In this document: positions 1 through 64,000 of the stretch, piece after piece | Layout of the letters: every line of letters starts with the position of its first letter | How positions within the stretch are numbered: the stretch's first letter is position 1 | Source of the DNA: Candidatus Thorarchaeota archaeon | GTDB taxonomy: Archaea > Asgardarchaeota > Thorarchaeia > Thorarchaeales > Thorarchaeaceae | NCBI GenBank assembly: GCA_029855935.1 | Contig: JAGSHN010000020.1 | Coordinates: 1 to 64,000 of the forward strand | DNA length: 64,000 bases | Direction of reading: 5' to 3' | Position numbers and translations under genes: made by a program | The notes under the pieces: generated by a model | Seen by the model: the letters and a program-made list of their open reading frames with translations, nothing else | Database searches by the model: none | What the model was told of the DNA's origin: nothing

Positions 1-1
1 C

Positions 2-763
2 GAACTGAGAGAAGACTACGCTGAGGTGTGGAACAACCTTGGTGTCCTCCTCGCCAGACAGGAGCGATGGGAGGAGGCTGAAACAGCACTCCGCAGGGCC
101 ATCGAACTGAGACCCGATCTTGCTGAGGCGTGGTACAACCTCGGCCTTCTGCTCAAGCAGATGAAGCGATGGGAGGAGGCCGTAGAGGCATTCCGCAGAG
201 TCGTCGAACTGCAACCAGACGATGCTAGGGCGTGGGGCGCCCTCGGCGGTCTCTTCGCCGGAGAGGAACGATGGGAGGAGGCTGAAGAGGCATTCCGCAG
301 AGTCGTCGAACTGAGACCCGATCTTGCTGAGGCGTGGTACAACCTCGGCAACCTGCTCGATGAGCGGAGGGAACGATGGGAGGAGGCTGAAGAGGCATAT
401 CGCAGGGCCGTCGAACTGAGACCCGATCTTGCTGAGGCGTGGTACAACCTCGGGGTCCTGCTCGCCGAGCAGAGGGAACGATGGGACGAGGCTGAAGAGG
501 CACTCCGCAGGGCCATCGAACTCAATCCCAATCTTGCTGGGGCGTGGTACAACCTAGGTCTTGTCCTTCTCGAGCAAGGGGAAATGGAGCCTGCTACCCA
601 AGCGCTCTCCGCTGCGATCCGACTTCAGCCCAGTCTTGCAGAGCCGTGTCTAGGACTTGCGGAGAAATGGGTGAAAAGTGGGCAATACGAGAAGGCAGGG
701 GCCGTGTATGATGCAGTCTTTCATTCAACCTCAGACGAGCAAATCAGAGAGCGTACCGAATAA
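2..763 (+). CDS. TPR-repeat protein (5' end outside window)
   Basis: The reading frame is open to the left edge, so the start lies outside the window; a GTG at 26 is only an internal codon. About seven consecutive tetratricopeptide units are visible, each built on W-x-N-L-G, R-W-E-E-A and A-I/V-E-L-x-P-D, which is the helix-turn-helix TPR pattern. Most units are 34 residues, but the fourth and fifth carry an extra residue in the turn (R-R-E-R-W). TPR arrays are protein-interaction scaffolds, so partner and pathway cannot be read from this fragment. No signal peptide or membrane segment is seen in the visible part, which suggests the cytoplasm. Successive units are nearly identical at DNA level, which suggests recent expansion by unequal recombination. 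The last two units are more diverged, as usual for an array end. Confidence 0.9.
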   Translation, partial: ELREDYAEVWNNLGVLLARQERWEEAETALRRAIELRPDLAEAWYNLGLLLKQMKRWEEAVEAFRRVVELQPDDARAWGALGGLFAGEERWEEAEEAFRRVVELRPDLAEAWYNLGNLLDERRERWEEAEEAYRRAVELRPDLAEAWYNLGVLLAEQRERWDEAEEALRRAIELNPNLAGAWYNLGLVLLEQGEMEPATQALSAAIRLQPSLAEPCLGLAEKWVKSGQYEKAGAVYDAVFHSTSDEQIRERTE

Positions 764-882
764 GAGCTCGATAAGGAAAGTCGAATGAGATACTTGCTTT
801 GCTGGGTGCCGCAACGGCCACGGATTGAAGATGGCCTTCTCCAGAAGGCCCAAATACCACAGAAACACCCAGAAATCCTGAG

Positions 883-2322
883 ATGTTGTCACGTTCTCTT
901 CTCAACGGGATCATTGCGCTCATCATAGTGCTGGGGATAGTTGCTGCAAGTCTCTATTTCGTGACTGTCATCAATCAGGGCAACACCCCGACTGAGACGA
1001 CTCCCACAACGACAGGCACCCCGCCCGCAATTGGGATAGTCGACCCATCCGACGGCGCCACTGTGAGCGGGCTGGTGAACATAACCTTTGTCGCCGATGA
1101 CGAGGATGGTATCCTCTCTACGGAGATACTGATTGACGGAGCGGTCAGGGCGAACGCCACAACAATGATCTGGAACACCACGCTGGAGAACAACGGCAGG
1201 CACAGGATCGTCTGCAGGGCCACCGACATCGAGGGCACGCCCGGAGAGGCCTCCGTCACGGTCACTGTGAACAACACCCGTGTGGTTCCCGAGACCATCA
1301 CAGAGCCCATCAAGGTGATGACCTACAACATCTGGGAGTCTGGCCGAGACCCCGACTGGAAGCAGGTGATGTTCGAGGAGAATCCCGACATCGTGGTGCT
1401 GATTGAGACCGGCCGGTTCGATGACTCTCAGGACGCCCTTCTCAACCGGATTGTCCTCGAGTTCAACACTCACTTCTCTGACGAGCTCCCGTATCAGGGT
1501 TACACCGCGGAGGGCATAGACTACACCACTGATGGCGAGGCCATCCTGAGCAGGTATCCAATCCTGGAGTTCAACCAGATACCGACCGTGAAGCTGGATG
1601 ACGGCTCATCCTACGATGTGACGCACGACTTCATCGAGGCGGTCGTGAGAGTCAACGGCACGGACATCCACGTGATCGGTGGTCATCTCAAGGCGATGGA
1701 GGGCAGCAACAATCAGCATCGCCGAGAGGTCGAGACCGAGGGCATCATCAACTATATGGACGACCTGGGAGATGTCCCGATCATCTTCCTCGCAGATATG
1801 AACTCCTTCTCGCCCGATGACACTGGTGGCCACGCACCACCGCCGACGACTGTGGACCTGGGCTACGGACCCCTGACAATGATGCTCCGGCCAGACGACC
1901 CGGTCTACGGACAATACTCGTCGAAGGTTCACACATTCATCGACGTCTTCCGCACCCTGAACCCCGATGACCCCGGCTACACCTATCCTGAGATTGGTAG
2001 GATCGACTACGTGATAGTGAACCAGCACTTTGCGGGGCTGGCCATCAACTCCACTGCCGGCGACACTCCTCACGCGGCCACAGGATCCGACCACTACTCG
2101 GTCGACGCGTTCCTGAAGGTGCCTCACCAAGCTGATCACCGTCCCATTCTTGCTTCGCCAAACTACAGTCTCATCTTATTCCCGAAATCTCGTCCCACGC
2201 CATGTCAACATCCCATCGGATTTCCGCACGTGAGCGAAGACGAGACACGATACTTGTCACACACGATAATCAAGTGCTTGCCTTGTTTTCTTGCCTTTCG
2301 TACCGGAACCTCACACGAGTAA
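883..2322 (+). CDS. Membrane-anchored EEP-fold phosphoesterase/nuclease
   Basis: Residues about 8-30 form one hydrophobic helix, followed by a Thr/Pro-rich linker and an Ig-like domain (about 50-130). Then comes an endonuclease/exonuclease/phosphatase (EEP) domain, about 145-415. The domain shows the family signatures in order: V-M-T-Y-N-I-W at its start, an acidic I-E-T, G-G-H-L-K (catalytic His region), L-A-D-M-N-S, and a terminal G-S-D-H-Y-S motif. The enzyme should be metal dependent and hydrolyse phosphodiesters (nucleic acid, phosphoinositide-like or sphingomyelin-like substrates); the substrate is not readable. The helix plus Asn-X-Thr sites suggest it faces outside. After the fold closes near residue 415 (about position 2130) the frame runs on for about 64 residues of Pro/His/Cys-rich sequence unlike the rest. 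The natural stop may have been lost. Confidence 0.8.
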   Translation: MLSRSLLNGIIALIIVLGIVAASLYFVTVINQGNTPTETTPTTTGTPPAIGIVDPSDGATVSGLVNITFVADDEDGILSTEILIDGAVRANATTMIWNTTLENNGRHRIVCRATDIEGTPGEASVTVTVNNTRVVPETITEPIKVMTYNIWESGRDPDWKQVMFEENPDIVVLIETGRFDDSQDALLNRIVLEFNTHFSDELPYQGYTAEGIDYTTDGEAILSRYPILEFNQIPTVKLDDGSSYDVTHDFIEAVVRVNGTDIHVIGGHLKAMEGSNNQHRREVETEGIINYMDDLGDVPIIFLADMNSFSPDDTGGHAPPPTTVDLGYGPLTMMLRPDDPVYGQYSSKVHTFIDVFRTLNPDDPGYTYPEIGRIDYVIVNQHFAGLAINSTAGDTPHAATGSDHYSVDAFLKVPHQADHRPILASPNYSLILFPKSRPTPCQHPIGFPHVSEDETRYLSHTIIKCLPCFLAFRTGTSHE

Positions 2323-2444
2323 GAGTGCAATGGCAACCGTCAGCCTTAGACCCAGCTGGAGAAACGAAGAGAAAACATAAGTGGCGAAAGCAATTCAAGG
2401 GAAGCATCAATGCAGGGGTATTCGTAGACTAGGGATGAAACAGA

Positions 2445-3401
2445 GTGTACTACTGGAGTTCAGTTGATTCAAGCTCGCCTTGTGGGGGTTTCTTGTATCT
2501 AGCCGCAAAGACTTGGGAACTCCTACAGGGGGCTCCATGGCTTGGAATCAGGATTGGTGAGAACTCTATCACGGATTTCAACTTGCTAGCATTGCAGCAT
2601 CTGTACCCTAGCCGGATAGTGACTATTGCGTATGATCAACGGTGGCGCGAACCCAAAACCGGAGCAGACTGGGAATGGTGGCTGACAGACAAGCAGTGGT
2701 GGATTGGGCTCCGGGTTCAGGCAAAGAAGATTGGTTCGCTGCGTCTTCGCTATCCGGCACTGACATACTCCCAAAACAAATCTAGTAATCAAATAGACAT
2801 ACTAATCTCGGAGGCGTGGAAGAGTACCCCGCCGAGAATACCAATCTACGTCTTCTACAACTACTGGAACAATCCTGACGCTTCCGCGGTGAATGATCGC
2901 CTCCGACAAGTACTCGATAGAACGTGTCGGGCCCGATGCGAAGGTGGAGTGGTATTTCCCCCAAGGCTACCAGGTCCACCTCTTTCTCCTATCTGTTTCT
3001 TGCGTTGCCCAAGTTGCGCACCGGTCATCCACTTTCCTCAAATGTTCGGTTGTGCAATGAGCCGGGCCGAGGCCGTGAGGGCCATCCTCACTGGAAGAGG
3101 AAACTGGCTGAAGGAAATAGCAAAGACGATGTACCCGTGGTGCCATCTTGTCTGTCAGTGTAGGCCAAGTTTCCCTGACCGGAGTCGAGCTGGATTGCCG
3201 TGGAGAGCCTTGGATTTTCTCCGTCTAATAATGCGAGATGACGTTGAAAGATTTCCTTATGACACGGTCATAACTCAAGAGCCTCCGGACTATGTTGTCA
3301 AGCTTGTGAGGCACGAAGAGCTTTCTTTAGGCGACTGGGAGCACGCTGGCGTCAACAGGATAGTGGTAACCTCTGACTGGCGATTAACTGAACCAGAATA
3401 G
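2445..3401 (+). CDS. Probable DUF6615-family protein (PD-(D/E)XK-like nuclease candidate)
   Basis: The N-terminal half shows a chain I-T-D-F-N-L-L, then E-x4-G-A-D-W-E-W-W, then R-V-Q-A-K-K, followed by P-I-Y-V-F-Y-N-Y-W and later F-G-C-A-M-S-R-A. From memory this matches DUF6615, whose E...D-x-E...Q-A-K layout resembles the active site of PD-(D/E)XK nucleases; I could not verify it. If so it would be a cytosolic nuclease, perhaps in a defence setting. The GTG at 2445 is the first start after an in-frame stop at 2436. Residues about 160-200 are Pro/Cys-rich and fit the family poorly, and another frame is open at 2924-3163, so a compensated frameshift or decay is possible. It stands alone, with no neighbour in the same short operon. 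Confidence 0.5.
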   Translation: MYYWSSVDSSSPCGGFLYLAAKTWELLQGAPWLGIRIGENSITDFNLLALQHLYPSRIVTIAYDQRWREPKTGADWEWWLTDKQWWIGLRVQAKKIGSLRLRYPALTYSQNKSSNQIDILISEAWKSTPPRIPIYVFYNYWNNPDASAVNDRLRQVLDRTCRARCEGGVVFPPRLPGPPLSPICFLRCPSCAPVIHFPQMFGCAMSRAEAVRAILTGRGNWLKEIAKTMYPWCHLVCQCRPSFPDRSRAGLPWRALDFLRLIMRDDVERFPYDTVITQEPPDYVVKLVRHEELSLGDWEHAGVNRIVVTSDWRLTEPE

Positions 3402-4136
3402 AAAAGGCTGTCTCACGCGCTCCTAGGGAGTTCCTCGGTACCTTCTTGGAACACGCAACACTTGGAGCTGGGAGTTACAACGGTGAGATTGCAGTCACTG
3501 CAATGTCGGACGGTGCTGCCACGTTCCCATTGTTGCCCACAAACCGTCTACCTCGCCGTCGCGGTGTCTATCTGAACTCTCTCCCGAAACTTCTCGCAGA
3601 GCTCAGACACGGCTGCATTCGAACTCCGTTCGAAACCTCAGCCGGGCTCGGATTGAATTGTAGCTCAGAGGAGTATCCAAAGATGTGTGGAAACGCTGAA
3701 TGGTTCCCGAGTCAGCCAAGCAATATCACTCTGACAATTCAATCTAGACATCCTTAATGACCGGGGGATGACAACCTGATTGCACTTTGGTGATACAGAC
3801 GGATGCGAATCCAACAGGAACTCCGGCCCACATTCCGTCGCAGGCAAGCATGCAGAGAAGACGGAAGACTATGCACGCATTTCCAAATGCCCACGCAGAA
3901 CGGCACTGTTCACAGTTGACGAAGATCGACGTTTTTCCGAAACAACCACGGGAATGCTCAGGATGAAGATCAAAGAATGGGGAAACGTTGCTTGCAAACA
4001 GGAACGTCGATGATGAGGGATATGGCGGATGTGGAATGCTCCGGTTGAGAGCCAAAAAGTATGGTCGGGTCCCTCTGTGGTGAGGGACCGCTTTGGGAGT
4101 CCGGCGGCGAACAGGAGAGTCTGCTGCGTGCAGATG
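3402..4136. other. 735-base region with no supported gene
   Basis: Several short overlapping frames exist on both strands, but none shows a domain, a conserved motif, codon-like composition or a convincing ribosome-binding site. I see no tRNA, no strong inverted repeat and no mobile-element end. Together with the odd neighbours on both sides it may be decayed sequence. Confidence 0.5.
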
Positions 4137-4439
4137 TCAGTAGACCTCTCGTGGACTGCGAAGCAGGCGCTCGGGTAGCTTTCCTCCCTCACCGAGAATC
4201 TCGAGCTCGTGGTCGCGGCCGTATCGACCGCCGTCGCTACAGAGGAAGCCGGACTTGACTATGCTACGGGCCTGCCTCTCGGCAGCCCTGCGCGTGATCA
4301 TATTGATGTGCGCCGGCACCGACATTATCAGCTTCTTCTGTGACTCGTCAATCACGAGCAGAATCGTGTCAGGGCTCTCCCTCTTTGTCGTCTCCTTAAA
4401 CTTAGAGGTGCTCTCATCGAACTCTAGGTACCAAGGCAT
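4137..4439 (-). CDS. Small conserved-looking protein of unknown function
   Basis: A 100-residue cytosolic protein, ATG at 4439. It begins with a strand-like W-Y-L-E-F-D-E segment, then a charged stretch. A beta strand follows (T-I-L-L-V-I-D), then K-K-L-I-M-S-V-P and a basic helix I-T-R-R-A-A-E-R-Q-A-R-S-I-V-K-S-G-F. The composition and the alternating hydrophobic pattern look like a real folded protein rather than chance. It has no membrane segment, and only one Cys. It lies 105 bases downstream of the zinc protein at 4545-5231 on the same strand, so the two could be cotranscribed. I do not recognise the family and assign no function. Confidence 0.55.
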   Translation of the reverse strand: MPWYLEFDESTSKFKETTKRESPDTILLVIDESQKKLIMSVPAHINMITRRAAERQARSIVKSGFLCSDGGRYGRDHELEILGEGGKLPERLLRSPREVY

Positions 4440-4544
4440 GACTCACAGAGCCTCCCAATCGTCGATACTTGTTCTGAGGATTACTTGTCGGTATTTATCT
4501 GATTCTAGGGCGTCTTTCACGCTCCCGCGGCGTCCCCGTGAGCC

Positions 4545-5231
4545 CTATGAGAGAAGATGAGCCGTGCCGCAGTGAGCACAGACGATGGCCTTCTGACCCT
4601 CCTCAGGAACTGGGAGAGGAGCGCCGCAGTTCTGGCACCTCAGAGCCGTCAGCTCGTGCTTCTCCGTAGGCGGTACCGTCAGTCGAAACACTCTGTCGGC
4701 GATGTCCGCCAAGGTCTTGCCGACCCTTGCCGCAGCTGCAGCGATGGCACTACGCTCAGGATCAGTCAGAGCGGCGAGCCCAACGGCCTTGAAGAAACCG
4801 TCAATGGTCTTTCCGACCTTGCCCACCAGAGCCGCCGCCTTGTACGCAAGGACATCACTGACGTAGAGCTCTGGGAGCTCGCTGTCGGGGTGGCCGGGTA
4901 TCTGGTAGCCGTGTCTCCAGTCCGTTCTCTCCTTCCTCAGTCCCGCAATCTCGTGGCCACAGCTGGGACATACCAGCCTCCATCCCTGAGTCCGAAACAG
5001 CCCCTTCTTTACCTTCTTCTCCCCCACGTTGTACCAGCATCGTTTGTGAGCGGTCTTTCCGCAGCTCGGGCAGGTGAACAGGTGGTAACGCTCGGGCCTC
5101 AGTCTGACGGGGCGGCCAGTGTGCACCTCTGCATACTCAAGGTCAGCATTCCTGTAGTTGAGGAGATATCTGCCACAGATAAAACAGACCTTGCCGTCCA
5201 GTTCGCGAAGCCGTTCAACATCGTACTTCAA
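4545..5231 (-). CDS. Cysteine-rich zinc-binding protein
   Basis: A 228-residue protein with several zinc-ribbon-like sites. C-x2-C at residues about 16-19 is followed by C-x2-C-x3-A-H-K-R-C (about 54-65), a RING/treble-clef-like cluster, then C-P-S-C near 88. After an Ala-rich helical middle, a C-terminal zinc ribbon follows: C-x2-C-G-A-P-L ... C-x2-C-G-T. Treble-clef and ribbon domains bind nucleic acid or protein; ubiquitin-related roles occur for RING-like folds in Asgard archaea, but nothing here proves that. No membrane segment is seen. The ATG at 5231 is the first in frame. The gene overlaps nothing and precedes the small gene at 4137-4439 on the same strand. Confidence 0.7.
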   Translation of the reverse strand: MKYDVERLRELDGKVCFICGRYLLNYRNADLEYAEVHTGRPVRLRPERYHLFTCPSCGKTAHKRCWYNVGEKKVKKGLFRTQGWRLVCPSCGHEIAGLRKERTDWRHGYQIPGHPDSELPELYVSDVLAYKAAALVGKVGKTIDGFFKAVGLAALTDPERSAIAAAAARVGKTLADIADRVFRLTVPPTEKHELTALRCQNCGAPLPVPEEGQKAIVCAHCGTAHLLS

Positions 5232-5432
5232 TGGGGCTCACCGACGGCACTGGTAGAGATTCGCCAATAAAGCCTTGCCTACTACCAATCATCGACTCCA
5301 AGGCTCCTGAATGCCTCAGTGTTTCCTGCCGAGAGCCCTGCGAGCGGATTTGGCAAGATTCTCACAGACTCTCCTCGCTGTACGTATTGGCCTGTCTGGC
5401 TACGACTCGAGTGCCGTGTATCTGTCAACTCA

Positions 5433-5855
5433 TCAGCCGACTCTACATTCTCCGACGAACCCCAGCTCGACCACCCGGCGCCTCGGCCCATCGCATTCAA
5501 CGAACAAGACCCTCTGCCAGGTGCCCAACACAGGATGGCCGTCACGTACGATCAGTGAGACACTCATTCCGAGGACACTGGTAATCAGGTGGGAGTGCGC
5601 ATTGCTGTCCACGCGGTCGTGTTGGTAGCCGCGTCCCTTCGGAATCAATCGTAGGAGAACCGTCTCGAAATCTTTCATCAGTCCGTGTTCGGCCTCGTTG
5701 ACAGTGAGACCCGCAGTCGTGTGTCTCGTGGAGAGTGTGAGAAGTCCGTTCAGAGCTCCACGTTGGCGTACCCACTCGTCCACTCTTGAGGTTATGTCGA
5801 TCACTTCGACCTCTCGACTTGAACTGACAGAGATCGAGCCCGTACGGAACTCCAT
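5433..5855 (-). CDS. YjbQ/UPF0047-family protein
   Basis: A 140-residue protein matching the YjbQ (UPF0047) family in length and motifs. I see I-D-I-T near the N-terminus, then S-T-R-H-T-T-A-G-L-T-V-N-E, a central D-S-N-A-H-S-H-L-I-T segment and a late G-T-W-Q-R-V-L-F-V-E. The conserved His residues lie in the trimer interface of known structures. Members have been linked to a weak thiamine-phosphate-synthase-like activity, so the biochemical role is uncertain. I chose the ATG at 5855 because the family starts with the E-F-x-T-G strand there; the frame stays open to 5942 but that extension looks non-coding. It is monocistronic as far as can be seen. Confidence 0.85.
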   Translation of the reverse strand: MEFRTGSISVSSSREVEVIDITSRVDEWVRQRGALNGLLTLSTRHTTAGLTVNEAEHGLMKDFETVLLRLIPKGRGYQHDRVDSNAHSHLITSVLGMSVSLIVRDGHPVLGTWQRVLFVECDGPRRRVVELGFVGECRVG

Positions 5856-6239
5856 CTTCAACCACAACTTGGACAACATCACGGCGCGTGAAATCACTTT
5901 CGAACCACCTGAATTGGCTGAGAGGACACAGACCCTTCGCAACGCTGTGCAGATCGGCTCGGTTGCCGCTTGCTCACCAGTCCGCGTCTCTGTTGTCGCA
6001 GGAACGGAGAGGCGTGAGTTGAGGAGAGATGTGTCTTCAGAGGGCGGCTGGCTCTCTCTTCCTGATGACGCCGAGGGATTGGAATCTCCGGGTCACTTCT
6101 CTTCTCACAACTGAGTTAGGCGCGTGTGGCGAACTCCCCTGAGGCCCGCCGACCCAAGTTCTGGTACAAGGACCCGATTGTCTGTCATGCGAAGACCCTT
6201 GAGACTGGAAAGAGTCATCAAGAACCACCAACATAGCAC
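5856..6239. other. 384-base intergenic region without a supported gene
   Basis: This stretch lies between the divergent YjbQ-family gene and the membrane-protein gene at 6240, so both promoters must be in it. No clear TATA element, operator or RNA gene could be recognised. Short frames on both strands lack protein-like composition. Confidence 0.45.
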
Positions 6240-7163
6240 GTGCTGTATCACATCGGACCCGAGCGAACTACTGCAGACCGTGCACCCCAGAAACTGTCCG
6301 CGCGGGTTCGATCTGGCCCGGAGGACCTATGGTTGCATACTCGGGGTGAGAGGCGCGATTTCGTAGTGGGAGCAATTGGTGGAGTCGCCCTAGTCGTGCT
6401 GATGAGCATCTATCTCTACCCCCACCTGATCGCGATGTCGGTCCTGTTCTCTATCGTCTACGCCTTCTACGGCACGGTTGGAATAATCAATGTTCTCGAC
6501 AGAGTCTTCCGGGATGAACGCGTGGTCACATCGCTGTCGTTACTGGCGTTGCTGGTCTTGTACGTCATGCCAGTGCTTCAGTTCGGTTCGAGTCCCGGCA
6601 CGGAGGTCCCAGGCTACGTGGACATACGCTCTCCAACCGACTTTGTCATGTCCATCATCCTGCTGGTGAGGATCTTCGCCTTCGTGATGGGTCTGGGCTG
6701 GGTCCTCTTCCTGTGGTTCTCCAACAGCGCGCTGAACGCCCTGGCCAAGCTGCAGGAGATGGGGCCGACTATGACGGGATTTGGTGCGGTCCTGTACACG
6801 TTTGGTGGAGTCCTCCTGTACCTCGCACTGCGGACCTGCGTGGTTCTGCTGACAGGCCTCTACGAGATGGGAATCTTCGCAATACCGGTTCCTCCTGATG
6901 CAGTGCTCAGTGCGCATCTGCTCTGGATTCCAGCTTCCATGCTCGCTGTCATCCTGAGAAGCCAGGGGCAGGTGCCGCTGATGCCCAACGACACCGCGAC
7001 GGCTGACAAGTCTGTGAGACTTCGTCTGTATCTCGGGATCTGGTTACTGCTTGTGGGAGACTTGTTCTGGGGACGGGGAGTCACAATGCCACTGTGGTTG
7101 TTCATCGGTGCCGCACTCATAGCTCGGGCCATAGAGACGATGGCGACAACTGAGGTCAACTAG
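6240..7163 (+). CDS. Polytopic membrane protein of unknown function
   Basis: A 307-residue protein with about eight hydrophobic segments starting near residue 41 (for example V-V-G-A-I-G-G-V-A-L-V-V-L-M) and ending with a short charged tail. The first 40 residues are hydrophilic and may be over-called: the GTG at 6240 is the most upstream start, but no ribosome-binding site singles it out. No transporter signature, catalytic motif or metal site is visible. Loops are short, as for a small channel, sensor or structural membrane protein. The next feature downstream is the decayed gene copy at 7321. No function can be assigned. Confidence 0.65.
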   Translation: MLYHIGPERTTADRAPQKLSARVRSGPEDLWLHTRGERRDFVVGAIGGVALVVLMSIYLYPHLIAMSVLFSIVYAFYGTVGIINVLDRVFRDERVVTSLSLLALLVLYVMPVLQFGSSPGTEVPGYVDIRSPTDFVMSIILLVRIFAFVMGLGWVLFLWFSNSALNALAKLQEMGPTMTGFGAVLYTFGGVLLYLALRTCVVLLTGLYEMGIFAIPVPPDAVLSAHLLWIPASMLAVILRSQGQVPLMPNDTATADKSVRLRLYLGIWLLLVGDLFWGRGVTMPLWLFIGAALIARAIETMATTEVN

Positions 7164-7320
7164 GCACAACATCCTGAGGTCACCATTCAGAGACAGTCGC
7201 TTCATGGCGGCGAGGACAGACGCCGTCTCAACCTATTCTGAGTTCACGTGAGGCTGCGCCAGAGGACTCTGGGGGCTGACCCCTGTGGGTGTGTCCTCCG
7301 TTCAACCCACGTCGATTGAG

Positions 7321-7560
7321 TTGACAACAGGACCCAACGCAGAGGTCTCGGACGAAGCACAACGCAGATGTTTGACCTGTAGAGGGTACGATGCACTCGC
7401 TGTGCTGAGACCGAGAACAACTGTCTATGCTGTTGGGCACGCGGAACCCACAGACTACCGCGCTACCCAGATACCCTCACAGGGAGAGCAGGCAGTGAGA
7501 GAATTGATAAACTACAGGATGACTACCATAGCCAACTATGTTTATCAAGACCCCGGTGGA
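7321..7560 (+). pseudogene. Truncated copy of the histidine-phosphatase-fold gene at 8360
   Basis: About 240 bases align with the region 8311-8540, covering some 45 bases upstream of the start codon and the first third of the gene. Shared blocks include the leader with C-C-C-A-A-C-G-C and the coding segment for L-R-P-R-T-T-V-Y-A-V. The copy has ATG at 7368, but TAG follows at 7380 and the reading frame then shifts, so it cannot make the protein. Similarity fades where the next membrane-protein gene starts at 7538. This is a partial tandem duplication placed about 990 bases upstream of the intact copy. Confidence 0.75.
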
Positions 7561-8242
7561 GATTGCGCCAAACTGCGTGGTGTGTTCCGAACCTGCCGAC
7601 CGCGCATTGGAGTTCTTCGACCCTCTCGGTAAGTGCCAAGTCCCTATGTGCGAGAGACACACCCAAGAGGCTGTGGCGCTGGCCAAGCGCCGCATCGCGA
7701 GGACCTATGTGCTCATCGTGCTGGGATTCGCTGTCACCACGTTTCCATTGTACTCTCTGATCTACCTGGCGACATCTTCTCAACCCTTGACCTTCGCCGC
7801 GCTCGGCGCGACACTGGCGGCGATCTCGTGGCTGGCATCATATTACTTTGCGCGCAGCGAGAATCCGTTCTTGGCGAGGGCAGTTTCTCCGGCGATAGTC
7901 ACTCGCGTGGCCCCATTTGTGATCAGGACTCTGCCGCCGACCGTTCCCGTACTGGCCGCGATCGTGTCACCCATTCTGGCTGTCCCCAACACGGTCCTGC
8001 TCACCATCGCCCCCGAAGATGTAGTCCTGCTGATGCTCGTGGTTCCTCTTGGCGTCGGAATGGCTGCGCTTGTGGTGTTGAGACACTGGTCCTTCGAGTC
8101 ACACTCTTGGTGGTGGCGAAAGGTGTTCCGGGTTCGGCTCTTTATGCGGGAGGAGGGTGTGACAGCCGAACTCCCCGACAATGTGGTCATCGAAAGGGGG
8201 GTAGCTAGCGACTCATTCGAAGATGGCCACCATGTGGACTGA
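7538..8242 (+). CDS. Membrane protein with N-terminal Cys/His cluster
   Basis: A 234-residue protein. Residues 13-16 form C-V-V-C and residues 33-41 form C-x4-C-E-R-H, a spacing typical of a small B-box- or zinc-ribbon-like metal site facing the cytoplasm. Four to five membrane segments follow: two near 54-98, then segments near 115-160 and 165-185. A soluble C-terminal tail ends in an acidic stretch with several His. The start ATG at 7538 falls inside the tail of the decayed phosphatase copy, so the first codons are overprinted on duplicated sequence. No transport or enzyme motif is seen. The next gene starts 117 bases downstream in the same direction. Confidence 0.7.
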   Translation: MFIKTPVEIAPNCVVCSEPADRALEFFDPLGKCQVPMCERHTQEAVALAKRRIARTYVLIVLGFAVTTFPLYSLIYLATSSQPLTFAALGATLAAISWLASYYFARSENPFLARAVSPAIVTRVAPFVIRTLPPTVPVLAAIVSPILAVPNTVLLTIAPEDVVLLMLVVPLGVGMAALVVLRHWSFESHSWWWRKVFRVRLFMREEGVTAELPDNVVIERGVASDSFEDGHHVD

Positions 8243-8359
8243 GGTCACAAAAGAGTGTGAACAGAGATTCAAATGGGCCTTCAGGGCAATCTCAAGACCC
8301 GGTGCGATTAAGTTATTAGCAGGTCCCAACGCGCAGGTTGCGGACGGAGCGCGACCCAG

Positions 8360-9040
8360 ATGTTCGAGCTGATTGAAGAGAAAGAGTCACTTCCGGCACT
8401 GAGGCCGCGGACGACGGTCTATGCAGTCGTCCATGCGGAGCCTGTTGACCATCGCGGCAGTGAGGTCTCACCGCGCGGAGAGCAGCAGATCAGGGAGCTG
8501 ATAAACTGCAGGATGATCACCTCCGCCTCGGCGATCTACTCCGCGCCCGGAGGTGCCTCGGAGTACACAGCTGACCAGCTCTCATCGGAGTTCAGTGCAC
8601 CCGTCAAGGTGATAGAAGAACTGGCAGACTTGAGTGTCGGCAAGGCCTCAAGGGACGATGACAGGCTGGGAGAGGAACTAGCCAAGATGTGGGACGACCA
8701 CGACTACGTTCCGCCCGGCGGGGAGTCGCTCGAGCAGGCCACTGAGCGCATATCGCACGCGGCAAACAAGATCGCCTCCTGGCACAGCGTTGACAGTATC
8801 GTCATCGTTGTGTCTCCGTCTGTCGCTGTCCTCTTCAACAGCCTGGTGACAGGTGCTCATCCCACGCTTGAGGACTGGCTCGCTATGGGCCACGCCTCCT
8901 GTGCCATCCTTGAGCATCACAGGACAAGCTGGTCGTTGCTCAGTCCGTTCGACAACACGTTTCTCTCGCAACCAACGACCGTTGTAGATGTTCTTCCAGA
9001 GGCGACGCGTCGACGCCTTGGCGTCCCTGATTCTGACTAG
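8360..9040 (+). CDS. Histidine-phosphatase-fold pseudoenzyme
   Basis: A 226-residue cytosolic protein whose whole plan follows the histidine phosphatase (phosphoglycerate mutase-like) superfamily. It has a first strand with V-Y-A-V-V-H-A-E-P, then S-P-R-G-E-Q-Q-I-R-E-L, a Y-S-A-P segment, P-P-G-G-E-S in the middle, and I-V-I-V-V-S-P-S near 150. In active members the first motif is R-H-G/A, the Y-S-S-P segment is followed by an Arg, and the late strand ends in S-H-G. Here the Arg is Val, the second Arg is missing and the late His is Pro. Catalysis by the known mechanism is therefore unlikely; a binding or regulatory role is inferred. ATG at 8360; a partial dead copy lies upstream at 7321. Confidence 0.7.
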   Translation: MFELIEEKESLPALRPRTTVYAVVHAEPVDHRGSEVSPRGEQQIRELINCRMITSASAIYSAPGGASEYTADQLSSEFSAPVKVIEELADLSVGKASRDDDRLGEELAKMWDDHDYVPPGGESLEQATERISHAANKIASWHSVDSIVIVVSPSVAVLFNSLVTGAHPTLEDWLAMGHASCAILEHHRTSWSLLSPFDNTFLSQPTTVVDVLPEATRRRLGVPDSD

Positions 9041-9147
9041 TCTGCGTACCCGCTGGACGTATCAAGTGTACCCTGACAGAGAGAGATGATACCATTGGCC
9101 GTGACGGTGCCCGAGCTCCGAGAACACTTCGTAGGCCTTGCGTCACC

Positions 9148-9181
9148 AGAAAAAGAGGGAGGAAGGAGGCAAGAGCCTCCT
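9148..9181 (-). terminator. Hairpin plus T-tract terminator of the surface-protein gene
   Basis: On the minus strand a perfect 7-base-pair stem (AGGAGGC / GCCTCCT, loop of 4) starts 16 bases after the stop codon at 9197. It is followed by a pyrimidine run ending in CTCTTTTTCT. This resembles an intrinsic terminator; archaeal termination depends mainly on the T-rich tract. Confidence 0.65.
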
Positions 9182-9196
9182 GCCAAGTCTGTACTA

Positions 9197-12100
9197 TCAG
9201 CCGCGTCTGCGTCTCAGCACGAGAACGATGACGATCACCGCGACTACGCCACCGACAAGCACGTAGCTGCCAACCGTCAGCCTGGGCGTGGTGCCGGACG
9301 GTGTTGTGGTCGTCGTGGGAACGGTCGTGGTTGTAGTCGTTGTGGTCGTGGGCGTTGTTGTTGTCGTCGTCGTTGTGGAGGCACTACCAAGGGAGCTGGA
9401 GTAGGAGACAAATACTGGGTCACAGATTATCTCCTCGCCGCCCCAGTGGTCGTAGCCGGCCGTCATGAACAGCATCGACGCCTCCACATTCCAGTCGGTG
9501 ATCGTCTCACCGTTGTCAGACTCGTAGATCAGGCTGAAGGCGCCAATCGGTGCCGTGGACGACCCGGAGGTGTAGACGTTGGTGAAGTTGTCGCCGCCCC
9601 AGGTGTACGGCAGGCCGCCCATGCTCACATTCGCGAACGGGGTGTCCTCAGATCCGAACTCGTAGTATGATGCATTGACCGAGTCGCTGTTCGGATCGGT
9701 GACGGGCCGCTCTCCAGCACGATAGACTGTTCTAGTTGCGGTCCCCAGCACGCCGAAGAAGTTCACGGCCAGACCGTAGCCCTCGAGGACGGTGTTGTTG
9801 AACTCGTCCAGAGTCCACTTGCCGAAGCGCTGGTCTACCTTGAACGCCACGGCGTGGTTCCACGTGGTCGGGTCATCTGGGTCGTAGTTGACCATGTTCA
9901 CGTTGAAGTGGATGTCGAAGGACATCTCCTCGACGTGGCCGTGCGTTATCCAGCTGTCGAAGTCCGTTGGGTCGAGACCCAGCGATCCCTCATACGACTG
10001 GCGCAGATCCCACGGACTCCTGATGCCATCAGCGTTCGACACCTGAAGCGGGAACAGCGTGACGTTCACATCATAGATGGAGATTCCGAAGGTGACCTCC
10101 GTGTCCGGGCTCACCTTGACGTCACCAGTGCCGTTGGTCGCACCAAAAGGCTGGCGTAGCTCCACCGAGCCGACAGCATCAATCAGGACAACGTGTGTGA
10201 CCTCGTCAGTGACGACCTTGCCATCCTCGATTGAGAAGTCTGGCGCGCTGGGTGAGGCACCAGTTGGAGAGTCCTTGAACAGCAGCAGGCCTGCGTACTG
10301 GGCACGAAATGCGGCCCACGTTGTGCTTGTGGCACTTGTTGCCACCTGGAACCACTGCTGAGTGCCCCAGGCGAACCACGTTGTCTCCCAAGAGTTGCCC
10401 TCGATGCCAGCAATCTCAGACAGATCGAGTGTCCGGTTCTTGGACAGCCACGCAATCCACTCGTATCCGGGCTGCGGGATGTCGTTGTCCATATCGGCCC
10501 ACAGGGTCTCCTGAATCTGGGCCATCTCAGTTGCATTGACCGGGCTGAAGTCACCAGCGTGGAACCAGTAGAAGTTCTCAGCCGCCTCAAACTCGATCAC
10601 GAGTTTGAGAACGCCCATCCAGCTTACCGAGTGAAACTCGTCGCCGGGCACACCCGGTGAGGGCTCGAAGTCCACTCCAACGGCCATGCCGTTGACCGTG
10701 ACGTTACCCCAGTCATGCCATGTGGCCGTCCGCTTCACGAAGTACTGGTCCTCGGTGGTGAAGATATTGCCGTCAAGGTCCAATGCTCCTTCATCGGTGA
10801 CGGTCCACTTGGGCTGCTCCCAGAACCTAACGTCGCCAACGATGAACTGCTGTGGCGTCCACAGTATGTCGCCCTGGATCTCATCGACGGCGTAGTAGGC
10901 CTGCGACCAGTTGAGGGGTGGCCACAGAACCCAGACACCCGAGCCAGACTGCGATACGTTTGCCTGGTAGAAGAGCCGGTACCCTGTTGTGACCCTGGTA
11001 CGGTCAACCTTCATCGACGGTGCTGTGCTCTCGAAGCGCAGCGTGACAAAGAATGTTGAGAGCTCATCGCCCACAGACAGCCCGTAGTCCAAGACTGTGA
11101 TCATAGAGCTACTTGTCTCCGTGGTCATTCCGACGTAGTTCCTGTCTGCATCGTAGTAGAACGTGGTCACTGTTGAGTTCGAGTAGGCAACGTCGTTCCG
11201 GAGGTCAACGGTCACGGTGTGGCTGATCTGGCTGTGCCAGAAGTGCGTCTCGTTGTTGCCATTTCCTCCGCCCTCGACGATTATGGTGAAGTTGTCCCGA
11301 ATGATATGCACCCAGTAGCCGTCGAGGTCAATCGGATTACCGTGCTGGTCTTCGAAGGCATGGCTCTGGTTGACGAAGACGTAGTAGCTTCCATTGACCT
11401 TTCCACCTGGGCCGTAGATGTCGAGCGTCACATTCAGAGTGTCACCCTGAAGTGCCCGGTGGACAACGACTCCGTCCTTCTTCACGTTGCCGTAGATGAA
11501 ATGCTTGTCGAATGCCAGCCTGACGGTGTTGTGCAGAGTTATCTCAGGACGTGCCTGCAACACCTCAGCGTCCTGGTTCAGCACCCGCCAGAAGTAGGGG
11601 TCGGCCGTGATAGTCCCGCCGACATCGTGTGGATCGGGATTCATGTCGGTCCGATTGGTGAAGTGGGCGTACCACGCGACCTCAGCACCGTCGTGGAGGA
11701 TCTCTGTCTTCTCAAGGGCAAAGTAGGGACTGATGTCAATCGACTCGTCGTACATCATGTCGAATGACAGTACCCACACGTGATAGACTATGCTCCACTG
11801 CCACGTGACGTTCGTCACGTAACCAGCAAGAGCGTAGGCTCCCGTCGAGTTGTAGACGAGGTTGATGAACGGGAAGCTCAGGTTGGCCGTTGTCCACGTT
11901 GTGCTGAAGGAGTTTATGTCGTCGGGAATCTGGACCGGGTTGTTGATCAGATACTGCTCCTCGAAGGTGAACGGACAGATTGGCACCCTCACGAGACCGA
12001 ACGGCTCGTTGGCTCTCACTCTGAAGACGAATGTGTCATTCGCCCCCACATAGTGGAGCAGGTCACCCGCCACATCCGTGATCTCCGCGTAGAAGTACCG

Positions 12101-12802
12101 CGGGAATCCGAAGAGCCTACGCTCGACCCTCTTGTCGAGACCAATCGGCGGGCTCTCGAACTCACCACGCTGGATCCTTGCGAGCCACGACAGTGACACG
12201 GGTCGGCCCTCGGTGTCGGTCGCCTGCATGCCGGTCCAGAAGATCATCGGGCCAACATCGATCTCGAACCTCACGGCGAACATTATCACATAGACGCCGC
12301 CACCCTCGCCGTACTGAGACGCCGTGGTGTTGAGGCTCAAGAAGTCAGATGGCTGCGGCTCCTGCGAACCGGCCTCGTATCTGAAGCACAGCCTGTTCCA
12401 CTCATCCGCGGTCGCGTTGTACTGAAGAACGAATATTGGCGACCTCGGGATGTGGCCTGTGCCCCAGAACAGCACCGAGTCGAGGGTGTTGCCCTCTCCG
12501 AGGAACTGCACCGGGATTGTTATGTTGATCCACAGGTCCGTTCCGACCTTCACGTAGTAGTCGTTGTCTGCTATGTCTGTGTCGTTGTCAGCGTACTTTA
12601 TCGTGATTGTCGGTTGTGGACCGAAGATCCACTGCGAGTTCTCATCCTGATGTTCGAACGGCTCCACACTGTTTGCGGTCTGCCACCGAACATGGATGAA
12701 TGGCTCTTCTGGCGCCTGAGCACTGACCAGGCTGACTGCGGCCGCTGCGCTCAGCAACATAAGAGCCATAACTAGTATTCCTATTCCAGTCGTCTTTCTC
12801 AT
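9197..12802 (-). CDS. Giant secreted, C-terminally anchored surface protein
   Basis: A 1201-residue protein. It has a classical signal peptide (M-R-K-T-T then a hydrophobic core ending at S-A-Q-A, about residue 29). A very long beta-rich ectodomain follows with many Asn-X-Ser/Thr glycosylation sites and many Trp/Tyr/Phe. Then comes a Thr-rich stalk of about 40 residues, a single membrane helix (V-L-V-G-G-V-V-A-V-I-V-I-V-L-V-L) and a basic R-R-R-R-G tail. This is the layout of archaeal S-layer or cell-surface glycoproteins; no enzyme motif is seen. The ATG at 12802 was chosen because AGGAGGT lies upstream at the right distance and the signal peptide begins there. It is monocistronic, has its own hairpin terminator, and a dyad lies about 60-95 bases upstream. 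Confidence 0.8.
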   Translation of the reverse strand: MRKTTGIGILVMALMLLSAAAAVSLVSAQAPEEPFIHVRWQTANSVEPFEHQDENSQWIFGPQPTITIKYADNDTDIADNDYYVKVGTDLWINITIPVQFLGEGNTLDSVLFWGTGHIPRSPIFVLQYNATADEWNRLCFRYEAGSQEPQPSDFLSLNTTASQYGEGGGVYVIMFAVRFEIDVGPMIFWTGMQATDTEGRPVSLSWLARIQRGEFESPPIGLDKRVERRLFGFPRYFYAEITDVAGDLLHYVGANDTFVFRVRANEPFGLVRVPICPFTFEEQYLINNPVQIPDDINSFSTTWTTANLSFPFINLVYNSTGAYALAGYVTNVTWQWSIVYHVWVLSFDMMYDESIDISPYFALEKTEILHDGAEVAWYAHFTNRTDMNPDPHDVGGTITADPYFWRVLNQDAEVLQARPEITLHNTVRLAFDKHFIYGNVKKDGVVVHRALQGDTLNVTLDIYGPGGKVNGSYYVFVNQSHAFEDQHGNPIDLDGYWVHIIRDNFTIIVEGGGNGNNETHFWHSQISHTVTVDLRNDVAYSNSTVTTFYYDADRNYVGMTTETSSSMITVLDYGLSVGDELSTFFVTLRFESTAPSMKVDRTRVTTGYRLFYQANVSQSGSGVWVLWPPLNWSQAYYAVDEIQGDILWTPQQFIVGDVRFWEQPKWTVTDEGALDLDGNIFTTEDQYFVKRTATWHDWGNVTVNGMAVGVDFEPSPGVPGDEFHSVSWMGVLKLVIEFEAAENFYWFHAGDFSPVNATEMAQIQETLWADMDNDIPQPGYEWIAWLSKNRTLDLSEIAGIEGNSWETTWFAWGTQQWFQVATSATSTTWAAFRAQYAGLLLFKDSPTGASPSAPDFSIEDGKVVTDEVTHVVLIDAVGSVELRQPFGATNGTGDVKVSPDTEVTFGISIYDVNVTLFPLQVSNADGIRSPWDLRQSYEGSLGLDPTDFDSWITHGHVEEMSFDIHFNVNMVNYDPDDPTTWNHAVAFKVDQRFGKWTLDEFNNTVLEGYGLAVNFFGVLGTATRTVYRAGERPVTDPNSDSVNASYYEFGSEDTPFANVSMGGLPYTWGGDNFTNVYTSGSSTAPIGAFSLIYESDNGETITDWNVEASMLFMTAGYDHWGGEEIICDPVFVSYSSSLGSASTTTTTTTTPTTTTTTTTTVPTTTTTPSGTTPRLTVGSYVLVGGVVAVIVIVLVLRRRRG

Positions 12803-12862
12803 CACATCGAACCTCCTGCCAACTCCTGTTCGCTCCAATTTGCCCCTATCAAAGCTCCCACG

Positions 12863-12896
12863 ATGACTTGACTCGGCGTGCCGAGTAGCACGTCAT
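12863..12896. promoter_or_regulatory. Nested dyad upstream of the surface-protein gene
   Basis: A 16-base near-perfect dyad, ACTCGGCGTGCCGAGT (7-base arms, 2-base centre), sits at 12871-12886. It is itself flanked by ATGAC at 12863-12867 and GTCAT at 12892-12896. Its position 60-95 bases upstream of the ATG fits an operator or an mRNA leader hairpin. Which of the two is not decided by the sequence. Confidence 0.4.
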
Positions 12897-13020
12897 CAGA
12901 TTCGAACAGGTAGATCATTGGCGTGACTTGGTTCATCAAAGGATCATTTCCTGTGGTCCTCTGATGGAAGAAACCGACTGGACGACTGCATTCATACCCC
13001 TTCACTGTTCGCATATGAAC

Positions 13021-14010
13021 TTATCGTGCGCGGACACCACACTGCACACCATTGACGACCGCCAGTCTTGCGACACCACGTTCCTGCAGCACCCTCAGGA
13101 GGTCGCGTGTCTCGGCAAGCGCGAGTACGATCTGGGACACATCGTATTCTCCATAGATGTCACGGGAGATCTGGTAGACCGACCGCGGCACATCTGTGAG
13201 AACCCTCTCCAGACGCGCAAGCTTGTCATCGATGTCGCGTCGCAGCTCCTCGATCCGACCGCTCAAGTCCTTGATGACCGCACGGTGACCGGGGAGGACT
13301 GTGTAGCCGTCGTAGCGCTCGAGCCTCTTCAGTGAGTCGAGGTAGGTGAGCATTGAGATGTCCTCGCCCTCGAAGTCGAGGCTGGGATTGGAGCTGATTG
13401 AGAGCAGGACGGTGTCACCTGAGAAGAGCAGGTGTTCAGACTCCGAGATCAGACAGACGGATCCGCGTGTGTGTCCGGGCGTCCAGAGTACGCTGAGCGT
13501 GCCCACTCCAGTCTGAATCGTGTCGCCGTTGTGAAGGCTGACGATGTCCCTGAGGTCGCGGCCCAGAGAGAGGAAGAACTTCGCAAGCCTGTTGCTCTCA
13601 AGGAGTGACATCATCTCGATGGGTGTTCCGCACTCCTGTGCTATCCTGAGATACGCCCTCGCGCGCTTGGTGACGTACTCTGTGTGGTGGGACACCCGGT
13701 AGGCGTCCTCCTCGTGGATGAACGCCTGTGCCAGAGGTCGCCCGGAACGCACTCGTGATGAGACGACCTCTGCCGTCATCCCGGCGTGGTCGATATGACC
13801 GTGCGTGAGTACGATCTGCTCAATGTCGCCCACCCTGACGTCGATGTCGGCCAGGCCAGCCTTGAGCGCCTCGATTGAGGGGCCGTACATGGGACCTGGG
13901 TCAATCATAGTGACCGGGTGACCCTCGATGACGTAGGCGTTGACGGGCCCCACGGGGAAGGGAGTCGGGATGACGATGAGATGAACGCCTGTCGTGACCT
14001 CAGGTGTCAC
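13021..14010 (-). CDS. Metallo-beta-lactamase-fold hydrolase
   Basis: A 329-residue cytosolic protein with the metal-binding signature T-H-G-H-I-D-H-A-G near residue 70. It also has P-G-H-T-R-G-S near 165, a G-D-T-V strand, and a late L-P-G-H-R. These supply the His/Asp ligands for two metals in the MBL fold. A helical C-terminal extension (R-I-E-E-L-R-R ... L-A-R-L-E-R) resembles the extra domain of LACTB2/glyoxalase-II-type members. The substrate (thioester, RNA or ester) cannot be told. The GTG start at 14010 lies three bases after the stop of the debranching enzyme gene, with GAGGAG just upstream inside that gene. The two genes thus form an operon, which may be only housekeeping coupling. 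Confidence 0.85.
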   Translation of the reverse strand: MTPEVTTGVHLIVIPTPFPVGPVNAYVIEGHPVTMIDPGPMYGPSIEALKAGLADIDVRVGDIEQIVLTHGHIDHAGMTAEVVSSRVRSGRPLAQAFIHEEDAYRVSHHTEYVTKRARAYLRIAQECGTPIEMMSLLESNRLAKFFLSLGRDLRDIVSLHNGDTIQTGVGTLSVLWTPGHTRGSVCLISESEHLLFSGDTVLLSISSNPSLDFEGEDISMLTYLDSLKRLERYDGYTVLPGHRAVIKDLSGRIEELRRDIDDKLARLERVLTDVPRSVYQISRDIYGEYDVSQIVLALAETRDLLRVLQERGVARLAVVNGVQCGVRAR

Positions 14011-14013
14011 TGA

Positions 14014-16032
14014 TCACAGCTCCTCGAAATAGACACGCAGTAGCTCGGCGACGGACCGGGCTCTGGAGACACATCCTCTGTCTCGATGCGGCTTCGACCC
14101 GTCGAACATATCAGACACCGTTCCGAGGCACCCCTTGCGGATCGTGTCGAGAACGGGCCTGAAGAAATGCTCCTCAGCGTACCTCTTGTTTGCCTCTGTG
14201 GCACCCTTCACGCGCAAGAACGCCGATATGTACGGCCCAATCAGCCACGGATGGACAGCACCGTTGTGAACGGCTGAGGCCCGAGTCCGCTCAGATCCCG
14301 TGACTGCACGCTGGAACCGCGGGTCGCGAGGTGACAGTGTCCTGAGTCCGTATGGCGTCAGGAGCTCTTCCGTCACAACCTTCAGCACCGACTCGGCCTT
14401 CTCATTGTCGAGCAGTCTGTAGGGCAGACTGATGGCGAAGATCTGATTCGGCCGGATTGAGGCGTCCTTCTTCTCGTCCGTCACCACGTCGTAGAGATAG
14501 CCGAGTTCGTCATCCCAGAAGGTCTGTACGAAGGCCTCCCGTATCCAGTAGGCAACAGCCCGATACTCGTAGGGATCGAGACCGCGCATCTCCGCAAGAT
14601 CGCCCATCGCCATAAGTGCATTGAACCACAGAGCGTTGACCTCGACACACTTGCCAATACGTGGCGTTGCCACCCAGTCGCCGAGACGCTCGTTCATCCA
14701 TGACACCTCGACACCCTCGATTCCAGAGAAGATCAGACCGTCGTGGTCCTCATGGATGTTGTACTTGGTGCCCATCCTGTAGGCCGAGATTATGGACTCC
14801 AGTGTGTCCCATATGATGCCGGGCAAGAACTCCGTGTCTGTCGTGGCCTTCACGTAGTGATGAACGGCAAGGACGTACCAGAGTGAGGCGTCGACACTGT
14901 CATATTCGGGCTGAATGCCGCGACTCGGAAAGTCGTTGGGGATGAGACCATAACGCGAGTGCCTTGCGTAGGTGCGCAGTATCTCGCGGGCATCGTTGAA
15001 CCTGCCGATGGACACAGTCAGCCCGGGAAGGGAGATCATCGCGTCGAGGCCGATGTCTGCAAGCTCGTGGTAGCCTGCTATGACCGAACGCGCCCGAGTC
15101 GACACTCTATCCACGATGAACGAGTCGGCATTGAACACCAGCCACTCGATGTCCTCCTCGCGGGGCTTGTCGCAGAAGGCGTAGGCGCGGTCGTTGAGTA
15201 TCTTTCTTCGTCGGAGCTCCTCGAACCGCAGACGGGCGAAGTCCTTTCGCTTTGCGCGCGTCAGTGACCCGAGGCCTCTGATCAGCTCCTGTCGTGACGG
15301 GCCTGCCGCAAAGAGGTAGGAGAGGTAGTGTTCACCAGCGGGAAGTATCGTGTGAAAGACGCCCGGGATCCACAGCTCCTCAAGATACTGCAGCCCCTTG
15401 GCCTTGTCCCGTCGATAGGCCTGCGGCTCGGTGACGTGAATCTCGGCGGGTGAGAACTCAGCATCGGGCGAATATGCAAAGACCCAGGGACTCTGCAGCC
15501 TCTCATCAAACGCGTAGTAGGAGCGCTCGTCGATACTCTCGTACTCGGGAGTGAAGTCGAGATGCGGTGGCCTGTGGTCTATCGGACGACAGGTGTGCAG
15601 CGGTGTGACTGTGAAGACCATCTCCTGTGGCGTGGAGATCTCGTAGTTGACGACGGTGATGTTGCGGCGGTAGGGCATGAACACAGTCTTGCGGAGCTCT
15701 ACCTCTCCTGCCCGGTAGGTCATCGTCGGGAGCGGATTCAGCGCAAACCCCTTCAGCAGGCGGTACCCGCGATGGGTGACGCCCTTGTCGGTCTCCTGCG
15801 TCGAGAGGTTGTACTCGTCCTCGCCCGTCACGATGGCCTCGTCCAGGCGCGACAGAGCGAGCCAGCGATCGACCGGCGGATTCATTGCACAGACAAGCAG
15901 CCCGTGATAGCCTCTCGTGTTGAGGCCCACAACCGTCGAGGATGCGTATCCTCCGAGGCCGTTCGTCGACAGCCACTCAAAGGTGACTGCGCGGTTCAAC
16001 CTCAGGTCAGCATCCTTCAAGACGATCGGCAA
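14014..16032 (-). CDS. Archaeal glycogen debranching enzyme (amylo-alpha-1,6-glucosidase)
   Basis: A 672-residue protein with the N-terminal sugar-binding domain motif E-W-L-S-T-N-G-L-G-G-Y-A-S-S-T near residue 20 and N-T-R-G-Y-H-G-L-L-V soon after. A C-terminal (alpha/alpha)6 glucosidase domain follows (about 290-670). It carries a D-A-S-L-W-Y-V-L segment, E-V-S-W-M-N-E-R-L-G-D-W-V and a V-E-V-N-A-L-W-F-N stretch that carry the catalytic acids in GH133 enzymes. It should hydrolyse alpha-1,6 branch points in glycogen or similar glucans in the cytoplasm. The length is normal for the archaeal family, which lacks the transferase half of the eukaryotic enzyme. It is the first gene of a two-gene operon with the MBL hydrolase. 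Confidence 0.9.
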   Translation of the reverse strand: MPIVLKDADLRLNRAVTFEWLSTNGLGGYASSTVVGLNTRGYHGLLVCAMNPPVDRWLALSRLDEAIVTGEDEYNLSTQETDKGVTHRGYRLLKGFALNPLPTMTYRAGEVELRKTVFMPYRRNITVVNYEISTPQEMVFTVTPLHTCRPIDHRPPHLDFTPEYESIDERSYYAFDERLQSPWVFAYSPDAEFSPAEIHVTEPQAYRRDKAKGLQYLEELWIPGVFHTILPAGEHYLSYLFAAGPSRQELIRGLGSLTRAKRKDFARLRFEELRRRKILNDRAYAFCDKPREEDIEWLVFNADSFIVDRVSTRARSVIAGYHELADIGLDAMISLPGLTVSIGRFNDAREILRTYARHSRYGLIPNDFPSRGIQPEYDSVDASLWYVLAVHHYVKATTDTEFLPGIIWDTLESIISAYRMGTKYNIHEDHDGLIFSGIEGVEVSWMNERLGDWVATPRIGKCVEVNALWFNALMAMGDLAEMRGLDPYEYRAVAYWIREAFVQTFWDDELGYLYDVVTDEKKDASIRPNQIFAISLPYRLLDNEKAESVLKVVTEELLTPYGLRTLSPRDPRFQRAVTGSERTRASAVHNGAVHPWLIGPYISAFLRVKGATEANKRYAEEHFFRPVLDTIRKGCLGTVSDMFDGSKPHRDRGCVSRARSVAELLRVYFEEL

Positions 16033-16120
16033 CGCATCGGTCTCCGTTTCAGTTCAAGCGTTCAGCCAAGTGCTGTACCTTAAACGTTACTCTCAGCAGA
16101 GAATCAGATGTGGCAGCGTC

Positions 16121-17362
16121 TCACTCCCCTTGCGACCCCAGCCTTGAGACCGCCCATCTGACGAGAACCACGCTGATGAGCCCTGCAACACCAGCAACGA
16201 TGTAGAGTGCCCTGAGACTCCCTGTGAAGGTCCAGATCCAGGCACCTACGTTTGCGGCTATCAGACCCGTCGACCGCATGAGGACATCGTATGTGCCCAG
16301 GGCCCGTCCCTGCTTGTCCTCATCCACGTTCCTGACAACAAACGTGTTCTCGGTGCCGACCCAGACGGCAATTGGTACCGCCCAGATAATCTCCAGAACG
16401 AACATCATCACAACGCCCGAGCCAATGCCGAACAGAAAGACGACGATGGCATTGAGTGAGAGAGCGGTGGCAAGTGCGGTCCCGTGGGCCCTGTCAGCGA
16501 GTCCGCTGGCCGAGTACGAGACTATCGAGAACGTGAACGAGAAGGCGCTCCACGTCACAGCATACACCGCCGTTGAGACACCCCACTCTCCCACGCAGAG
16601 ATTCCCGAAGTAGGGCAGGGCCATATTGAACACAAAGTAGAACGGCAGGATACTGAACGAGAACAGCCAGAAGTTGCGGCCCAGGCCGCGGACCGTGACG
16701 ACGGGGCCCATTCTTGCCCGCTCCTTGACCTCATCAGAAAGGGTCTCTCTGAGGACCGCCCAGGCGACGGCGATTGTCAGGCATGCCCACACGGCCGCGA
16801 TTGCATAGAGCATTGTTGGGTCATAGACCTCGAGAAGCGCGGCACCAATGAGCGGAGCGGCACCGTCGACAGCAAATGCCGGTACAAACACCATCGTGAA
16901 TCTCCGCGCTGTGTCCGTGGCGCCAACAGCTGCTATCTCATCCGCAGGAAAGGCCCGCACAAGGACCATGACAAAGCTCCAGCCCAGGCTGGCGAGGGCG
17001 TAGCTGAATGGTATGAGCGGCCACACCGGTGCAGTCGCAAGGAGGTACAGGCCGAGCGCCATCGGGACCAGCGACAGCATCATTGTCCGTTTCCGGCCGA
17101 AGAGGTCAGAGACTATGCCGGACGCGGGCGCGCCCAGGAGTCCCATTGCCGTCCCCGCTGTGAAGGTGAGCCCCATCTGCCACGGAGCGAGAATTGTCTC
17201 CAAGTGGATACCGAACTGCCAGTTCCACAGACTGAGGGAGAATTGGGCCATCGCCATCACGAGAGCGAGTCGCCACAGTCGTCTACTCAGACCGAAGATC
17301 AGCCGACCGGCCTCGGTCCGCTCAACAGTCAGTCCAACTGTGCCGTCGCTCATGTCTGGCAT
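16121..17362 (-). CDS. Major facilitator superfamily transporter
   Basis: A 413-residue protein with about 12 hydrophobic segments in two halves. The MFS signature between helices 2 and 3 is clear: G-I-V-S-D-L-F-G-R-K-R near residue 85, a match to G-x3-D-x2-G-R-R/K. A weaker counterpart, G-L-A-D-R-A-H-G, lies between helices 8 and 9. It should be a secondary transporter in the cytoplasmic membrane. Substrate is not readable; the neighbouring debranching enzyme makes a sugar conceivable but this is only context. ATG at 17362, with a second Met at residue 4. It lies 88 bases upstream of the debranching enzyme gene on the same strand. Confidence 0.85.
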   Translation of the reverse strand: MPDMSDGTVGLTVERTEAGRLIFGLSRRLWRLALVMAMAQFSLSLWNWQFGIHLETILAPWQMGLTFTAGTAMGLLGAPASGIVSDLFGRKRTMMLSLVPMALGLYLLATAPVWPLIPFSYALASLGWSFVMVLVRAFPADEIAAVGATDTARRFTMVFVPAFAVDGAAPLIGAALLEVYDPTMLYAIAAVWACLTIAVAWAVLRETLSDEVKERARMGPVVTVRGLGRNFWLFSFSILPFYFVFNMALPYFGNLCVGEWGVSTAVYAVTWSAFSFTFSIVSYSASGLADRAHGTALATALSLNAIVVFLFGIGSGVVMMFVLEIIWAVPIAVWVGTENTFVVRNVDEDKQGRALGTYDVLMRSTGLIAANVGAWIWTFTGSLRALYIVAGVAGLISVVLVRWAVSRLGSQGE

Positions 17363-17449
17363 GGTCGTTCATCGCGGCCGGATGCGGACTACGATTTGAG
17401 GCTGTCGGTCTGCTGTGAAGAGAGGGACGTGGCAAGAGGGGTCCGGCTC

Positions 17450-18154
17450 TCAGTCTGCAGCAGCCAGTATCTTCCGCACCATCTTCGGAGCGGTCCGGCC
17501 GAGTGCGATGAGCACGATCTCGATCAGGAACGCGAGGAGGAACACGCCGAGCGAGATGGAGAATACGAGAAAGCTCAGCGCCGTGGCTGCTATTGCCCAC
17601 ATATAGTACTTGAACACCAGCCAATAGGCATACATTCCCATTATGAGAATCAGGCCAATCGCCAGCCCGTAGAGCACTATCACGGGCTTGGTCCCAGGCA
17701 TATCCAGGTTGACCTTCTCCAAGTCGACGTTCATGATGATGCGACCGAGACGACGATTCACCCTCACAAAGAAGCCGATGGCGCCGAGGAAGATGAAGAG
17801 AGTGATCATCGCACCGAGGAGGAGCAAGAAGACAGCGATGTCCGGGCTTATCTGCTCCACAATGCCGCCGGGACGACTCACCACGTAGGCAGTCAGCGAG
17901 CCAAGAATTCCGATGCCGCTCACTATCTGCGCCACAAAGGCCACAGTCGCAATTCCTCGAAGCGAGGACGACACGTCGATCTGCGTGCTCTCGATGTCTT
18001 CGTTCGTCGGCGGTTCAAGTTCATCCAAGCGAATCCCCAAGAGTGGGAGGAAGAAGTCCAAGATAAAGCCTTGTGATGCCTCTATCTGGGGAGGAGTCAG
18101 TCCTCGATGGACCGCCGAAGGCCCGTGTCGTTCTTGGTTCCATAGCAAGAACAC
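17450..18154 (-). CDS. Membrane protein of unknown function
   Basis: A 234-residue protein. The first 65 residues are soluble, with a helical P-P-Q-I-E-A-S-Q-G-F-I-L-D segment. Four hydrophobic segments follow (about 70-95, 105-130, 160-180, 185-215) with a basic R-V-N-R-R-L-G-R loop between the second and third. The C-terminus ends K-M-V-R-K-I-L. No signature of a transporter or enzyme is visible. The most upstream ATG is at 18154, but the true start may be later because the first 15 residues look unstructured. It is 87 bases upstream of the MFS gene on the same strand and may be cotranscribed. Confidence 0.6.
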   Translation of the reverse strand: MFLLWNQERHGPSAVHRGLTPPQIEASQGFILDFFLPLLGIRLDELEPPTNEDIESTQIDVSSSLRGIATVAFVAQIVSGIGILGSLTAYVVSRPGGIVEQISPDIAVFLLLLGAMITLFIFLGAIGFFVRVNRRLGRIIMNVDLEKVNLDMPGTKPVIVLYGLAIGLILIMGMYAYWLVFKYYMWAIAATALSFLVFSISLGVFLLAFLIEIVLIALGRTAPKMVRKILAAAD

Positions 18155-18360
18155 TGATGAGCCGCCTCGGACCAGTCATCTTAGCGGACCCCTCCACCAT
18201 TGCTGGTGCCGACTGCAACGCATCCGCTTGGTGTGTCCCTCTTGGGCCAAGCGGTCGTGTGAGCTCAACGGGTTCCTGCGCCTGAGGGTCGCTGGCAGTT
18301 CATCATACGTCGAATTCTTGACCGTCAGCGGATCGACTACACAAAGGCTAGGCTGTCCTC

Positions 18361-18373
18361 GAATATATTATTC
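18361..18373 (+). promoter_or_regulatory. TATA-like element before the calcium-repeat surface gene
   Basis: The AT-rich block GAATATATTATTC is the strongest TATA candidate in the 326 bases between the divergent genes at 18154 and 18481. Transcription would start near 18395, leaving a leader of about 85 bases. The assignment is by position and composition only. Confidence 0.35.
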
Positions 18374-18480
18374 AATTCTTGTTGGTACTAATAACACTTA
18401 AGCAGGTAACATGGGCGGGCGACTCACGCACATCCTGCGCGAGAATGCGCAGCCAAGCTGCAACTATCTCACAATCACAG

Positions 18481-21078
18481 ATGGTGATCGCAGTGAGGGA
18501 TTCGAAACAGTTGAAACTGGCATTTGTACTACTATTTCTCACGCTGTTGACTGCGGGCACCGCGTTGACATCAGGGCCAGCGATGCACGCTCGCACGGGC
18601 GCGAGCTCCTCACTGGACACGCGCGTCACGCCTGCAGATCATATGAGCTACACAGTGTACAGAACCAACGTCAGTGGCTATGATTACGACGACCGAATAA
18701 TGGACGCCGCCTCAGCATACTCGGAGTTCGGCCCTGAGGCCTACGTCTATATCGTGGGCTATGTGTCCGAGACCCCAACTGCTCTATCCACAGACATCTA
18801 CGTGGCGAAGGTCAACGTGAGCGGCAATGTCGTCTGGGAGAGGCAGTGGGGCCTGCCGGGCGAAGCGGAATTTGGCTACGGGATAACCATTGACTTCAAT
18901 CTTGGTAGAATCTGGGTGGTTGGCGGCCGGGGAAGCACATCTGTTGGGAGTATGGTGCTGCTGAGCTACGACAAGGACGGCAACCTCATTCTGAGCAAGA
19001 CAATCACAAATGGTGACGGAAAGGGTCTCGTGGGCTACTCCGTGTTCTCTGACAACTGCTGGAACTCAGTACAGGGAATCTACGTGGTGGGCAAGCGATG
19101 CGAGGGTTCAGCCACAAACTACTCGATCGCGCTCTTCAAGTTCCGCGCGTCAGACGGAGTGGAACTTTGGAACAGGACGTTCTGGTATGACTCGGCTGAT
19201 GCTGCTGGCAAGGGTGTCGTTGCATCAGCGGGCTCGTCGACAAAGTCTGTCATCACTGTCGGCGGCTACGTGACAAACGCCACTACCCACGACAAGAATG
19301 CGATCCTCCTCAGATACGATCAGAATGGTAACCTGCTCTGGAACAGGATATGGGGCGACCCGAACGACGACGAGATTGTCGAGGGACTGGCGCATGAGAG
19401 CTACTTCTCAGACTCCTACCTCTATGGATGCGGTGTCGATGGAGGCCACGGTGCCCTATGGAAGTTCAACAATGGCACGGGCACTGTATACACGATGAGG
19501 ACGCGTGCCGATACGTCGCACCTCTATGACATACACACCCTGAAGCACGACGTGAATGGGACCTACACATCCTTCATCTACACTGTCGGAACGGTTCAGA
19601 ACAGTGGCCAAGATGACATCCTGTTCTGGAAGATGGCTGTGTCTGACCTGACAGACGATGGAGAGCTCGTCTGGGACTCCGGGTACACCGACTGGGGGTA
19701 TGGCGTCGGTGTCGCCAGGTCCTCCACGTCTGAGGAGCTGTTTGTCCTCCTCGCAGGGACATCTGTTGACAACATGGGCCAGGCGCCTATGTATCAGTTT
19801 GCAAGAGTGGTTGCGTCTCAGGACTATGACAGCGACGGTCTCTCCAATGCTCTTGAGAATGAGATCGGGACGGCATACAACGATGCCGACACCGACGACG
19901 ATGGTATGCCCGACGGGTGGGAGTACTCGTACGGCCTGGACCCGCGAGTCAAGAATGCGGGTGGCGACCCCGATAGTGATGGCCTCATCAACCTCTACGA
20001 GTACGGAAACGGCACAATACCCACCGACAGCGACACCGAGGACGACGGGATGCCTGACGGCTGGGAGGTCACGTACGGCCTTGACCCTCTCAGTGATGAT
20101 GCGATGGCAGACCTCGACTCAGACCAGCTCAAGAATATCTACGAGTACGGAAACGGAACTCTGCCCAACAACAATGACACAGACTCCGACAGAATGCCCG
20201 ATGGGTACGAGGTCTTCCACCATCTCAACCCGCTGTCAAACGACACGGGTGGCGACTACGATAGTGACGGCGCGACGAACTACCAAGAGTACCTCATAGG
20301 AACGCTGCCAGACGACAGTGACACGGACAACGACCTGATGCCAGACGGCTGGGAGATTGCAAACTCGACTGATCCCTTGAACTACGATGCTGACGCGGAC
20401 CCTGACAACGACGGACTCACCAACCTCGGCGAATACCTGAACGGAACCCTGCCCAACAACAACGACACAGACTCTGACGGCCTCCCGGACGGCTACGAGA
20501 TACAGTACGGCCTCAACCCGCTGCACGATGATGCCAGCGGTGACCTCGACAACGATGGCCTCACCAACTATCAGGAGTATCAGGGTGGCACTGATCCGTC
20601 CGTCGACGATGTCGCTCCTGTGATTAACTCTGTGAACCGGGATCCCGCTGCGGTGGTGACAGATGCCGATGATGTTGTCATCTATGTGGACGCGTACGAC
20701 CACAACGGGATTCAACTCGTCTATGTGATGAGCAACTACACTGGTGAGTGGGTGAACTATACTGCCACGTATGACTCAGCCAGTGGCCTGTACACCTACA
20801 CGGTGCCTGCACAGACCGCAGGAGTGACCGTGGCCTACAGAGTCTTTGTGGAGGACCTCGGTGGCAACTGGGCAGCCACGTCGACCGTGACCTACACTGT
20901 GACACAGTCGACAACTTCGACAACCAGCACCACTCAGACGACTGGGACCACAACGACGTCAACGCCGGGACTGCCCGGCGGCCAGCTGCTGTCCGCAGAT
21001 CTGCTCATGGAGCTTGGGATAGTTGCGGTCGTCCTGGTGCTGATAGGCGTCATCATCAAGGCGAGAAGGCGCAGCTAA
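18481..21078 (+). CDS. Secreted calcium-repeat surface protein, C-terminally anchored
   Basis: An 865-residue protein when started at the ATG at 18481, which begins a normal signal peptide (L-K-L-A-F-V-L-L-F-L-T-L-L). Residues about 50-440 carry repeating strand motifs such as Y-I-V-G-Y-V, W-V-V-G-G-R-G and N-L-L-W-N-R-I-W-G, as in beta-propellers. Residues 448-707 form five and a half 48-residue units with D-x-D-S-D-G-L-x-N and D-T-D-x-D-x-M-P-D-G-W-E, typical of calcium-binding type 3 repeats. An Ig-like domain, a Thr/Ser-rich stalk and a terminal membrane helix with an R-R-R-S tail complete it. It is probably a cell-surface adhesin or stalk stabilised by calcium. A hairpin terminator follows the stop. 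Confidence 0.85.
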   Translation: MVIAVRDSKQLKLAFVLLFLTLLTAGTALTSGPAMHARTGASSSLDTRVTPADHMSYTVYRTNVSGYDYDDRIMDAASAYSEFGPEAYVYIVGYVSETPTALSTDIYVAKVNVSGNVVWERQWGLPGEAEFGYGITIDFNLGRIWVVGGRGSTSVGSMVLLSYDKDGNLILSKTITNGDGKGLVGYSVFSDNCWNSVQGIYVVGKRCEGSATNYSIALFKFRASDGVELWNRTFWYDSADAAGKGVVASAGSSTKSVITVGGYVTNATTHDKNAILLRYDQNGNLLWNRIWGDPNDDEIVEGLAHESYFSDSYLYGCGVDGGHGALWKFNNGTGTVYTMRTRADTSHLYDIHTLKHDVNGTYTSFIYTVGTVQNSGQDDILFWKMAVSDLTDDGELVWDSGYTDWGYGVGVARSSTSEELFVLLAGTSVDNMGQAPMYQFARVVASQDYDSDGLSNALENEIGTAYNDADTDDDGMPDGWEYSYGLDPRVKNAGGDPDSDGLINLYEYGNGTIPTDSDTEDDGMPDGWEVTYGLDPLSDDAMADLDSDQLKNIYEYGNGTLPNNNDTDSDRMPDGYEVFHHLNPLSNDTGGDYDSDGATNYQEYLIGTLPDDSDTDNDLMPDGWEIANSTDPLNYDADADPDNDGLTNLGEYLNGTLPNNNDTDSDGLPDGYEIQYGLNPLHDDASGDLDNDGLTNYQEYQGGTDPSVDDVAPVINSVNRDPAAVVTDADDVVIYVDAYDHNGIQLVYVMSNYTGEWVNYTATYDSASGLYTYTVPAQTAGVTVAYRVFVEDLGGNWAATSTVTYTVTQSTTSTTSTTQTTGTTTTSTPGLPGGQLLSADLLMELGIVAVVLVLIGVIIKARRRS
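19822..20607 (+). repeat. Five and a half tandem 48-residue calcium-binding repeats
   Basis: Units of 144 bases encode D-x-D-S-D-G-L ... D-T-D-x-D-x-M-P-D-G-W-E-x-x-Y-G-L-D-P-L. The unit length is constant at 48 residues in all five complete copies, with diverged third positions, so the array is old rather than freshly expanded. Confidence 0.85.
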
Positions 21079-21104
21079 GAGACACATATCAGGACAATGA
21101 TGAG

Positions 21105-21145
21105 TGGGCAGGTCGATCTCCTGCCCATTCCGCTCTCTCTTTTTC
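21105..21145 (+). terminator. Hairpin plus T-tract terminator
   Basis: An 8-base-pair stem (TGGGCAGG / CCTGCCCA, 7-base loop) lies 27 bases after the stop at 21078. It is followed by CTCTCTCTTTTTC. This is the same design as the terminator of the other giant surface protein at 9148. Confidence 0.65.
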
Positions 21146-21339
21146 GGGTCGATGATATGATGCTTCGCTCAGCAGACCCGCCGTCACCTCTGTGAGCGGA
21201 TAGAGCGTTCGACCAATCGCACAACTCCCCTGCACAGCACATGCAGCCTCGACAGTCCAGGTGACAACATCCGGCCACTAGCTCGTCGGCAACGAGTGAA
21301 CCTAATAAGAGGCGGGAGGCCCCAGATACCGAGTAAGAG

Positions 21340-23274
21340 GTGCGCCTTGTGACCACGGATGATGACCACTCAGACAACGTACTTCGTTCGGCACTGTCAA
21401 GGAGACTCAGGAGCACTAGCGTTCAGCTGATGGCTGGTGCTCAGCGGCAGGTCACAGACTACCTCAGCCGTTTCGAGAACCTGACCGGAGCCTATGAACG
21501 GTGCCTGAGGCGCCTTATCCGGCAGTATCCGGACAGACGAGCTGACCCTGAGTTTGTCGAGTCATTCTTTGGCACGCGCACCTTGAGGTTTGCTGGCATA
21601 GACGGCACAATGGCCCCAAAGCCGATGTACGACCTGCTGATCTTCTTCGCCGGTGCCTACGCGTCCGAGGGGACCGTCGAGGTCGCGGGCGAGGACGAGA
21701 TGGTTGTCAGATACGATGAGAAGTACGTCAACAAGGGCATTGGGGTCTCGGCTGTACTGCCGGTCTTCATCAACGAGGTGCGGGAGATAGACCAGACAAT
21801 CCTTGAGCGCGATGAGAACGGAGAGATCGACATCACCGTCACGCACACGGACGACTGGATTGTCGACAACTCTGCCTTTGCAGACTATATGATGGGGCTG
21901 GCTGAGTTCTACCTCGCATTCAGGCTGTCCGAGAGAAACGAGTATCCCCACATCCTGCTCATGGACAGAACACTGTCCGCAGAGCTCTCCTCGTTCCACG
22001 GCGAGACAGCGCCGGAGAGGGTGAACCTCGACCGCGAGTCCGGACTGATCGGTGCAGATGCTGGCGGTCGTCCTCTGACAAAGACGGACTGGGTGTACGC
22101 AAGACGCCTCTTTGGCAATCCCGACCTTGGTACCCCACCTGCGCGGGGTGAGTACCTGCTACCACGGATAGTCTCTGAGCTCCTCTCGTCCGGTCCAATG
22201 ACGAGAGAGGAGATAATGACGGCCCTTGATCTTCAGGGCCCGGGTTGGGAGAAGCGTGTTGACAAGGTGCTCAAGGATGCAATACGAAAGAACCGCGACA
22301 TCGGGCCAGTCCTGAAGAGGAGAGGTGAGAGGTACGAGGCGATCCCTCAGCTTCGGGGACTTGAGGACAGAATCCGCGCTCTCGTTGATGATGTCTGCGG
22401 CAGGATCTTCTCTGAGGACGAGTCAATACTCTATGACCGGCGCTTCAAGATCGACGGCCGATGGCTCACCACGGTCGACCTCGCCTTTCTGAGCCTGATG
22501 TCACTCAGCCTCACGATTCAGAACTGCTGGAGGAAGCACATCCTGCTCGTTGGTGTGGCGAAGGACTCCTCTGCGAGAGACTTCAAGCGCCAGCTTGTAC
22601 CGACGCTCGCCCACGTCGGGCGACTCACGGAGACCCTAGGGGCCACGGATGAACTCCCCGACAGTGACAGGATGCTGTTTCAATGGATGTCCCTTCGCGA
22701 ACACGCGAGGCTGAAGGTGCCGTGGGCCACCATTGAGTACGACACAGCCTTCAAGACGATATTCCCGCACAAGGATGGAGAGGACGGTCTTGTCTCCGGA
22801 GCGCGGAGGAACCAGATCTCCCTCAACAAGACGTTCGTGAAGGCATATTTCCAGCTGGGCGAAGGGGAGCGTGATCCTGCGCTCAGGAGTAACGTGATGG
22901 TCTACGACAGGCTGGTCTATCCGGGGTTTGACGACGGCGAGGAGCAGACGCTCATCCTCACCCACGACTACGGCACCACGCACGAGCCGGTCAAAGTCGT
23001 CTGCTACTGCGACGCTGACAGCAAGTTTCAGCAGCTGATAATGGCGCTCTTCTCAAGGATGACAAAGAAGAGTGTCCCAGAGCTGTTTGGTCACATCAAG
23101 CCACTATTCATAGCTGACAAGGTCGCGAAGTACTACTACAAGCAGTTCTCGAGACTGATGAATAGTACGCAGACATGGATCGCGACACGGCCGGAGCTCC
23201 GCAAGCTCTTTTTCTACCTGACCACATTCAGAGAGAGGAGGTCGGAGATTGAGTCTACCAGAAGGAGTGCCTGA
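21340..23274 (+). CDS. NurA-like nuclease, enlarged form
   Basis: A 644-residue protein with NurA-domain features. F-A-G-I-D-G-T near residue 87 (first metal Asp) and H-I-L-L-M-D-R-T near 205 come before a long insertion that contains a winged-helix-like stretch (P-R-I-V-S-E-L-L ... M-T-R-E-E-I-M, about 270-330). A C-terminal D-A-D-S-K-F-Q-Q ... H-I-K-P-L-F-I-A-D-K-V-A segment completes the fold. NurA cuts DNA 5'-3' with HerA during end resection. Canonical NurA is roughly half to two thirds this size. The gene overlaps the HerA-like gene by 26 bases, so the products are made together and probably form a complex. Starts at 21340 (GTG) and 21349 (GTG) are both possible. Confidence 0.7.
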   Translation: MRLVTTDDDHSDNVLRSALSRRLRSTSVQLMAGAQRQVTDYLSRFENLTGAYERCLRRLIRQYPDRRADPEFVESFFGTRTLRFAGIDGTMAPKPMYDLLIFFAGAYASEGTVEVAGEDEMVVRYDEKYVNKGIGVSAVLPVFINEVREIDQTILERDENGEIDITVTHTDDWIVDNSAFADYMMGLAEFYLAFRLSERNEYPHILLMDRTLSAELSSFHGETAPERVNLDRESGLIGADAGGRPLTKTDWVYARRLFGNPDLGTPPARGEYLLPRIVSELLSSGPMTREEIMTALDLQGPGWEKRVDKVLKDAIRKNRDIGPVLKRRGERYEAIPQLRGLEDRIRALVDDVCGRIFSEDESILYDRRFKIDGRWLTTVDLAFLSLMSLSLTIQNCWRKHILLVGVAKDSSARDFKRQLVPTLAHVGRLTETLGATDELPDSDRMLFQWMSLREHARLKVPWATIEYDTAFKTIFPHKDGEDGLVSGARRNQISLNKTFVKAYFQLGEGERDPALRSNVMVYDRLVYPGFDDGEEQTLILTHDYGTTHEPVKVVCYCDADSKFQQLIMALFSRMTKKSVPELFGHIKPLFIADKVAKYYYKQFSRLMNSTQTWIATRPELRKLFFYLTTFRERRSEIESTRRSA

Positions 23275-25114
23275 GGAACTGTTCACGGACTTTGAGGGAC
23301 GATTCAGAGGAATCCTCGCTGCAGTGAGGTATGTGCCCGCCACCTACACCTCGGAGTGGTCCGGCACGGCAGCAAAGTACGAGTGTGACATTCGAGTGGA
23401 GTACGACCTCGATCTGCTGGCCGAGCTTGAGGAGGGGATGATGCTGGCTGTGGAGAATTTCAGAAGCTCCTCAAGACGGAGCCGCGCTGAGGGCATCAGA
23501 CGCTTCACGGTGATGGTGGTGACAAGGGTCATCCCGCGTCACTACGGACTGAGCGGTGTCGGCAGGAGCGACCTGTATTCTCTCCAGTTTGAAGTCATCG
23601 GCGATGCCGTCAATGACTGGGCGAGTGACGATAAGTCCGTACTGATGATCGAGTTGAGGGCCGTGCCGATCAACTACGACCTGATCATCGACAGCGAGGG
23701 CAAGTTCTACTTCAGGAAGGGCTTCTCGCATCCAAAGCCTGGGGCGGACGTGTACGTTCTCAGTGTCAACACCATCGACGACATCTACAACGGCCGGGTC
23801 AGAGAGGCAATGGGCGTGGAGAGCGGAGCAGGCTCAGCCGATCCGCGTGAGAGTCCGAGAGTCGGTCTTCTGAGGATGTTTCAGGAGTCGGGCGCCGAGG
23901 TTCCAATCTATGTCGACCTTGAGAAGCTGGTACGATACCACTTTGGCGTCTTCTCGTTCACGGGCGGCGGGAAGAGCAACCTTCTCGCAAATCTGTTCCG
24001 GAGGATTCTCTATCACACCGACGACACCAAGATTGTCATCTTCGACGTCAGCTGCGAGTACTCCTTCCTTCTGTGTGACGTCCTCACTGACGAGAGCATC
24101 CCGGCCAGCGTGATCCTTGAGGAGGAGGCGGAGACTGGTGAGGAGTTCGCCCGGTCAGTCGTCAAGCCTCGTGACTTCGAGGATGACCCGAGGGCCAACA
24201 GGGCGCTCAAGGAGGTCTTCGACCGAGGCATAGTCACGTTCTATCAGCCCCCCACCGAGAGGGTCCCGACCTACGGCGATGTTCTCTTTGACATAAGAGC
24301 ACTGAGCTCTGAGCTCACGTCGAGACCCCACTACATCGAGGCACTCGAGGCGATTAGGAGAGGGGTACAGACGTGGATGGAACAGAACAACAAGTCCGAG
24401 AGCAACCAGATAGATGAGGTCTTTGTGGAGGCTCTGTCCAAGATTGCCGCTAAGGCAATGGAGGACTACGGTGTGAGCGACCGATCGACCCTGTACGCGT
24501 GGGCAAAATCAAGGACCCATCTTGTGGACACCATCAGCCGGGCTCGGAATGTGCAACAGAACGGCATAACCGTCAGTGACATCCTGGGGATGCTGCACGG
24601 TGACACACGGCTCATCGTCATCTCGATCGCCGACCCTGATACGCTCCGCCAGATCGTCATTCATCTCACGTCTGCGATGCTGAAGTACAGGAAACGCAGC
24701 TTCGAGATCCGACCGTACATTCTGTTCGTCTTCGATGAGGCGCAGGAGTTCATCCCGAGCAAGGCCTCAGGTCTGCTGGATGAGTGCAGCAGGGCAGTGG
24801 AGCGTCTTCTGCGTCAGGGCAGAAAGTACGGCCTCGGCGGCGCCGTCGCCACACAGCGTATCGCCTATCTGAACACGAATGTTCTCCAGCAGCTGCACAC
24901 GTTCTTCGTCGGCACGCTACCACGGCCGTACGACAGGACCGTCGTGAGCAGCTCGTTCCAGATCGACCTGACGATTCTGGACAAGACGCTGGAGTTTCCA
25001 CCGGGGTCGTGGTTGCTCTCCAGCTACATTGCCACAGGAATAGACAATGTGCCAATCTTCGTGCGGGCCGACAACTCCGAGGATGTGCTGAGAGAGCATA
25101 TTGAGCGATTGTGA
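23249..25114 (+). CDS. HerA-like hexameric DNA translocase ATPase
   Basis: A 621-residue protein. An N-terminal beta-rich domain (about 1-190) is followed by a RecA-like ATPase. The Walker A is F-S-F-T-G-G-G-K-S-N near 238, an I-F-D-V-S strand follows, the Walker B is L-F-V-F-D-E-A-Q-E-F near 493, and a sensor stretch V-A-T-Q-R-I-A-Y-L-N lies near 530. This matches HerA/FtsK-type translocases that pump DNA into NurA. The start is TTG at 23249, supported by AGGAGGT at 23236-23242. It overlaps the end of the NurA-like gene by 26 bases. Mre11 and Rad50, usual partners in archaea, are not beside it, so this pair may be a second, specialised set, possibly defensive. Confidence 0.8.
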   Translation: MSLPEGVPEELFTDFEGRFRGILAAVRYVPATYTSEWSGTAAKYECDIRVEYDLDLLAELEEGMMLAVENFRSSSRRSRAEGIRRFTVMVVTRVIPRHYGLSGVGRSDLYSLQFEVIGDAVNDWASDDKSVLMIELRAVPINYDLIIDSEGKFYFRKGFSHPKPGADVYVLSVNTIDDIYNGRVREAMGVESGAGSADPRESPRVGLLRMFQESGAEVPIYVDLEKLVRYHFGVFSFTGGGKSNLLANLFRRILYHTDDTKIVIFDVSCEYSFLLCDVLTDESIPASVILEEEAETGEEFARSVVKPRDFEDDPRANRALKEVFDRGIVTFYQPPTERVPTYGDVLFDIRALSSELTSRPHYIEALEAIRRGVQTWMEQNNKSESNQIDEVFVEALSKIAAKAMEDYGVSDRSTLYAWAKSRTHLVDTISRARNVQQNGITVSDILGMLHGDTRLIVISIADPDTLRQIVIHLTSAMLKYRKRSFEIRPYILFVFDEAQEFIPSKASGLLDECSRAVERLLRQGRKYGLGGAVATQRIAYLNTNVLQQLHTFFVGTLPRPYDRTVVSSSFQIDLTILDKTLEFPPGSWLLSSYIATGIDNVPIFVRADNSEDVLREHIERL

Positions 25115-25229
25115 CATCACGAACAGACTGGCCGACGACGACAGTCATCAGTCTGCTAAGATTGTGGTCTGATTCCTCAGCCGGGTCTGGGCAGGCCTGA
25201 GCTGATGCACGCACTCAACTCACATCGAC

Positions 25230-27134
25230 TCACTGAGCGGCGCGTCTTTCCATCATGCGTTCGCGTACCGTGAGGACCGAACAGGCAATCGTCACACCGA
25301 CAGAGCAGACCGAAGCTACGAAAGACACGGGGTTCAGGCCGAGAATCCTCACTGGTTCATAGGTCGCATTGGTGTCTACCGTAGTGCTGAGTGTCGAGGT
25401 CTGAGGCTCGGAGGCATTCTGTTCCGAGTCTCTTGAGGCCAGTCGGAAATAGAGGGGGTTTCGTACCATCTCAAGATACTCGCCCTGAACGTACCCAGAG
25501 ATGTTGTAGGGTCCCGATGTCACCATTGATTCCTCTACTGGATTGGGATTCCACTCGGACCATCCCTCCACACCGAATTCCGTGACTACGTGGCTCGGCA
25601 GAATGGGGATATCTCCGACGGCATGCAGGTTCCAGTACGACTCGCTGTCGAACTCGACTACGACAGTGTACATGTCCTTGGTCCTGGCATAGGTCACTGA
25701 GGCGAGCCTAAACTGGTAGGGGTTGCCCTCAGCAAGTCTGTACGTGTTCAGCGAGATGGCCACGTCTATGGCTGTCAAAGGTGTCCCATCAGTCCACATG
25801 GCATTGTGGACCAGATGAAAGGTCAGTCTCGAATGATTCTCGGGCAGTCTCGGGTCGTCTGCGTGCGTCTCAAAAGCATAGTCTGTGGCAAGCCATAGTA
25901 CCTCCTCGCCTGTGCGATCTCTCTTGAGAAGGCTGTCGTAGAGACCACTCAGAATCTTGTGCGTTGTGTCCGAGGTTATTGTCATATGGTTGAATGAGTG
26001 AAAGTCCTCCGGGATGGCACAACGAAGAACGCCACCGAAGGGACCTCCTCTGTCCTCCCTCAGATGCACACCGAAGACTGTCCACCAGCACAGCGTGCCA
26101 TCAAAGACATCTGTCACGAATCCCTCGAATCGATCTGTCCGATGTGCATAGTAGTAGTCGTTCTCGTAACAGACGACTATGGGACATTCGTACGCAATGA
26201 TCTTCTGCATCTCAATGGCTGCCTCTCGCACCTCGTCGTAGTCAACAGAGTGGAGAAGCTGTTCTCTCCACGAGTCGTATGTGGCGTTCCTGAAGTTGGG
26301 ATAGTTGCAGTACGGCTCGTCGGCATATCCCGACCAGTACTCATACCCCAGCCAGTCGACATCTAGGTCAGAGAAGCTGGTATCTGTAAACAATATGTCG
26401 TAGTTCTTGTGATTGTAGTAGTTCCAGTGAAAGTCCCAATCGGCATAGACACCATTGTGGATGCCAAGAGAACTAAGAGCATCCGATACGAACTGGCAGA
26501 CTGACTCCGCTATCTCCGAGAAGGAACGCTTGATCTGCGTCCCGTTGAGCTCAACAGTCCCGGGTCCATCAGGGCCCGGCCCCTCCAGAAACCCGTCGTT
26601 GTCGGAGTCCACAAAGCCAGCATCAGCGAGCAACGCCCTCGCTGTATCCAAGTCCGAACTGTAGTAGTGATATGCAAGCTTGCTCTCGGCACAGAACGGA
26701 CTCGCCATTGGCACACAGCAATCGAGAGGTTCTGCGAAACCATCCCAGACCTCGCGCACTATCGCATTCTTGTCGAGTGCAAAGGCCAGCGCTCTCCGGA
26801 ACGCAGTGATGTTGTACGGGTACCTCTCCGTGTTGATTGACACATAGCCGTAGCCGTTCCACAGCGTTGATGACAGACTGATCCCCTCAGTTTCAAGCAG
26901 CATACCAACATCAGCGTTGTCAAGCTGAATGTCAATCAGGTCGACATCTCCATCCATCAATGCAAGTATCTGGTCATCATAGCTTGGAATGACCCTGTAC
27001 ACAATCCTGTCAACGTAGGCGCCAGTCCTGTTCATATACGAGGCCTGAGCACTGGTCGGTGGCGGCTGGGCGAAGAAGGTAGCAAGGACTATAACAAAGA
27101 GGACAACGTGTCCGCGTCGGCGCGCACCTCTCAT
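25230..27134 (-). CDS. Family-5 solute-binding protein, circularly permuted, copy 1
   Basis: A 634-residue protein with a signal peptide ending near A-Q-A (about 31) and a C-terminal membrane helix (about 600-622) with a basic tail. The content is that of oligopeptide/dipeptide-type (SBP_bac_5) binding proteins, but the order of segments is swapped. It begins with Y-V-D-R-I-V-Y-R-V-I-P and L-M-D-G-D-V-D-L-I, and I-N-T-E-R-Y-P-Y-N-I-T-A-F-R-R-A-L, which normally come late. Only near residue 360 comes G-G-V-L-R-C-A-I-P, then D-G-T-P-L-T-A-I-D-V, and it ends with T-S-G-P-Y ... Y-V-Q-G-E-Y-L-E-M. No permease or ATPase gene is adjacent. It is next to a close paralogue. Confidence 0.85.
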   Translation of the reverse strand: MRGARRRGHVVLFVIVLATFFAQPPPTSAQASYMNRTGAYVDRIVYRVIPSYDDQILALMDGDVDLIDIQLDNADVGMLLETEGISLSSTLWNGYGYVSINTERYPYNITAFRRALAFALDKNAIVREVWDGFAEPLDCCVPMASPFCAESKLAYHYYSSDLDTARALLADAGFVDSDNDGFLEGPGPDGPGTVELNGTQIKRSFSEIAESVCQFVSDALSSLGIHNGVYADWDFHWNYYNHKNYDILFTDTSFSDLDVDWLGYEYWSGYADEPYCNYPNFRNATYDSWREQLLHSVDYDEVREAAIEMQKIIAYECPIVVCYENDYYYAHRTDRFEGFVTDVFDGTLCWWTVFGVHLREDRGGPFGGVLRCAIPEDFHSFNHMTITSDTTHKILSGLYDSLLKRDRTGEEVLWLATDYAFETHADDPRLPENHSRLTFHLVHNAMWTDGTPLTAIDVAISLNTYRLAEGNPYQFRLASVTYARTKDMYTVVVEFDSESYWNLHAVGDIPILPSHVVTEFGVEGWSEWNPNPVEESMVTSGPYNISGYVQGEYLEMVRNPLYFRLASRDSEQNASEPQTSTLSTTVDTNATYEPVRILGLNPVSFVASVCSVGVTIACSVLTVRERMMERRAAQ

Positions 27135-27189
27135 CCGTACACCCCTGTACGCTGTCAGATATCGTGATACGTCGTATCTGACGGCAACA

Positions 27190-27201
27190 GATAGTTAAGC
27201 A
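27190..27201 (-). promoter_or_regulatory. Conserved TATA-like element of solute-binding protein copy 1
   Basis: On the minus strand GCTTAACTATCT lies about 56 bases upstream of the ATG at 27134. The surrounding 70 bases, including the plus-strand block ATATGGGCCTTGG at 27205-27217, are shared with the leader of copy 2. This conservation outside the coding part supports a promoter. Confidence 0.5.
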
Positions 27202-27345
27202 TTGATATGGGCCTTGGAGCACATTGTGGAGGACTAGTGAACCAACGATCGGCCAGTGGCGGCGACCATCTGTCTGCCGAGACCGTTCTCTGATTGCGCG
27301 GTGGAAGTTGGACGGGCCTCGGTGTACGTAATCAAACTGACCCAA

Positions 27346-29244
27346 TCACTGTGCCGTCCCTCTTGCAGTCATACGTTCGTGCACGATCAGGACAGAACAG
27401 ACAATCGTCACACCGAGAGAGGAGACTGTCACTACGAAGGAGATGGGGTTCAGGCCGAGAATCCTCATCTGTTCGTAGGTCCCATTATTGCCTACCGTAG
27501 TCTCGGATATCGTGGTCTGTGGCTCAGATTTGCTCTGTTCCGGATCTCTCGGGGCCAGACGGAAGTAGAGAGAGTTTCGCCCCATCTCAAGATATTCACC
27601 TTGAACGTACTCGGTGACATTGTACGGTCCCGATGTCACCATTGATTCCTCCACTGGATTGGGATCCCAGTCATACCACTTGTCGACGCCGTATTCCGCA
27701 ACAATATGGCTCGGCAGGATGGGCTTATGAGCGACCGCGTGCAGGTTCCAGTACGACTCGGTGCTGAAGTTCACAACGACCGTGTACAGATCCGTGGCAT
27801 TGACGCGGGTGACTGAGGTGAGGTCTGGCCAGTAGTAGGTGCCCTCGACCATTCTGTACAGATTCAGTGAGAAGGCCACATCTATGGCGGTCAACGGTGT
27901 CCCATCGGTCCACGTGACGTTGCGGACCAGGTGAAATGTCAGTCTGGAATGACCCTCGTGCAGAGTCGGGTCATCTGCATGCGTCTCAAGAACATAGTCC
28001 TCGGCAAGCCATAGGACCTCGTTCGTACCATCTCTCCTGAGAAGGCTGTCATAAAGGCTGGAGAGAATCTTTCTGATAGTGTCTGAGGTCGTGGTCATAA
28101 GATTGAATGAGCGAAGGTCATCAGGGATGGCATAACGAAGGATGCCACCGAAGGGACCGCCTCTGTCCCCCCTCAGACGCACACCAAAGATGTTCCACCA
28201 GCTCAGCGTACCATCGAGGATATCTATCACAAATCCCTCGAATTGGTCCGTCCGATATGCGTAGTAGTGGGTGTTCTCGTAGCAGACAACTATCGGGCAT
28301 TCATAGGCAAGGATCTTCTGCATCTCGATGGCAGCCTGCCGCACCTCGTCATAGTCAATTGAGTGGAGGAGTTGGTCTCTCCACGAGTCGTACGTGGCGT
28401 TCCTGAAGTTGGGAAAGTTGTGGTACGGCTCGTCGGCATATTCCGACCAGTACTCGTACGCCAGCCAGTCAACATCCGTGTCGTAGAATCTGGCGGATGT
28501 GAGGAATATGTCGTAGTTCCTGTCGTAGAGGTGATTCTGCTCGACAAAATAGGGATCGATGGCGTTATCGATGCCGAGAGAACTCAGTGCCTCCGATACG
28601 ATTTCGCAGACCGAGCGCAGTGCCTTCGAGGAGGAGCCTTCAATCAGCGTCCTGCGGAGCTCGACAGTCCCAGGTCCATAGGGTCCCGGCCCCTCAAGAA
28701 GACCATCGTTGTCAGAGTCGACGAAGCCTGCATCAGCGAGCAATGCTCTAGCAGTGTCAAGGTTCGAACTGTAGTAGTGAGACGAGAGCTCGTCCTCAGC
28801 ACAGAACGGACTGACCATCGGCACGCAGCAGTCAAGTGGCTGCGCGTACCCGTTCCAGACCTCACGCACTACCGCTTTCTTGTCGAGTGCATAGGCCAGC
28901 GCCCTGCGAAACGCGGTGATGTTGTACGGATACCTCTCCGTGTTGATCGCCAGATACTCGTAGCCATTTCGAGGCAACGATGACACGCTGATGCCCTCAG
29001 CCTCAAGGGCTGCGCCAATATACGCAGGATTGATTCGGTAGCCAATCAGGTCGATGTCGCCCTCCATCAGAGCCAGCATCTGGTCGTCATAGCTCGGAAT
29101 GATCCGGTACACAATCCTGTCAACGTAAGCACCGACCCTGTCTGTGTGGGATGCCTGAGCACCGACTGGTGGCGGCTGGGCAGAGAACGCGATGAGAACC
29201 ACTACTAGGAGAGCAAGAAGTGTGTGTCGGCGCGTATTCCTCAT
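27346..29244 (-). CDS. Family-5 solute-binding protein, circularly permuted, copy 2
   Basis: A 632-residue close paralogue of the gene just downstream, with the same parts in the same permuted order. The signal peptide ends near G-A-Q-A. The late-type segment comes first (G-A-Y-V-D-R-I-V-Y-R-I-I-P, G-D-I-D-L-I-G), the early-type segment begins near residue 363 (G-G-I-L-R-Y-A-I-P-D-D), and T-S-G-P-Y and Y-F-R-L-A-P come last before the membrane helix. The ATG at 29244 was chosen because the signal peptide starts there; an upstream open stretch to 29373 contains the promoter. Ligand is unknown, likely peptides or similar. It is divergent from the STAND gene at 29478, 233 bases apart. Confidence 0.85.
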   Translation of the reverse strand: MRNTRRHTLLALLVVVLIAFSAQPPPVGAQASHTDRVGAYVDRIVYRIIPSYDDQMLALMEGDIDLIGYRINPAYIGAALEAEGISVSSLPRNGYEYLAINTERYPYNITAFRRALAYALDKKAVVREVWNGYAQPLDCCVPMVSPFCAEDELSSHYYSSNLDTARALLADAGFVDSDNDGLLEGPGPYGPGTVELRRTLIEGSSSKALRSVCEIVSEALSSLGIDNAIDPYFVEQNHLYDRNYDIFLTSARFYDTDVDWLAYEYWSEYADEPYHNFPNFRNATYDSWRDQLLHSIDYDEVRQAAIEMQKILAYECPIVVCYENTHYYAYRTDQFEGFVIDILDGTLSWWNIFGVRLRGDRGGPFGGILRYAIPDDLRSFNLMTTTSDTIRKILSSLYDSLLRRDGTNEVLWLAEDYVLETHADDPTLHEGHSRLTFHLVRNVTWTDGTPLTAIDVAFSLNLYRMVEGTYYWPDLTSVTRVNATDLYTVVVNFSTESYWNLHAVAHKPILPSHIVAEYGVDKWYDWDPNPVEESMVTSGPYNVTEYVQGEYLEMGRNSLYFRLAPRDPEQSKSEPQTTISETTVGNNGTYEQMRILGLNPISFVVTVSSLGVTIVCSVLIVHERMTARGTAQ

Positions 29245-29301
29245 CCAGACACTCCCTGTTCCGCGCAGGCGGGCATCGCGACACGTCACATCTGGCGGGA
29301 A

Positions 29302-29314
29302 CAGATAATAAGCG
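29302..29314 (-). promoter_or_regulatory. Conserved TATA-like element of solute-binding protein copy 2
   Basis: On the minus strand CGCTTATTATCTG is followed after about 58 bases by the ATG at 29244, with GGGAG just before the start. The block is shared with copy 1 and, in weaker form, with the remnant near 32740. It also sits in the divergent leader of the STAND gene, so both genes could respond to one regulator. Confidence 0.5.
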
Positions 29315-29477
29315 TTCATATGGGCCTTGGGGCACAAGACGGATAGCTGGTAAATCACCTGCTGAGAGACCATTGGAAGCCCTCAGCACGATATGCGAGA
29401 TTAGCGCATACCGTCGTGGGAAGACTTACATTGCTATGTGCAGACTCAAGTTCAACCCTAGAGAGGGAGAGTGGCCA

Positions 29478-32411
29478 TTGAGTCCCGGCACCCAGGACGT
29501 ATCAAGACTCAGAGACGCGATTGGGAGGCTTGCGCTGTACGCGGCAAGCGCCATCGGGAAACTGAAAACAGTGGATGTCGCTGGCTTCATAGCCAGCATC
29601 TGTGGTGGTGCTGCACTGGAGATTGGCGGGATTAGTCTAGAGAAGATACTTGGGGCGTGCTGGGGCAAGATAGAGAAATGGGCGAGCAAGAGAGAGCTCG
29701 CAAAAGCTGTGAGGGGCCTGTACCTCTATCGGTCTGCCGACGATATCCTCAGGCAGAGGCTGGATAGGATTCCCGAACTCATTCGACGCAACGCGGACGC
29801 AATTCGAGACCGCCTTGGCAGTGGTGAATCATTCATCGAGATAGTGAAAGATCTACTCGCAACAGCAGACGATATGGAGCTCTCAGAGGACTATGCGGAG
29901 GCGCTTGCAATTGCTCTACAGCGCGGAATATCTCGCGTCATCGCGTCGGGGGTGACCCCGTCTGATGTGTACAGCCTTCCCACGAGTGAAGGGACGAAGA
30001 GTGATCAGATTCTCACAGCCGTGGAACTGCTTCACGCAACGCTCGGATCCCACGCGTTGGCCCGCGAACTCGTTGACCTGAGCTTCAGCACGCGTCTTGA
30101 GAGAATCGAAGTCACTCTGGACCGCGATGCTCTGACAGCAGGACAAGATGAATCGCTCTCGCAGCACAGGGCCGTGACCGAACCAACCTTCTTCAGAAGG
30201 CCGCACCTCAACTGGGTGGACCTCGAGAGAGGATACTACTATGACAGACCCAAGCTCGTAGACAACATTGAAGACAAGTTCGCGAGGGGGAACTGGCTGC
30301 AACTCATTGTGGCCCCCTCAGGTGCCGGCAAGACAACTCTGGGACTCATCCTCGGCTACAGACATGTGACACTCTACGGTGGAATAGCATACTATGTCGA
30401 CCTCGAAGGCAAGAGCGACGTTGACTTGGCGGGAGATGTTGGCGAGATTGCCAAGGCCCTGAAGAGAATCAAAAGAGCAGGGTGGTCGGAGGAGACTAGC
30501 AATGGGGGTTCTTCGGCCAACCACGATTTCGACGCTGTTGAAGAGATCCCAAGCATACTCGTCATAGTCGACAACATTCACCTCAACCTAAAGAGGGTCC
30601 AAGGGCTAGTACAAGGTGTCCGCAGTGCATACTTAGGAACAGACCTTGCCGCCGCTTTGAGCATTCTCCTTCTTGCACGCGTTGGTCACGAGGACCTGCA
30701 GAGGGGTACTGAGCAGATACTCGCAGAGCTGTTCGGCTCCGACCTCGGTGAAGGCATCGTCGAGACTCGTACTCTTGAGAGACGCGATTTCAAAGACGCT
30801 GTCAGAGGGATTGCCGATGTCTTCGCAAGGGAGAGAGATATCGGAGATATCAAGTCATTCGAGCGGGATCTGGTCAGGAAGAGCCAGGAGAGCCTCTGGC
30901 TGCTGTCCTTTGTTCTTCGAGGACTGGAACGAGGCAGGTCAATCGAAGAGATCAACTTGTGCGAGGAGGTCGAGGAGTTCTACTATTGCCCATCCGGTCG
31001 CCCCGATTGCATGAGTTCAGTCTTTCGTCGTGTCCTTGATACACGCGCCAGTGACAATGGACTTGACCTGAAACGACTTGAGCCTGCTGATGCGAGGGGA
31101 GCATTGCGTGCTGTACTGACGACCATTGCGGCACTCGGTACTCTCGGGACACCTGTTCCTGTGCAATACTTGGTCGAGGCTGCACAGGAGCACAAGGTCG
31201 CAAGCGACATCTCGGGACGCTTCCTCGAGGGCAACAAGGCCAGATCCGTTGTGAATGAGATAATAGAACGTCTGCGAAGACTCAATGAGATTGTCGACGG
31301 AGAGATGGCGGGGTGGAATACTGTGAGGCTTCCCCACGCAACTCTTGCAGAAGCAATCTGGAGTTGTGCAGTTGAGAGGGGACGACCTACCATCCTTGTG
31401 GGAGAGTCCCGCGACGACGATACCAGCAATGCCACTGACAAAACGATAGAACGCGTCGTGCTCTCGCTGCTCGACTGGTGTGCAAGATACTACATAGTGG
31501 ATAGGAATAGCGGTCCCGCCCTCTTGCCTCAGGTACTGTGGCAAGCCGTCTTGAAAAACTTTCGCACATCTTATCATCGCGTCGAGAGTCTACCAAAATG
31601 GTTCCGTCAGGGTGAAGAGCCGCAGCAGCAATTGCGGCTGAGAGCCCTTGCCCTTGCCCTTGAGAACCATCCCGAACCATCTATTTTTGCTGGTCTTCTT
31701 CGCTCTCGGCCTTGGCCTCTTCCCGAAGCCTGGCAGTCCTTGTTCAAAGACGCATTTCTCGTTGCCGAGCGTCCCGGTGTCGTACTACACGCGATAGGAT
31801 CCTTCGTCGCAAGAACACCAATGATGATTGCGGCAATAGAGGCACGCATTGATGACCTGTGCGCGGAAATCACTCACCCACAGGAATCAGCAACTGTTCT
31901 TTGGGCCATATCCCCGTTTCCTCAGATTTGCAGGAACGAGAGAGTATTGAACGCAGTCGCTACGGCATTGCGCAGCAGTCCCAAGCCGTGGAGGATTCTC
32001 CACGCCATCGACGACTGGCCCAAGGTCCGTGACGACCCCAAGACCGTCAGCACAGTGAGACAGAGTGCAGTCCCACGCATCGCAGAGGCACTGCGCAGCC
32101 ACCCAGTGCCGTGGTGGATTCTCCACGCCATCAGAAACTGGCCCGAGGTCCGTGACGACCCCAAGATTGTCAGCGCCATCGCAGAGGCACTGCGCAGCGG
32201 TCCCAAGCCGTGGAGGATTCTCCACGTCATGAAGGGCTGGCCGGGAGTTCAAGCCCATCCGGATGTGAGAGCGGCGATAGATGATGTGGCCGAGAAGATC
32301 TGTCAGGCTCGTAGTAGGCAGTGGATTCCGGACATAACATGGGAGAGCATAGTCAAGATTCCCCAGCTCAGGCAGCACGAGTGCATAGAACGCCTTCTGT
32401 CCCGTGACTAG
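29478..32411 (+). CDS. STAND-type P-loop NTPase with C-terminal Trp-containing repeats, copy A
   Basis: A 977-residue protein. Residues 1-65 include Gly/Ala-rich hydrophobic stretches (G-F-I-A-S-I-C-G-G-A-A-L-E-I-G-G). Then a helical region leads to the NTPase core. The Walker A is A-P-S-G-A-G-K-T-T near 280, the Walker B is I-L-V-I-V-D-N-I-H-L near 361, and an L-L-L-A-R-V-G-H strand follows. A helical arm and winged-helix-like region (about 460-640) resemble STAND proteins. The C-terminus has three repeats of I-A-E-A-L-R-S-x-P-x-P-W-x-I-L-H-A-I with W-P-x-V-R-D-D-P-K. STAND proteins are ligand-gated switches in signalling, defence or cell death. TTG start: the paralogue has an in-frame stop just upstream, and GAGGGAGAG precedes it. 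The family is not one I can name. Confidence 0.75.
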   Translation: MSPGTQDVSRLRDAIGRLALYAASAIGKLKTVDVAGFIASICGGAALEIGGISLEKILGACWGKIEKWASKRELAKAVRGLYLYRSADDILRQRLDRIPELIRRNADAIRDRLGSGESFIEIVKDLLATADDMELSEDYAEALAIALQRGISRVIASGVTPSDVYSLPTSEGTKSDQILTAVELLHATLGSHALARELVDLSFSTRLERIEVTLDRDALTAGQDESLSQHRAVTEPTFFRRPHLNWVDLERGYYYDRPKLVDNIEDKFARGNWLQLIVAPSGAGKTTLGLILGYRHVTLYGGIAYYVDLEGKSDVDLAGDVGEIAKALKRIKRAGWSEETSNGGSSANHDFDAVEEIPSILVIVDNIHLNLKRVQGLVQGVRSAYLGTDLAAALSILLLARVGHEDLQRGTEQILAELFGSDLGEGIVETRTLERRDFKDAVRGIADVFARERDIGDIKSFERDLVRKSQESLWLLSFVLRGLERGRSIEEINLCEEVEEFYYCPSGRPDCMSSVFRRVLDTRASDNGLDLKRLEPADARGALRAVLTTIAALGTLGTPVPVQYLVEAAQEHKVASDISGRFLEGNKARSVVNEIIERLRRLNEIVDGEMAGWNTVRLPHATLAEAIWSCAVERGRPTILVGESRDDDTSNATDKTIERVVLSLLDWCARYYIVDRNSGPALLPQVLWQAVLKNFRTSYHRVESLPKWFRQGEEPQQQLRLRALALALENHPEPSIFAGLLRSRPWPLPEAWQSLFKDAFLVAERPGVVLHAIGSFVARTPMMIAAIEARIDDLCAEITHPQESATVLWAISPFPQICRNERVLNAVATALRSSPKPWRILHAIDDWPKVRDDPKTVSTVRQSAVPRIAEALRSHPVPWWILHAIRNWPEVRDDPKIVSAIAEALRSGPKPWRILHVMKGWPGVQAHPDVRAAIDDVAEKICQARSRQWIPDITWESIVKIPQLRQHECIERLLSRD
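31955..32270 (+). repeat. C-terminal Trp repeats of STAND copy A
   Basis: Three units of roughly 100-115 bases, each with the DNA core CTGCGCAGC...CCGTGG and ATTCTCCACGCCATC or a close variant. The cores are nearly identical inside this gene, which points to recent intragenic duplication or conversion. Copy B has one more unit. Confidence 0.75.
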
Positions 32412-32559
32412 GAACAGCAACAATCACGCGAGTACAGAGAAGCCGCATTGTTCGAATCCGCTGTATCGTTGCAGAACCACAGTGCAGACAGAGTAATCAC
32501 CGTACGGGACGCACTGCCAGGCATCGCCAAGTCTAGTTGATATCGATTCATCAATCAAC

Positions 32560-32735
32560 CATCCGGTCGTCACAGATTGGCATATGATCTTGCCAACACG
32601 AGGCGCTGCGCCTGTCATCTGCACCACCTGAGCACTGGCCACTATCGGTCGCGCAGAGAACGCGACTACGACCACTGGAAGATCTATAGGCGTAGTGTAG
32701 GTGTGTGAGCTTCCAACTAGCCTGATTCTTCGCGG
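32560..32735 (-). pseudogene. Decayed 5' end of a third solute-binding protein gene beside the STAND genes
   Basis: On the minus strand this stretch aligns with the signal-peptide region of solute-binding protein copy 2. The translated blocks V-V-V-V-A-F-S-A-R-P and S-A-Q-V match V-V-V-L-I-A-F-S-A-Q-P and V-G-A-Q-A. At DNA level the plus-strand blocks CCTGAGCAC and GCAGAGAACGCGA are identical. The rest of the gene is gone. Its place and divergent orientation in front of STAND copy B repeat the copy 2/STAND A arrangement. It is thus a relic of a duplicated pair. Confidence 0.65.
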
Positions 32736-32943
32736 TCGGGTATATGACACATCACATCTGGCTGGTCCAGCAAATGGACATCTATGTTGACCCTCGAATC
32801 CACGGCGGAAACTACCTAGTCACTCCTCAGGAGCCAATACAAGCCCTCGGTGCGATATGCAGAATCATCGGTCATACAATCGCGGGAAGATTTACATTAC
32901 CGTATACAGACTTGGGTTCGACCCTGACGAGGGAGGGTGACGA

Positions 32944-35900
32944 TTGAGTCCCAGCAGCCAAGACGTGTCGAGGCTCGCAGACCTCATTGCAAGGCTTGCG
33001 CTGTACGCGATAGGCACTGTCCGCGAGAGACTCACACTAGACAACGTTGTGGGGTTCATAAGTGGTATCTGTAGTGGTGCTCCACTGGGGATTGGCGATT
33101 TTGCCCTCTCGAAGACACTCGAGGCGTTCTGGGATAGGATAGAGAGATGGGCGAGGAAGAGAGAGCTTGCGAAGACCATAAGGGGCCTCTACTTGTATCG
33201 ATCTGCCAACAGAGGCGTCAGAAAGAGTCTGGACAAGATTCCGAAGCTGATTCAAAGCAACGCGAGTAGAATTCGGAAGGAACTTGAGGCTGGTCGGTCA
33301 TTCGTCGAGATAGTCGAGGGCCTGCTCGCAGATACAGACGATATCAAGCTTCCCGAGGACTACGCAAAGAAGCTCCCAATCAATCTCCAGCATGCGATAT
33401 TTCGTGTTGTAGCATCGGGAGTCAAACTGCCTGATGTGTACAGCTTTCTCATAGGTGTGGGGATGAAGAATGACGAGATTAGCCAGGCCATAGAACTACT
33501 TCGTGCAACGCTTCAGTCCAATGCACTGGCCCGAGAACTCGTTGACCTGAGCTTCAGCACGCGTCTTGAGAGAATCGAAGTCACTCTCGACTGCGACGCT
33601 CTGACGGCTGAGCAGAATGAATCGCTCTTGCAGGACAGGACCGCACCCGAACCAACCTTCTTCAGAAGGCCGCACCTCAACTGGGTAGACCTCGAGAGAG
33701 GATACTACTATGACAGGTCCAAGCTCGTAGACGACATTGAGGACAAGTTTGCTCAGGGGAGATGGCTCCAACTCATTGTGGCGCCCTCGGGTGCAGGCAA
33801 GACAACTCTGGGACTCATCATCGGCTACAGGCACTTGACACTCTACGGCGGAATAGCATACTATGTCAATCTCGAAGACAGAAGCGATGTTGACCTGGCG
33901 AGAGATGTTGGCGAGATTGCCAAGGCCCTGAAGAGAATCAGAATGACTGCGGGGTCAAGGAGAGGTAATGATGAGGAAGACCTTGCCGACTATGATTCTG
34001 CTTCTGTTGAGGAGATTCCAAGCATACTCGTCATAGTCGACAACATTCACCTCAACCTCGGATTGGTCAAGGACTTGATACGAAGCGTCCGTAGCGCCTA
34101 CGTAGGGACTGACCTTGCCGCCGCATTGAGTATCCTCCTTCTTGCACGTGTTGGTCATGAGGACTTGCAGAGGGGTACTGAGCAGATACTTGCAGAGCTA
34201 TTCGATTCTAGACTCGGTAGGCGCATAGCCGGAACTCATACTCTTGAGAAGCGCGATTTCAAGGACGCTGTCAGAGGGATTGCCGAGGTCTTCGCAAGGG
34301 AGAGAAACATCGGAGATATCAAGTCGTTCGAGCGGGATCTGGTCAGGAGGAGCCAGGAGAGCCTGTGGTTGCTCTCTTTTGTTCTCCGAGGACTGGAAAA
34401 AGGCAGGTCAATCGAAGAGATCGACCTGTGTGAGGAGGTTGAGAAGTTCTACTATTGCGAATTCGAAAGATCAGAGCGCATCAATTCGGTCTTTCATCGT
34501 GTCCTTCATACACGCGCCAGTGAAAATGGACTTGACCTGGGACGACTTGAGCCTGCTGATGCGAGGGGAGCATTGCGTGCTGTACTGACGACCATTGCGG
34601 CACTCGGTACTCTCGGGACACCTATGCCCAAGAAATACTTGATTGAGGCTGCGGAGAGGTACGGAGTGCCAAGCGACATCGCGGGAGGCTTCCTCGAAGG
34701 CGAAGAAGCCAAAGCTGTCGTGGAGGAGATGATAGAACGTCTACGTACACTCAATGAGATTGTTGATGGAGAGATGGCGGGTGAGCAGACCGTCAGGCTT
34801 CCTCACACTACCCTTGCAGAGGTGGTCTGGAGTTGTGCAGTCAAGACAGGACGACCCAGCATCCTTGCAGAAGAGTCCCGCGATGACGATACCAGTATTG
34901 CCGCACACGACATGAGAGAACGGATCGTACTCTCGCTCCTCGACTGGTGTGCAGGATACGGCATAGTCGACAAGAATGGTGGTCCCGGCCTCTTGCCTCA
35001 GGTGATTCGGCAAGCCATCTTGGAGAACTTCTGGACTTGGAACCTTCATGTCATAGCGAACTGGTTCCGTGAGGGGGAGGACTTGCAACGACAACCGCGC
35101 CTGAGTGCTCTTGCAATTGCACTTGAGAACTATCCTGGGCTATCTATTCTTGATCTTCCTCTCTTCTCGTCGGGATTTCTTCCCGATGCATGGGAATCCT
35201 TGTTCAAAGATGCATTCCTCGTTGCCGACCGTCCGGGCCTCGTACTATACGCGATAAAATCGTTCTTTACGAGAAGACCAACGATTTTGGAAGTAGAGGC
35301 ACGCATTGATGACCTGTGCGCGGAAATCGCCCAGACACAGGAATCGAAAACTGTTTTGAGCGCCATATCCCCGTTTCTTGAGATTCGCAAGAACGAGAGA
35401 ATAGTGAATGCAATCGCTATGGTGTTGCGCAGCCATCCTGAGCCGTGGGAGATTCTCTACGTCATCAGCGACTGGTACGATGTCCGTAGCGACCCCAAAA
35501 TTGTCGTCGCCATCTCAGAGGCTATCCTTAGCCATCCTGAGCCATGGAAGATCCTTGAACCCATCAGCCTTGGAATCATCGAGTGGCCCGAGGTCAGTGG
35601 CAATTCCAAGGTCATCAACGCCATCGCAGAGGCACTGCGCAGCCATCCTAGGCCGTGGTGGATTCTCTACGCCATCAGCGACTGGGACGAGGTCCGGGAC
35701 GACCCCGAGATCGATAGCGCAGTGGGAGAGACTGCCATCCCACGCATCGCAGAGGCAATACGCAGCAGTTTCAATCCGTGGTTGATTCTACATCGTATCG
35801 TAGACTGGTCCAAGATTCAAGCGAATCCGGATGTGAGAGCGGCCATAGATGAGGTGGCCGAAACAATCTGCGAGGATCACCGTTGGGGACTGATTCCAGA

Positions 35901-35976
35901 CTGGGTGTGGGAAAACATAGTCAAGATTCCCCAGCTCAGGCAGCACGAGTGCATAAGGCGGTTTCTGTCGGAGTGA
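32944..35976 (+). CDS. STAND-type P-loop NTPase with C-terminal Trp-containing repeats, copy B
   Basis: A 1010-residue paralogue of the gene at 29478, with the same order of parts. A Gly-rich N-terminal segment (V-V-G-F-I-S-G-I-C-S-G-A-P-L-G-I-G) is followed by E-R-W-A-R-K-R-E-L-A-K. The Walker A is A-P-S-G-A-G-K-T-T near 280 and the Walker B is I-L-V-I-V-D-N-I-H-L near 364. A helical signalling region and four C-terminal repeats around P-W-x-I-L-x-x-I-x-x-W follow. The core is much better conserved than the N-terminal and repeat regions, as expected if those read different partners or ligands. The TTG at 32944 is fixed by an in-frame TGA at 32938-32940 and by GGAGGGTGA just upstream. Function is inferred only from the STAND class. 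Confidence 0.75.
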   Translation: MSPSSQDVSRLADLIARLALYAIGTVRERLTLDNVVGFISGICSGAPLGIGDFALSKTLEAFWDRIERWARKRELAKTIRGLYLYRSANRGVRKSLDKIPKLIQSNASRIRKELEAGRSFVEIVEGLLADTDDIKLPEDYAKKLPINLQHAIFRVVASGVKLPDVYSFLIGVGMKNDEISQAIELLRATLQSNALARELVDLSFSTRLERIEVTLDCDALTAEQNESLLQDRTAPEPTFFRRPHLNWVDLERGYYYDRSKLVDDIEDKFAQGRWLQLIVAPSGAGKTTLGLIIGYRHLTLYGGIAYYVNLEDRSDVDLARDVGEIAKALKRIRMTAGSRRGNDEEDLADYDSASVEEIPSILVIVDNIHLNLGLVKDLIRSVRSAYVGTDLAAALSILLLARVGHEDLQRGTEQILAELFDSRLGRRIAGTHTLEKRDFKDAVRGIAEVFARERNIGDIKSFERDLVRRSQESLWLLSFVLRGLEKGRSIEEIDLCEEVEKFYYCEFERSERINSVFHRVLHTRASENGLDLGRLEPADARGALRAVLTTIAALGTLGTPMPKKYLIEAAERYGVPSDIAGGFLEGEEAKAVVEEMIERLRTLNEIVDGEMAGEQTVRLPHTTLAEVVWSCAVKTGRPSILAEESRDDDTSIAAHDMRERIVLSLLDWCAGYGIVDKNGGPGLLPQVIRQAILENFWTWNLHVIANWFREGEDLQRQPRLSALAIALENYPGLSILDLPLFSSGFLPDAWESLFKDAFLVADRPGLVLYAIKSFFTRRPTILEVEARIDDLCAEIAQTQESKTVLSAISPFLEIRKNERIVNAIAMVLRSHPEPWEILYVISDWYDVRSDPKIVVAISEAILSHPEPWKILEPISLGIIEWPEVSGNSKVINAIAEALRSHPRPWWILYAISDWDEVRDDPEIDSAVGETAIPRIAEAIRSSFNPWLILHRIVDWSKIQANPDVRAAIDEVAETICEDHRWGLIPDWVWENIVKIPQLRQHECIRRFLSE
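35405..35870 (+). repeat. C-terminal Trp repeats of STAND copy B
   Basis: Four units of roughly 100-120 bases with cores such as GCGCAGCCATCCT and CCGTGG. The unit number and the loops between cores differ from copy A, while the flanking sequence is alignable. The array therefore changed after the gene duplication. Confidence 0.7.
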
Positions 35977-36120
35977 CTGAGAACAACAATGATCACGCAA
36001 GGGCAAGGAAGCCCACCATATCATTCTGACCACACAGAACCGGCGCAGAACCGTGGCGAAGCCAAAGCAATCTCCGTATGGGACGCAGTACAATCGAAGT
36101 GGTACCTAGTCCCTCTGTGT
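35977..36120 (+). repeat. 3' flank shared by both STAND genes
   Basis: About 130 bases after the stop of copy B align with 32412-32530 after copy A. The shared blocks include ATCACGC, GCAGAACC and CCGTA-GGGACGCA. This marks the right end of the duplicated segment; no gene is seen in it. Confidence 0.55.
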
Positions 36121-36197
36121 CCACTGCCCAAGGACACTTGGCTACCGCGAGATATGGAGCGAGGGCGGCCAGCCCCCGCGACCCCCGTGGCGCCGAA

Positions 36198-37211
36198 TCA
36201 CAGAGCGACGTTTGGCCCATTGTTCAATCTGCGCCACCACAGCCCCCGCCCCTCTCTCAGGTACCACAATGCCTTGGCGAGGTCGACAATCGCGCGCCAC
36301 GAGCTCGCCGCCACAACGACAGAGATGACGAACACCCATTTCCACAGGAGGACATCAGGTCCCGGTCCGGCGGTGGCCAACAGTGCGGTCAGGTCAACTA
36401 GGGTCCACACGCCATTCTGGTAGAGGTAGACGTACCGCGTGGGCCAGCCGATATGGATCAGGACAGATGCAAGCAGGGCCTGGGCGATGCCCACTGCACC
36501 CTCAACTATCAGGCTTGTTGTGTTCTCGCCAGCCCACAGGAACACGAGTCCCACCGAAGCCTGAGCGAGGAGTATTGCCACCAGGTACGGCACGAACACG
36601 AGGAATACTGGTGTCAACATCACCTGAAGTCTCGGGTGGAGAAGCAGGGCCGAGATGACCACGCCTCCCACTACATCCATGACCGCACTCGTTCTGGTCT
36701 TCCTTCTGAGTCCCTCTCTCCCGATGGCCAGCACGCGCTCGAAGAGTGTCCTGTCCGCTGTATTGGTCTGCACCTCGATAATATGGCGCTGTTCAAGGAT
36801 AGACAGTACCGCAAGTACGCACAGTACCACTATCCAGCTGATGATGAGCGGCCCACTGACGGGCAACACATCGGGCAACACCTGCGCCGCGACCAGTGTG
36901 CCAAGCACGAGAGCGAGGCCAGCACTTGCGAGCACGAAGAGAAGCGCGATCAACGGTCGCAGATATTCGACAGGCACGGGTCCGACTCTCTTGCCAGTCC
37001 CCGCATACTCATTGGCCACAGCCTGAGGCTCGCCCATCCGCTCAATGGCCATCAGGGCTGACCCCGGCGTGATCTCTCCGTCACCAATCCGCTCTGCCTC
37101 CTGAATGAGGTGAGTCCTGAGCTCCAGCAGATACTCCTCGTCCTCCATCGGCAGGTAGGTCCGGACACGTTCCAGATACTGGTCAATCAGACGCATCGCC
37201 CTGTCATTCAC
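36198..37211 (-). CDS. HAAS-domain membrane protein
   Basis: A 337-residue protein. The N-terminal 70 residues have the HAAS (DUF1700/permease-prefix) pattern: Y-L-E-R-V-R-T-Y-L-P, L-L-E-L-R-T-H-L, A-I-E-R-M-G-E-P-Q-A-V-A-N-E-Y. About seven membrane segments follow. HAAS proteins are routinely encoded after PadR repressors and are thought to signal in the membrane. The GTG start at 37211 overlaps the PadR stop in the sequence GTGA, so the two are translationally coupled. No transporter signature is seen beyond the prefix domain. Expression should follow PadR autoregulation through the palindromes upstream of that gene. Confidence 0.8.
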   Translation of the reverse strand: MNDRAMRLIDQYLERVRTYLPMEDEEYLLELRTHLIQEAERIGDGEITPGSALMAIERMGEPQAVANEYAGTGKRVGPVPVEYLRPLIALLFVLASAGLALVLGTLVAAQVLPDVLPVSGPLIISWIVVLCVLAVLSILEQRHIIEVQTNTADRTLFERVLAIGREGLRRKTRTSAVMDVVGGVVISALLLHPRLQVMLTPVFLVFVPYLVAILLAQASVGLVFLWAGENTTSLIVEGAVGIAQALLASVLIHIGWPTRYVYLYQNGVWTLVDLTALLATAGPGPDVLLWKWVFVISVVVAASSWRAIVDLAKALWYLREGRGLWWRRLNNGPNVAL

Positions 37212-37588
37212 TCCCCAGATACCTCCTTCACAATCCTGTCCATCCCATCCGAGAGCTCGCGCCAGATCTTGCTCATCATCCTCACAGCCTTCTCTCCCTC
37301 CCTCGTGAGGGTGTAGTACTTCTTCGGCTTTGCAGGGTCAGTGTAGTCCCACTCCGCCGCCAGAAGTCGCCTCTTCTCAAGACGCCTAAGAATGGGATAG
37401 ACGGTCCCCTGTTCAAGCGACAGAAACGAAGCCTTCTCGTCAAGCTGCTTGACCAGCTCGTAGCCGTAGGCACGACCGCCACTGAGCAGTGCCATCACGG
37501 CAAGCGATACCGCGCCGCGCTTGACCTCCTTCGACCACCGTGTGATCTCCTCCTCGACATTGTCAGACACTCTGGTCACACTCATCAC
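37208..37588 (-). CDS. PadR-family transcriptional regulator
   Basis: A 126-residue winged-helix protein with the PadR layout. The helix A-V-M-A-L-L precedes G-G-R-A-Y-G-Y-E-L-V-K-Q-L. Then L-E-Q-G-T-V-Y-P-I-L-R-R-L-E, with the usual G-T-(L/V)-Y-P-x-L motif, is followed by a wing K-P-K-K-Y-Y-T-L-T-R-E-G and a C-terminal dimer helix. PadR proteins repress promoters by binding palindromes; a small ligand often releases them. Either GTG at 37588 or ATG at 37585 could start translation. Three CATATG half-sites lie directly upstream. The stop overlaps the HAAS gene start by four bases. Confidence 0.9.
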   Translation of the reverse strand: MMSVTRVSDNVEEEITRWSKEVKRGAVSLAVMALLSGGRAYGYELVKQLDEKASFLSLEQGTVYPILRRLEKRRLLAAEWDYTDPAKPKKYYTLTREGEKAVRMMSKIWRELSDGMDRIVKEVSGE

Positions 37589-37592
37589 CCGA

Positions 37593-37628
37593 CATATGGT
37601 AGCACCATATGATGGCTGTCATCATATG
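37593..37628. promoter_or_regulatory. Nested palindromes, probable PadR operator
   Basis: Two perfect inverted repeats share a central CATATG. CATATGGT-AGC-ACCATATG lies at 37593-37611 and CATATGATG-N5-CATCATATG at 37606-37628. The array ends only a few bases before the PadR start codon, so a bound repressor would block initiation. Autoregulation is inferred. Confidence 0.65.
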
Positions 37629-37700
37629 TGGCGAACGACTGTTGGGCCATTCAGATTGGCCTGCGCAGCAGCGACGGATGGGCCCCGTCTGGCTACGGCT

Positions 37701-38774
37701 CTATTCGAATATGCAGCCGCCTGGCCGGCTCGGAGCGGGAGTGCCCTCCTTGATGTGCACGAGGATTCCGTGCGACTTGGAGAACTCGAGAACAGTCTCC
37801 ACGCAACGGGAATAGAATGCCGAGGAGTTGGGATACTCTCTGACCAGCCTATTGTAGTTCCATCTTCCGAAGATAATCTTGTCAACAAATGAGACCTGTT
37901 CGAGAAGGTCCGTTAGTCGCTGCTGGACGATATTAGGAGTCGGATACGGTTCGATACTGACCCAGGTCTTCAGGCCCAAGCCGCTGAGCCTGCGGAGTGA
38001 GGATATCCTGTCTTGAGGAGGTGCCGAGAGCGGTTCATACCGGTCCACGAAACCCTTGTCAAGAGAAACCACCGAGACTCCGTACTCATTGTCCGCAGCG
38101 TATCTCTCATCTGACAGGGAGGGGGGATAGAGGCCCTTGGTGAGCGTGGTCACGCGGACTCCAGCGCGATTCAGCCTCTCGATAATCGCAAGCGTCATGT
38201 CACGGACCCAGGGTATGACCCGGTGGTTGACGGGGTCGTACATAAACGGGTCTGTCGTGAAGGACAGGTGAACAAAGCGGATCTTGCCTCTCAGGCGTGG
38301 GAGCTCCCGGTCAAGCAGCTCCAATGCATTCCCCACAAGGCGCGGATGGAGCCAGTCCTCATATCCGGCGACTCGGCCGTACCGACGAGCCATCATCATT
38401 GCGTAGCAGGGGTACCTGCATCCGTGAGCACATCCCAGCAGGTGGTTTATTGTGTAGTCTCCGTACTCCACCCCGGTCCGGTACATTAGACTCTTGCGTC
38501 GGATTGTGGGAAATGAGTCAAAGTACACAACGTCACGCGATCTGATGTCGGTACGAATTCTACCCTCTGCAATTCGCGGGCGCCGCTCCACGTACACGCG
38601 GCCTTCCCTCTCAAGATATCGAATTGAGGCCTCAACCAGCCTTGGGTCAACACCGGAGGCAACATCCGCAAGGAGGTCTATGACTGGCATATGTTGGCCT
38701 CTGAGCTCCTCCAAGAGAGCCCTCGCCAGTTTCGCTATTTCAGCCTGTCTTGGAACCTGGATCTCCACTGGCAA
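37701..38774 (-). CDS. Radical SAM protein with N-terminal winged-helix-like domain
   Basis: A 357-residue protein. Residues 1-75 are helical with R-Y-L-E-R-E-G-R-V-Y-V-E-R-R-P, like a winged helix. The radical SAM motif near 119 is G-C-A-H-G-C-R-Y-P-C-Y-A, giving C-x3-C-x3-C, one residue longer than the common C-x3-C-x2-C. A T-T-D-P-F-M strand, a T-K-G strand, S-L-D-K-G and V-S-I-E-P-Y-P-T-P follow, as in spore-photoproduct-lyase-like and related archaeal radical SAM proteins. It should cleave S-adenosylmethionine with a 4Fe-4S cluster; the substrate is unknown. The N-terminal domain suggests DNA binding. The stop lies about 110 bases upstream of the PadR gene. Confidence 0.8.
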   Translation of the reverse strand: MPVEIQVPRQAEIAKLARALLEELRGQHMPVIDLLADVASGVDPRLVEASIRYLEREGRVYVERRPRIAEGRIRTDIRSRDVVYFDSFPTIRRKSLMYRTGVEYGDYTINHLLGCAHGCRYPCYAMMMARRYGRVAGYEDWLHPRLVGNALELLDRELPRLRGKIRFVHLSFTTDPFMYDPVNHRVIPWVRDMTLAIIERLNRAGVRVTTLTKGLYPPSLSDERYAADNEYGVSVVSLDKGFVDRYEPLSAPPQDRISSLRRLSGLGLKTWVSIEPYPTPNIVQQRLTDLLEQVSFVDKIIFGRWNYNRLVREYPNSSAFYSRCVETVLEFSKSHGILVHIKEGTPAPSRPGGCIFE

Positions 38775-39146
38775 TTATACCATCACACGCTATCACTTCT
38801 GTATTGTGACACTTACCCTACAAACAGGCCGCCGTTCGGCCAGTGAGTCAACCCGTTTCTCCCACCACGTGTAGTCGTCCACTTGAATCACACCCCTTTT
38901 GGCATCAATATCCGGATTGCCAGTCTGACTGAAAAACCCCTCGTACACACAAGTGAGCAGAAAGTCACGCAATATGTGGAGACAATGGCCTCACCAGCTA
39001 TCTGATATCACAATGGCGCCACAAGTCACAACACGGATTGTTGGAGGCCCGGTCAGGGAACCACCTCCACTGGCACATCGAAAGATGTGGTGCTAGAAGG
39101 CTACAGCTCAGCCTCTTGCCACAGTCTTCCGAGCCTTTCGCTGGTA
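38775..39146. other. 372-base intergenic region, nothing recognised
   Basis: Between the radical SAM gene start and the flavoprotein gene end there is no supported gene, RNA or repeat. It should contain the promoter of the radical SAM gene, but no clear TATA element stands out. Confidence 0.45.
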
Positions 39147-40580
39147 TCAATGGTGGTGCGCGTGCTCTCCCGGCGGCCTATCAGGCGCAAGACGGCCGAC
39201 AGCACGCTGAACCAGCTCCGGCAGGGCCGGATGGATATGTATCGCCCGCAGGATGGGAACGTAAGTGCCATCGCCGCAGTTCATCACGTTGGTGATCTCC
39301 TGAATCAGGATGGGAGCGTGGGGTCCGATGATTGTCGCGCCGAGAATCCGTCCATTCTCAGCATCGCAGACGACCCTAAGAAAGCCCGGAGGATAGCCCA
39401 TCGCAGCACCCTTCGCAGCACCCCCGTAGTCAATCTGGCCGACAAGCAGTCTCCTACCAGACTCGCGGGCCTCCGTCAGCGTCATTCCGACGGTGGCAAT
39501 GGGGGGATACGAGAAGATCGCACGCGGCACAGCGTGGTAGTCCATCGTGAGGAGGTTCGGTTCTCTCCCGCTCTTCTCGGCCTCAAGGACCTCGAGAAAG
39601 TTGTGCCACACGATCGACGACTCCTCGTTCGCAGTATGTCTGAACATATAGCGTCCTATGGCATCACCGAATGCCCAGATGTTCTTCTTTGTTGTCTGGA
39701 AATATTCATCCACGATCACGTAGCCTCTCTTGTCGACCTTGACACCCGTCTTCTCGGGCTTGAAGAGGTCAGCATTGCTCCGCCGGCCTGCTGCGATTAG
39801 GAGGGCCTCGCCGCTCGCCTCGACAGTGTCGCCAGTCGCCTTGTTCCTCGCTCTGACCGTCTTGATATCGCCCCTCTGTGTGACCTCTGTGACCTCATAG
39901 CCCGTGAGAACACGCATCCTCTTTGACAGCTCCTGTCGGAGCAGCTCGGAGACATCAGGGTCCTCCTTCTTCACCAGTCGCGGGTTACGTCCGACAATCG
40001 TCACCTCGGTACCGATGGCGGAGAAGAAGTGAGCGAACTCGACGGCCACAAAGCCACCACCGACAATGACCATTGACCGCGGCTGTTCCTCCAGCTCCAG
40101 CACTGTCTTGTTGGTGAGGTAGTCAACCCTGTCCAGTCCCTTGATCGGCGGGATGACCGGACGCGAGCCTGCGGCGATGAAGACGTAGGGAGCCTTGATG
40201 GTCTCATCTCCGACCCTCATCGTGTAGTCGTCGACGAACTCCCCTGTCACGTGATACCAGTCGAGACCCTCAACGGCGTTGACAGACTCGCCCATCCTCT
40301 TGGACTCGCCCAACGTCTCGTGACGCATCCGAGCCATCAGACCCTTGAAGTCCACCGCCTCGACTCGCGCGCGCAGATTGACGGCCTCGGCGTGGCGCAT
40401 CTCCATTATCACGTCGGCAACATAGGTGAGCATCTTGGTAGGTATGCAGCCTCTGTTCAGACAGGTGCCTCCGAGAGGACCGTTCTCGACAACGGCGACT
40501 CGCATCCCCCTCTCAAATGCTGCAGCCGCCAGGTTCATTCCGGCACCGGAACCGAGAACAATGAGGTCGTAGTCTTTCAT
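39147..40580 (-). CDS. Pyridine nucleotide-disulfide oxidoreductase (dihydrolipoamide dehydrogenase-like)
   Basis: A 477-residue flavoprotein. The N-terminal FAD site is V-L-G-S-G-A-G-M-N-L-A, the redox disulfide is G-G-T-C-L-N-R-G-C-I-P-T-K near 41, and the NAD(P) site is V-G-G-G-F-V-A-V-E-F-A near 170. F-G-D-A-I-G near 300 is the second FAD motif, and a C-terminal H-I-H-P-A-L-P-E supplies the His-Glu pair. This is the dihydrolipoamide dehydrogenase/mercuric reductase branch. No lipoyl-enzyme genes are near, so the disulfide substrate is open. The ATG at 40580 lies about 26 bases from a TATA element at 40606-40612, which implies a leaderless mRNA. Confidence 0.85.
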   Translation of the reverse strand: MKDYDLIVLGSGAGMNLAAAAFERGMRVAVVENGPLGGTCLNRGCIPTKMLTYVADVIMEMRHAEAVNLRARVEAVDFKGLMARMRHETLGESKRMGESVNAVEGLDWYHVTGEFVDDYTMRVGDETIKAPYVFIAAGSRPVIPPIKGLDRVDYLTNKTVLELEEQPRSMVIVGGGFVAVEFAHFFSAIGTEVTIVGRNPRLVKKEDPDVSELLRQELSKRMRVLTGYEVTEVTQRGDIKTVRARNKATGDTVEASGEALLIAAGRRSNADLFKPEKTGVKVDKRGYVIVDEYFQTTKKNIWAFGDAIGRYMFRHTANEESSIVWHNFLEVLEAEKSGREPNLLTMDYHAVPRAIFSYPPIATVGMTLTEARESGRRLLVGQIDYGGAAKGAAMGYPPGFLRVVCDAENGRILGATIIGPHAPILIQEITNVMNCGDGTYVPILRAIHIHPALPELVQRAVGRLAPDRPPGEHAHHH

Positions 40581-40605
40581 AGTGCTCGACAGCAGCAGTA
40601 GACAG

Positions 40606-40612
40606 TATTAAG
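40606..40612. promoter_or_regulatory. Shared TATA element of two divergent genes
   Basis: TATTAAG reads as CTTAATA on the other strand. It is the only TATA candidate between the flavoprotein start (40580, minus) and the GTP cyclohydrolase gene (plus). The spacing gives a leaderless transcript on the minus side and a start near 40634 on the plus side. Confidence 0.45.
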
Positions 40613-40647
40613 ATTGCTTGTTGCGCAGTGTTCTCTCCGCCGACTAT

Positions 40648-41403
40648 GTGCCGAATGCGATATCCTTTATTGACGAGGGCCTGCTGGTGGGTGGTGTGAA
40701 GATTCCACAGAGCTTGGCCGAGAGTCTGATTGAGGCAAGCAGAGATCACATCTGCGAACCGGCTGACTGCTGTGTGAGGCTGGTCGCCATCGCAGACCTG
40801 CCTTCCGAGTTCGGCCATTTCCAGATATGCGGTTTTGTCAGTCCGTGTGATGGCAAAGAGCACACGGCAATCATCAAGGGCAATGTGGTCGACAAGGAGA
40901 ATGTCCTGCTGAGGGTGCACTCCGAGTGTCTCACCGGCGACGTGATGGGAAGCAAGAGATGCGATTGCCGGGACCAGCTCATCACCTCGTTGAGGATGAT
41001 TGAGGAGGAGGGCACGGGCATACTCATCTACCTCCGACAGGAGGGCCGCAATATCGGCCTCACCGAGAAGATCAGGGCGTACTCCCTTCAGGACCAAGGA
41101 GTCGATACGATTGACGCAAATATGCTGCTTGGGCATCAGGCCGACGAGCGCGACTACGGTGTGGCTGCTCATATGCTCCGGACGCTGAGGATACAATCGG
41201 TCCGCCTGCTGACAAACAATCCTGACAAGATCAGGCAGCTCACCAAGCGTGGAGTTGTGATAACGGAGAGAGTTCCGCTCGTCACACCAGTGACAGAGTA
41301 CAACAGATTCTATCTGGAGACCAAGCGGAGCCGTGCAGGGCATCTGCTGGGAGAGGAGGCCGCCCTCACGTCGGTCGAGGACATCTGTGGCGATGGGTGC
41401 TGA
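40648..41403 (+). CDS. ribA: GTP cyclohydrolase II
   Basis: The protein has the GTP cyclohydrolase II core. R-V-H-S-E-C-L-T-G-D precedes S-K-R-C-D-C-R-D-Q-L, with the three zinc cysteines. Y-L-R-Q-E-G-R-N-I-G-L, the substrate loop, is followed by D-A-N-M-L-L-G and L-L-T-N-N-P-D-K. It opens GTP to 2,5-diamino-6-ribosylamino-pyrimidinone phosphate for riboflavin. That is the bacterial-type enzyme; many archaea use the unrelated archaeal enzyme III, so its presence suggests acquisition. There is no DHBP synthase domain fused; about 45 residues before the core are unlike known domains. I prefer the GTG at 40648 because TTG starts at 40618/40621 would lie before the expected transcription start. 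Confidence 0.85.
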   Translation: MPNAISFIDEGLLVGGVKIPQSLAESLIEASRDHICEPADCCVRLVAIADLPSEFGHFQICGFVSPCDGKEHTAIIKGNVVDKENVLLRVHSECLTGDVMGSKRCDCRDQLITSLRMIEEEGTGILIYLRQEGRNIGLTEKIRAYSLQDQGVDTIDANMLLGHQADERDYGVAAHMLRTLRIQSVRLLTNNPDKIRQLTKRGVVITERVPLVTPVTEYNRFYLETKRSRAGHLLGEEAALTSVEDICGDGC

Positions 41404-41474
41404 CCGAAGCCGCTGATACCACCTATGACAAGGTCCCCAGCGGGGGCAGGGAGCAGCGAGAAGACAGAGATCTG

Positions 41475-43367
41475 CTACCTGCGCACGACAAAGTATCCTC
41501 CAATGACTGTGATCACCGATGCCACTGCAACAGCTATGACCAGTGCGACGAGAACGGAGACTCCCGCAGAAGCCCCCTCGCCCGGGGAATACGAGAAGGT
41601 CTCGGTGGTCTCAGTTGGCTGATAGGTGGATGTTACTGTGTACTGTGGCGCTCGAAAGTAGCCGTCGTATCGTACAAGCTGCATGACAGTCCCCGGTTGG
41701 TAGACCGTCACAAAGAACGGCCCGCCTGTGATGAGATCATCCACGAGTGGGTTGGGATCCCACGAGGCATAGTCCTCGGGGGTGAGCGAGGACAGAGTCG
41801 CCTTGGGCAAGATTGGTACCATACCCACATCCACGAGATTCCAATACGAGCCGGGATAGAACTCAACAATGAGAGTGTAGTCCGACGCCTCAAGCGTTGA
41901 CTGGAGACTACGAACCTCATCGTGAAAGTTGCACTCCTCAGCCTCATAGTAGAAGTTGATCGAATAGGACACATCCTCAGCCGTGACTGGGGTGCCATCA
42001 GACCATGTCACGTTCTGAAATAGATGAAAGACGAAGCGGACTGCACCCTCCGGAACGGCCTCGTCATCAGCATGAGTGTAGGTCAGGTAGTCCGTACACA
42101 ACCACGGTACGGGGCTTCCGTCGGGTCCTATCAGGAACAACGAGTCGTAGAGGTCGCGAAAGACAGGCAGAGAGTCGAAAACAGAGGACGCCATTGGGTT
42201 GAAGGTGTCAATATCTGTTCCAATCGCCCATCTGAATGTCCCGCCGAGGGGACCGCCCTGGTCGGTCCTCAGACGGAGGAACCTGTTGGTGATCTCGGTG
42301 AGCGCTCCGTGATTCATCCGACTGACAAGCCCCTCGAAGCGGTTGGTCCTATGGGCGACGTAGGTGTAGGGCTCGAAGAGCGGAATGATTGGGCAGTCCT
42401 GCAGGATGATGGACTGGAGGTCCTCGGCCATTCCGGATACGGCCTCAAAGGACGGGGCGGTCACGAACGAATCGCGTAGAGAGTCGTACACCGCATTGGT
42501 GTAGCCCGCTATGTTCCTGTATCGATCGGTCGCAAGGTCGCCGGAGAGCTCATCGACGTACCAACGTTCGTCGGTTGCAGGAGGACTGGTACTGGGTGTC
42601 GAATACGAACAGGTCCAGATGCGGATGTCAAACCAAGTCCACCACTGAGAGAGGTAGCCAGATGGAGGGCTGTGATCGACCTTCACATCGATACTTATCG
42701 CCTCAAGAGTACCACCCACTGCGTCAGCAGTGTCGTACAAGAAGTCGGTGTCAGACCCCACATCGATTGTAATATGAAACGGGGTCCCATCAGGAGCGTC
42801 TCTGTAGCCGTCGTCATTGGCATCGACGAATCCTGCAGTGTCGAGCAGGTCGTTGGCCTCATCCACGTGTGCCTCATAGTAGGTCCCGCCCAGCCGGTTC
42901 TCGGCTGACAGTGGACTCGTGCGTGGAATGAATGAGTCGATGGGCAGTGCACCGCCATCGATCACTGAGGACACCATAGCATTCTTGTCCAATGCCAGCG
43001 CCACCGCTCTGCGAAAGGCACTGATGTTCAAAGGGTACCTCGTGCAACGGAAGAAGGCGCAGACGTAGAAGTCCATCAGGGCCGGGGCAACATCGACATA
43101 GGAGTGCCCCTGCAGGGTACCGAGGTACTGCGCTCCCAGAGGTATCCCGACGACGTCGACACTGTCGTCCAGTAGCGCTGACACCATCTGGTCGGTCTCA
43201 GCATACTGGCGATAGACGATTCCGTCGACAAATGGTCCAGTCTTGCTGAACTCCTGTGTCGACTGTGAGATGACAACTGTTACTAGAGGTGTCACAAGGA
43301 AACAGACACAAAAGACCAGTACCGACAATTCTCTGACGCTCAATTTCTGATGCCCCTTCTCTCTCAC
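41475..43367 (-). CDS. Family-5 solute-binding protein, circularly permuted, copy 3
   Basis: A 630-residue distant paralogue of the pair at 25230-29244. It has a signal peptide (L-S-V-L-V-F-C-V-C-F-L) and ends in a C-terminal helix (S-V-L-V-A-L-V-I-A-V-A-V-A). Again the normally late part comes first (F-V-D-G-I-V-Y-R near 43, then A-F-R-R-A-V-A-L-A-L-D-K-N-A). The normally early part follows near 372 (G-G-T-F-R-W-A-I-G-T-D-I-D-T-F-N-P-M, D-G-T-P-V-T-A-E-D-V), and T-G-G-P-F comes before the tail. The shared permutation in a diverged copy shows it is an inherited trait and not an assembly error. No transporter genes are adjacent. GTG start at 43367. Confidence 0.85.
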   Translation of the reverse strand: MREKGHQKLSVRELSVLVFCVCFLVTPLVTVVISQSTQEFSKTGPFVDGIVYRQYAETDQMVSALLDDSVDVVGIPLGAQYLGTLQGHSYVDVAPALMDFYVCAFFRCTRYPLNISAFRRAVALALDKNAMVSSVIDGGALPIDSFIPRTSPLSAENRLGGTYYEAHVDEANDLLDTAGFVDANDDGYRDAPDGTPFHITIDVGSDTDFLYDTADAVGGTLEAISIDVKVDHSPPSGYLSQWWTWFDIRIWTCSYSTPSTSPPATDERWYVDELSGDLATDRYRNIAGYTNAVYDSLRDSFVTAPSFEAVSGMAEDLQSIILQDCPIIPLFEPYTYVAHRTNRFEGLVSRMNHGALTEITNRFLRLRTDQGGPLGGTFRWAIGTDIDTFNPMASSVFDSLPVFRDLYDSLFLIGPDGSPVPWLCTDYLTYTHADDEAVPEGAVRFVFHLFQNVTWSDGTPVTAEDVSYSINFYYEAEECNFHDEVRSLQSTLEASDYTLIVEFYPGSYWNLVDVGMVPILPKATLSSLTPEDYASWDPNPLVDDLITGGPFFVTVYQPGTVMQLVRYDGYFRAPQYTVTSTYQPTETTETFSYSPGEGASAGVSVLVALVIAVAVASVITVIGGYFVVRR

Positions 43368-43515
43368 CTGTACTCTGGACGGCTACGAGTCCGCGTTCCG
43401 AGATATCACCGTTCTTGTGTTGGAAAGGTCACAACTCAATGAGCCATGAGAAACTAACAGCCGAGTCAGGTCCTCACAACCGAGGGGGACGGCCAACTGA
43501 TTCTCACCACCGAAG

Positions 43516-43525
43516 GGTATAAAAC
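43516..43525 (+). promoter_or_regulatory. TATA box of the Ig-like surface protein gene
   Basis: GGTATAAAAC is a near-consensus archaeal TATA element. It places the transcription start near 43548, giving a leader of about 30 bases that carries AGGTGAT before the ATG at 43578. Confidence 0.7.
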
Positions 43526-43577
43526 CCACACAAAGGGTTCGGGCGAGCAGTCAATGCGGCTCAGGGAAGTAGGTGAT

Positions 43578-45326
43578 ATGTCCAGCAAGAAGATGATGGG
43601 TGCTGCCCTCCTGACTCTGCTACTAGCGCTTCTGATAGTCAGCCCAATGATGACGCAGCGGCCTGTCCAGTCGGTGGCCGCACACCACAGGACCAGCTTT
43701 GCTCTTGCCGAGCTGACCATCAACCACCCGCCCGATATGACCTTCGAGAACGGGACCCGTGGCAAGAGAATCGTGTGGAACGCGACCGACCCTGACCCGA
43801 AGAATTACACGGTCACGAGGGACGGCGAGGTCTTCTCCTCAGGTCAGTGGTTCGGCGAGCCCATCATCGTGGACCTCGACTCCCTCTACGAGCAGAACCT
43901 GACCTACTCTCTCCCGCGGACGTTCACCTTTGTGTGCACCGTCTTCAATATGCAGAACCAGTCCGTGTCGGATGAGGTACTTGTCACAGTCATTCCTGAC
44001 GAGGCGGCGCCGATCATAGCCCAGCCAGAGAACATAAGCTATGAGGAGGGCAGCTTCGGTCACTACATCAGGTGGAACATAACGGAGAGCAACCCGGACT
44101 TCTACAACATCTCAAGGGTGACAGATGATCCTCAGAGCACGAACGGCACTATAGAGTACGGCGACTGGGACGGTAGCAACATATCGCTCAACGTCGATAA
44201 TGGCAACGCCACCCACTGGTATCTCTACACCCTGTTTCTCAACGACACGCTGGGCCACAACTCCACCAGCGTAGTCAATGTCACTGTCTATGAGGATCTC
44301 ACGCCCCCTACAGTGAGCTCTCCTGATGACATCGCATACGAATACGGTGCGAAGGGTAACCGCATCGTCTGGCACGTCTATGACAGCAATCCGAAGAACT
44401 ACACCATCATAATCACCTACACTTTCATCAACAAGACATACGGCTACCTTGACGAATCGCAGGTCCCGCTACAGAACATCACGCAACCCAACTGGGTCAT
44501 AGTTCATCCGACTGGCGACGACCTGATAATCGAGATTGACAACCTGTATGTCGGCAACTACACGTACAACATAACGCTCTTTGACATATACGGGCGCAAT
44601 GCCACTGATGCAGTCAACGTGACCGTATACTACGACCTGCGCGCGCCAGTCGTCACAGCCCCTGCGGACTATTCATACGAGGAGGGCTACACAGGTCACT
44701 GGGTAAATTGGACCATTGACGAGAACAATCCGAAATCGTACAATCTCACACTTGACGGCGATCTTCTCGAGGGCGGAGAGTGGAACGGCACAGGGTTCAA
44801 TGTCAGCGCCGACGGACTCTCTGTCGGCGACCACGTATTCAACCTCACACTGACGGACTACTTCAACCAGACCACCGTCTCGGCCGTTGTCGTGACAGTC
44901 GACCCGGACTCTCATCTGCCGATAGTCAGCAACATTCAGGCTCTCCAGTCCTTCCGGTCGGCAACGGAGAACAACGTCACGATACAGGCCTCTGCCTGGG
45001 ACCTCAACGGAATAAGGCTGATGCAGGTCGAGTGGCGTGTCGGCAACGATACCGGGACTGAGACAAAGAACATGACAAAGACAGACTGGGGACTCTACGT
45101 GGCGGAGATAGGCGCGTTCCAAGTAGGCACTGTCCTGTACTACAGGATACTCGCCACGGACAACTCGTCTGTGAACAATGTCAACACCACCGAGTGGATC
45201 AGACTGGAGATCACCCCGCTCGCAACACGGCCAACACCTGCGCTGGTCTGGGTGCCAGTCCTCGTCGTCGGAGTCCTCTCCTTCCTGGTGGTGACATATC
45301 TCTACGTCAAGACCCGCACACGATGA
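43578..45326 (+). CDS. Secreted protein with four Ig-like repeats, C-terminally anchored
   Basis: A 582-residue protein with a signal peptide (G-A-A-L-L-T-L-L-L-A-L-L-I-V). Four Ig-like repeats of about 90-110 residues follow; each begins with a P-x-D/E-x-x-Y-E-x-G-x-x-G-x-x-I/V-x-W motif. They are separated by V-N-V-T-V-type strands and rich in Asn-X-Ser/Thr sites. A fifth Ig-like domain, then a short Pro segment, a membrane helix (L-V-W-V-P-V-L-V-V-G-V-L-S-F) and a basic tail close it. This is a surface glycoprotein that may bind neighbours or form a stalk. The ATG at 43578 has AGGTGAT just upstream and starts the signal peptide; the in-frame ATG at 43554 lacks both. It converges with the gene at 45337. 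Confidence 0.8.
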   Translation: MSSKKMMGAALLTLLLALLIVSPMMTQRPVQSVAAHHRTSFALAELTINHPPDMTFENGTRGKRIVWNATDPDPKNYTVTRDGEVFSSGQWFGEPIIVDLDSLYEQNLTYSLPRTFTFVCTVFNMQNQSVSDEVLVTVIPDEAAPIIAQPENISYEEGSFGHYIRWNITESNPDFYNISRVTDDPQSTNGTIEYGDWDGSNISLNVDNGNATHWYLYTLFLNDTLGHNSTSVVNVTVYEDLTPPTVSSPDDIAYEYGAKGNRIVWHVYDSNPKNYTIIITYTFINKTYGYLDESQVPLQNITQPNWVIVHPTGDDLIIEIDNLYVGNYTYNITLFDIYGRNATDAVNVTVYYDLRAPVVTAPADYSYEEGYTGHWVNWTIDENNPKSYNLTLDGDLLEGGEWNGTGFNVSADGLSVGDHVFNLTLTDYFNQTTVSAVVVTVDPDSHLPIVSNIQALQSFRSATENNVTIQASAWDLNGIRLMQVEWRVGNDTGTETKNMTKTDWGLYVAEIGAFQVGTVLYYRILATDNSSVNNVNTTEWIRLEITPLATRPTPALVWVPVLVVGVLSFLVVTYLYVKTRTR

Positions 45327-45336
45327 GAGACTGCAG

Positions 45337-45873
45337 TCACCCGCTCGGAGCGCCGAGGCCTAACAGCCGGAGGACCATTGCCGGTATCTCAGAGCGATTG
45401 CTTAGGGTGACAGGTACAAGCCTGACGTCATCTCGGGCGCGGACTTGGTCCAAGAAGGGGAGCGACCGACTCTGGATTGTGCCCACTACCCGGCCCGTGT
45501 CAAGGCATCGAATCACCTCCTCCCTGAACGCCGGGGAGAACAGCTCCATCCTTCCGATCTCGTCCACAATGATGATGTGTCTCATCTCTCGTGCTGTCCT
45601 CATTGCAGGAACGGCAACCGAGTCTATATCCACGACATTGACCACGTATCTTCCAACACGCGGGCCCGAGCGGTTAGTCGCCCGAGCAAGAATACCTCTC
45701 CTGCCATCTAGCGCGACAATCTCAAAGCCCGTCCTGCGACCGCCCTCGCGAATCTCCGTGGAGTAGAACCCTCCGGCAGTGCCGCCGGGCAGCATCTCAA
45801 CGAGCCGCAATATGGCAGTAGTCTTACCAACTCGGGGCGGTCCTGTCAGGAGGATATTCAACGACCGTTTCAC
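45337..45873 (-). CDS. THEP1-family nucleoside-triphosphatase
   Basis: A 178-residue P-loop protein with L-T-G-P-P-R-V-G-K-T-T near residue 10. A G-G-F-Y-S-T-E-I-R segment near 35 is typical of THEP1, and V-D-E-I-G-R-M-E-L-F (Walker B) lies near 99. The family hydrolyses NTPs and may act on RNA or nucleotides; no cellular role is settled. The length is normal. The GTG at 45873 lies five bases after the stop of the FrhB-like gene, so the two are probably one operon. That pairing hints at a link between an iron-sulfur flavoprotein and this NTPase, but it may be coincidental. Confidence 0.85.
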   Translation of the reverse strand: MKRSLNILLTGPPRVGKTTAILRLVEMLPGGTAGGFYSTEIREGGRRTGFEIVALDGRRGILARATNRSGPRVGRYVVNVVDIDSVAVPAMRTAREMRHIIIVDEIGRMELFSPAFREEVIRCLDTGRVVGTIQSRSLPFLDQVRARDDVRLVPVTLSNRSEIPAMVLRLLGLGAPSG

Positions 45874-45878
45874 CGGAC

Positions 45879-46961
45879 TCAGCTGTCTCTCTGAACATAT
45901 GGGCGGGTGGCCTTGAACCTTGCGACGCCCATCACCTTGCGGACTGCCTTCTCGTCCAGCGGCTCGGCCTCAATCGCTCCTCTCTCCCTGGCCAACTCGA
46001 AGGCGGCCTTTCCCTCCTCAGTTCGGACGATGACCGTGGTCCACTCGTCGTCCGTGCCGATGTTCCCGCAGGAGATGTCGCTGTTCACCGCCGTGAGATC
46101 CGTGCAGTAGTGACAGGACGACGAGACAACGCCGTCAAGGTCCGTCACAGGCCACTCCTGAGTACCAGCGTTGGTGGTGACTCTGAACACTCCTGACGAG
46201 ATCTCCATCTTTGAGACGTTCTTGACATCAACTCCGTGATCAGTGAGGAACTGGGCCAGGCCCTCCCTGTTGAACGACTCCATACAGAACAGGCCCATTC
46301 TGAGAACGGTGACACCATCGTTCTCATCCTCAGACAGAGGCCCAGCCGGATGCCTTGCCAGACCAGCCAGTGCGTCGATGTCGCACGGTGTGCCCACCAC
46401 TGCAACTCTCCTGTGTCCTGCCTTCAGTGCATCAAGGAGAGTGGCCACAACGGGGGCGTGCGAGTAGATTGTGCCACCTGATCGTCTCGCCTCCGCAGGA
46501 CTGCTCACGACCTTGGCCTCGGGAGACCAGCGGTCCTCATCCGTCGGGCCAACCGCCACCACGGCCTCCACGCGTCCAGTCTCCAAGAGCGTGGAGAGTA
46601 TGGCCGTCACGACCCCGCCGTTCTGTCCACGGTGTCTATCGGATGAACAGGCCCGCCACACCGAGATGTATTGGCCGATCAGATTCACTGCACCATACGG
46701 TGTCCTCGGGCAGAACTCGTAGCAGAGTCCGCAGCTCTTGCACTTGCCCTCTAGTACGGGCACTAGCCTGCCATTGCTGTAGCTGAGAGAGAGAACCTGT
46801 TCGGGGCACACGCCGACACAGGTTCCGCACTCCACACATACCCCAGTGTCCACAACATCCTTCCTCAGTCTGCGAAACGCCCAGCGCCTGGTGTTCTCTT
46901 TGAGCCATTGTGCAGTCGTTGCCAAGCGATCGTCTATTGAACGAACCAATGGTGATCTCAC
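45879..46961 (-). CDS. Coenzyme F420 hydrogenase/dehydrogenase beta-subunit-like protein (FrhB family)
   Basis: A 360-residue protein. Two 4Fe-4S ferredoxin motifs, C-V-E-C-G-T-C-V-G-V-C-P near 42 and C-K-S-C-G-L-C-Y-E-F-C-P near 74, precede the FrhB N- and C-domains. R-G-Q-N-G-G-V-V-T-A near 112 and G-T-P-C-D-I-D near 190 are followed by C-Y-C-type cysteines near 290. FrhB proteins bind FAD and reduce a deazaflavin or pass electrons to other partners (F420, sulfite, glutamate synthase). No hydrogenase large or small subunits are in view, so it is a stand-alone module with an unknown partner. GTG start at 46961. It is cotranscribed with the THEP1 gene. Confidence 0.85.
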   Translation of the reverse strand: MRSPLVRSIDDRLATTAQWLKENTRRWAFRRLRKDVVDTGVCVECGTCVGVCPEQVLSLSYSNGRLVPVLEGKCKSCGLCYEFCPRTPYGAVNLIGQYISVWRACSSDRHRGQNGGVVTAILSTLLETGRVEAVVAVGPTDEDRWSPEAKVVSSPAEARRSGGTIYSHAPVVATLLDALKAGHRRVAVVGTPCDIDALAGLARHPAGPLSEDENDGVTVLRMGLFCMESFNREGLAQFLTDHGVDVKNVSKMEISSGVFRVTTNAGTQEWPVTDLDGVVSSSCHYCTDLTAVNSDISCGNIGTDDEWTTVIVRTEEGKAAFELARERGAIEAEPLDEKAVRKVMGVARFKATRPYVQRDS

Positions 46962-47132
46962 TTCCGGACGGGTGAAGACGGGTACAACCCCGACCGTCTA
47001 TCGGTCGCGCACAGTCATCTGATCCACGCCGCGCGTCCGGGCGCGATATAACGGTTACTGAACGAAGACCGAAGCACTTCCGGTACGAAGATTTATCACG
47101 GAATCGCTGTTCTTCACACATAGAATGGTCGG

Positions 47133-47795
47133 ATGAAGAGAGAGATGAGCGAAGACATCCCTGACCTCCGACACGAGTTCTTCAGCTGGCGTGGCTTCTT
47201 CGTGGGCGGCCTCTTCATTGGCGCTCTACTCGTCATCCAGTCATACCTCGGTTTTCCTCAGGTCTGGCAAGGAGGCTTGGCGGTATACTTTGTGGCCTAC
47301 ATCATCACCTCATGCATCATAGTGGGTCTTGCCTCAGGGAGTGTCCTTGTCTTTCTCATTCCTCCTGACCAAGACGTCATAGGGGTAGCCGGACTGGGAA
47401 GCGACGACATCTCGCAGCACATCGCCCTCTTTCTCGTCATACTTGCACTCATCTTTCCCGAGCTCTTTGGCTTCATTCTATTCTACACTCTCTTTCTTCA
47501 AGACCCGTTCGCCCCGATCTGGGTCCTCGTTGCCTTTGCGGCCCCTAGTGCCGGCCTGACCGTGTCAATGTTTGACCGACTATCAGCAATCGAGAGAGAC
47601 CTCAGGCAGTTCTTCCGTGATCACGACAGGCTCGACCTCACCGAGCTTGAGTGGCTCCACGAGTTTGGCGCACGGACGCCGGTCTACAGAATGGGGATGA
47701 TCGAGACCGCCGCACGCAGGATAGAGGGCCTGAGGGTGAGGGGCAGCCTCGTGGTGAAGGATCCTCAGATGTTTCGCGTCGAGACAACGGGATGA
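47133..47795 (+). CDS. Membrane protein with soluble C-terminal domain, unknown function
   Basis: A 220-residue protein with four to five hydrophobic segments (about 22-42, 50-75, 97-120, 125-145). A C-terminal soluble part, R-L-S-A-I-E-R-D-L-R-Q-F-F-R-D-H and later strands, may be a small alpha/beta module. No family signature is visible. A TATA-like GATTTATC lies at about 47088, some 45 bases upstream of the ATG at 47133; a second ATG follows at 47145 and could also be used. It is a single gene. Confidence 0.6.
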   Translation: MKREMSEDIPDLRHEFFSWRGFFVGGLFIGALLVIQSYLGFPQVWQGGLAVYFVAYIITSCIIVGLASGSVLVFLIPPDQDVIGVAGLGSDDISQHIALFLVILALIFPELFGFILFYTLFLQDPFAPIWVLVAFAAPSAGLTVSMFDRLSAIERDLRQFFRDHDRLDLTELEWLHEFGARTPVYRMGMIETAARRIEGLRVRGSLVVKDPQMFRVETTG

Positions 47796-48401
47796 TTGCA
47801 GGTCTTCCCGCCCCCCAGAGGTCATAGACACAACTTGCCCCTGGTGTCGGGACGTGGTGCAGCTGACTCACCGAGGCGAGGCAGAGCTCCTGCGGAGTCG
47901 ACTAGGGTCTGACCAGAGGCAGACAGGTGCCCTGCCATAGTCCACAACTTGGGGAAATGAATACAGAAGCCTACCAATTGCAGGTGGACGGGTTTGAACC
48001 ACCGCGGCCACTGAGTCTGGTTCCGTCGCACCGACTGCGCCTTTAACGACAGCCCAGTGGGCATCAGATGAAAGAAGAGATGCCCTTGCAACGTGCCCAT
48101 TAGACACCTAGCAACTGGGTTCATCTTCAAGAGAGCGCAGCCAGCGTCCTGAGTCAATTGTCTGTTCAATGGGAGATCTGATTCCTACCACCCCCCTCTT
48201 TCGAAGGAGCAGCTGCAAGAAACCGGAGACCTGCAATGTGGTTCGTAGTACCCACCCGTAGGGATGTCATTGACCTGTGTGCAACAAGTTCTGAATCCGA
48301 GCTCAGGGGATTGAAGCCACTGCGCGGCCAGATTTGAGAGTTCTTTGAAGAGAGTTGGAAAAGAATAAGTAGAAACACACAATTGTACGGGGCAGATTGC
48401 A
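47796..48401. other. 606-base intergenic region with a tRNA-like remnant
   Basis: No protein gene is seen. On the minus strand about 48062-47978 carries TTAAAGGCG (D-arm-like) and GGTTCAAACC (T-arm-like, the internal B-box of tRNA genes), with CAGACTCAG between them. However, the acceptor strands cannot be paired, and the anticodon stem lacks its 3' half. It may be a broken tRNA-Leu or a tRNA half. A 7-base-pair hairpin (GGGCATC / GATGCCC) lies next to it. Confidence 0.35.
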
Positions 48402-49475
48402 ATGCAGCCTGTCGCGCCTGGATGGACAGTAGCAGTAGTTCTTGCAGCAATTGCGGTATTCTGTTGTTGCATCCCCGGTTTTGTTCGATCAATACGCAGG
48501 GTATCCGCGACAGCGACAATTACAGGTTTTCTTCGCGACTACCTAGACCCCAGAAAGCAGTCTTCCAAACTATCATTCCTTGCATCAATTCTGCTTTCAG
48601 TCCCGCTGTATCTATACGTTCACTTTGAAGGCGGTCAGCTTCCGTGGGAGAAGATTGTTACAACGCCCTATTTTCTTGGGACAGTATGTGCAATTCCAAT
48701 CTCGGTGGTCGTCCATTTCCACTATCTTCGTTCACTATCGGGCGACTCTCTCGACGCCGTCTCTACGTCCGTAGCGTGGCCATTCATTGTCTTCGCCCTA
48801 GTCTTGACAGCAAGATTCCAAGTGCTACATCCTAGCTTTTCGATTGTATCTGGTCCCTTTCTTGGAATCTCAATCTCTTTTCTATCAGTGTTTTCGGGTG
48901 CTTTCCTCGTGGACATCTTTATGGGTGGAAGGTTGGATCGACTGTACGAAGAACTCCATGAAGAGATTGAAGCTGAAGCGGCAAGAAGGCAGGAAGAGGA
49001 CCTCCTCCGAAAGCGTGAGCTCCACAAGAGGAATATCGTCGTATTGACTGAAACTGTGCAGAGTATTGAGAGGGAGCCCAGCCAGTTTGACAGTCCCACT
49101 ATCAAGAATGCTCTTGCCGAGAGCGTACTATCTATCATCAACAGGGAGGGTGTCTACGTCCGGAGAGAGAGTGATGCCTACGAAGCGGTCATGTTCCTGA
49201 GTCTCCCGGAGGACTATCTACTATTCTCTATCACTTGTCTTGTATGGAGAGGCCGCAATCTCGAGTATGGTACTTCGGAATACAATGACTATCTCAAGAG
49301 ACTCCAAGAGGAAGTCCGTCTCTTCTGCGAAGAGACTTCAATAGACGAATCGACACTCGAAAGGATCGTGGAGGCTGCTGGGACTTCTCTTGGTGAACTG
49401 TTGAGAACGGCATTTGGACTATTGTCTCGCAAAGATATCTACAGGGACTGTTTCCAAGAGATGCAGGACGACTAG
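48402..49475 (+). CDS. Membrane protein with cytosolic coiled coil and helical domain
   Basis: A 357-residue protein. The first half contains five to six hydrophobic segments, starting with A-V-V-L-A-A-I-A-V-F at residue 10. A charged coiled coil (E-E-L-H-E-E-I-E-A-E-A-A-R-R, about 180-215) follows, and then a soluble alpha-helical domain to the end. No known motif is seen. A membrane-anchored sensor or structural protein with a cytosolic head is plausible, nothing more. ATG at 48402, with an AT-rich stretch about 40 bases upstream (AAAAGAATAAG). No gene on the same strand follows closely. Confidence 0.6.
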   Translation: MQPVAPGWTVAVVLAAIAVFCCCIPGFVRSIRRVSATATITGFLRDYLDPRKQSSKLSFLASILLSVPLYLYVHFEGGQLPWEKIVTTPYFLGTVCAIPISVVVHFHYLRSLSGDSLDAVSTSVAWPFIVFALVLTARFQVLHPSFSIVSGPFLGISISFLSVFSGAFLVDIFMGGRLDRLYEELHEEIEAEAARRQEEDLLRKRELHKRNIVVLTETVQSIEREPSQFDSPTIKNALAESVLSIINREGVYVRRESDAYEAVMFLSLPEDYLLFSITCLVWRGRNLEYGTSEYNDYLKRLQEEVRLFCEETSIDESTLERIVEAAGTSLGELLRTAFGLLSRKDIYRDCFQEMQDD

Positions 49476-49743
49476 CAAGTCAGAGTCGGCGCGAGACTGC
49501 ACTGCGGATGAGGGTCCGTTCCTACTGCCCTGAGATGGAGGGACCCGAACTATGCTTCTCGCCCGTGGGGATAGCTGGCGTTGATACAGTCAGATGTAGA
49601 CTCGAAGACAGGCCTAGGAAACACTGGACAGCAGAGTATCTAGACCTCCGAGTATCTCATTCTCCAGTGATTGAACTCACCGTTGGCGTCAGCACAAGAC
49701 GCGGCCGGATCACCCATGCGATATGGAGGTACACGGAGAGATT

Positions 49744-50058
49744 CTACCCACCGTGACGCCTCTTCATATGCACCGCGAGACCCTCGGGTGTCCAGGCGAC
49801 CCACGCGCATTTCAGACACGTGTAGCGCTTGCTTCCCAGTCCGATTCTCGGCGGCGACTTCTCCTCAAGCTCGTAGATTGTCCCCCCATAGCCACTGCTC
49901 TTGCGGGTGACCACCTTGAAACGCTTGTCAAAGCATGTCCTGCAGATACCGAGCCTCTTCTGTGCGTCCTGAATGAAATTGTCCTCAAGAGTCTTCGGTG
50001 GCTCGAATGACTCTATCTCTTTGCCACAACTCTCACAGAGCTCAGGTATCTTAATCAC
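49744..50058 (-). CDS. Small C2H2 and Cys-pair zinc-finger protein
   Basis: About 104 residues. C-E-S-C is near residue 8 and C-R-T-C near 38, likely forming one zinc site. A C-terminal C2H2 finger, Y-T-C-L-K-C ... H-M-K-R-R-H-G-G, has the C-x2-C-x12-H-x4-H spacing. C2H2 fingers usually bind DNA, RNA or protein. I chose the GTG at 50058 because a TATA-like element (GTATATG at 50111-50117) lies inside the longer frame that opens at 50133; transcription should begin near 50088. It lies about 50 bases downstream of the GTPase gene stop, in the same direction, so it could also be the second gene of that transcript. Confidence 0.65.
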   Translation of the reverse strand: MIKIPELCESCGKEIESFEPPKTLEDNFIQDAQKRLGICRTCFDKRFKVVTRKSSGYGGTIYELEEKSPPRIGLGSKRYTCLKCAWVAWTPEGLAVHMKRRHGG

Positions 50059-50183
50059 CCGTCCGCGAAGGATAGTCCCGCAGTTTCGACGCCAAGTATT
50101 CCTAAATCCAGTATATGAATGGATTGGGTCCACACCTCGTCATCGTATCACGGAACACTCTCGACCTGGGGGCCAGTCCCCGC

Positions 50184-51728
50184 TCACTTAGAATCCGAGG
50201 CGTCACCGCTGTCCAATGTGGCAAAGCGGGCTGCAGTATAGAAGAGCTTGTCAATGCCCTCGCCAGTGATGCAGGACGTCTCCACAAAGGCGACTTTATG
50301 CAAACCCTCCCCTGATGACAACTCGTGGGCCAACGACTCGGCCCTCTTGTAGCCCTCGTCCCGGCTCACAGTCGCTCCCACCGACTCACCGCCCCTCATG
50401 TCAACCTTGTTGCCCACAATCACTATCGGCGGCAGGTGATCCAGTGAGGATTGAACCTCCTTCACCCAGAAGTCAATGGAGTTGAATGACCAGCGGTCGT
50501 CAACAGCATAGACGATCAGCACCGCATCGGTATCGCTATAGTACTCGCGCCTGCTGACTCCAGCCTTGGCTGCATCATCGAAGGACCACGATCGCAGCTG
50601 CACACGGTGAGTCGGTGTCTCAACAAGCCTCTGATAGACGTGGCCCGGTGTTGTCCCCGTAATCAGGGGATAAGAGTCCGACTCGGCGTGTAGCAGGGAG
50701 CTCTTTCCAACTCCATCCTCGCCAAGAACGATGACCTTTCTTGTCACCTCAGGCTTGATGACCCCATCAGAGTCGGTAATCGGCTCCTCAGCAACGACCA
50801 CACGCGCTGCAGATGCCCTCTCCGAGGTCTGTTCGACTGCAGCCTCCTTGGCCGCCTCCTCCGCGCTTCTGACAATCTCTTCAGAGTCAGCGGCGTGGGT
50901 CTTCTCTGACGCCTTTAGCTCTGCCTGTCCCTCGATCTTGATGCTAATCTCAGGAGCGCGTGGCTCTGGGGGGACTTCAAACTCGTCGCTTATCTTCTCG
51001 ACTGCGGCAAGGGCCTCCACGATGTCTCCAATCTCCTCGTCCGACAGCGCTCCAGTGACGACCACAGGCCTATTACCAGGTGTTGCTGCGCCCTCAGCAG
51101 TGGTCGGCGGCTCGGTCCTCGCGGCGGCTTCGTCAGACCCAGAGGTGACGGACTGTCCAGTATCGCTCTCCGTTCTGGCCGATGCTGTCGCCTTCAGCTC
51201 AACACTCACTCTGCCACTTGTCGCCACAGGACTCTCCTCTGAGGTGGCGGATGTCGGTCTCACTTCTCTCTCTGGCTTCACACTAGTCTGTGGGCGAGTC
51301 TCCGCAGTAGGGACTGATTGAGTATCTCCACTGGTCCCGGACGGGCCAACCACTGGAGACGCTGGTCCGGCCGGCTTGGGGACTGACTCCTCGGGCCCCT
51401 CCTCCTCGGGCCCCACAAGGATAGACCGCGCACGCGGCACGCCAATCCGAATGAGTGTCTCCTCGATGAGACCCGGCGCAAGCCTCTTTCCACGTGTCTT
51501 GAAGTAGGCAGAGACCTCTCTTACGACATCGTCGAAGGAACGTCCTCTGATCTTGATCTTCTTCTGAATCACACCCTTGTCGCGAATCTCAATATAGCCG
51601 ACAGCAAGCGTGACTGAAGTGGTCGTTCCCGGGACTATCAATGAAACCGCTTCCGCAGTCTGTTGAGTGGACCTAGCATGGAGTGCTCTGTCCGCGCCGT
51701 ATTTGACTGTTTCGAGATACTGCGTCAA
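50184..51728 (-). CDS. Ras-like small GTPase domain with long N-terminal extension
   Basis: A 514-residue protein. Residues 1-105 form a conserved-looking alpha/beta domain (G-Y-I-E-I-R-D-K-G near 48). Residues 105-330 are a low-complexity Pro/Ser/Thr/Glu linker. Residues 332-505 are a Ras-superfamily GTPase: P-loop G-E-D-G-V-G-K-S-S near 335, N-K-V-D near 440 and E-T-S-C near 482. The switch II position reads R-S-W-S-F-D-D where Ras and Rab have D-T-A-G-Q, so the Gly and Gln that drive hydrolysis are absent; turnover may be slow or need a partner. Such GTPases are an Asgard hallmark. TTG start; no better in-frame start exists. Divergent from the NACHT gene, 132 bases away. Confidence 0.8.
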   Translation of the reverse strand: MTQYLETVKYGADRALHARSTQQTAEAVSLIVPGTTTSVTLAVGYIEIRDKGVIQKKIKIRGRSFDDVVREVSAYFKTRGKRLAPGLIEETLIRIGVPRARSILVGPEEEGPEESVPKPAGPASPVVGPSGTSGDTQSVPTAETRPQTSVKPEREVRPTSATSEESPVATSGRVSVELKATASARTESDTGQSVTSGSDEAAARTEPPTTAEGAATPGNRPVVVTGALSDEEIGDIVEALAAVEKISDEFEVPPEPRAPEISIKIEGQAELKASEKTHAADSEEIVRSAEEAAKEAAVEQTSERASAARVVVAEEPITDSDGVIKPEVTRKVIVLGEDGVGKSSLLHAESDSYPLITGTTPGHVYQRLVETPTHRVQLRSWSFDDAAKAGVSRREYYSDTDAVLIVYAVDDRWSFNSIDFWVKEVQSSLDHLPPIVIVGNKVDMRGGESVGATVSRDEGYKRAESLAHELSSGEGLHKVAFVETSCITGEGIDKLFYTAARFATLDSGDASDSK

Positions 51729-51860
51729 GAAATCATTCCCGAGGGCAGTTGATACCTCTTGTTAGCGGTATGCTTAAGTCCAACCACCTCAAGCCGTGTC
51801 AACCTGTAGACGGACATCGGGGCCCAGCACGTCTGTTCGTCACACAGATGAGGTGATACG

Positions 51861-54800
51861 ATGGTCGATGCGAAGGCGCTTGCCAAGAAGGTTGGCAGGG
51901 GCATCCTAGTCACTGCAGCCAGTTTCGTGGCAGGCGTCGCTCTCGGACCAATCGGCCCAGCTGTTGGGGCCTTCGTCGCCAAGAAAATGGCGGAACTCGG
52001 TGTCTCAATCAGCCCTGATAGCGTCAGCAAGATGTTTGAGGACCGCATCGGGAAATCTCCAATGAACATTGCGATGCTCACGGAGAGGGAGAGCCTTGAG
52101 AACATAGCCAAGGCCATTGCCGAAGAAACAAGAGTGTCCCAAGACGAGGCCTTCGCTGCCGTGCAGTACGGAATACGCGAGCTTCGGTCGGCTCTCGATG
52201 GCGTTCTATCATCGATGCGTGAAGACAGGCGACTTCTCCACGAGGTTCTCAATCTCACTGGAGAGAACAACACAAAGATTGACGAGCTGGTCAATAATAG
52301 TAGGCTTGTTGAATCATCATTGAGGAGAATGCAGGATTCTCTTGAGATGATGGATGCTCGACTCGAGGCAGTGTTTCGGGAATTCGCACAGCTCCAGCTT
52401 AGGGGAACCAGACTCGGTCTAGAGAAACTTCGCGTCGTGAGCTTGCTTCAGCGCCAGAGTATTCTGCTGACATCGCGGTACGGTGTGCCCTACGACCCCA
52501 ACTTGTACGTTCCACGCAGACGTGAGGAGGCCGTCTTCAATGCCTTCCTGCACGACATAGGGTACTCCGACAAGAACTGCTTCCTTCTCTTGGGTGATGT
52601 CGGCATGGGCAAGACGTGGTCTATGGCTCGTTTCTCCACAATGGCTCTGGACGAGGGCCTCTTGGTGTTCTTCGTCCCGCTCTCACACGGGGTGCAGACA
52701 CTCACCAGCCTGTTCAATGTTCAGACCATTTCGAATCTGGTCAGCCTGCTGGACGAGATTCTCTCCCAAGAGGATGGAAGAACCCTGATATTCCTTGACG
52801 GTCTCGACGAACTGAGTCCGGCTGATGCTCGTCTGCTTCTTAGGCAGGTTTCAAGCAGTAGATCCAGGTACGTATCCTTCGTCTTGTCCTGCAGAGCCGC
52901 CGACTGGGCCCATAGCGACTCTCTCGTTGAGGCATCGAATCATCTTCGGCACCTGATATACGCTGATGACGATGCTACCCGACGTGCTCACGAGCGCGGT
53001 GTACAGACTCCCGTTTCGATATTCCTCTCTGAGCTTACCGACGACGAGCTGAAGATAGCCATTCAAAGATATGGCCTCCCTACCGATGGCAGCATAGCGA
53101 CGGAAGTCCTGCCGATGTTACGCAAGCCGTACTTCCTCCGCGTTGTGTCTGACTGGTTCGCGGAGCATCATTCAGTCCCACAATTAGATACCCCTGAGTT
53201 TCTCATCCTAATGGCTGGCACTGAAGATTATCAAGACTGTGTCTTCCGTCGCCTTGGAATAGTCACCCACAGGGAGGCGCTCTACAAGCTCGTGGAGTAT
53301 TTCATCATCCAGCGCCGTCACAGGTTCCCTCTCGCAAACCTCCCAATCGAATACGACACCGAAGCATTTCGCGCCTTGATCTCTTCAGGACTGATCACAC
53401 TCAGACAGGGCACACTAGGAGTTGAGGCGTCGCTGAATCCCGAGTTCTCTCTCCCCCTCATCAGCCTCACCCTTGCTCGACTCAAGGCCCAAGGCAGGCG
53501 TGAAACCGTCATAGAGTCGCTCAGGTCTTGGCTCCCCGAGATTGCTGAGTCAGCGACTCGCCTTGCAGATGCGCTTCTGAGTTATCTCGGCAGTAGCATT
53601 GATGTTCCAACTGAGATGGCACAGGAAGGAACAGATCGTACAACGACCCTGCCGCAGACTGCGGGAGAAAGTTCGATGGATAGCGCAGAGATCCAACGCC
53701 CGGCTCTAGTCGCTGTTTCACAGCCAGCCCGCATCCTTTCGTCAATTGGTGGGGTTCCGACGGAACTGACCAACGAGGTCTTTGAAGGAATACGAACTGT
53801 TCTCAACGATAGCGACACGGCGACTCGTGCTAGCGCCGCACTTGCGCTAGCACTGGCAGGAACCGCACTGGATGAACCACGAGAAGCATTTTCACTTCTG
53901 CTCACGTGCTTGACAGATGGGGAGATAGAGGTGCGTTTCAGTGCTGCCATTGGCCTCGGACTGGTGGCAACAGCGATGCACGACTGTGAAGATGCGATTT
54001 CTTCCCTGAGTAGTCTCCTCAAGAGAATTGATGACACTTGGGACATTCATCAAGCTGTGGCATTGGGTCTGGGTCTCGCCGGAACTGTCGCGAGCGACCC
54101 CCAAGAGCTGGTTTCAGCACTCAACGTAGCCCCTTGGAGCGAACCAGGACAGAAACACATCGAAACGGCCTGTGGTCACTTGCTAGCTCTTGCCTTTGTC
54201 GCGCCAGCGCTGGTTGATGTCCGAGAGGTCATCGAAGTCCTGCGGAGCAACGTGGAGCGTGGGGACGCCGTTGTGCGAGATTGCGGGGCACTTGGCCTCG
54301 GCATTGTAGGGATGATGCTGGGTCATTCACAAGAGGTACTTGATACCCTGCGTCGGCTGCTGTTCGACTCCGAAGAGACTGTGTCTGTTCGCCAACAGGC
54401 TGCACTTGGGCTCGCGCTCGCAGGCGTACTGTCAGACAGTCCAGAGGACATCTTAGTAATGGCGCTTCCCTTCCTCTCATATGATGCTGAGCCAAGCAGT
54501 GGGTTTCTTGGCCCTAGCCACGACGAACTCGATGATGGTAGCGACGAGGAGGACGAGATTCCGGATCTTCCGGCTCCTCCAGGCTACAACGGTGCAGAAG
54601 AAACGGCTCAGATTCGTGAGGCCGTTGCTGAAGGCCTTGGGCTGATTGCAACTGTATTGGAAAGAGCCCACGACGCGACAAACTTGTTGCGTCATCTCCT
54701 TGAAGACAAGAGTTACCACATACGCCGAGGGGCTGCGTTCGGGTTGGCGTTGGCCGGAACCGTAGCGAAGAACCAGAATCAAATAGTCGCTCTGCTGGCA

Positions 54801-55313
54801 TCGCTTCTTGAGAACCGACAGGAGGACACAACGGTTCGTGCGCAGGCTGCTCTCGCCCTCGCAGTGTTGAGCACTTCTCTCAGTGAGCCGGATCACATTG
54901 TAACACTGCTGGTCAATCTTCTCAAAGAACCCTATGAACACAGGCTAGTCCGAGCTAGAGCTGCGTTCGGACTTGCTCTCATTGCGACAGCAACAGATAA
55001 GCGAAGGGAGATATGTGATGTCCTAAAGTCCGTAGCCATCGAAGGAAGTAATCCGGTGCGCCCAGACGCCATAGTTGCCCTCGGCCTAGCGGCAAGCAAT
55101 ATTGGCCAGCCGTGGTACGAGATTCTAAACGATAGTAGCGATGATGACAGGAGTGGTCATAGGGTCAATGCGATACTCGCGTCTCGAGCTGCTGTCATTG
55201 GGCTGGCTTTGGACGAATTCAGGCTCCGCTCGTACTATCCCTTCTGGTACTACGTTGGCTGCTATCTGTGCTTGGCTAGACAAATCCGGCCTCGTTTCCG
55301 CACAGACGGTTGA
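51861..55313 (+). CDS. NACHT NTPase with HEAT repeats and glycine-zipper N-terminus
   Basis: A 1150-residue protein. Residues 12-47 form a hydrophobic segment with G-x3-G-x2-G-x3-G (residues 25-36). A coiled-coil-like helix region follows to about 200. The NACHT core has Walker A G-D-V-G-M-G-K-T near 246 and Walker B L-I-F-L-D-G-L-D-E-L near 310, plus an arginine-containing S-C-R-A-A-D-W sensor. A helical arm and winged helix extend to about 560. HEAT/PBS-type repeats fill about 620-1130 (A-A-L-A-L-A-L-A-G-T ... and G-L-G-L-V-A-T-A). This is the NLR-like layout: repeat sensor, NTPase switch, membrane-active effector. GAGGTGAT at 51850-51857 fixes the ATG. It is divergent from the GTPase gene. 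Confidence 0.8.
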   Translation: MVDAKALAKKVGRGILVTAASFVAGVALGPIGPAVGAFVAKKMAELGVSISPDSVSKMFEDRIGKSPMNIAMLTERESLENIAKAIAEETRVSQDEAFAAVQYGIRELRSALDGVLSSMREDRRLLHEVLNLTGENNTKIDELVNNSRLVESSLRRMQDSLEMMDARLEAVFREFAQLQLRGTRLGLEKLRVVSLLQRQSILLTSRYGVPYDPNLYVPRRREEAVFNAFLHDIGYSDKNCFLLLGDVGMGKTWSMARFSTMALDEGLLVFFVPLSHGVQTLTSLFNVQTISNLVSLLDEILSQEDGRTLIFLDGLDELSPADARLLLRQVSSSRSRYVSFVLSCRAADWAHSDSLVEASNHLRHLIYADDDATRRAHERGVQTPVSIFLSELTDDELKIAIQRYGLPTDGSIATEVLPMLRKPYFLRVVSDWFAEHHSVPQLDTPEFLILMAGTEDYQDCVFRRLGIVTHREALYKLVEYFIIQRRHRFPLANLPIEYDTEAFRALISSGLITLRQGTLGVEASLNPEFSLPLISLTLARLKAQGRRETVIESLRSWLPEIAESATRLADALLSYLGSSIDVPTEMAQEGTDRTTTLPQTAGESSMDSAEIQRPALVAVSQPARILSSIGGVPTELTNEVFEGIRTVLNDSDTATRASAALALALAGTALDEPREAFSLLLTCLTDGEIEVRFSAAIGLGLVATAMHDCEDAISSLSSLLKRIDDTWDIHQAVALGLGLAGTVASDPQELVSALNVAPWSEPGQKHIETACGHLLALAFVAPALVDVREVIEVLRSNVERGDAVVRDCGALGLGIVGMMLGHSQEVLDTLRRLLFDSEETVSVRQQAALGLALAGVLSDSPEDILVMALPFLSYDAEPSSGFLGPSHDELDDGSDEEDEIPDLPAPPGYNGAEETAQIREAVAEGLGLIATVLERAHDATNLLRHLLEDKSYHIRRGAAFGLALAGTVAKNQNQIVALLASLLENRQEDTTVRAQAALALAVLSTSLSEPDHIVTLLVNLLKEPYEHRLVRARAAFGLALIATATDKRREICDVLKSVAIEGSNPVRPDAIVALGLAASNIGQPWYEILNDSSDDDRSGHRVNAILASRAAVIGLALDEFRLRSYYPFWYYVGCYLCLARQIRPRFRTDG

Positions 55314-55528
55314 CATCAGACTGAGAGGTCGAACGCGACAGCCAGCGATGATTCAAGCACCGATATGCAAGATGGGGACCTACGCGACGGCGATAGAACC
55401 ATTTGTTTCGGTATCACTGGTGGATTCGGCTACAGGAGAGAACGCCTCGCATATAGATAGGAACTGACTGGCAATCTACAGAAAGAAATATCACCGCGAC
55501 GCCACGTCACAGGACGCAGGGAGATGCA

Positions 55529-56071
55529 ATGGTCGACATCGACTTCGCTGACTACGTGGATGTGATAAAAGACTGGCCACAGCCGGGTCAGGCCGTCTGT
55601 GATATCAGCAGGCTCCTTGAGGACCCAACAGTGTTCCATGAGGCAGTCGTCACGCTCGCCAAGCCCCTCGTGGAACTGCGACCGAACAAGGTTGTGGGGA
55701 TAGATCAGCGCGGCCTTGCCCTGGGCAGTGCCATTGCCTACTACCTTGGATGCGGTATCGTACCGACGAGATCGATTGCCTACCTTCCGGAGGACTACAG
55801 ACGCCCTGTGGAGCTCCTCCCTGCAAGCCGCTTTGCGGACCAGAGGCTGGCGCTGGTCTCAGAGTCGATTGACCCAGGCGACCGTGTCGTGATCGTGGAC
55901 GACTGGATCACGCAGGGGACAACTGTTCTCGCCGTCAAGAGAATTGTGGAGAGGCTTGGCGCACAGGTCGTCGGCGTGGCATGTGTGATCAACAACCTGT
56001 CGGAGACTCGTCGAAAGATACTGGGCCGGCCCGAGATTCACTCTCTGATTGAGAACTTGCCCTTTGAGTAG
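55529..56071 (+). CDS. Adenine phosphoribosyltransferase-like enzyme
   Basis: A 180-residue type I phosphoribosyltransferase. The PRPP-binding loop V-V-I-V-D-D-W-I-T-Q-G-T-T is near 115-127. An early W-P-Q-P-G-Q-A-V-C-D-I-S-R-L-L resembles the D-x-P-x-P-G-I-x-F-x-D-I start of adenine phosphoribosyltransferase. V-G-I-D-Q-R-G-L-A-L-G, near 58, is the second loop. It should transfer phosphoribose to a purine base, adenine being most likely. The length equals that of APRT. GGGAG precedes the ATG at 55529. Its neighbours do not suggest an operon. Confidence 0.85.
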   Translation: MVDIDFADYVDVIKDWPQPGQAVCDISRLLEDPTVFHEAVVTLAKPLVELRPNKVVGIDQRGLALGSAIAYYLGCGIVPTRSIAYLPEDYRRPVELLPASRFADQRLALVSESIDPGDRVVIVDDWITQGTTVLAVKRIVERLGAQVVGVACVINNLSETRRKILGRPEIHSLIENLPFE

Positions 56072-56247
56072 TGGGCCAGCCCATGAGGTCATCTCCTGCG
56101 AAAGCTGTCCACTGACCTATCATTTGAGATTTCCAACAGCCAGACTTTCTGCTGGCGGTCTCTCCGCCAGATGACAGGTCGCAGACAGGCAAAAGATAGG
56201 TGAGGAGGACCGAACGGGCGCGACAATGACCCGCCGGTCCCTGTCCT

Positions 56248-57933
56248 CTATTGTTCCTCCTTCTCTTCCCGCGCTCTGAGCTCGCGTCGGAGAACCTTGC
56301 CCACAGCCGTCTTCGGCAGCTCGTCAACGAACTCGATCTCGGTGGGCACCTTGTAGGGGGACATTCGTTCCTTGCAGAATGCACGGATCTCCTCGAATGT
56401 TGCGGTCTCGCCAGGCTCGAGCACAATGAACGCCTTGACAGTCTCTCCACGCGTCGGGTGTGGGACACCGACGACCGCGGCCTCCCGTATCTTGGGGTGC
56501 TCGAACAGGACCTCCTCCACATCGCGCGGCCAGACCTTGTAGCCGCTGGCGTTGATGAGGTCCTTCTTCCTGTCGACTATGTAGGTCCACCCGTCCTTGT
56601 CCATCTTGGCAATGTCGCCAGTGAGCAGCCAACCGTCCTCCGTCAGCACGTCAGCCGTCTCGTCGGGCCTGTTATGATAGCCCTTCATCACCTGAGGCCC
56701 CTTGACACTGAGCTCTCCCACCTCACCAGGTGGCAGAATCTTGGTCCGATCATCGAGGTCGACTATGCGACAGTCGGTACTGGGCATAGGTAGACCGATA
56801 GAGCCAACCTTTCGCAGTTCCTTGTCCAGTGGGTTGGCATGAGTGACCGGGCTGGCCTCCGAGAGGCCGTAGCCCTCAATGATGATACTGTTCGTGGCCG
56901 CCTCCCACTTCCTTGTGACCTCTGCAGGCAGCGCCATTGCACCTGCGATGGCCATCTTCAACGAGGTCAGGTCGTACTTCTTGACCTCAGGATGCGAATA
57001 TATGGCTATGGCCAGAGTTGCCACAATTGGGAAGAAGGTCGGCTTCTGCGTGTGAATCAGCTTTAGCAGCTTCTTGATGTCACGAGGGTCAACGACAAGA
57101 AGAATCTTCGATGCCCAGGCGATGCCAAGATTCATTGTCACTGTCTGCCCAAAGATGTGCTGCAGCGGCAGCGCGCCAACAAAGATCTCTCTCCCCTTCT
57201 CGGCCATCCAGTCCATCCAAGCACTGCACTGCGCACAGTTCGCCTTGAGGTTGTTGTGCGTCAGCATTGCTGCCTTTGGAATACCAGTCGTACCCCCTGT
57301 GAACTGATAGACAGCGAGGTCCTCGGCCGGGTTGATCGTCACTTCTGGGGGCTCCGGTACAGCATCAGCAAGGAACTGCTCCCAGGTCATGTCGTTGGGT
57401 CCAAGTGGCGGGACCTCCTTCATCTGCTTCCTGTAGACCAGCTTTGGCGCCAGTATCCTCTTTATCTTGCTGAGCATATCCCACGCTGCTGTCACAATGA
57501 CACGCTCAAGGTTGGTCTCCTCCCGTATGGCATTCACGACCTTGAGGAAAAAGTTCATTGTCACCAATATCTTGGCGCCAGTGTCCTGAAGATATACCCT
57601 GAGTTCCTTGGGCATACTCAATGGGTTGACAGGCGTGACTATCGCACCGCATTTCAACGCGCCATAGTACGCGATGACGAACTGTGGAATATTGGGAAGC
57701 ATTAGTGCAACTGCATCGCCCTTGCGCACACCGAGTCTGTAGAAGGCGTTGGCCGCCCTGTCAACGTAATCGCCAAGCTCCTTGTAGGTTATCTCTGTAC
57801 CCTCGAAGAAGAGGGCCACATTGTCAGGATATTCTGCAATCGCCTGGTCCAAGTTGGCCCAGAGCGGACTGTCGTCCAGCTCAATCTCTCTGGGTGTACC
57901 AGGAACATAGTGTTCGTACCACGGTCGATCCAA
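56248..57933 (-). CDS. Long-chain acyl-CoA synthetase (AMP-forming)
   Basis: A 561-residue member of the ANL superfamily. The P-loop-like T-G-G-T-T-G-I-P-K-A-A-M near 213 is followed by the A5 motif G-Y-G-L-S-E-A-S-P near 355 and the A7 motif T-G-D-I-A-K-M-D-K-D-G near 435. R-K-K-D-L-I-N-A-S-G-Y-K-V-W-P lies in the hinge near 452, and the catalytic Lys is in T-A-V-G-K-V-L near 545. It should activate a fatty or other carboxylic acid to acyl-CoA through an acyl-AMP. Length and motifs are complete. ATG at 57933. It lies downstream of the geranylgeranyl-reductase-like gene on the same strand, 102 bases away, which suggests a lipid-related group. Confidence 0.9.
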   Translation of the reverse strand: MDRPWYEHYVPGTPREIELDDSPLWANLDQAIAEYPDNVALFFEGTEITYKELGDYVDRAANAFYRLGVRKGDAVALMLPNIPQFVIAYYGALKCGAIVTPVNPLSMPKELRVYLQDTGAKILVTMNFFLKVVNAIREETNLERVIVTAAWDMLSKIKRILAPKLVYRKQMKEVPPLGPNDMTWEQFLADAVPEPPEVTINPAEDLAVYQFTGGTTGIPKAAMLTHNNLKANCAQCSAWMDWMAEKGREIFVGALPLQHIFGQTVTMNLGIAWASKILLVVDPRDIKKLLKLIHTQKPTFFPIVATLAIAIYSHPEVKKYDLTSLKMAIAGAMALPAEVTRKWEAATNSIIIEGYGLSEASPVTHANPLDKELRKVGSIGLPMPSTDCRIVDLDDRTKILPPGEVGELSVKGPQVMKGYHNRPDETADVLTEDGWLLTGDIAKMDKDGWTYIVDRKKDLINASGYKVWPRDVEEVLFEHPKIREAAVVGVPHPTRGETVKAFIVLEPGETATFEEIRAFCKERMSPYKVPTEIEFVDELPKTAVGKVLRRELRAREEKEEQ

Positions 57934-58035
57934 TTCGGTCTTCTCTCCTCGTCCAAGCTCTATCCAGAATGCCCTCTGATTCGTACGCCCTGAATAAATG
58001 CCTTCCGATGTTCTCGGAGAGCAATACGTGCGGCA

Positions 58036-59238
58036 CTAGCGCAGTGACAGCACGCCCTTCAACGAGAGCCTTGCGATTCGCGCGAAGATGCGTAACACGT
58101 CGCGTTTCGACAACCTCTGGCCATTCATTGAGGCAGCAACTATCCTCTGCAATTCCCTCTCGCTCTCGCCGATACGAAACAGGGTATCGGTCACGCAGCT
58201 AGTAAACAGACGTTGGGCGAGAAGCATTCCGGGCATATGCCGGCCGAAGGCATACATCCAGAGATGCTGGTAGGGCTCAAGAGTAGAGGAGCTGAGATCA
58301 TCGTTCTCAAGACAACGTGTCAGCACACAAGCCGCATACCGACCCGCCAGCATTGCATAGTGGATCCCTCCGCCGGTCAGAGGGTTGACCATTCCAGCAG
58401 CATCGCCAATGAGAACGCATCTGTCTGAGTACGTCCGCGCAATTGGGCCACCAGTGGGCAAGAGTGCCCCGCGCGCTCCTGAAAGGTCAAGGTCCCTAGG
58501 GAGACGACCGCTGCGCTGAAGGAATCGGACGAATGCCCTGAATATGCGAGGCAGTCCTGCTGCACGGGGGCTGACGACACCGATTCCCACGTTGATTGTG
58601 TGAAGCTTGGGAAACACCCAGCCATAGCCGGGATATCCGCCGAAATTCGCATAGAAGTGGCATTCTCGGTCGTCCGTGTACAGCTCGACTACTGTAGACT
58701 CCGAGACAGGGGCCTCAACCACTTGGCACGCGGTGATGTCCGAGCGGCGCCATCGGATATTCAGCCCGGTGTCCCTTGCGACAATACTGTTGACGCCATC
58801 GGCACCGACAACCGCCCTCGCGAGGATCTCGCCTCCTCCGCTCAGTGTCAGTCGTACCGTATCAGAAGATATGTGAACGCTCTTGACGCGTGTGCCCAGA
58901 CGCGCGTCCGCCCCAGCATCTACGGCCTCTCTGCGCAGGACATCATCGAAGATCACTCGGAGCGTCGTATGCATCTCCACCTGGCCTCCCAAGGCAACGC
59001 GAAGATTCGGAGAGTGAAGAACAGCGAATCGGCTGGTGCTCTCAATGACCTCACGACGGCGCCTTGCCAGATAGTGGAACTCATCCAGCACGGCCGGAGA
59101 AAAGCCTCCCCCGCAGGGCTTGTCACGTGGAAACTGCGCCCTATCCACAAGCACCACGTCGAGTCCCGCGCGCGCCAGATACCGGGCGCAGACCGACCCC
59201 GCCGGACCGGCTCCCACAACCACGACATCACGGACCAT
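58036..59238 (-). CDS. Geranylgeranyl reductase family flavoenzyme
   Basis: A 400-residue FAD protein. The N-terminal dinucleotide fold is V-V-G-A-G-P-A-G-S-V-C-A, followed by K-P-C-G-G-G-F-S near 40, the signature of geranylgeranyl reductases. A G-A-D-G-V-N-S-I-V-A-R motif lies near 145, a Y-P-G-Y-G-W-V-F-P-K motif near 205 and a G-D-A-A-G-M-V-N-P-L-T-G-G-G-I segment near 285. Archaeal members saturate the isoprenoid chains of archaeal membrane lipids. Whether this copy acts on lipids or on another isoprenoid is not visible. ATG at 59238. The downstream acyl-CoA synthetase gene runs in the same direction. Confidence 0.85.
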   Translation of the reverse strand: MVRDVVVVGAGPAGSVCARYLARAGLDVVLVDRAQFPRDKPCGGGFSPAVLDEFHYLARRRREVIESTSRFAVLHSPNLRVALGGQVEMHTTLRVIFDDVLRREAVDAGADARLGTRVKSVHISSDTVRLTLSGGGEILARAVVGADGVNSIVARDTGLNIRWRRSDITACQVVEAPVSESTVVELYTDDRECHFYANFGGYPGYGWVFPKLHTINVGIGVVSPRAAGLPRIFRAFVRFLQRSGRLPRDLDLSGARGALLPTGGPIARTYSDRCVLIGDAAGMVNPLTGGGIHYAMLAGRYAACVLTRCLENDDLSSSTLEPYQHLWMYAFGRHMPGMLLAQRLFTSCVTDTLFRIGESERELQRIVAASMNGQRLSKRDVLRIFARIARLSLKGVLSLR

Positions 59239-59330
59239 CCAAGGGACACCCTCCTTCCGCGCAGTCCGCGCGCATTCTCACTGATGTTCGTTGACGACCG
59301 TTCGGAATGACCACACTCTCCAGTGTGTGA

Positions 59331-60242
59331 TCACTCGGGCCTCCTTATGTAGAGCTCGAACACGCCCGACTTGAGGGAACTGTTGGGCGCGAGCTTGACA
59401 ACCGTGTTGCCTATCTTGAGAGCCTCTGGTGAACCCGTCCCCTTCTTCCACACGTCCGAGAACATCGGAGAGTGGACGTTGGTCTGAAAGTCTGATACCA
59501 CCCGTGACAGCGCCTCATCAAGATACGCCTCTGTGAGTCCCAAAGTCTCAAGGTCAACTCCCGTCCTAAACAGACGTGCCTCTTCTACCGCACCGGCCCT
59601 CAGGTCAAATGCGTAGCCTATTCCACCCACGAGATGGTACACCCCGTGCTGGACTGCCGGGATCTCGTCAAGGACCAAGACAGTCCCGTCTGTCAAGATG
59701 ACGTACTCGACATCTGCCGCATTGAATGGTATCATCGCGGCCTCCACCGCCACCTCATCCAGCTTGAGCCGGCTCGAGAAATAGTCATTCAGTGTGCGAA
59801 TCTTCAGGTCCACCCTGAGGGCATCATAGTCGCCTTGATGAACTATGTTCTTGGCCTTTCGTACAAGGACGTGAATGACTCTCTGGCACTTCCGCAGGAA
59901 GGCCAGTGTGTCGTCAGCCGTCTTGGTGAACTCTCCGGCACCGATGACGGCTCGCATATACTGCATGCCGCGGAGATTCTGCAGCAGCGTTCGGCTGAAG
60001 TATGTGATGCCCTCGGCCTCAAGAAGACCCTCGTAGTCAGCCAGCTCCTGTGGTACCGACCTCCGGATATAGACCTGCCGTGGTACCTTTTTCCGCGAGG
60101 ACTTGAAGAAGAGCGCGATGTCCAGATCTCTGTGCGGCACGTCTGCAAGCTGTCGAAGGAACGGGCCCGGAGGAAGTATCTCAGTCGCCTTTGCCTTCAG
60201 GTACAGCTTGCTGTACTTCGTGAACAGGTCCTTGCTAGACAT
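59331..60242 (-). CDS. Soluble protein of unknown function
   Basis: A 303-residue protein with no membrane segment. The N-terminus is helical and basic, and R-Q-V-Y-I-R-R-S-V-P-Q-E-L lies near 55. Residues 100-150 are helical with K-C-Q-R-V-I-H-V-L-V-R-K-A-K. A beta-rich part follows with V-E-Y-V-I-L-T-D-G-T-V-L-V-L-D-E-I and G-V-Y-H-L-V-G-G-I-G-Y-A-F-D, and the end has strands such as F-E-L-Y-I-R-R-P-E. It looks like a genuine folded protein but I know no family for it. ATG at 60242. It is divergent from the zinc-motif gene at 60437. Confidence 0.6.
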   Translation of the reverse strand: MSSKDLFTKYSKLYLKAKATEILPPGPFLRQLADVPHRDLDIALFFKSSRKKVPRQVYIRRSVPQELADYEGLLEAEGITYFSRTLLQNLRGMQYMRAVIGAGEFTKTADDTLAFLRKCQRVIHVLVRKAKNIVHQGDYDALRVDLKIRTLNDYFSSRLKLDEVAVEAAMIPFNAADVEYVILTDGTVLVLDEIPAVQHGVYHLVGGIGYAFDLRAGAVEEARLFRTGVDLETLGLTEAYLDEALSRVVSDFQTNVHSPMFSDVWKKGTGSPEALKIGNTVVKLAPNSSLKSGVFELYIRRPE

Positions 60243-60385
60243 AGGGCCACTCCGCCGAAGGCATGTCGGCCTCCGCTATTATCTCTTCTTGTTCTCCTCG
60301 GTTCGGACGGGGTGGCAAGATCGGGCAAGGCAACGGAGACGGGAACACCCATTAGGTAAGAGGATGGACACCTCAAGTGACGACA

Positions 60386-60394
60386 AGTATAAAG
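60386..60394 (+). promoter_or_regulatory. TATA box of the zinc-motif membrane gene
   Basis: AGTATAAAG at this position is a good archaeal TATA element. It implies transcription from about 60418, downstream of the GTG at 60377, and so argues for the later GTG at 60437 as the start codon. Confidence 0.55.
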
Positions 60395-60436
60395 GTGGAA
60401 ACCAACCGACCTCATAGACCAGAACTCCCCGCAGGT

Positions 60437-60754
60437 GTGTCTGTATTGAACAAGAACCAGAAGTCCATATTGCTGGCATCTGTTGGAACGCTGTTGTTCA
60501 TCATAGCCCTCTTCTGGCTTCTGCCGATAGAAGGCCTCTACCTTCTGGCACTGCTGACTATGTTCGCCGGGGTGATTCTCATCGGCGTGGGGACTGCACT
60601 TGCAAAGGGCTTTGACAGAACCATCGAGACGCCTGCGGAAGATTGCTATTTCTGTGGCGGGACGGGGATAGTCGACAGCCCAGAAGGGAAGAGACCGTGC
60701 CCACGGTGTGGTGGTACCGGCATAGCCCCTGATGCGGACACCACCGGACTCTGA
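60437..60754 (+). CDS. Small membrane protein with DnaJ-type zinc motif
   Basis: About 105 residues. Two adjacent membrane segments (I-L-L-A-S-V-G-T-L-L-F-I-I-A-L-F and L-L-A-L-L-T-M-F-A-G-V) are followed by a cytosolic tail with C-Y-F-C-G-G-T-G and C-P-R-C-G-G-T-G. These are the C-x2-C-x-G-x-G pairs that bind zinc in DnaJ central domains. In DnaJ these help bind unfolded protein; here they stand alone on a membrane anchor. The start at 60437 rests on the TATA box at 60386; GTG at 60377 is the alternative. The glycerophosphodiesterase gene starts 22 bases after the stop, so they are likely cotranscribed. Confidence 0.7.
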   Translation: MSVLNKNQKSILLASVGTLLFIIALFWLLPIEGLYLLALLTMFAGVILIGVGTALAKGFDRTIETPAEDCYFCGGTGIVDSPEGKRPCPRCGGTGIAPDADTTGL

Positions 60755-60776
60755 TGCTTCCGGCGGAGCGAGGAGA

Positions 60777-61487
60777 ATGCGACACATCCTTGCCATTGGA
60801 CATAGAGGTGCGGCCGCCCACGCTCCGGAGAATACCCTGCTGTCCTTTCAGACGGCGTGGAAGATGGGCGCCGACATGATTGAACTGGACATCCGCTCCA
60901 CGGCGGATGGTCACGTCGTATGTATCCACGATGAGGATCTGGTGCGCACCTGCCATACACAGGGCAGGGTAGGGGAGACAACCCTCGAGGTACTCAGGAG
61001 TCTGGACGCTGGTCGTGGTGAGCGGATTCCCCTCCTCTCCGAGGTTCTCGACTTCGCGAGAGGACGGGTCATGGTCAACATCGAGATAAAGGAGCAGGGT
61101 GTCGAACTCGCTGCACTGGATATGGTCGCAGAGCGAGAGATGCTTAACGAGGTCCTGTTCTCCTCCTTCATCTACGAAACGCTGGTCAGAATACGTGACA
61201 GAGAAACCGAGGCGAAGACCGGAATGCTCTATGCCAAGCCACCGGATGACCCTGTTGCAAAAGCGCTTGAGATCAAGGCCGATGCAATGAACCCTCTGTT
61301 CTTGACCGTGACACCAGAGCTTGTCGAGAGGGCCCACTCAGCCGGACTGAAGGTGTACGTCTGGACCGTGAATGACGCAGATGTGATGACCGAACTCCTC
61401 GCCATCGGTGTGGACGGAATCATCTCCGATATGCCAGATCTTGCCAGAACCGTTGTTGACGAGTACGTCGCGGGCCTGGCCAGATGA
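60777..61487 (+). CDS. Glycerophosphodiester phosphodiesterase
   Basis: A 236-residue GDPD TIM-barrel enzyme. I-G-H-R-G-A near 7, A-P-E-N-T, E-L-D-I-R and I-H-D-E-D-L carry the catalytic and metal residues. N-I-E-I-K and the late W-T-V-N-D strand are also typical. It should hydrolyse glycerophosphodiesters to glycerol phosphate and an alcohol in the cytoplasm; no signal peptide is present. The ATG at 60777 has AGGAG directly upstream (60771-60775) and begins the first strand; an upstream in-frame ATG at 60732 would overlap the preceding gene and lacks support. Archaeal lipids use glycerol-1-phosphate, so its natural substrate stereochemistry is open. Confidence 0.9.
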   Translation: MRHILAIGHRGAAAHAPENTLLSFQTAWKMGADMIELDIRSTADGHVVCIHDEDLVRTCHTQGRVGETTLEVLRSLDAGRGERIPLLSEVLDFARGRVMVNIEIKEQGVELAALDMVAEREMLNEVLFSSFIYETLVRIRDRETEAKTGMLYAKPPDDPVAKALEIKADAMNPLFLTVTPELVERAHSAGLKVYVWTVNDADVMTELLAIGVDGIISDMPDLARTVVDEYVAGLAR

Positions 61488-61539
61488 CGCCCTGCGGCCC
61501 ATCAGTCGCGGTCCAGAGTCCGACGAACGCTTCTATGCC

Positions 61540-62316
61540 TCACTCCTGTCCCTCACCAGTGACACGCCTCACGAACCTCAGGAGGAGTTCGTAGGCCTGT
61601 TCACGGGCCGGGTGGCACGTGAGCACATGCGGGGCGCCCTCGATGAAGTGGAGTTCCTTGACCTCGGAGGATATCTTCTTGAACGCAATCTCCGCTCCAC
61701 GCGGGTCGACTGTCGTGTCTGCAGCTGCCTGAAGAATCAGTGTTGGAACCCGCACCTTGGAGAGCTCTCGTCGGATGCGCTTGGCATATCGGATCAGACG
61801 CTCGATAGCGATCAGCGGTTCTCGGTCGTATCTCGGTCGAGGCAGGTCGTACAGCTCGGCAATGTAGGAGAGGTCAATCCGACGGTACTTCTTGACCCGC
61901 CGGATGAAGGGGACGAGCTTGCCCAATATTCCTCCGAACTTGATGGCAGGAGATATTGCCACGACTCCTGAGAGGTCCTCCCCTCGTCGAATGGCGAGAT
62001 CGAACGCCAGCAGGGAGCCCATTGACACACCTGCGACAAAGACGTGCTCTGCGCCCCAACCCAGTACGTGGTCCAGACCTGCGGAGACACTGCCATACCA
62101 CGCCGCCTCATCGTTGACCGCAAGGTCCTCAGGTGTTGTACCGTGCCCGGCAATCCTGACAGCAAAAGAGGAGATGCCGTTCTCGCGCAGAAAGTCACCA
62201 AGACTCTTCATCTCAAGAGGCGTTCCGGAAAAACCGTGTATGAGAAGAAAGGATACCTTTGAGTCTTCGACCCTGTTCTCCGTGTCCTCAACTCCTAGGG
62301 ACCCCTTCAAGGTCAT
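61540..62316 (-). CDS. Alpha/beta hydrolase (carboxylesterase-like)
   Basis: A 258-residue serine hydrolase. L-L-I-H-G-F-S-G-T-P near 26 is the oxyanion loop, G-V-S-M-G-S near 96 holds the nucleophile Ser, A-A-D-T-T-V-D-P near 200 the acid and G-A-P-H-V-L-T-C-H near 230 the His. This matches monoglyceride-lipase/carboxylesterase-type enzymes (EstA/Est30-like). It should be cytosolic. The ATG at 62316 gives the shortest plausible leader; GTG at 62319 and TTG at 62310 (with GAGGTG spaced before it) also fit. It converges with the glycerophosphodiesterase gene. Confidence 0.85.
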   Translation of the reverse strand: MTLKGSLGVEDTENRVEDSKVSFLLIHGFSGTPLEMKSLGDFLRENGISSFAVRIAGHGTTPEDLAVNDEAAWYGSVSAGLDHVLGWGAEHVFVAGVSMGSLLAFDLAIRRGEDLSGVVAISPAIKFGGILGKLVPFIRRVKKYRRIDLSYIAELYDLPRPRYDREPLIAIERLIRYAKRIRRELSKVRVPTLILQAAADTTVDPRGAEIAFKKISSEVKELHFIEGAPHVLTCHPAREQAYELLLRFVRRVTGEGQE

Positions 62317-62388
62317 CACCTCTTGCGTTTGGATGAGGGTGGAGAGAGGAGCAGTGCATCAGGCGATGCACCACTCAATACTCTCTCA

Positions 62389-64000
62389 CTACTCTCTCTC
62401 CATATCAGAGAACCGAAAGCCTCCCGTGAGGAAACCCAGCCTGATTCCCGCCGAAAGCCAAGATATCAGGTTCAGAATCTCAAGTCCCACAACGAGCGCC
62501 ACGAGGACTGTGATGACGCCGGCAATCTGCAGCGGGCTCGGGAAACCGGCGAACACGTAGAACGTGTACAGCGCTGTGATGGCACCGAGAACGAGACCGG
62601 CGGCTGCCACAACACGTATCAGATTACCCTCCAGCGTGTGACCCTGCTTCAGGATCCTGCTACCAAGATCCAGGTTGAGGGACAAGACGAGGACAAAGCT
62701 GATTGTGTAGAGCATAAAGATGATGGCTGCTGCTGTCATCGCCTGCTTGGTGATGCTCTTTGCACCCTCGAACATCACGACCATCAGTGCGAAGAAGAGG
62801 GATGCAGTTCCAAGCATCTGGGCACTGACGGTGGGAGAACCTCTCGAGTAGCCCACCACGCTCACGTTCCGGATGAGGAGGGAGAGGATGACCACTGCCA
62901 TCACTGTTGGCGCCTGGACAGCCATCGATACACCCGGTATCACCGATACGTTGAACCAGATGTTGGCAGGCCAGATTGCCGGAGGACCGACGCCGAAGAG
63001 GCCCAGCATGAAGGCTATGAACGCCAGCGACCCTGCAGCTGTCGCGATGACTGTCAAGAACGTCTGAGAGAAGACACAATTACCTCTGAGAATGGACTCA
63101 ATCATCAGGGCAGCCTGGGTGATCACTACCAACAGCCACGGGATGATGACAAACTGGGCCAGTGAATAGGGTGTCACGAGAATGAAGACGCTGGCCACAA
63201 CAAGTGGCAGGCCCACTATGATATCGTTCTTCCCGGCATAGAGGGCGCCGGCAAGGAACATCATGGCACCAGGTGACACGGCGATGAAGAAGGCGAGCAG
63301 CGGGGCCACCGATCCCATCAGCGTGCCAGCAAGTGATGTGCCAAAGACACCCACCATCGCGAGGAACACCATAAACCACTTCGCGCTCCCGCGGATGACC
63401 TCCTCCTGCAAGTGAGAGCTGTGACCCTCCATTGCGCCGAGACGTGGTGCCAACATCGCCCAGACTATCAACAGCAGGAGAAAGCCCTGCACGAGCCACG
63501 GAGGCGTGTAGAATGTGACGAATGAGGCATCAATCTCTTTGATGACGGGGTCAACAAACGGATCCTGGTAGAAGTGCGACCACGAGTACCAGATCTCTGT
63601 ATTGCCGACGTGCTGGACTGCCCCGTCGATGACTGCAAGACCGCCGACAACGGAGGCAATGAAGCCCGTTATGCCATAGCCCATCTTCGCGACCCTTGTG
63701 CTTCTGGCAAACTCTCGGATGTGGGATGCAGGGAGGGTCCAGAAGATGGCTACGCAGAATTGACCGATGATGAGAAGAACATATGCCGCAGCCATCAACG
63801 GCATGTACAGTGAGGATATCGCGTGGGCAACACCAACTAGGGGCCAGAACAGGGCGCTACCAAGACCAGCTATCAGCCCCGCATACGTCTTGCTCGCATC
63901 AATGTACAGCACCGACAGCAGCTGCCAAAATATCACGACAAGCGCTCCAATCACTGCCACGTTTGTGACGTAGGCGGAGACCTGGACCGACCGCTCGATG
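62389..64000 (-). CDS. Polytopic membrane protein (5' end outside window)
   Basis: The frame is open to the right edge, so the true start lies outside. The visible part of at least 536 residues has about 13 hydrophobic segments with short loops and one longer hydrophilic loop near the first third (W-Y-S-W-S-H-F-Y-Q-D-P-F-V-D-P). Conserved-looking Gly/Pro patterns occur in the helices, but no known transporter motif could be read. It might be a transporter, an oxidoreductase membrane subunit or an O-antigen-type flippase-like protein; I cannot choose. Confidence 0.7.
   Translation of the reverse strand, partial: IERSVQVSAYVTNVAVIGALVVIFWQLLSVLYIDASKTYAGLIAGLGSALFWPLVGVAHAISSLYMPLMAAAYVLLIIGQFCVAIFWTLPASHIREFARSTRVAKMGYGITGFIASVVGGLAVIDGAVQHVGNTEIWYSWSHFYQDPFVDPVIKEIDASFVTFYTPPWLVQGFLLLLIVWAMLAPRLGAMEGHSSHLQEEVIRGSAKWFMVFLAMVGVFGTSLAGTLMGSVAPLLAFFIAVSPGAMMFLAGALYAGKNDIIVGLPLVVASVFILVTPYSLAQFVIIPWLLVVITQAALMIESILRGNCVFSQTFLTVIATAAGSLAFIAFMLGLFGVGPPAIWPANIWFNVSVIPGVSMAVQAPTVMAVVILSLLIRNVSVVGYSRGSPTVSAQMLGTASLFFALMVVMFEGAKSITKQAMTAAAIIFMLYTISFVLVLSLNLDLGSRILKQGHTLEGNLIRVVAAAGLVLGAITALYTFYVFAGFPSPLQIAGVITVLVALVVGLEILNLISWLSAGIRLGFLTGGFRFSDMERE

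Follow-up and report, generated by a model that had tools for sequence, protein, structure and literature searches.

The window, as we call the whole 64,000-nucleotide stretch analysed here, contains three open reading frames (ORFs) resembling family-5 solute-binding proteins (SBPs; SBP_bac_5, PF00496) with their sequence blocks in an unusual order. This raises the question of whether these chains are circularly permuted, as an earlier note had claimed, and if so what such proteins might do and how they might have arisen. We consider it very probable that they are extracellular, C-anchored, circularly permuted OppA/DppA-like (family-5, cluster C) peptide-binding proteins for Opp/Dpp importers. 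All three share one architecture (signal peptide, C part, N part, stalk, transmembrane helix), and their parts are as follows.

25230..27134, minus strand: gene 1 (P0001), permuted SBP_bac_5, 634 aa (PF00496 E 9e-51, two swapped stretches)
27045..27134, minus strand: gene 1 signal-peptide-like segment, aa 1-30 (from sequence: MRGARRRGHVVLFVIVLATFFAQPPPTSAQ)
26058..27029, minus strand: gene 1 C part (Ca-Cb), aa 36-359, first in the chain (block HMMs)
25431..26054, minus strand: gene 1 N part, aa 361-568, second in the chain (block HMMs)
25266..25334, minus strand: gene 1 C-terminal hydrophobic helix, about aa 601-623 (sequence and hydropathy)
27346..29244, minus strand: gene 2 (P0002), permuted SBP_bac_5, 632 aa (PF00496 E 4.1e-59, two swapped stretches; AlphaFold2 model m32e2be7a95b2)
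29155..29244, minus strand: gene 2 signal-peptide-like segment, aa 1-30 (from sequence)
28168..29139, minus strand: gene 2 C part (Ca-Cb), aa 36-359, first in the chain (block HMMs)
27541..28167, minus strand: gene 2 N part, aa 360-568, second in the chain (block HMMs)
27382..27450, minus strand: gene 2 C-terminal hydrophobic helix, about aa 599-621 (sequence and hydropathy)
41475..43367, minus strand: gene 3 (P0003), permuted SBP_bac_5, 630 aa (PF00496 E 5.3e-40, two swapped stretches)
43263..43367, minus strand: gene 3 signal-peptide-like segment, aa 1-35 (from sequence)
42297..43241, minus strand: gene 3 C part, aa 43-357, first in the chain (block HMMs)
41607..42263, minus strand: gene 3 N part, aa 369-587, second in the chain (block HMMs)
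41487..41561, minus strand: gene 3 C-terminal hydrophobic helix, about aa 603-627 (sequence and hydropathy)

The ORF coordinates first proposed were correct, apart from an alternative longer reading of gene 2, the frame of which is open from 29373; 29244 is the plausible start (an ATG followed by signal-like sequence).

A comparison against PF00496 (hmmscan) matched each ORF as two separate stretches, with profile positions ~139-364 coming first and ~2-148 second, which jointly cover most of positions 2-364. Alignment to PDB sequences (phmmer) gave the same picture, as residues 90-355 of P0002 aligned to residues 254-529 of TM1223 (4pft), and residues 437-548 to residues 70-178. Block HMMs placed the blocks of all three ORFs in the order Ca-Cb-N (hereafter type A), versus N-Ca-Cb in canonical proteins; Cb-N-Ca is referred to as type B. 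The closest solved relatives by sequence and fold are AppA, DppA, OppA, TM1223 and NikA. The Ca-Cb-N order was not found in any listed PDB chain, and none of the best matches of the permuted profile to these chains spans the new junction. Canonical order preceded by an unrelated N-terminal domain was not seen, and block HMMs showed the swapped order in homologues as well. The swapped order is confirmed for the three ORFs, and its reading as circular permutation is supported by profile order, PDB alignments and a confident model of a single SBP (below), and for related type B proteins by close canonical relatives. The cut site is common to all three, each starting with 'G.[YF]VD.IVYR' after a hydrophobic signal-like segment (by hydropathy, 63 of 64 type A rows have an export-signal-like segment at the N-terminus). 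The proposal that the cut predates the divergence of these genes was also supported, as dozens of proteins in one tree clade have the same cut. Pfam-type annotation labels such proteins as plain SBP_bac_5, since local profile matches take no account of order, and the trait can easily escape notice in databases.

The earlier note had further hinted that the gain of a C-terminal membrane helix goes with the permutation. Such a helix was seen in 58 of 64 type A proteins and in 14 of 16 of type B, truncated or long-tailed rows being among the exceptions. However, 23 of 74 canonical proteins carry one too, and the helix was therefore rejected as a specific product of permutation. In two proteins (L096 and L131), a cysteine-rich, zinc-ribbon-like tail extends beyond the membrane helix.

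The window proteins resemble OppA, DppA, AppA and NikA (SBP_bac_5, PF00496, cluster C) in that both halves belong to the same family and would probably adopt the same fold, and in that relatives of the window genes lie in operons with OppB/OppC/OppD/OppF, but they differ in their swapped halves and C-terminal membrane anchor. We found no report of circular permutation in the SBP_bac_5 family. The only class for which we found a natural circular permutation of an ABC-importer SBP on record is that of TpMglB-2 (Tp0684; 'Type Ic / Cluster Bc'), which retains ligand binding and whose authors suggested a link between permutation and anchoring in tethered proteins (PMC4990184). The window proteins share with this nearest precedent a natural permutation in tethered proteins, whereas TpMglB-2 is a bacterial, glucose-binding Type I/cluster B protein; the sequence and fold matches of the window proteins are to family 5, and the cut differs. 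The family concerned here is a textbook one, and it has undergone permutation on several occasions and at two sites within a large archaeal group relevant to the origin of eukaryotes.

The genomes sampled were those of Asgards, Thermoplasmatota and Chloroflexota. The window's genome encodes nine family-5 binding proteins, seven permuted and two canonical. Type A occurs in nearly all searched genomes of the same Thorarchaeota family, and also in four other Asgard families. Type B is found in many Asgards and is rare in Chloroflexota, where two clear cases (L164, identical to L228, and L229) led us to reject confinement of the permutation to Asgards for type B. The matches listed for 243 Thermoplasmatota genomes included neither type A nor type B ranges, and the idea that permutation is general in archaea was dropped. 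Permuted proteins are the sole family-5 SBPs in some genomes; by a doubled profile (N-Ca-Cb-N-Ca), three genomes of 96-97% completeness (G010, G020 and G023) have only type A proteins. The clade-wide nature of the trait, the second permutation, and the genomes with only permuted SBPs in opp operons are points beyond those made in the earlier note.

Each of these three genomes has an oppDF/oppC/oppB/SBP cluster in which a type A protein is the sole SBP. The genome that holds the window has a type A paralogue on contig C27 with an OppC gene 84 bases away; OppB and OppDF lie no more than 22 kb off, and no canonical SBP was found there. Because three near-complete genomes have only type A, and have it in opp clusters, type A most likely serves Opp/Dpp-type ABC importers. 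This co-encoding with OppB/OppC/OppD/OppF was seen for the three genomes and the C27 paralogue; among the identified neighbours of the three window genes, none is an opp permease gene. It is accordingly conceivable, if unlikely, that most orphan copies, including the three window proteins, are surface peptide receptors or scavengers, for signalling or storage, instead of importer subunits, a reading that the zinc-ribbon-like tails of L096 and L131 would also suit. Against this, paralogues of the same clade occupy complete opp clusters as sole SBPs, and the sharing of one importer by several SBPs is known from Pseudomonas aeruginosa, where one DppBCDF serves five DppA-type SBPs (PMC4206461). 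We therefore favour importer-linked binding proteins, which would bind peptides and hand them to Opp/Dpp-type OppBCDF importers, with many orphan copies probably sharing few importers.

Type B proteins (e.g., L125, L126, L100, L117 and L164) belong to the same family as the window's type A and are likewise permuted, mostly C-anchored and mostly from Asgards, but their cut lies ~145-155 residues past the type A cut, between Ca and Cb (lobe 2 by OppA numbering), and they sit on separate branches of the tree. A single origin of type B was rejected (AU test, p 1.7e-63), and block order has changed multiple times in this type. For type A, a single origin gave p 0.037 in the same test, and there may have been one or a few origins. 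Several canonical Thorarchaeal proteins (L049, L059, L061, L064 and L133) combine N-Ca-Cb order with a C-terminal membrane tail. Two of them, L049 and L133, show 51-63% block identity to type B L125; for L049 this amounts to 62% and 51% over the two swapped blocks, together with a homologous membrane tail. This close pair makes the route and effect of permutation directly testable. Most likely, the SBP coding region was first duplicated in tandem within a single gene; the outer parts would then have been lost, with the signal peptide and membrane tail retained. A tandem SBP-SBP fusion (L134) was discarded as a duplication intermediate, as its ORF partly reads N/X and belongs to another subfamily; it may show only that such fusions occur.

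Alternatively, type A could have arisen when the C part of one SBP gene was fused to the N part of another, as the TpMglB-2 authors considered for their protein (PMC4990184). Trees of the two halves of the main type A clade do give different, distant nearest canonical rows, but all distances there are near saturation. Moreover, both segments trace to one canonical protein for type B L125/L126/L117 and for the L188/L193-related group, with both halves of L125 pointing to one relative (L049 or L064). We consider a two-gene fusion rather improbable for type A and prefer duplication within one gene. More tentatively, it is possible, though we would not call it probable, that permutation of Asgard family-5 SBPs recurred at two favoured positions and may at times have been reversed, since a moved anchored terminus would alter how peptide is presented to the importer, and that canonical SBPs have been fully replaced in some Thorarchaeota.

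In OppA, the N- and C-termini are both on lobe 1. In the permuted proteins, a short linker (~20 residues) would join the old termini, and the new termini would lie in a loop of lobe 1 near OppA residues 214-218, directly past the 'R-N-x-x-Y' strand, the chain presumably still folding into one two-lobed Venus flytrap. An AlphaFold2 model of P0002 from a 27-row alignment, which took in canonical half-sequences as extra rows and so favours the folding of each half, predicted one confident fold (pLDDT 78, pTM 0.77), with most 10-residue blocks >80 within residues 41-330 and 371-560. With five permuted rows only, the model was unusable (pLDDT 39), and a search of viral contigs for further alignment rows returned none. 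Sequential Foldseek alignment of the P0002 model covered ~290-343 columns of family-5 targets of 474-560 residues (for DppA/AppA, ~300-340 of ~500 residues), with a target TM of at most 0.52, as a permutation would predict if only one of two swapped segments can align in order. A different fold in the first half, which would speak against permutation, does not appear in the predicted structure. As family members occur in tandem arrays and would be anchored side by side, and permuted chains could in principle swap segments, the binding unit might instead combine the N part of one chain with a neighbour's C part (as a domain-swapped dimer or surface chain). However, the monomer model is confident, and the joining linkers (median 21 residues) resemble those inside canonical proteins; therefore, nothing forces a segment swap, and we regard a two-chain unit as very unlikely compared with a single-chain flytrap. 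Finally, although most of the genomes are draft metagenome assemblies, there is next to no chance that faulty assembly, misread frames or misplaced profile matches account for the swapped order, as independent methods agree, the order recurs across genomes, and the permuted frames are stop-free both in the chromosome-level record CP070761.1 and in most of the family's genomes.

The earlier note had claimed that three family-5 solute-binding proteins (SBPs) encoded in the window are circularly permuted at one shared cut:

25230-27134, (-), permuted SBP_bac_5 gene 1
27346-29244, (-), permuted SBP_bac_5 gene 2
41475-43367, (-), permuted SBP_bac_5 gene 3

All three translated ORFs strongly matched PF00496 (SBP_bac_5) in a Pfam scan, each as two stretches in the reverse of profile order. 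For example, residues 82-311 of gene 2 (longer reading, 675 aa) matched profile positions 146-363, and a match to positions 6-141 followed downstream. The swap was also seen in PDB alignments against TM1223 (4pft), 1vr5 and AgaA. The A2 profile, derived from nine permuted proteins, matched 105 distinct PDB sequences; in each of the 60 inspected, the best stretch fell to one side of the new junction. The swapped order described in the note is therefore real, and far exceeds chance.

Three blocks were defined from the arrangement seen in ordinary proteins (N, Pfam ~1-145; Ca, ~145-288; Cb, ~288 to the end; canonical order N-Ca-Cb). From the N- to the C-terminus, the window proteins comprise a signal-like segment, Ca, Cb, N (type A), a Thr/Ser/Pro-rich stalk and a hydrophobic helix with a basic end. 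Their new cut aligned with OppA ~214-218 in the PDB alignments. OppA consists of domains I (1-44, 169-270 and 487-517), II (45-168) and III (271-486). Hence, the new cut lies in lobe 1, together with the old termini, which therefore would be easy to join.

A second order (type B; Cb-N-Ca), with its cut near Pfam 288, occurred in Asgard families f1, f5, f9, f12, f14, f16, f18, f20 and f22, and was rare in Chloroflexota (251 genomes sampled; two clear cases by block order, L164/L228 and L229, plus a few further candidates). Type B loci are L100, L117, L121, L125-L131, L136, L137, L186, L190, L192, L164 and L229. The best proof of permutation is a pair from the window's family, L125 (type B, 585 aa, genome G013) and L049 (canonical, 597 aa). 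L125 residues 213-553 were 62% identical to L049 43-391, residues 39-207 were 51% identical to 392-558, and the membrane tails (553-585 and 567-597) were 58% identical. The canonical joint in L049, '..GIRNFPGVAP/TDELEFDCMSLSWDDISV..' (slash at the joint), is split in L125 into a new C-terminus, '..GVREFPGVAP-PAGDVDLILIIG..', and a new N-terminus, '..TPELSYPLWVLSWDDISV..', with the old ends joined as '..FNPQTPIYMYDEDHTSGDMEFVMAYGSDIGELNP..'. Permutation affected the body alone, leaving the signal peptide and tail unmoved; either order may be ancestral in this pair. Elsewhere, a 1,038-aa ORF (L134:1693-4806 (-), parts of which read N/X) carries two tandem family-5 SBP domains (N-Ca-Cb-N-Ca...) and could serve as a model for a duplication intermediate.

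Structure prediction had been proposed in the same note as a check. AlphaFold2 gave no useful model from five permuted sequences alone (pLDDT 39). A second run, for which eleven canonical proteins were split into N and C parts and added as separate rows, reached pLDDT 78 and pTM 0.77, with most 10-residue blocks above 80 in residues 41-330 and 371-560 and low values in the signal, stalk and tail. The best 50 Foldseek matches in the PDB included the family-5-type SBPs AppA (1.5e-17), TM1223, DppA, NikA and OppA. Alignments covered ~290-343 columns of ~500-residue targets (target TM ≤0.52), as would be expected of a sequential aligner able to follow a single segment. These results are consistent with a complete permuted fold, short of proof.

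Of the nine family-5 SBPs encoded by the window's own genome (~97% complete), seven are permuted; the other two are canonical and adjoin OppB/C/D/F genes. The best named relative, chromosome CP070761.1 of Candidatus Thorarchaeota archaeon bin27, has two permuted genes in tandem, and the A2 profile covered the whole protein in nearly all searched genomes of the window's family (f1). A doubled profile (N-Ca-Cb-N-Ca; match ranges ~12-519 for canonical, ~198-720 for type A and ~352-873 for type B) also identified type A in f9 and f20, while block HMMs and split matches assigned f8 and f21 members to it. No type A or type B range was found among the matches listed for 243 Thermoplasmatota genomes; since the surveys scored few candidates per genome and listed ~150 rows at most, absence is weak evidence. 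One locus (L148, G013:C61) carries a same-strand array of five permuted SBP genes or gene ends in a row.

In an IQ-TREE phylogeny (LG+C20 PMSF) of 67 re-ordered proteins over 460 columns, the three orders needed 10 changes, seven for type B and three for type A, against a possible minimum of 2; starred branches forced at least five and at least three of these, respectively. Holding type B as one clade was rejected (p-AU 1.7e-63) and evidence against a single type A clade was weak (p 0.037), in tests whose groups had been chosen once the pattern was apparent and whose branches are long. The N-part tree grouped 12 of 13 type A rows (support 0.72), and two canonical rows fell inside the type A group in the C-part tree. 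The favoured reading is that type B arose (or reverted) many times and type A once or a few times; reversion could also account for the canonical rows nested with type A.

The C-terminal helix, suggested earlier as a partner of the permutation, proved not to be specific. It was found in 58/64 type A and 14/16 type B rows; among the exceptions, two rows are truncated where the fetched stretch ends, another two are ORFs with long tails, one of each type has a helix followed by more sequence (outside the test window), one type A row lies slightly below the hydropathy cut, and the Chloroflexota protein has no tail. Since canonical rows carry it as well (23/74), the helix predates the permutation or is independent of it. 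Permutations nonetheless cluster in C-anchored lineages. For TpMglB-2, a permuted sugar-binding SBP of cluster B, most organisms with the protein were reported to tether it, and its topology, it was suggested, may be an adaptation to anchoring (PMC4990184), an idea with which the present case is compatible. Two permuted SBPs (L096 and L131) have a cysteine-rich, zinc-ribbon-like tail beyond the membrane helix, which hints at a partner or signal in the cytoplasm.

By the doubled profile, three genomes (G010, G020 and G023; 96-97% complete) had exclusively type A SBPs (9, 7 and 7 matches, including fragments), and each has a cluster in which a type A SBP accompanies OppD, OppF, OppC and OppB, as at locus L225:

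3901-5043, (-), OppF
4977-6005, (-), OppD
7108-8760, (+), OppC
8910-9977, (+), OppB
10167-12074, (+), type A SBP

The window's own genome also has a type A gene only 84 bases away from OppC, and its OppB and OppDF neighbours are within 22 kb. Given these clusters and the three genomes showing type A alone, it is very likely that Opp/Dpp-type importers work with permuted SBPs. The three orphan copies in the window may use importers in common, much as DppBCDF is shared by five DppA proteins in P. aeruginosa (PMC4206461). The DppB scoop of E. coli DppABCDF inserts between the DppA lobes (PMC12136057); both lobes should still be open to such a scoop after permutation. In OppC proteins of 520-550 aa (L019:10883-12502 (-) and similar), ~290 residues separate OppC_N from BPD_transp_1. 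This spacing suggests a large additional (extracellular) part, which may be a docking site for the permuted SBP.

Full-text literature searches turned up no description of permuted family-5 SBPs, though most subscription journals lay outside the search. The family and the rearrangement type are each known; their combination is, as far as searched, unreported, and is recurrent and in some genomes the sole SBP form.

Other genes in the window include:

21340-23274 and 23249-25114, (+), an upstream 644-aa protein with no match in Pfam, possibly a NurA-like partner of the HerA-type ATPase (PF01935) that overlaps it
29220-32411 and 32944-35976, (+), a pair of large, mutually similar proteins between the SBP genes, with weak STAND NTPase-like matches and C-terminal repeats
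43554-45326, (+), a surface protein encoded divergently from SBP gene 3, with a membrane helix at the C-terminus and beta-sandwich-like repeats (weak PKD-like match)
50184-51728, (-), a 514-aa protein in which a long N-terminal part precedes a C-terminal Ras-family small GTPase domain (331-501)
51861-55313, a third NTPase/HEAT protein
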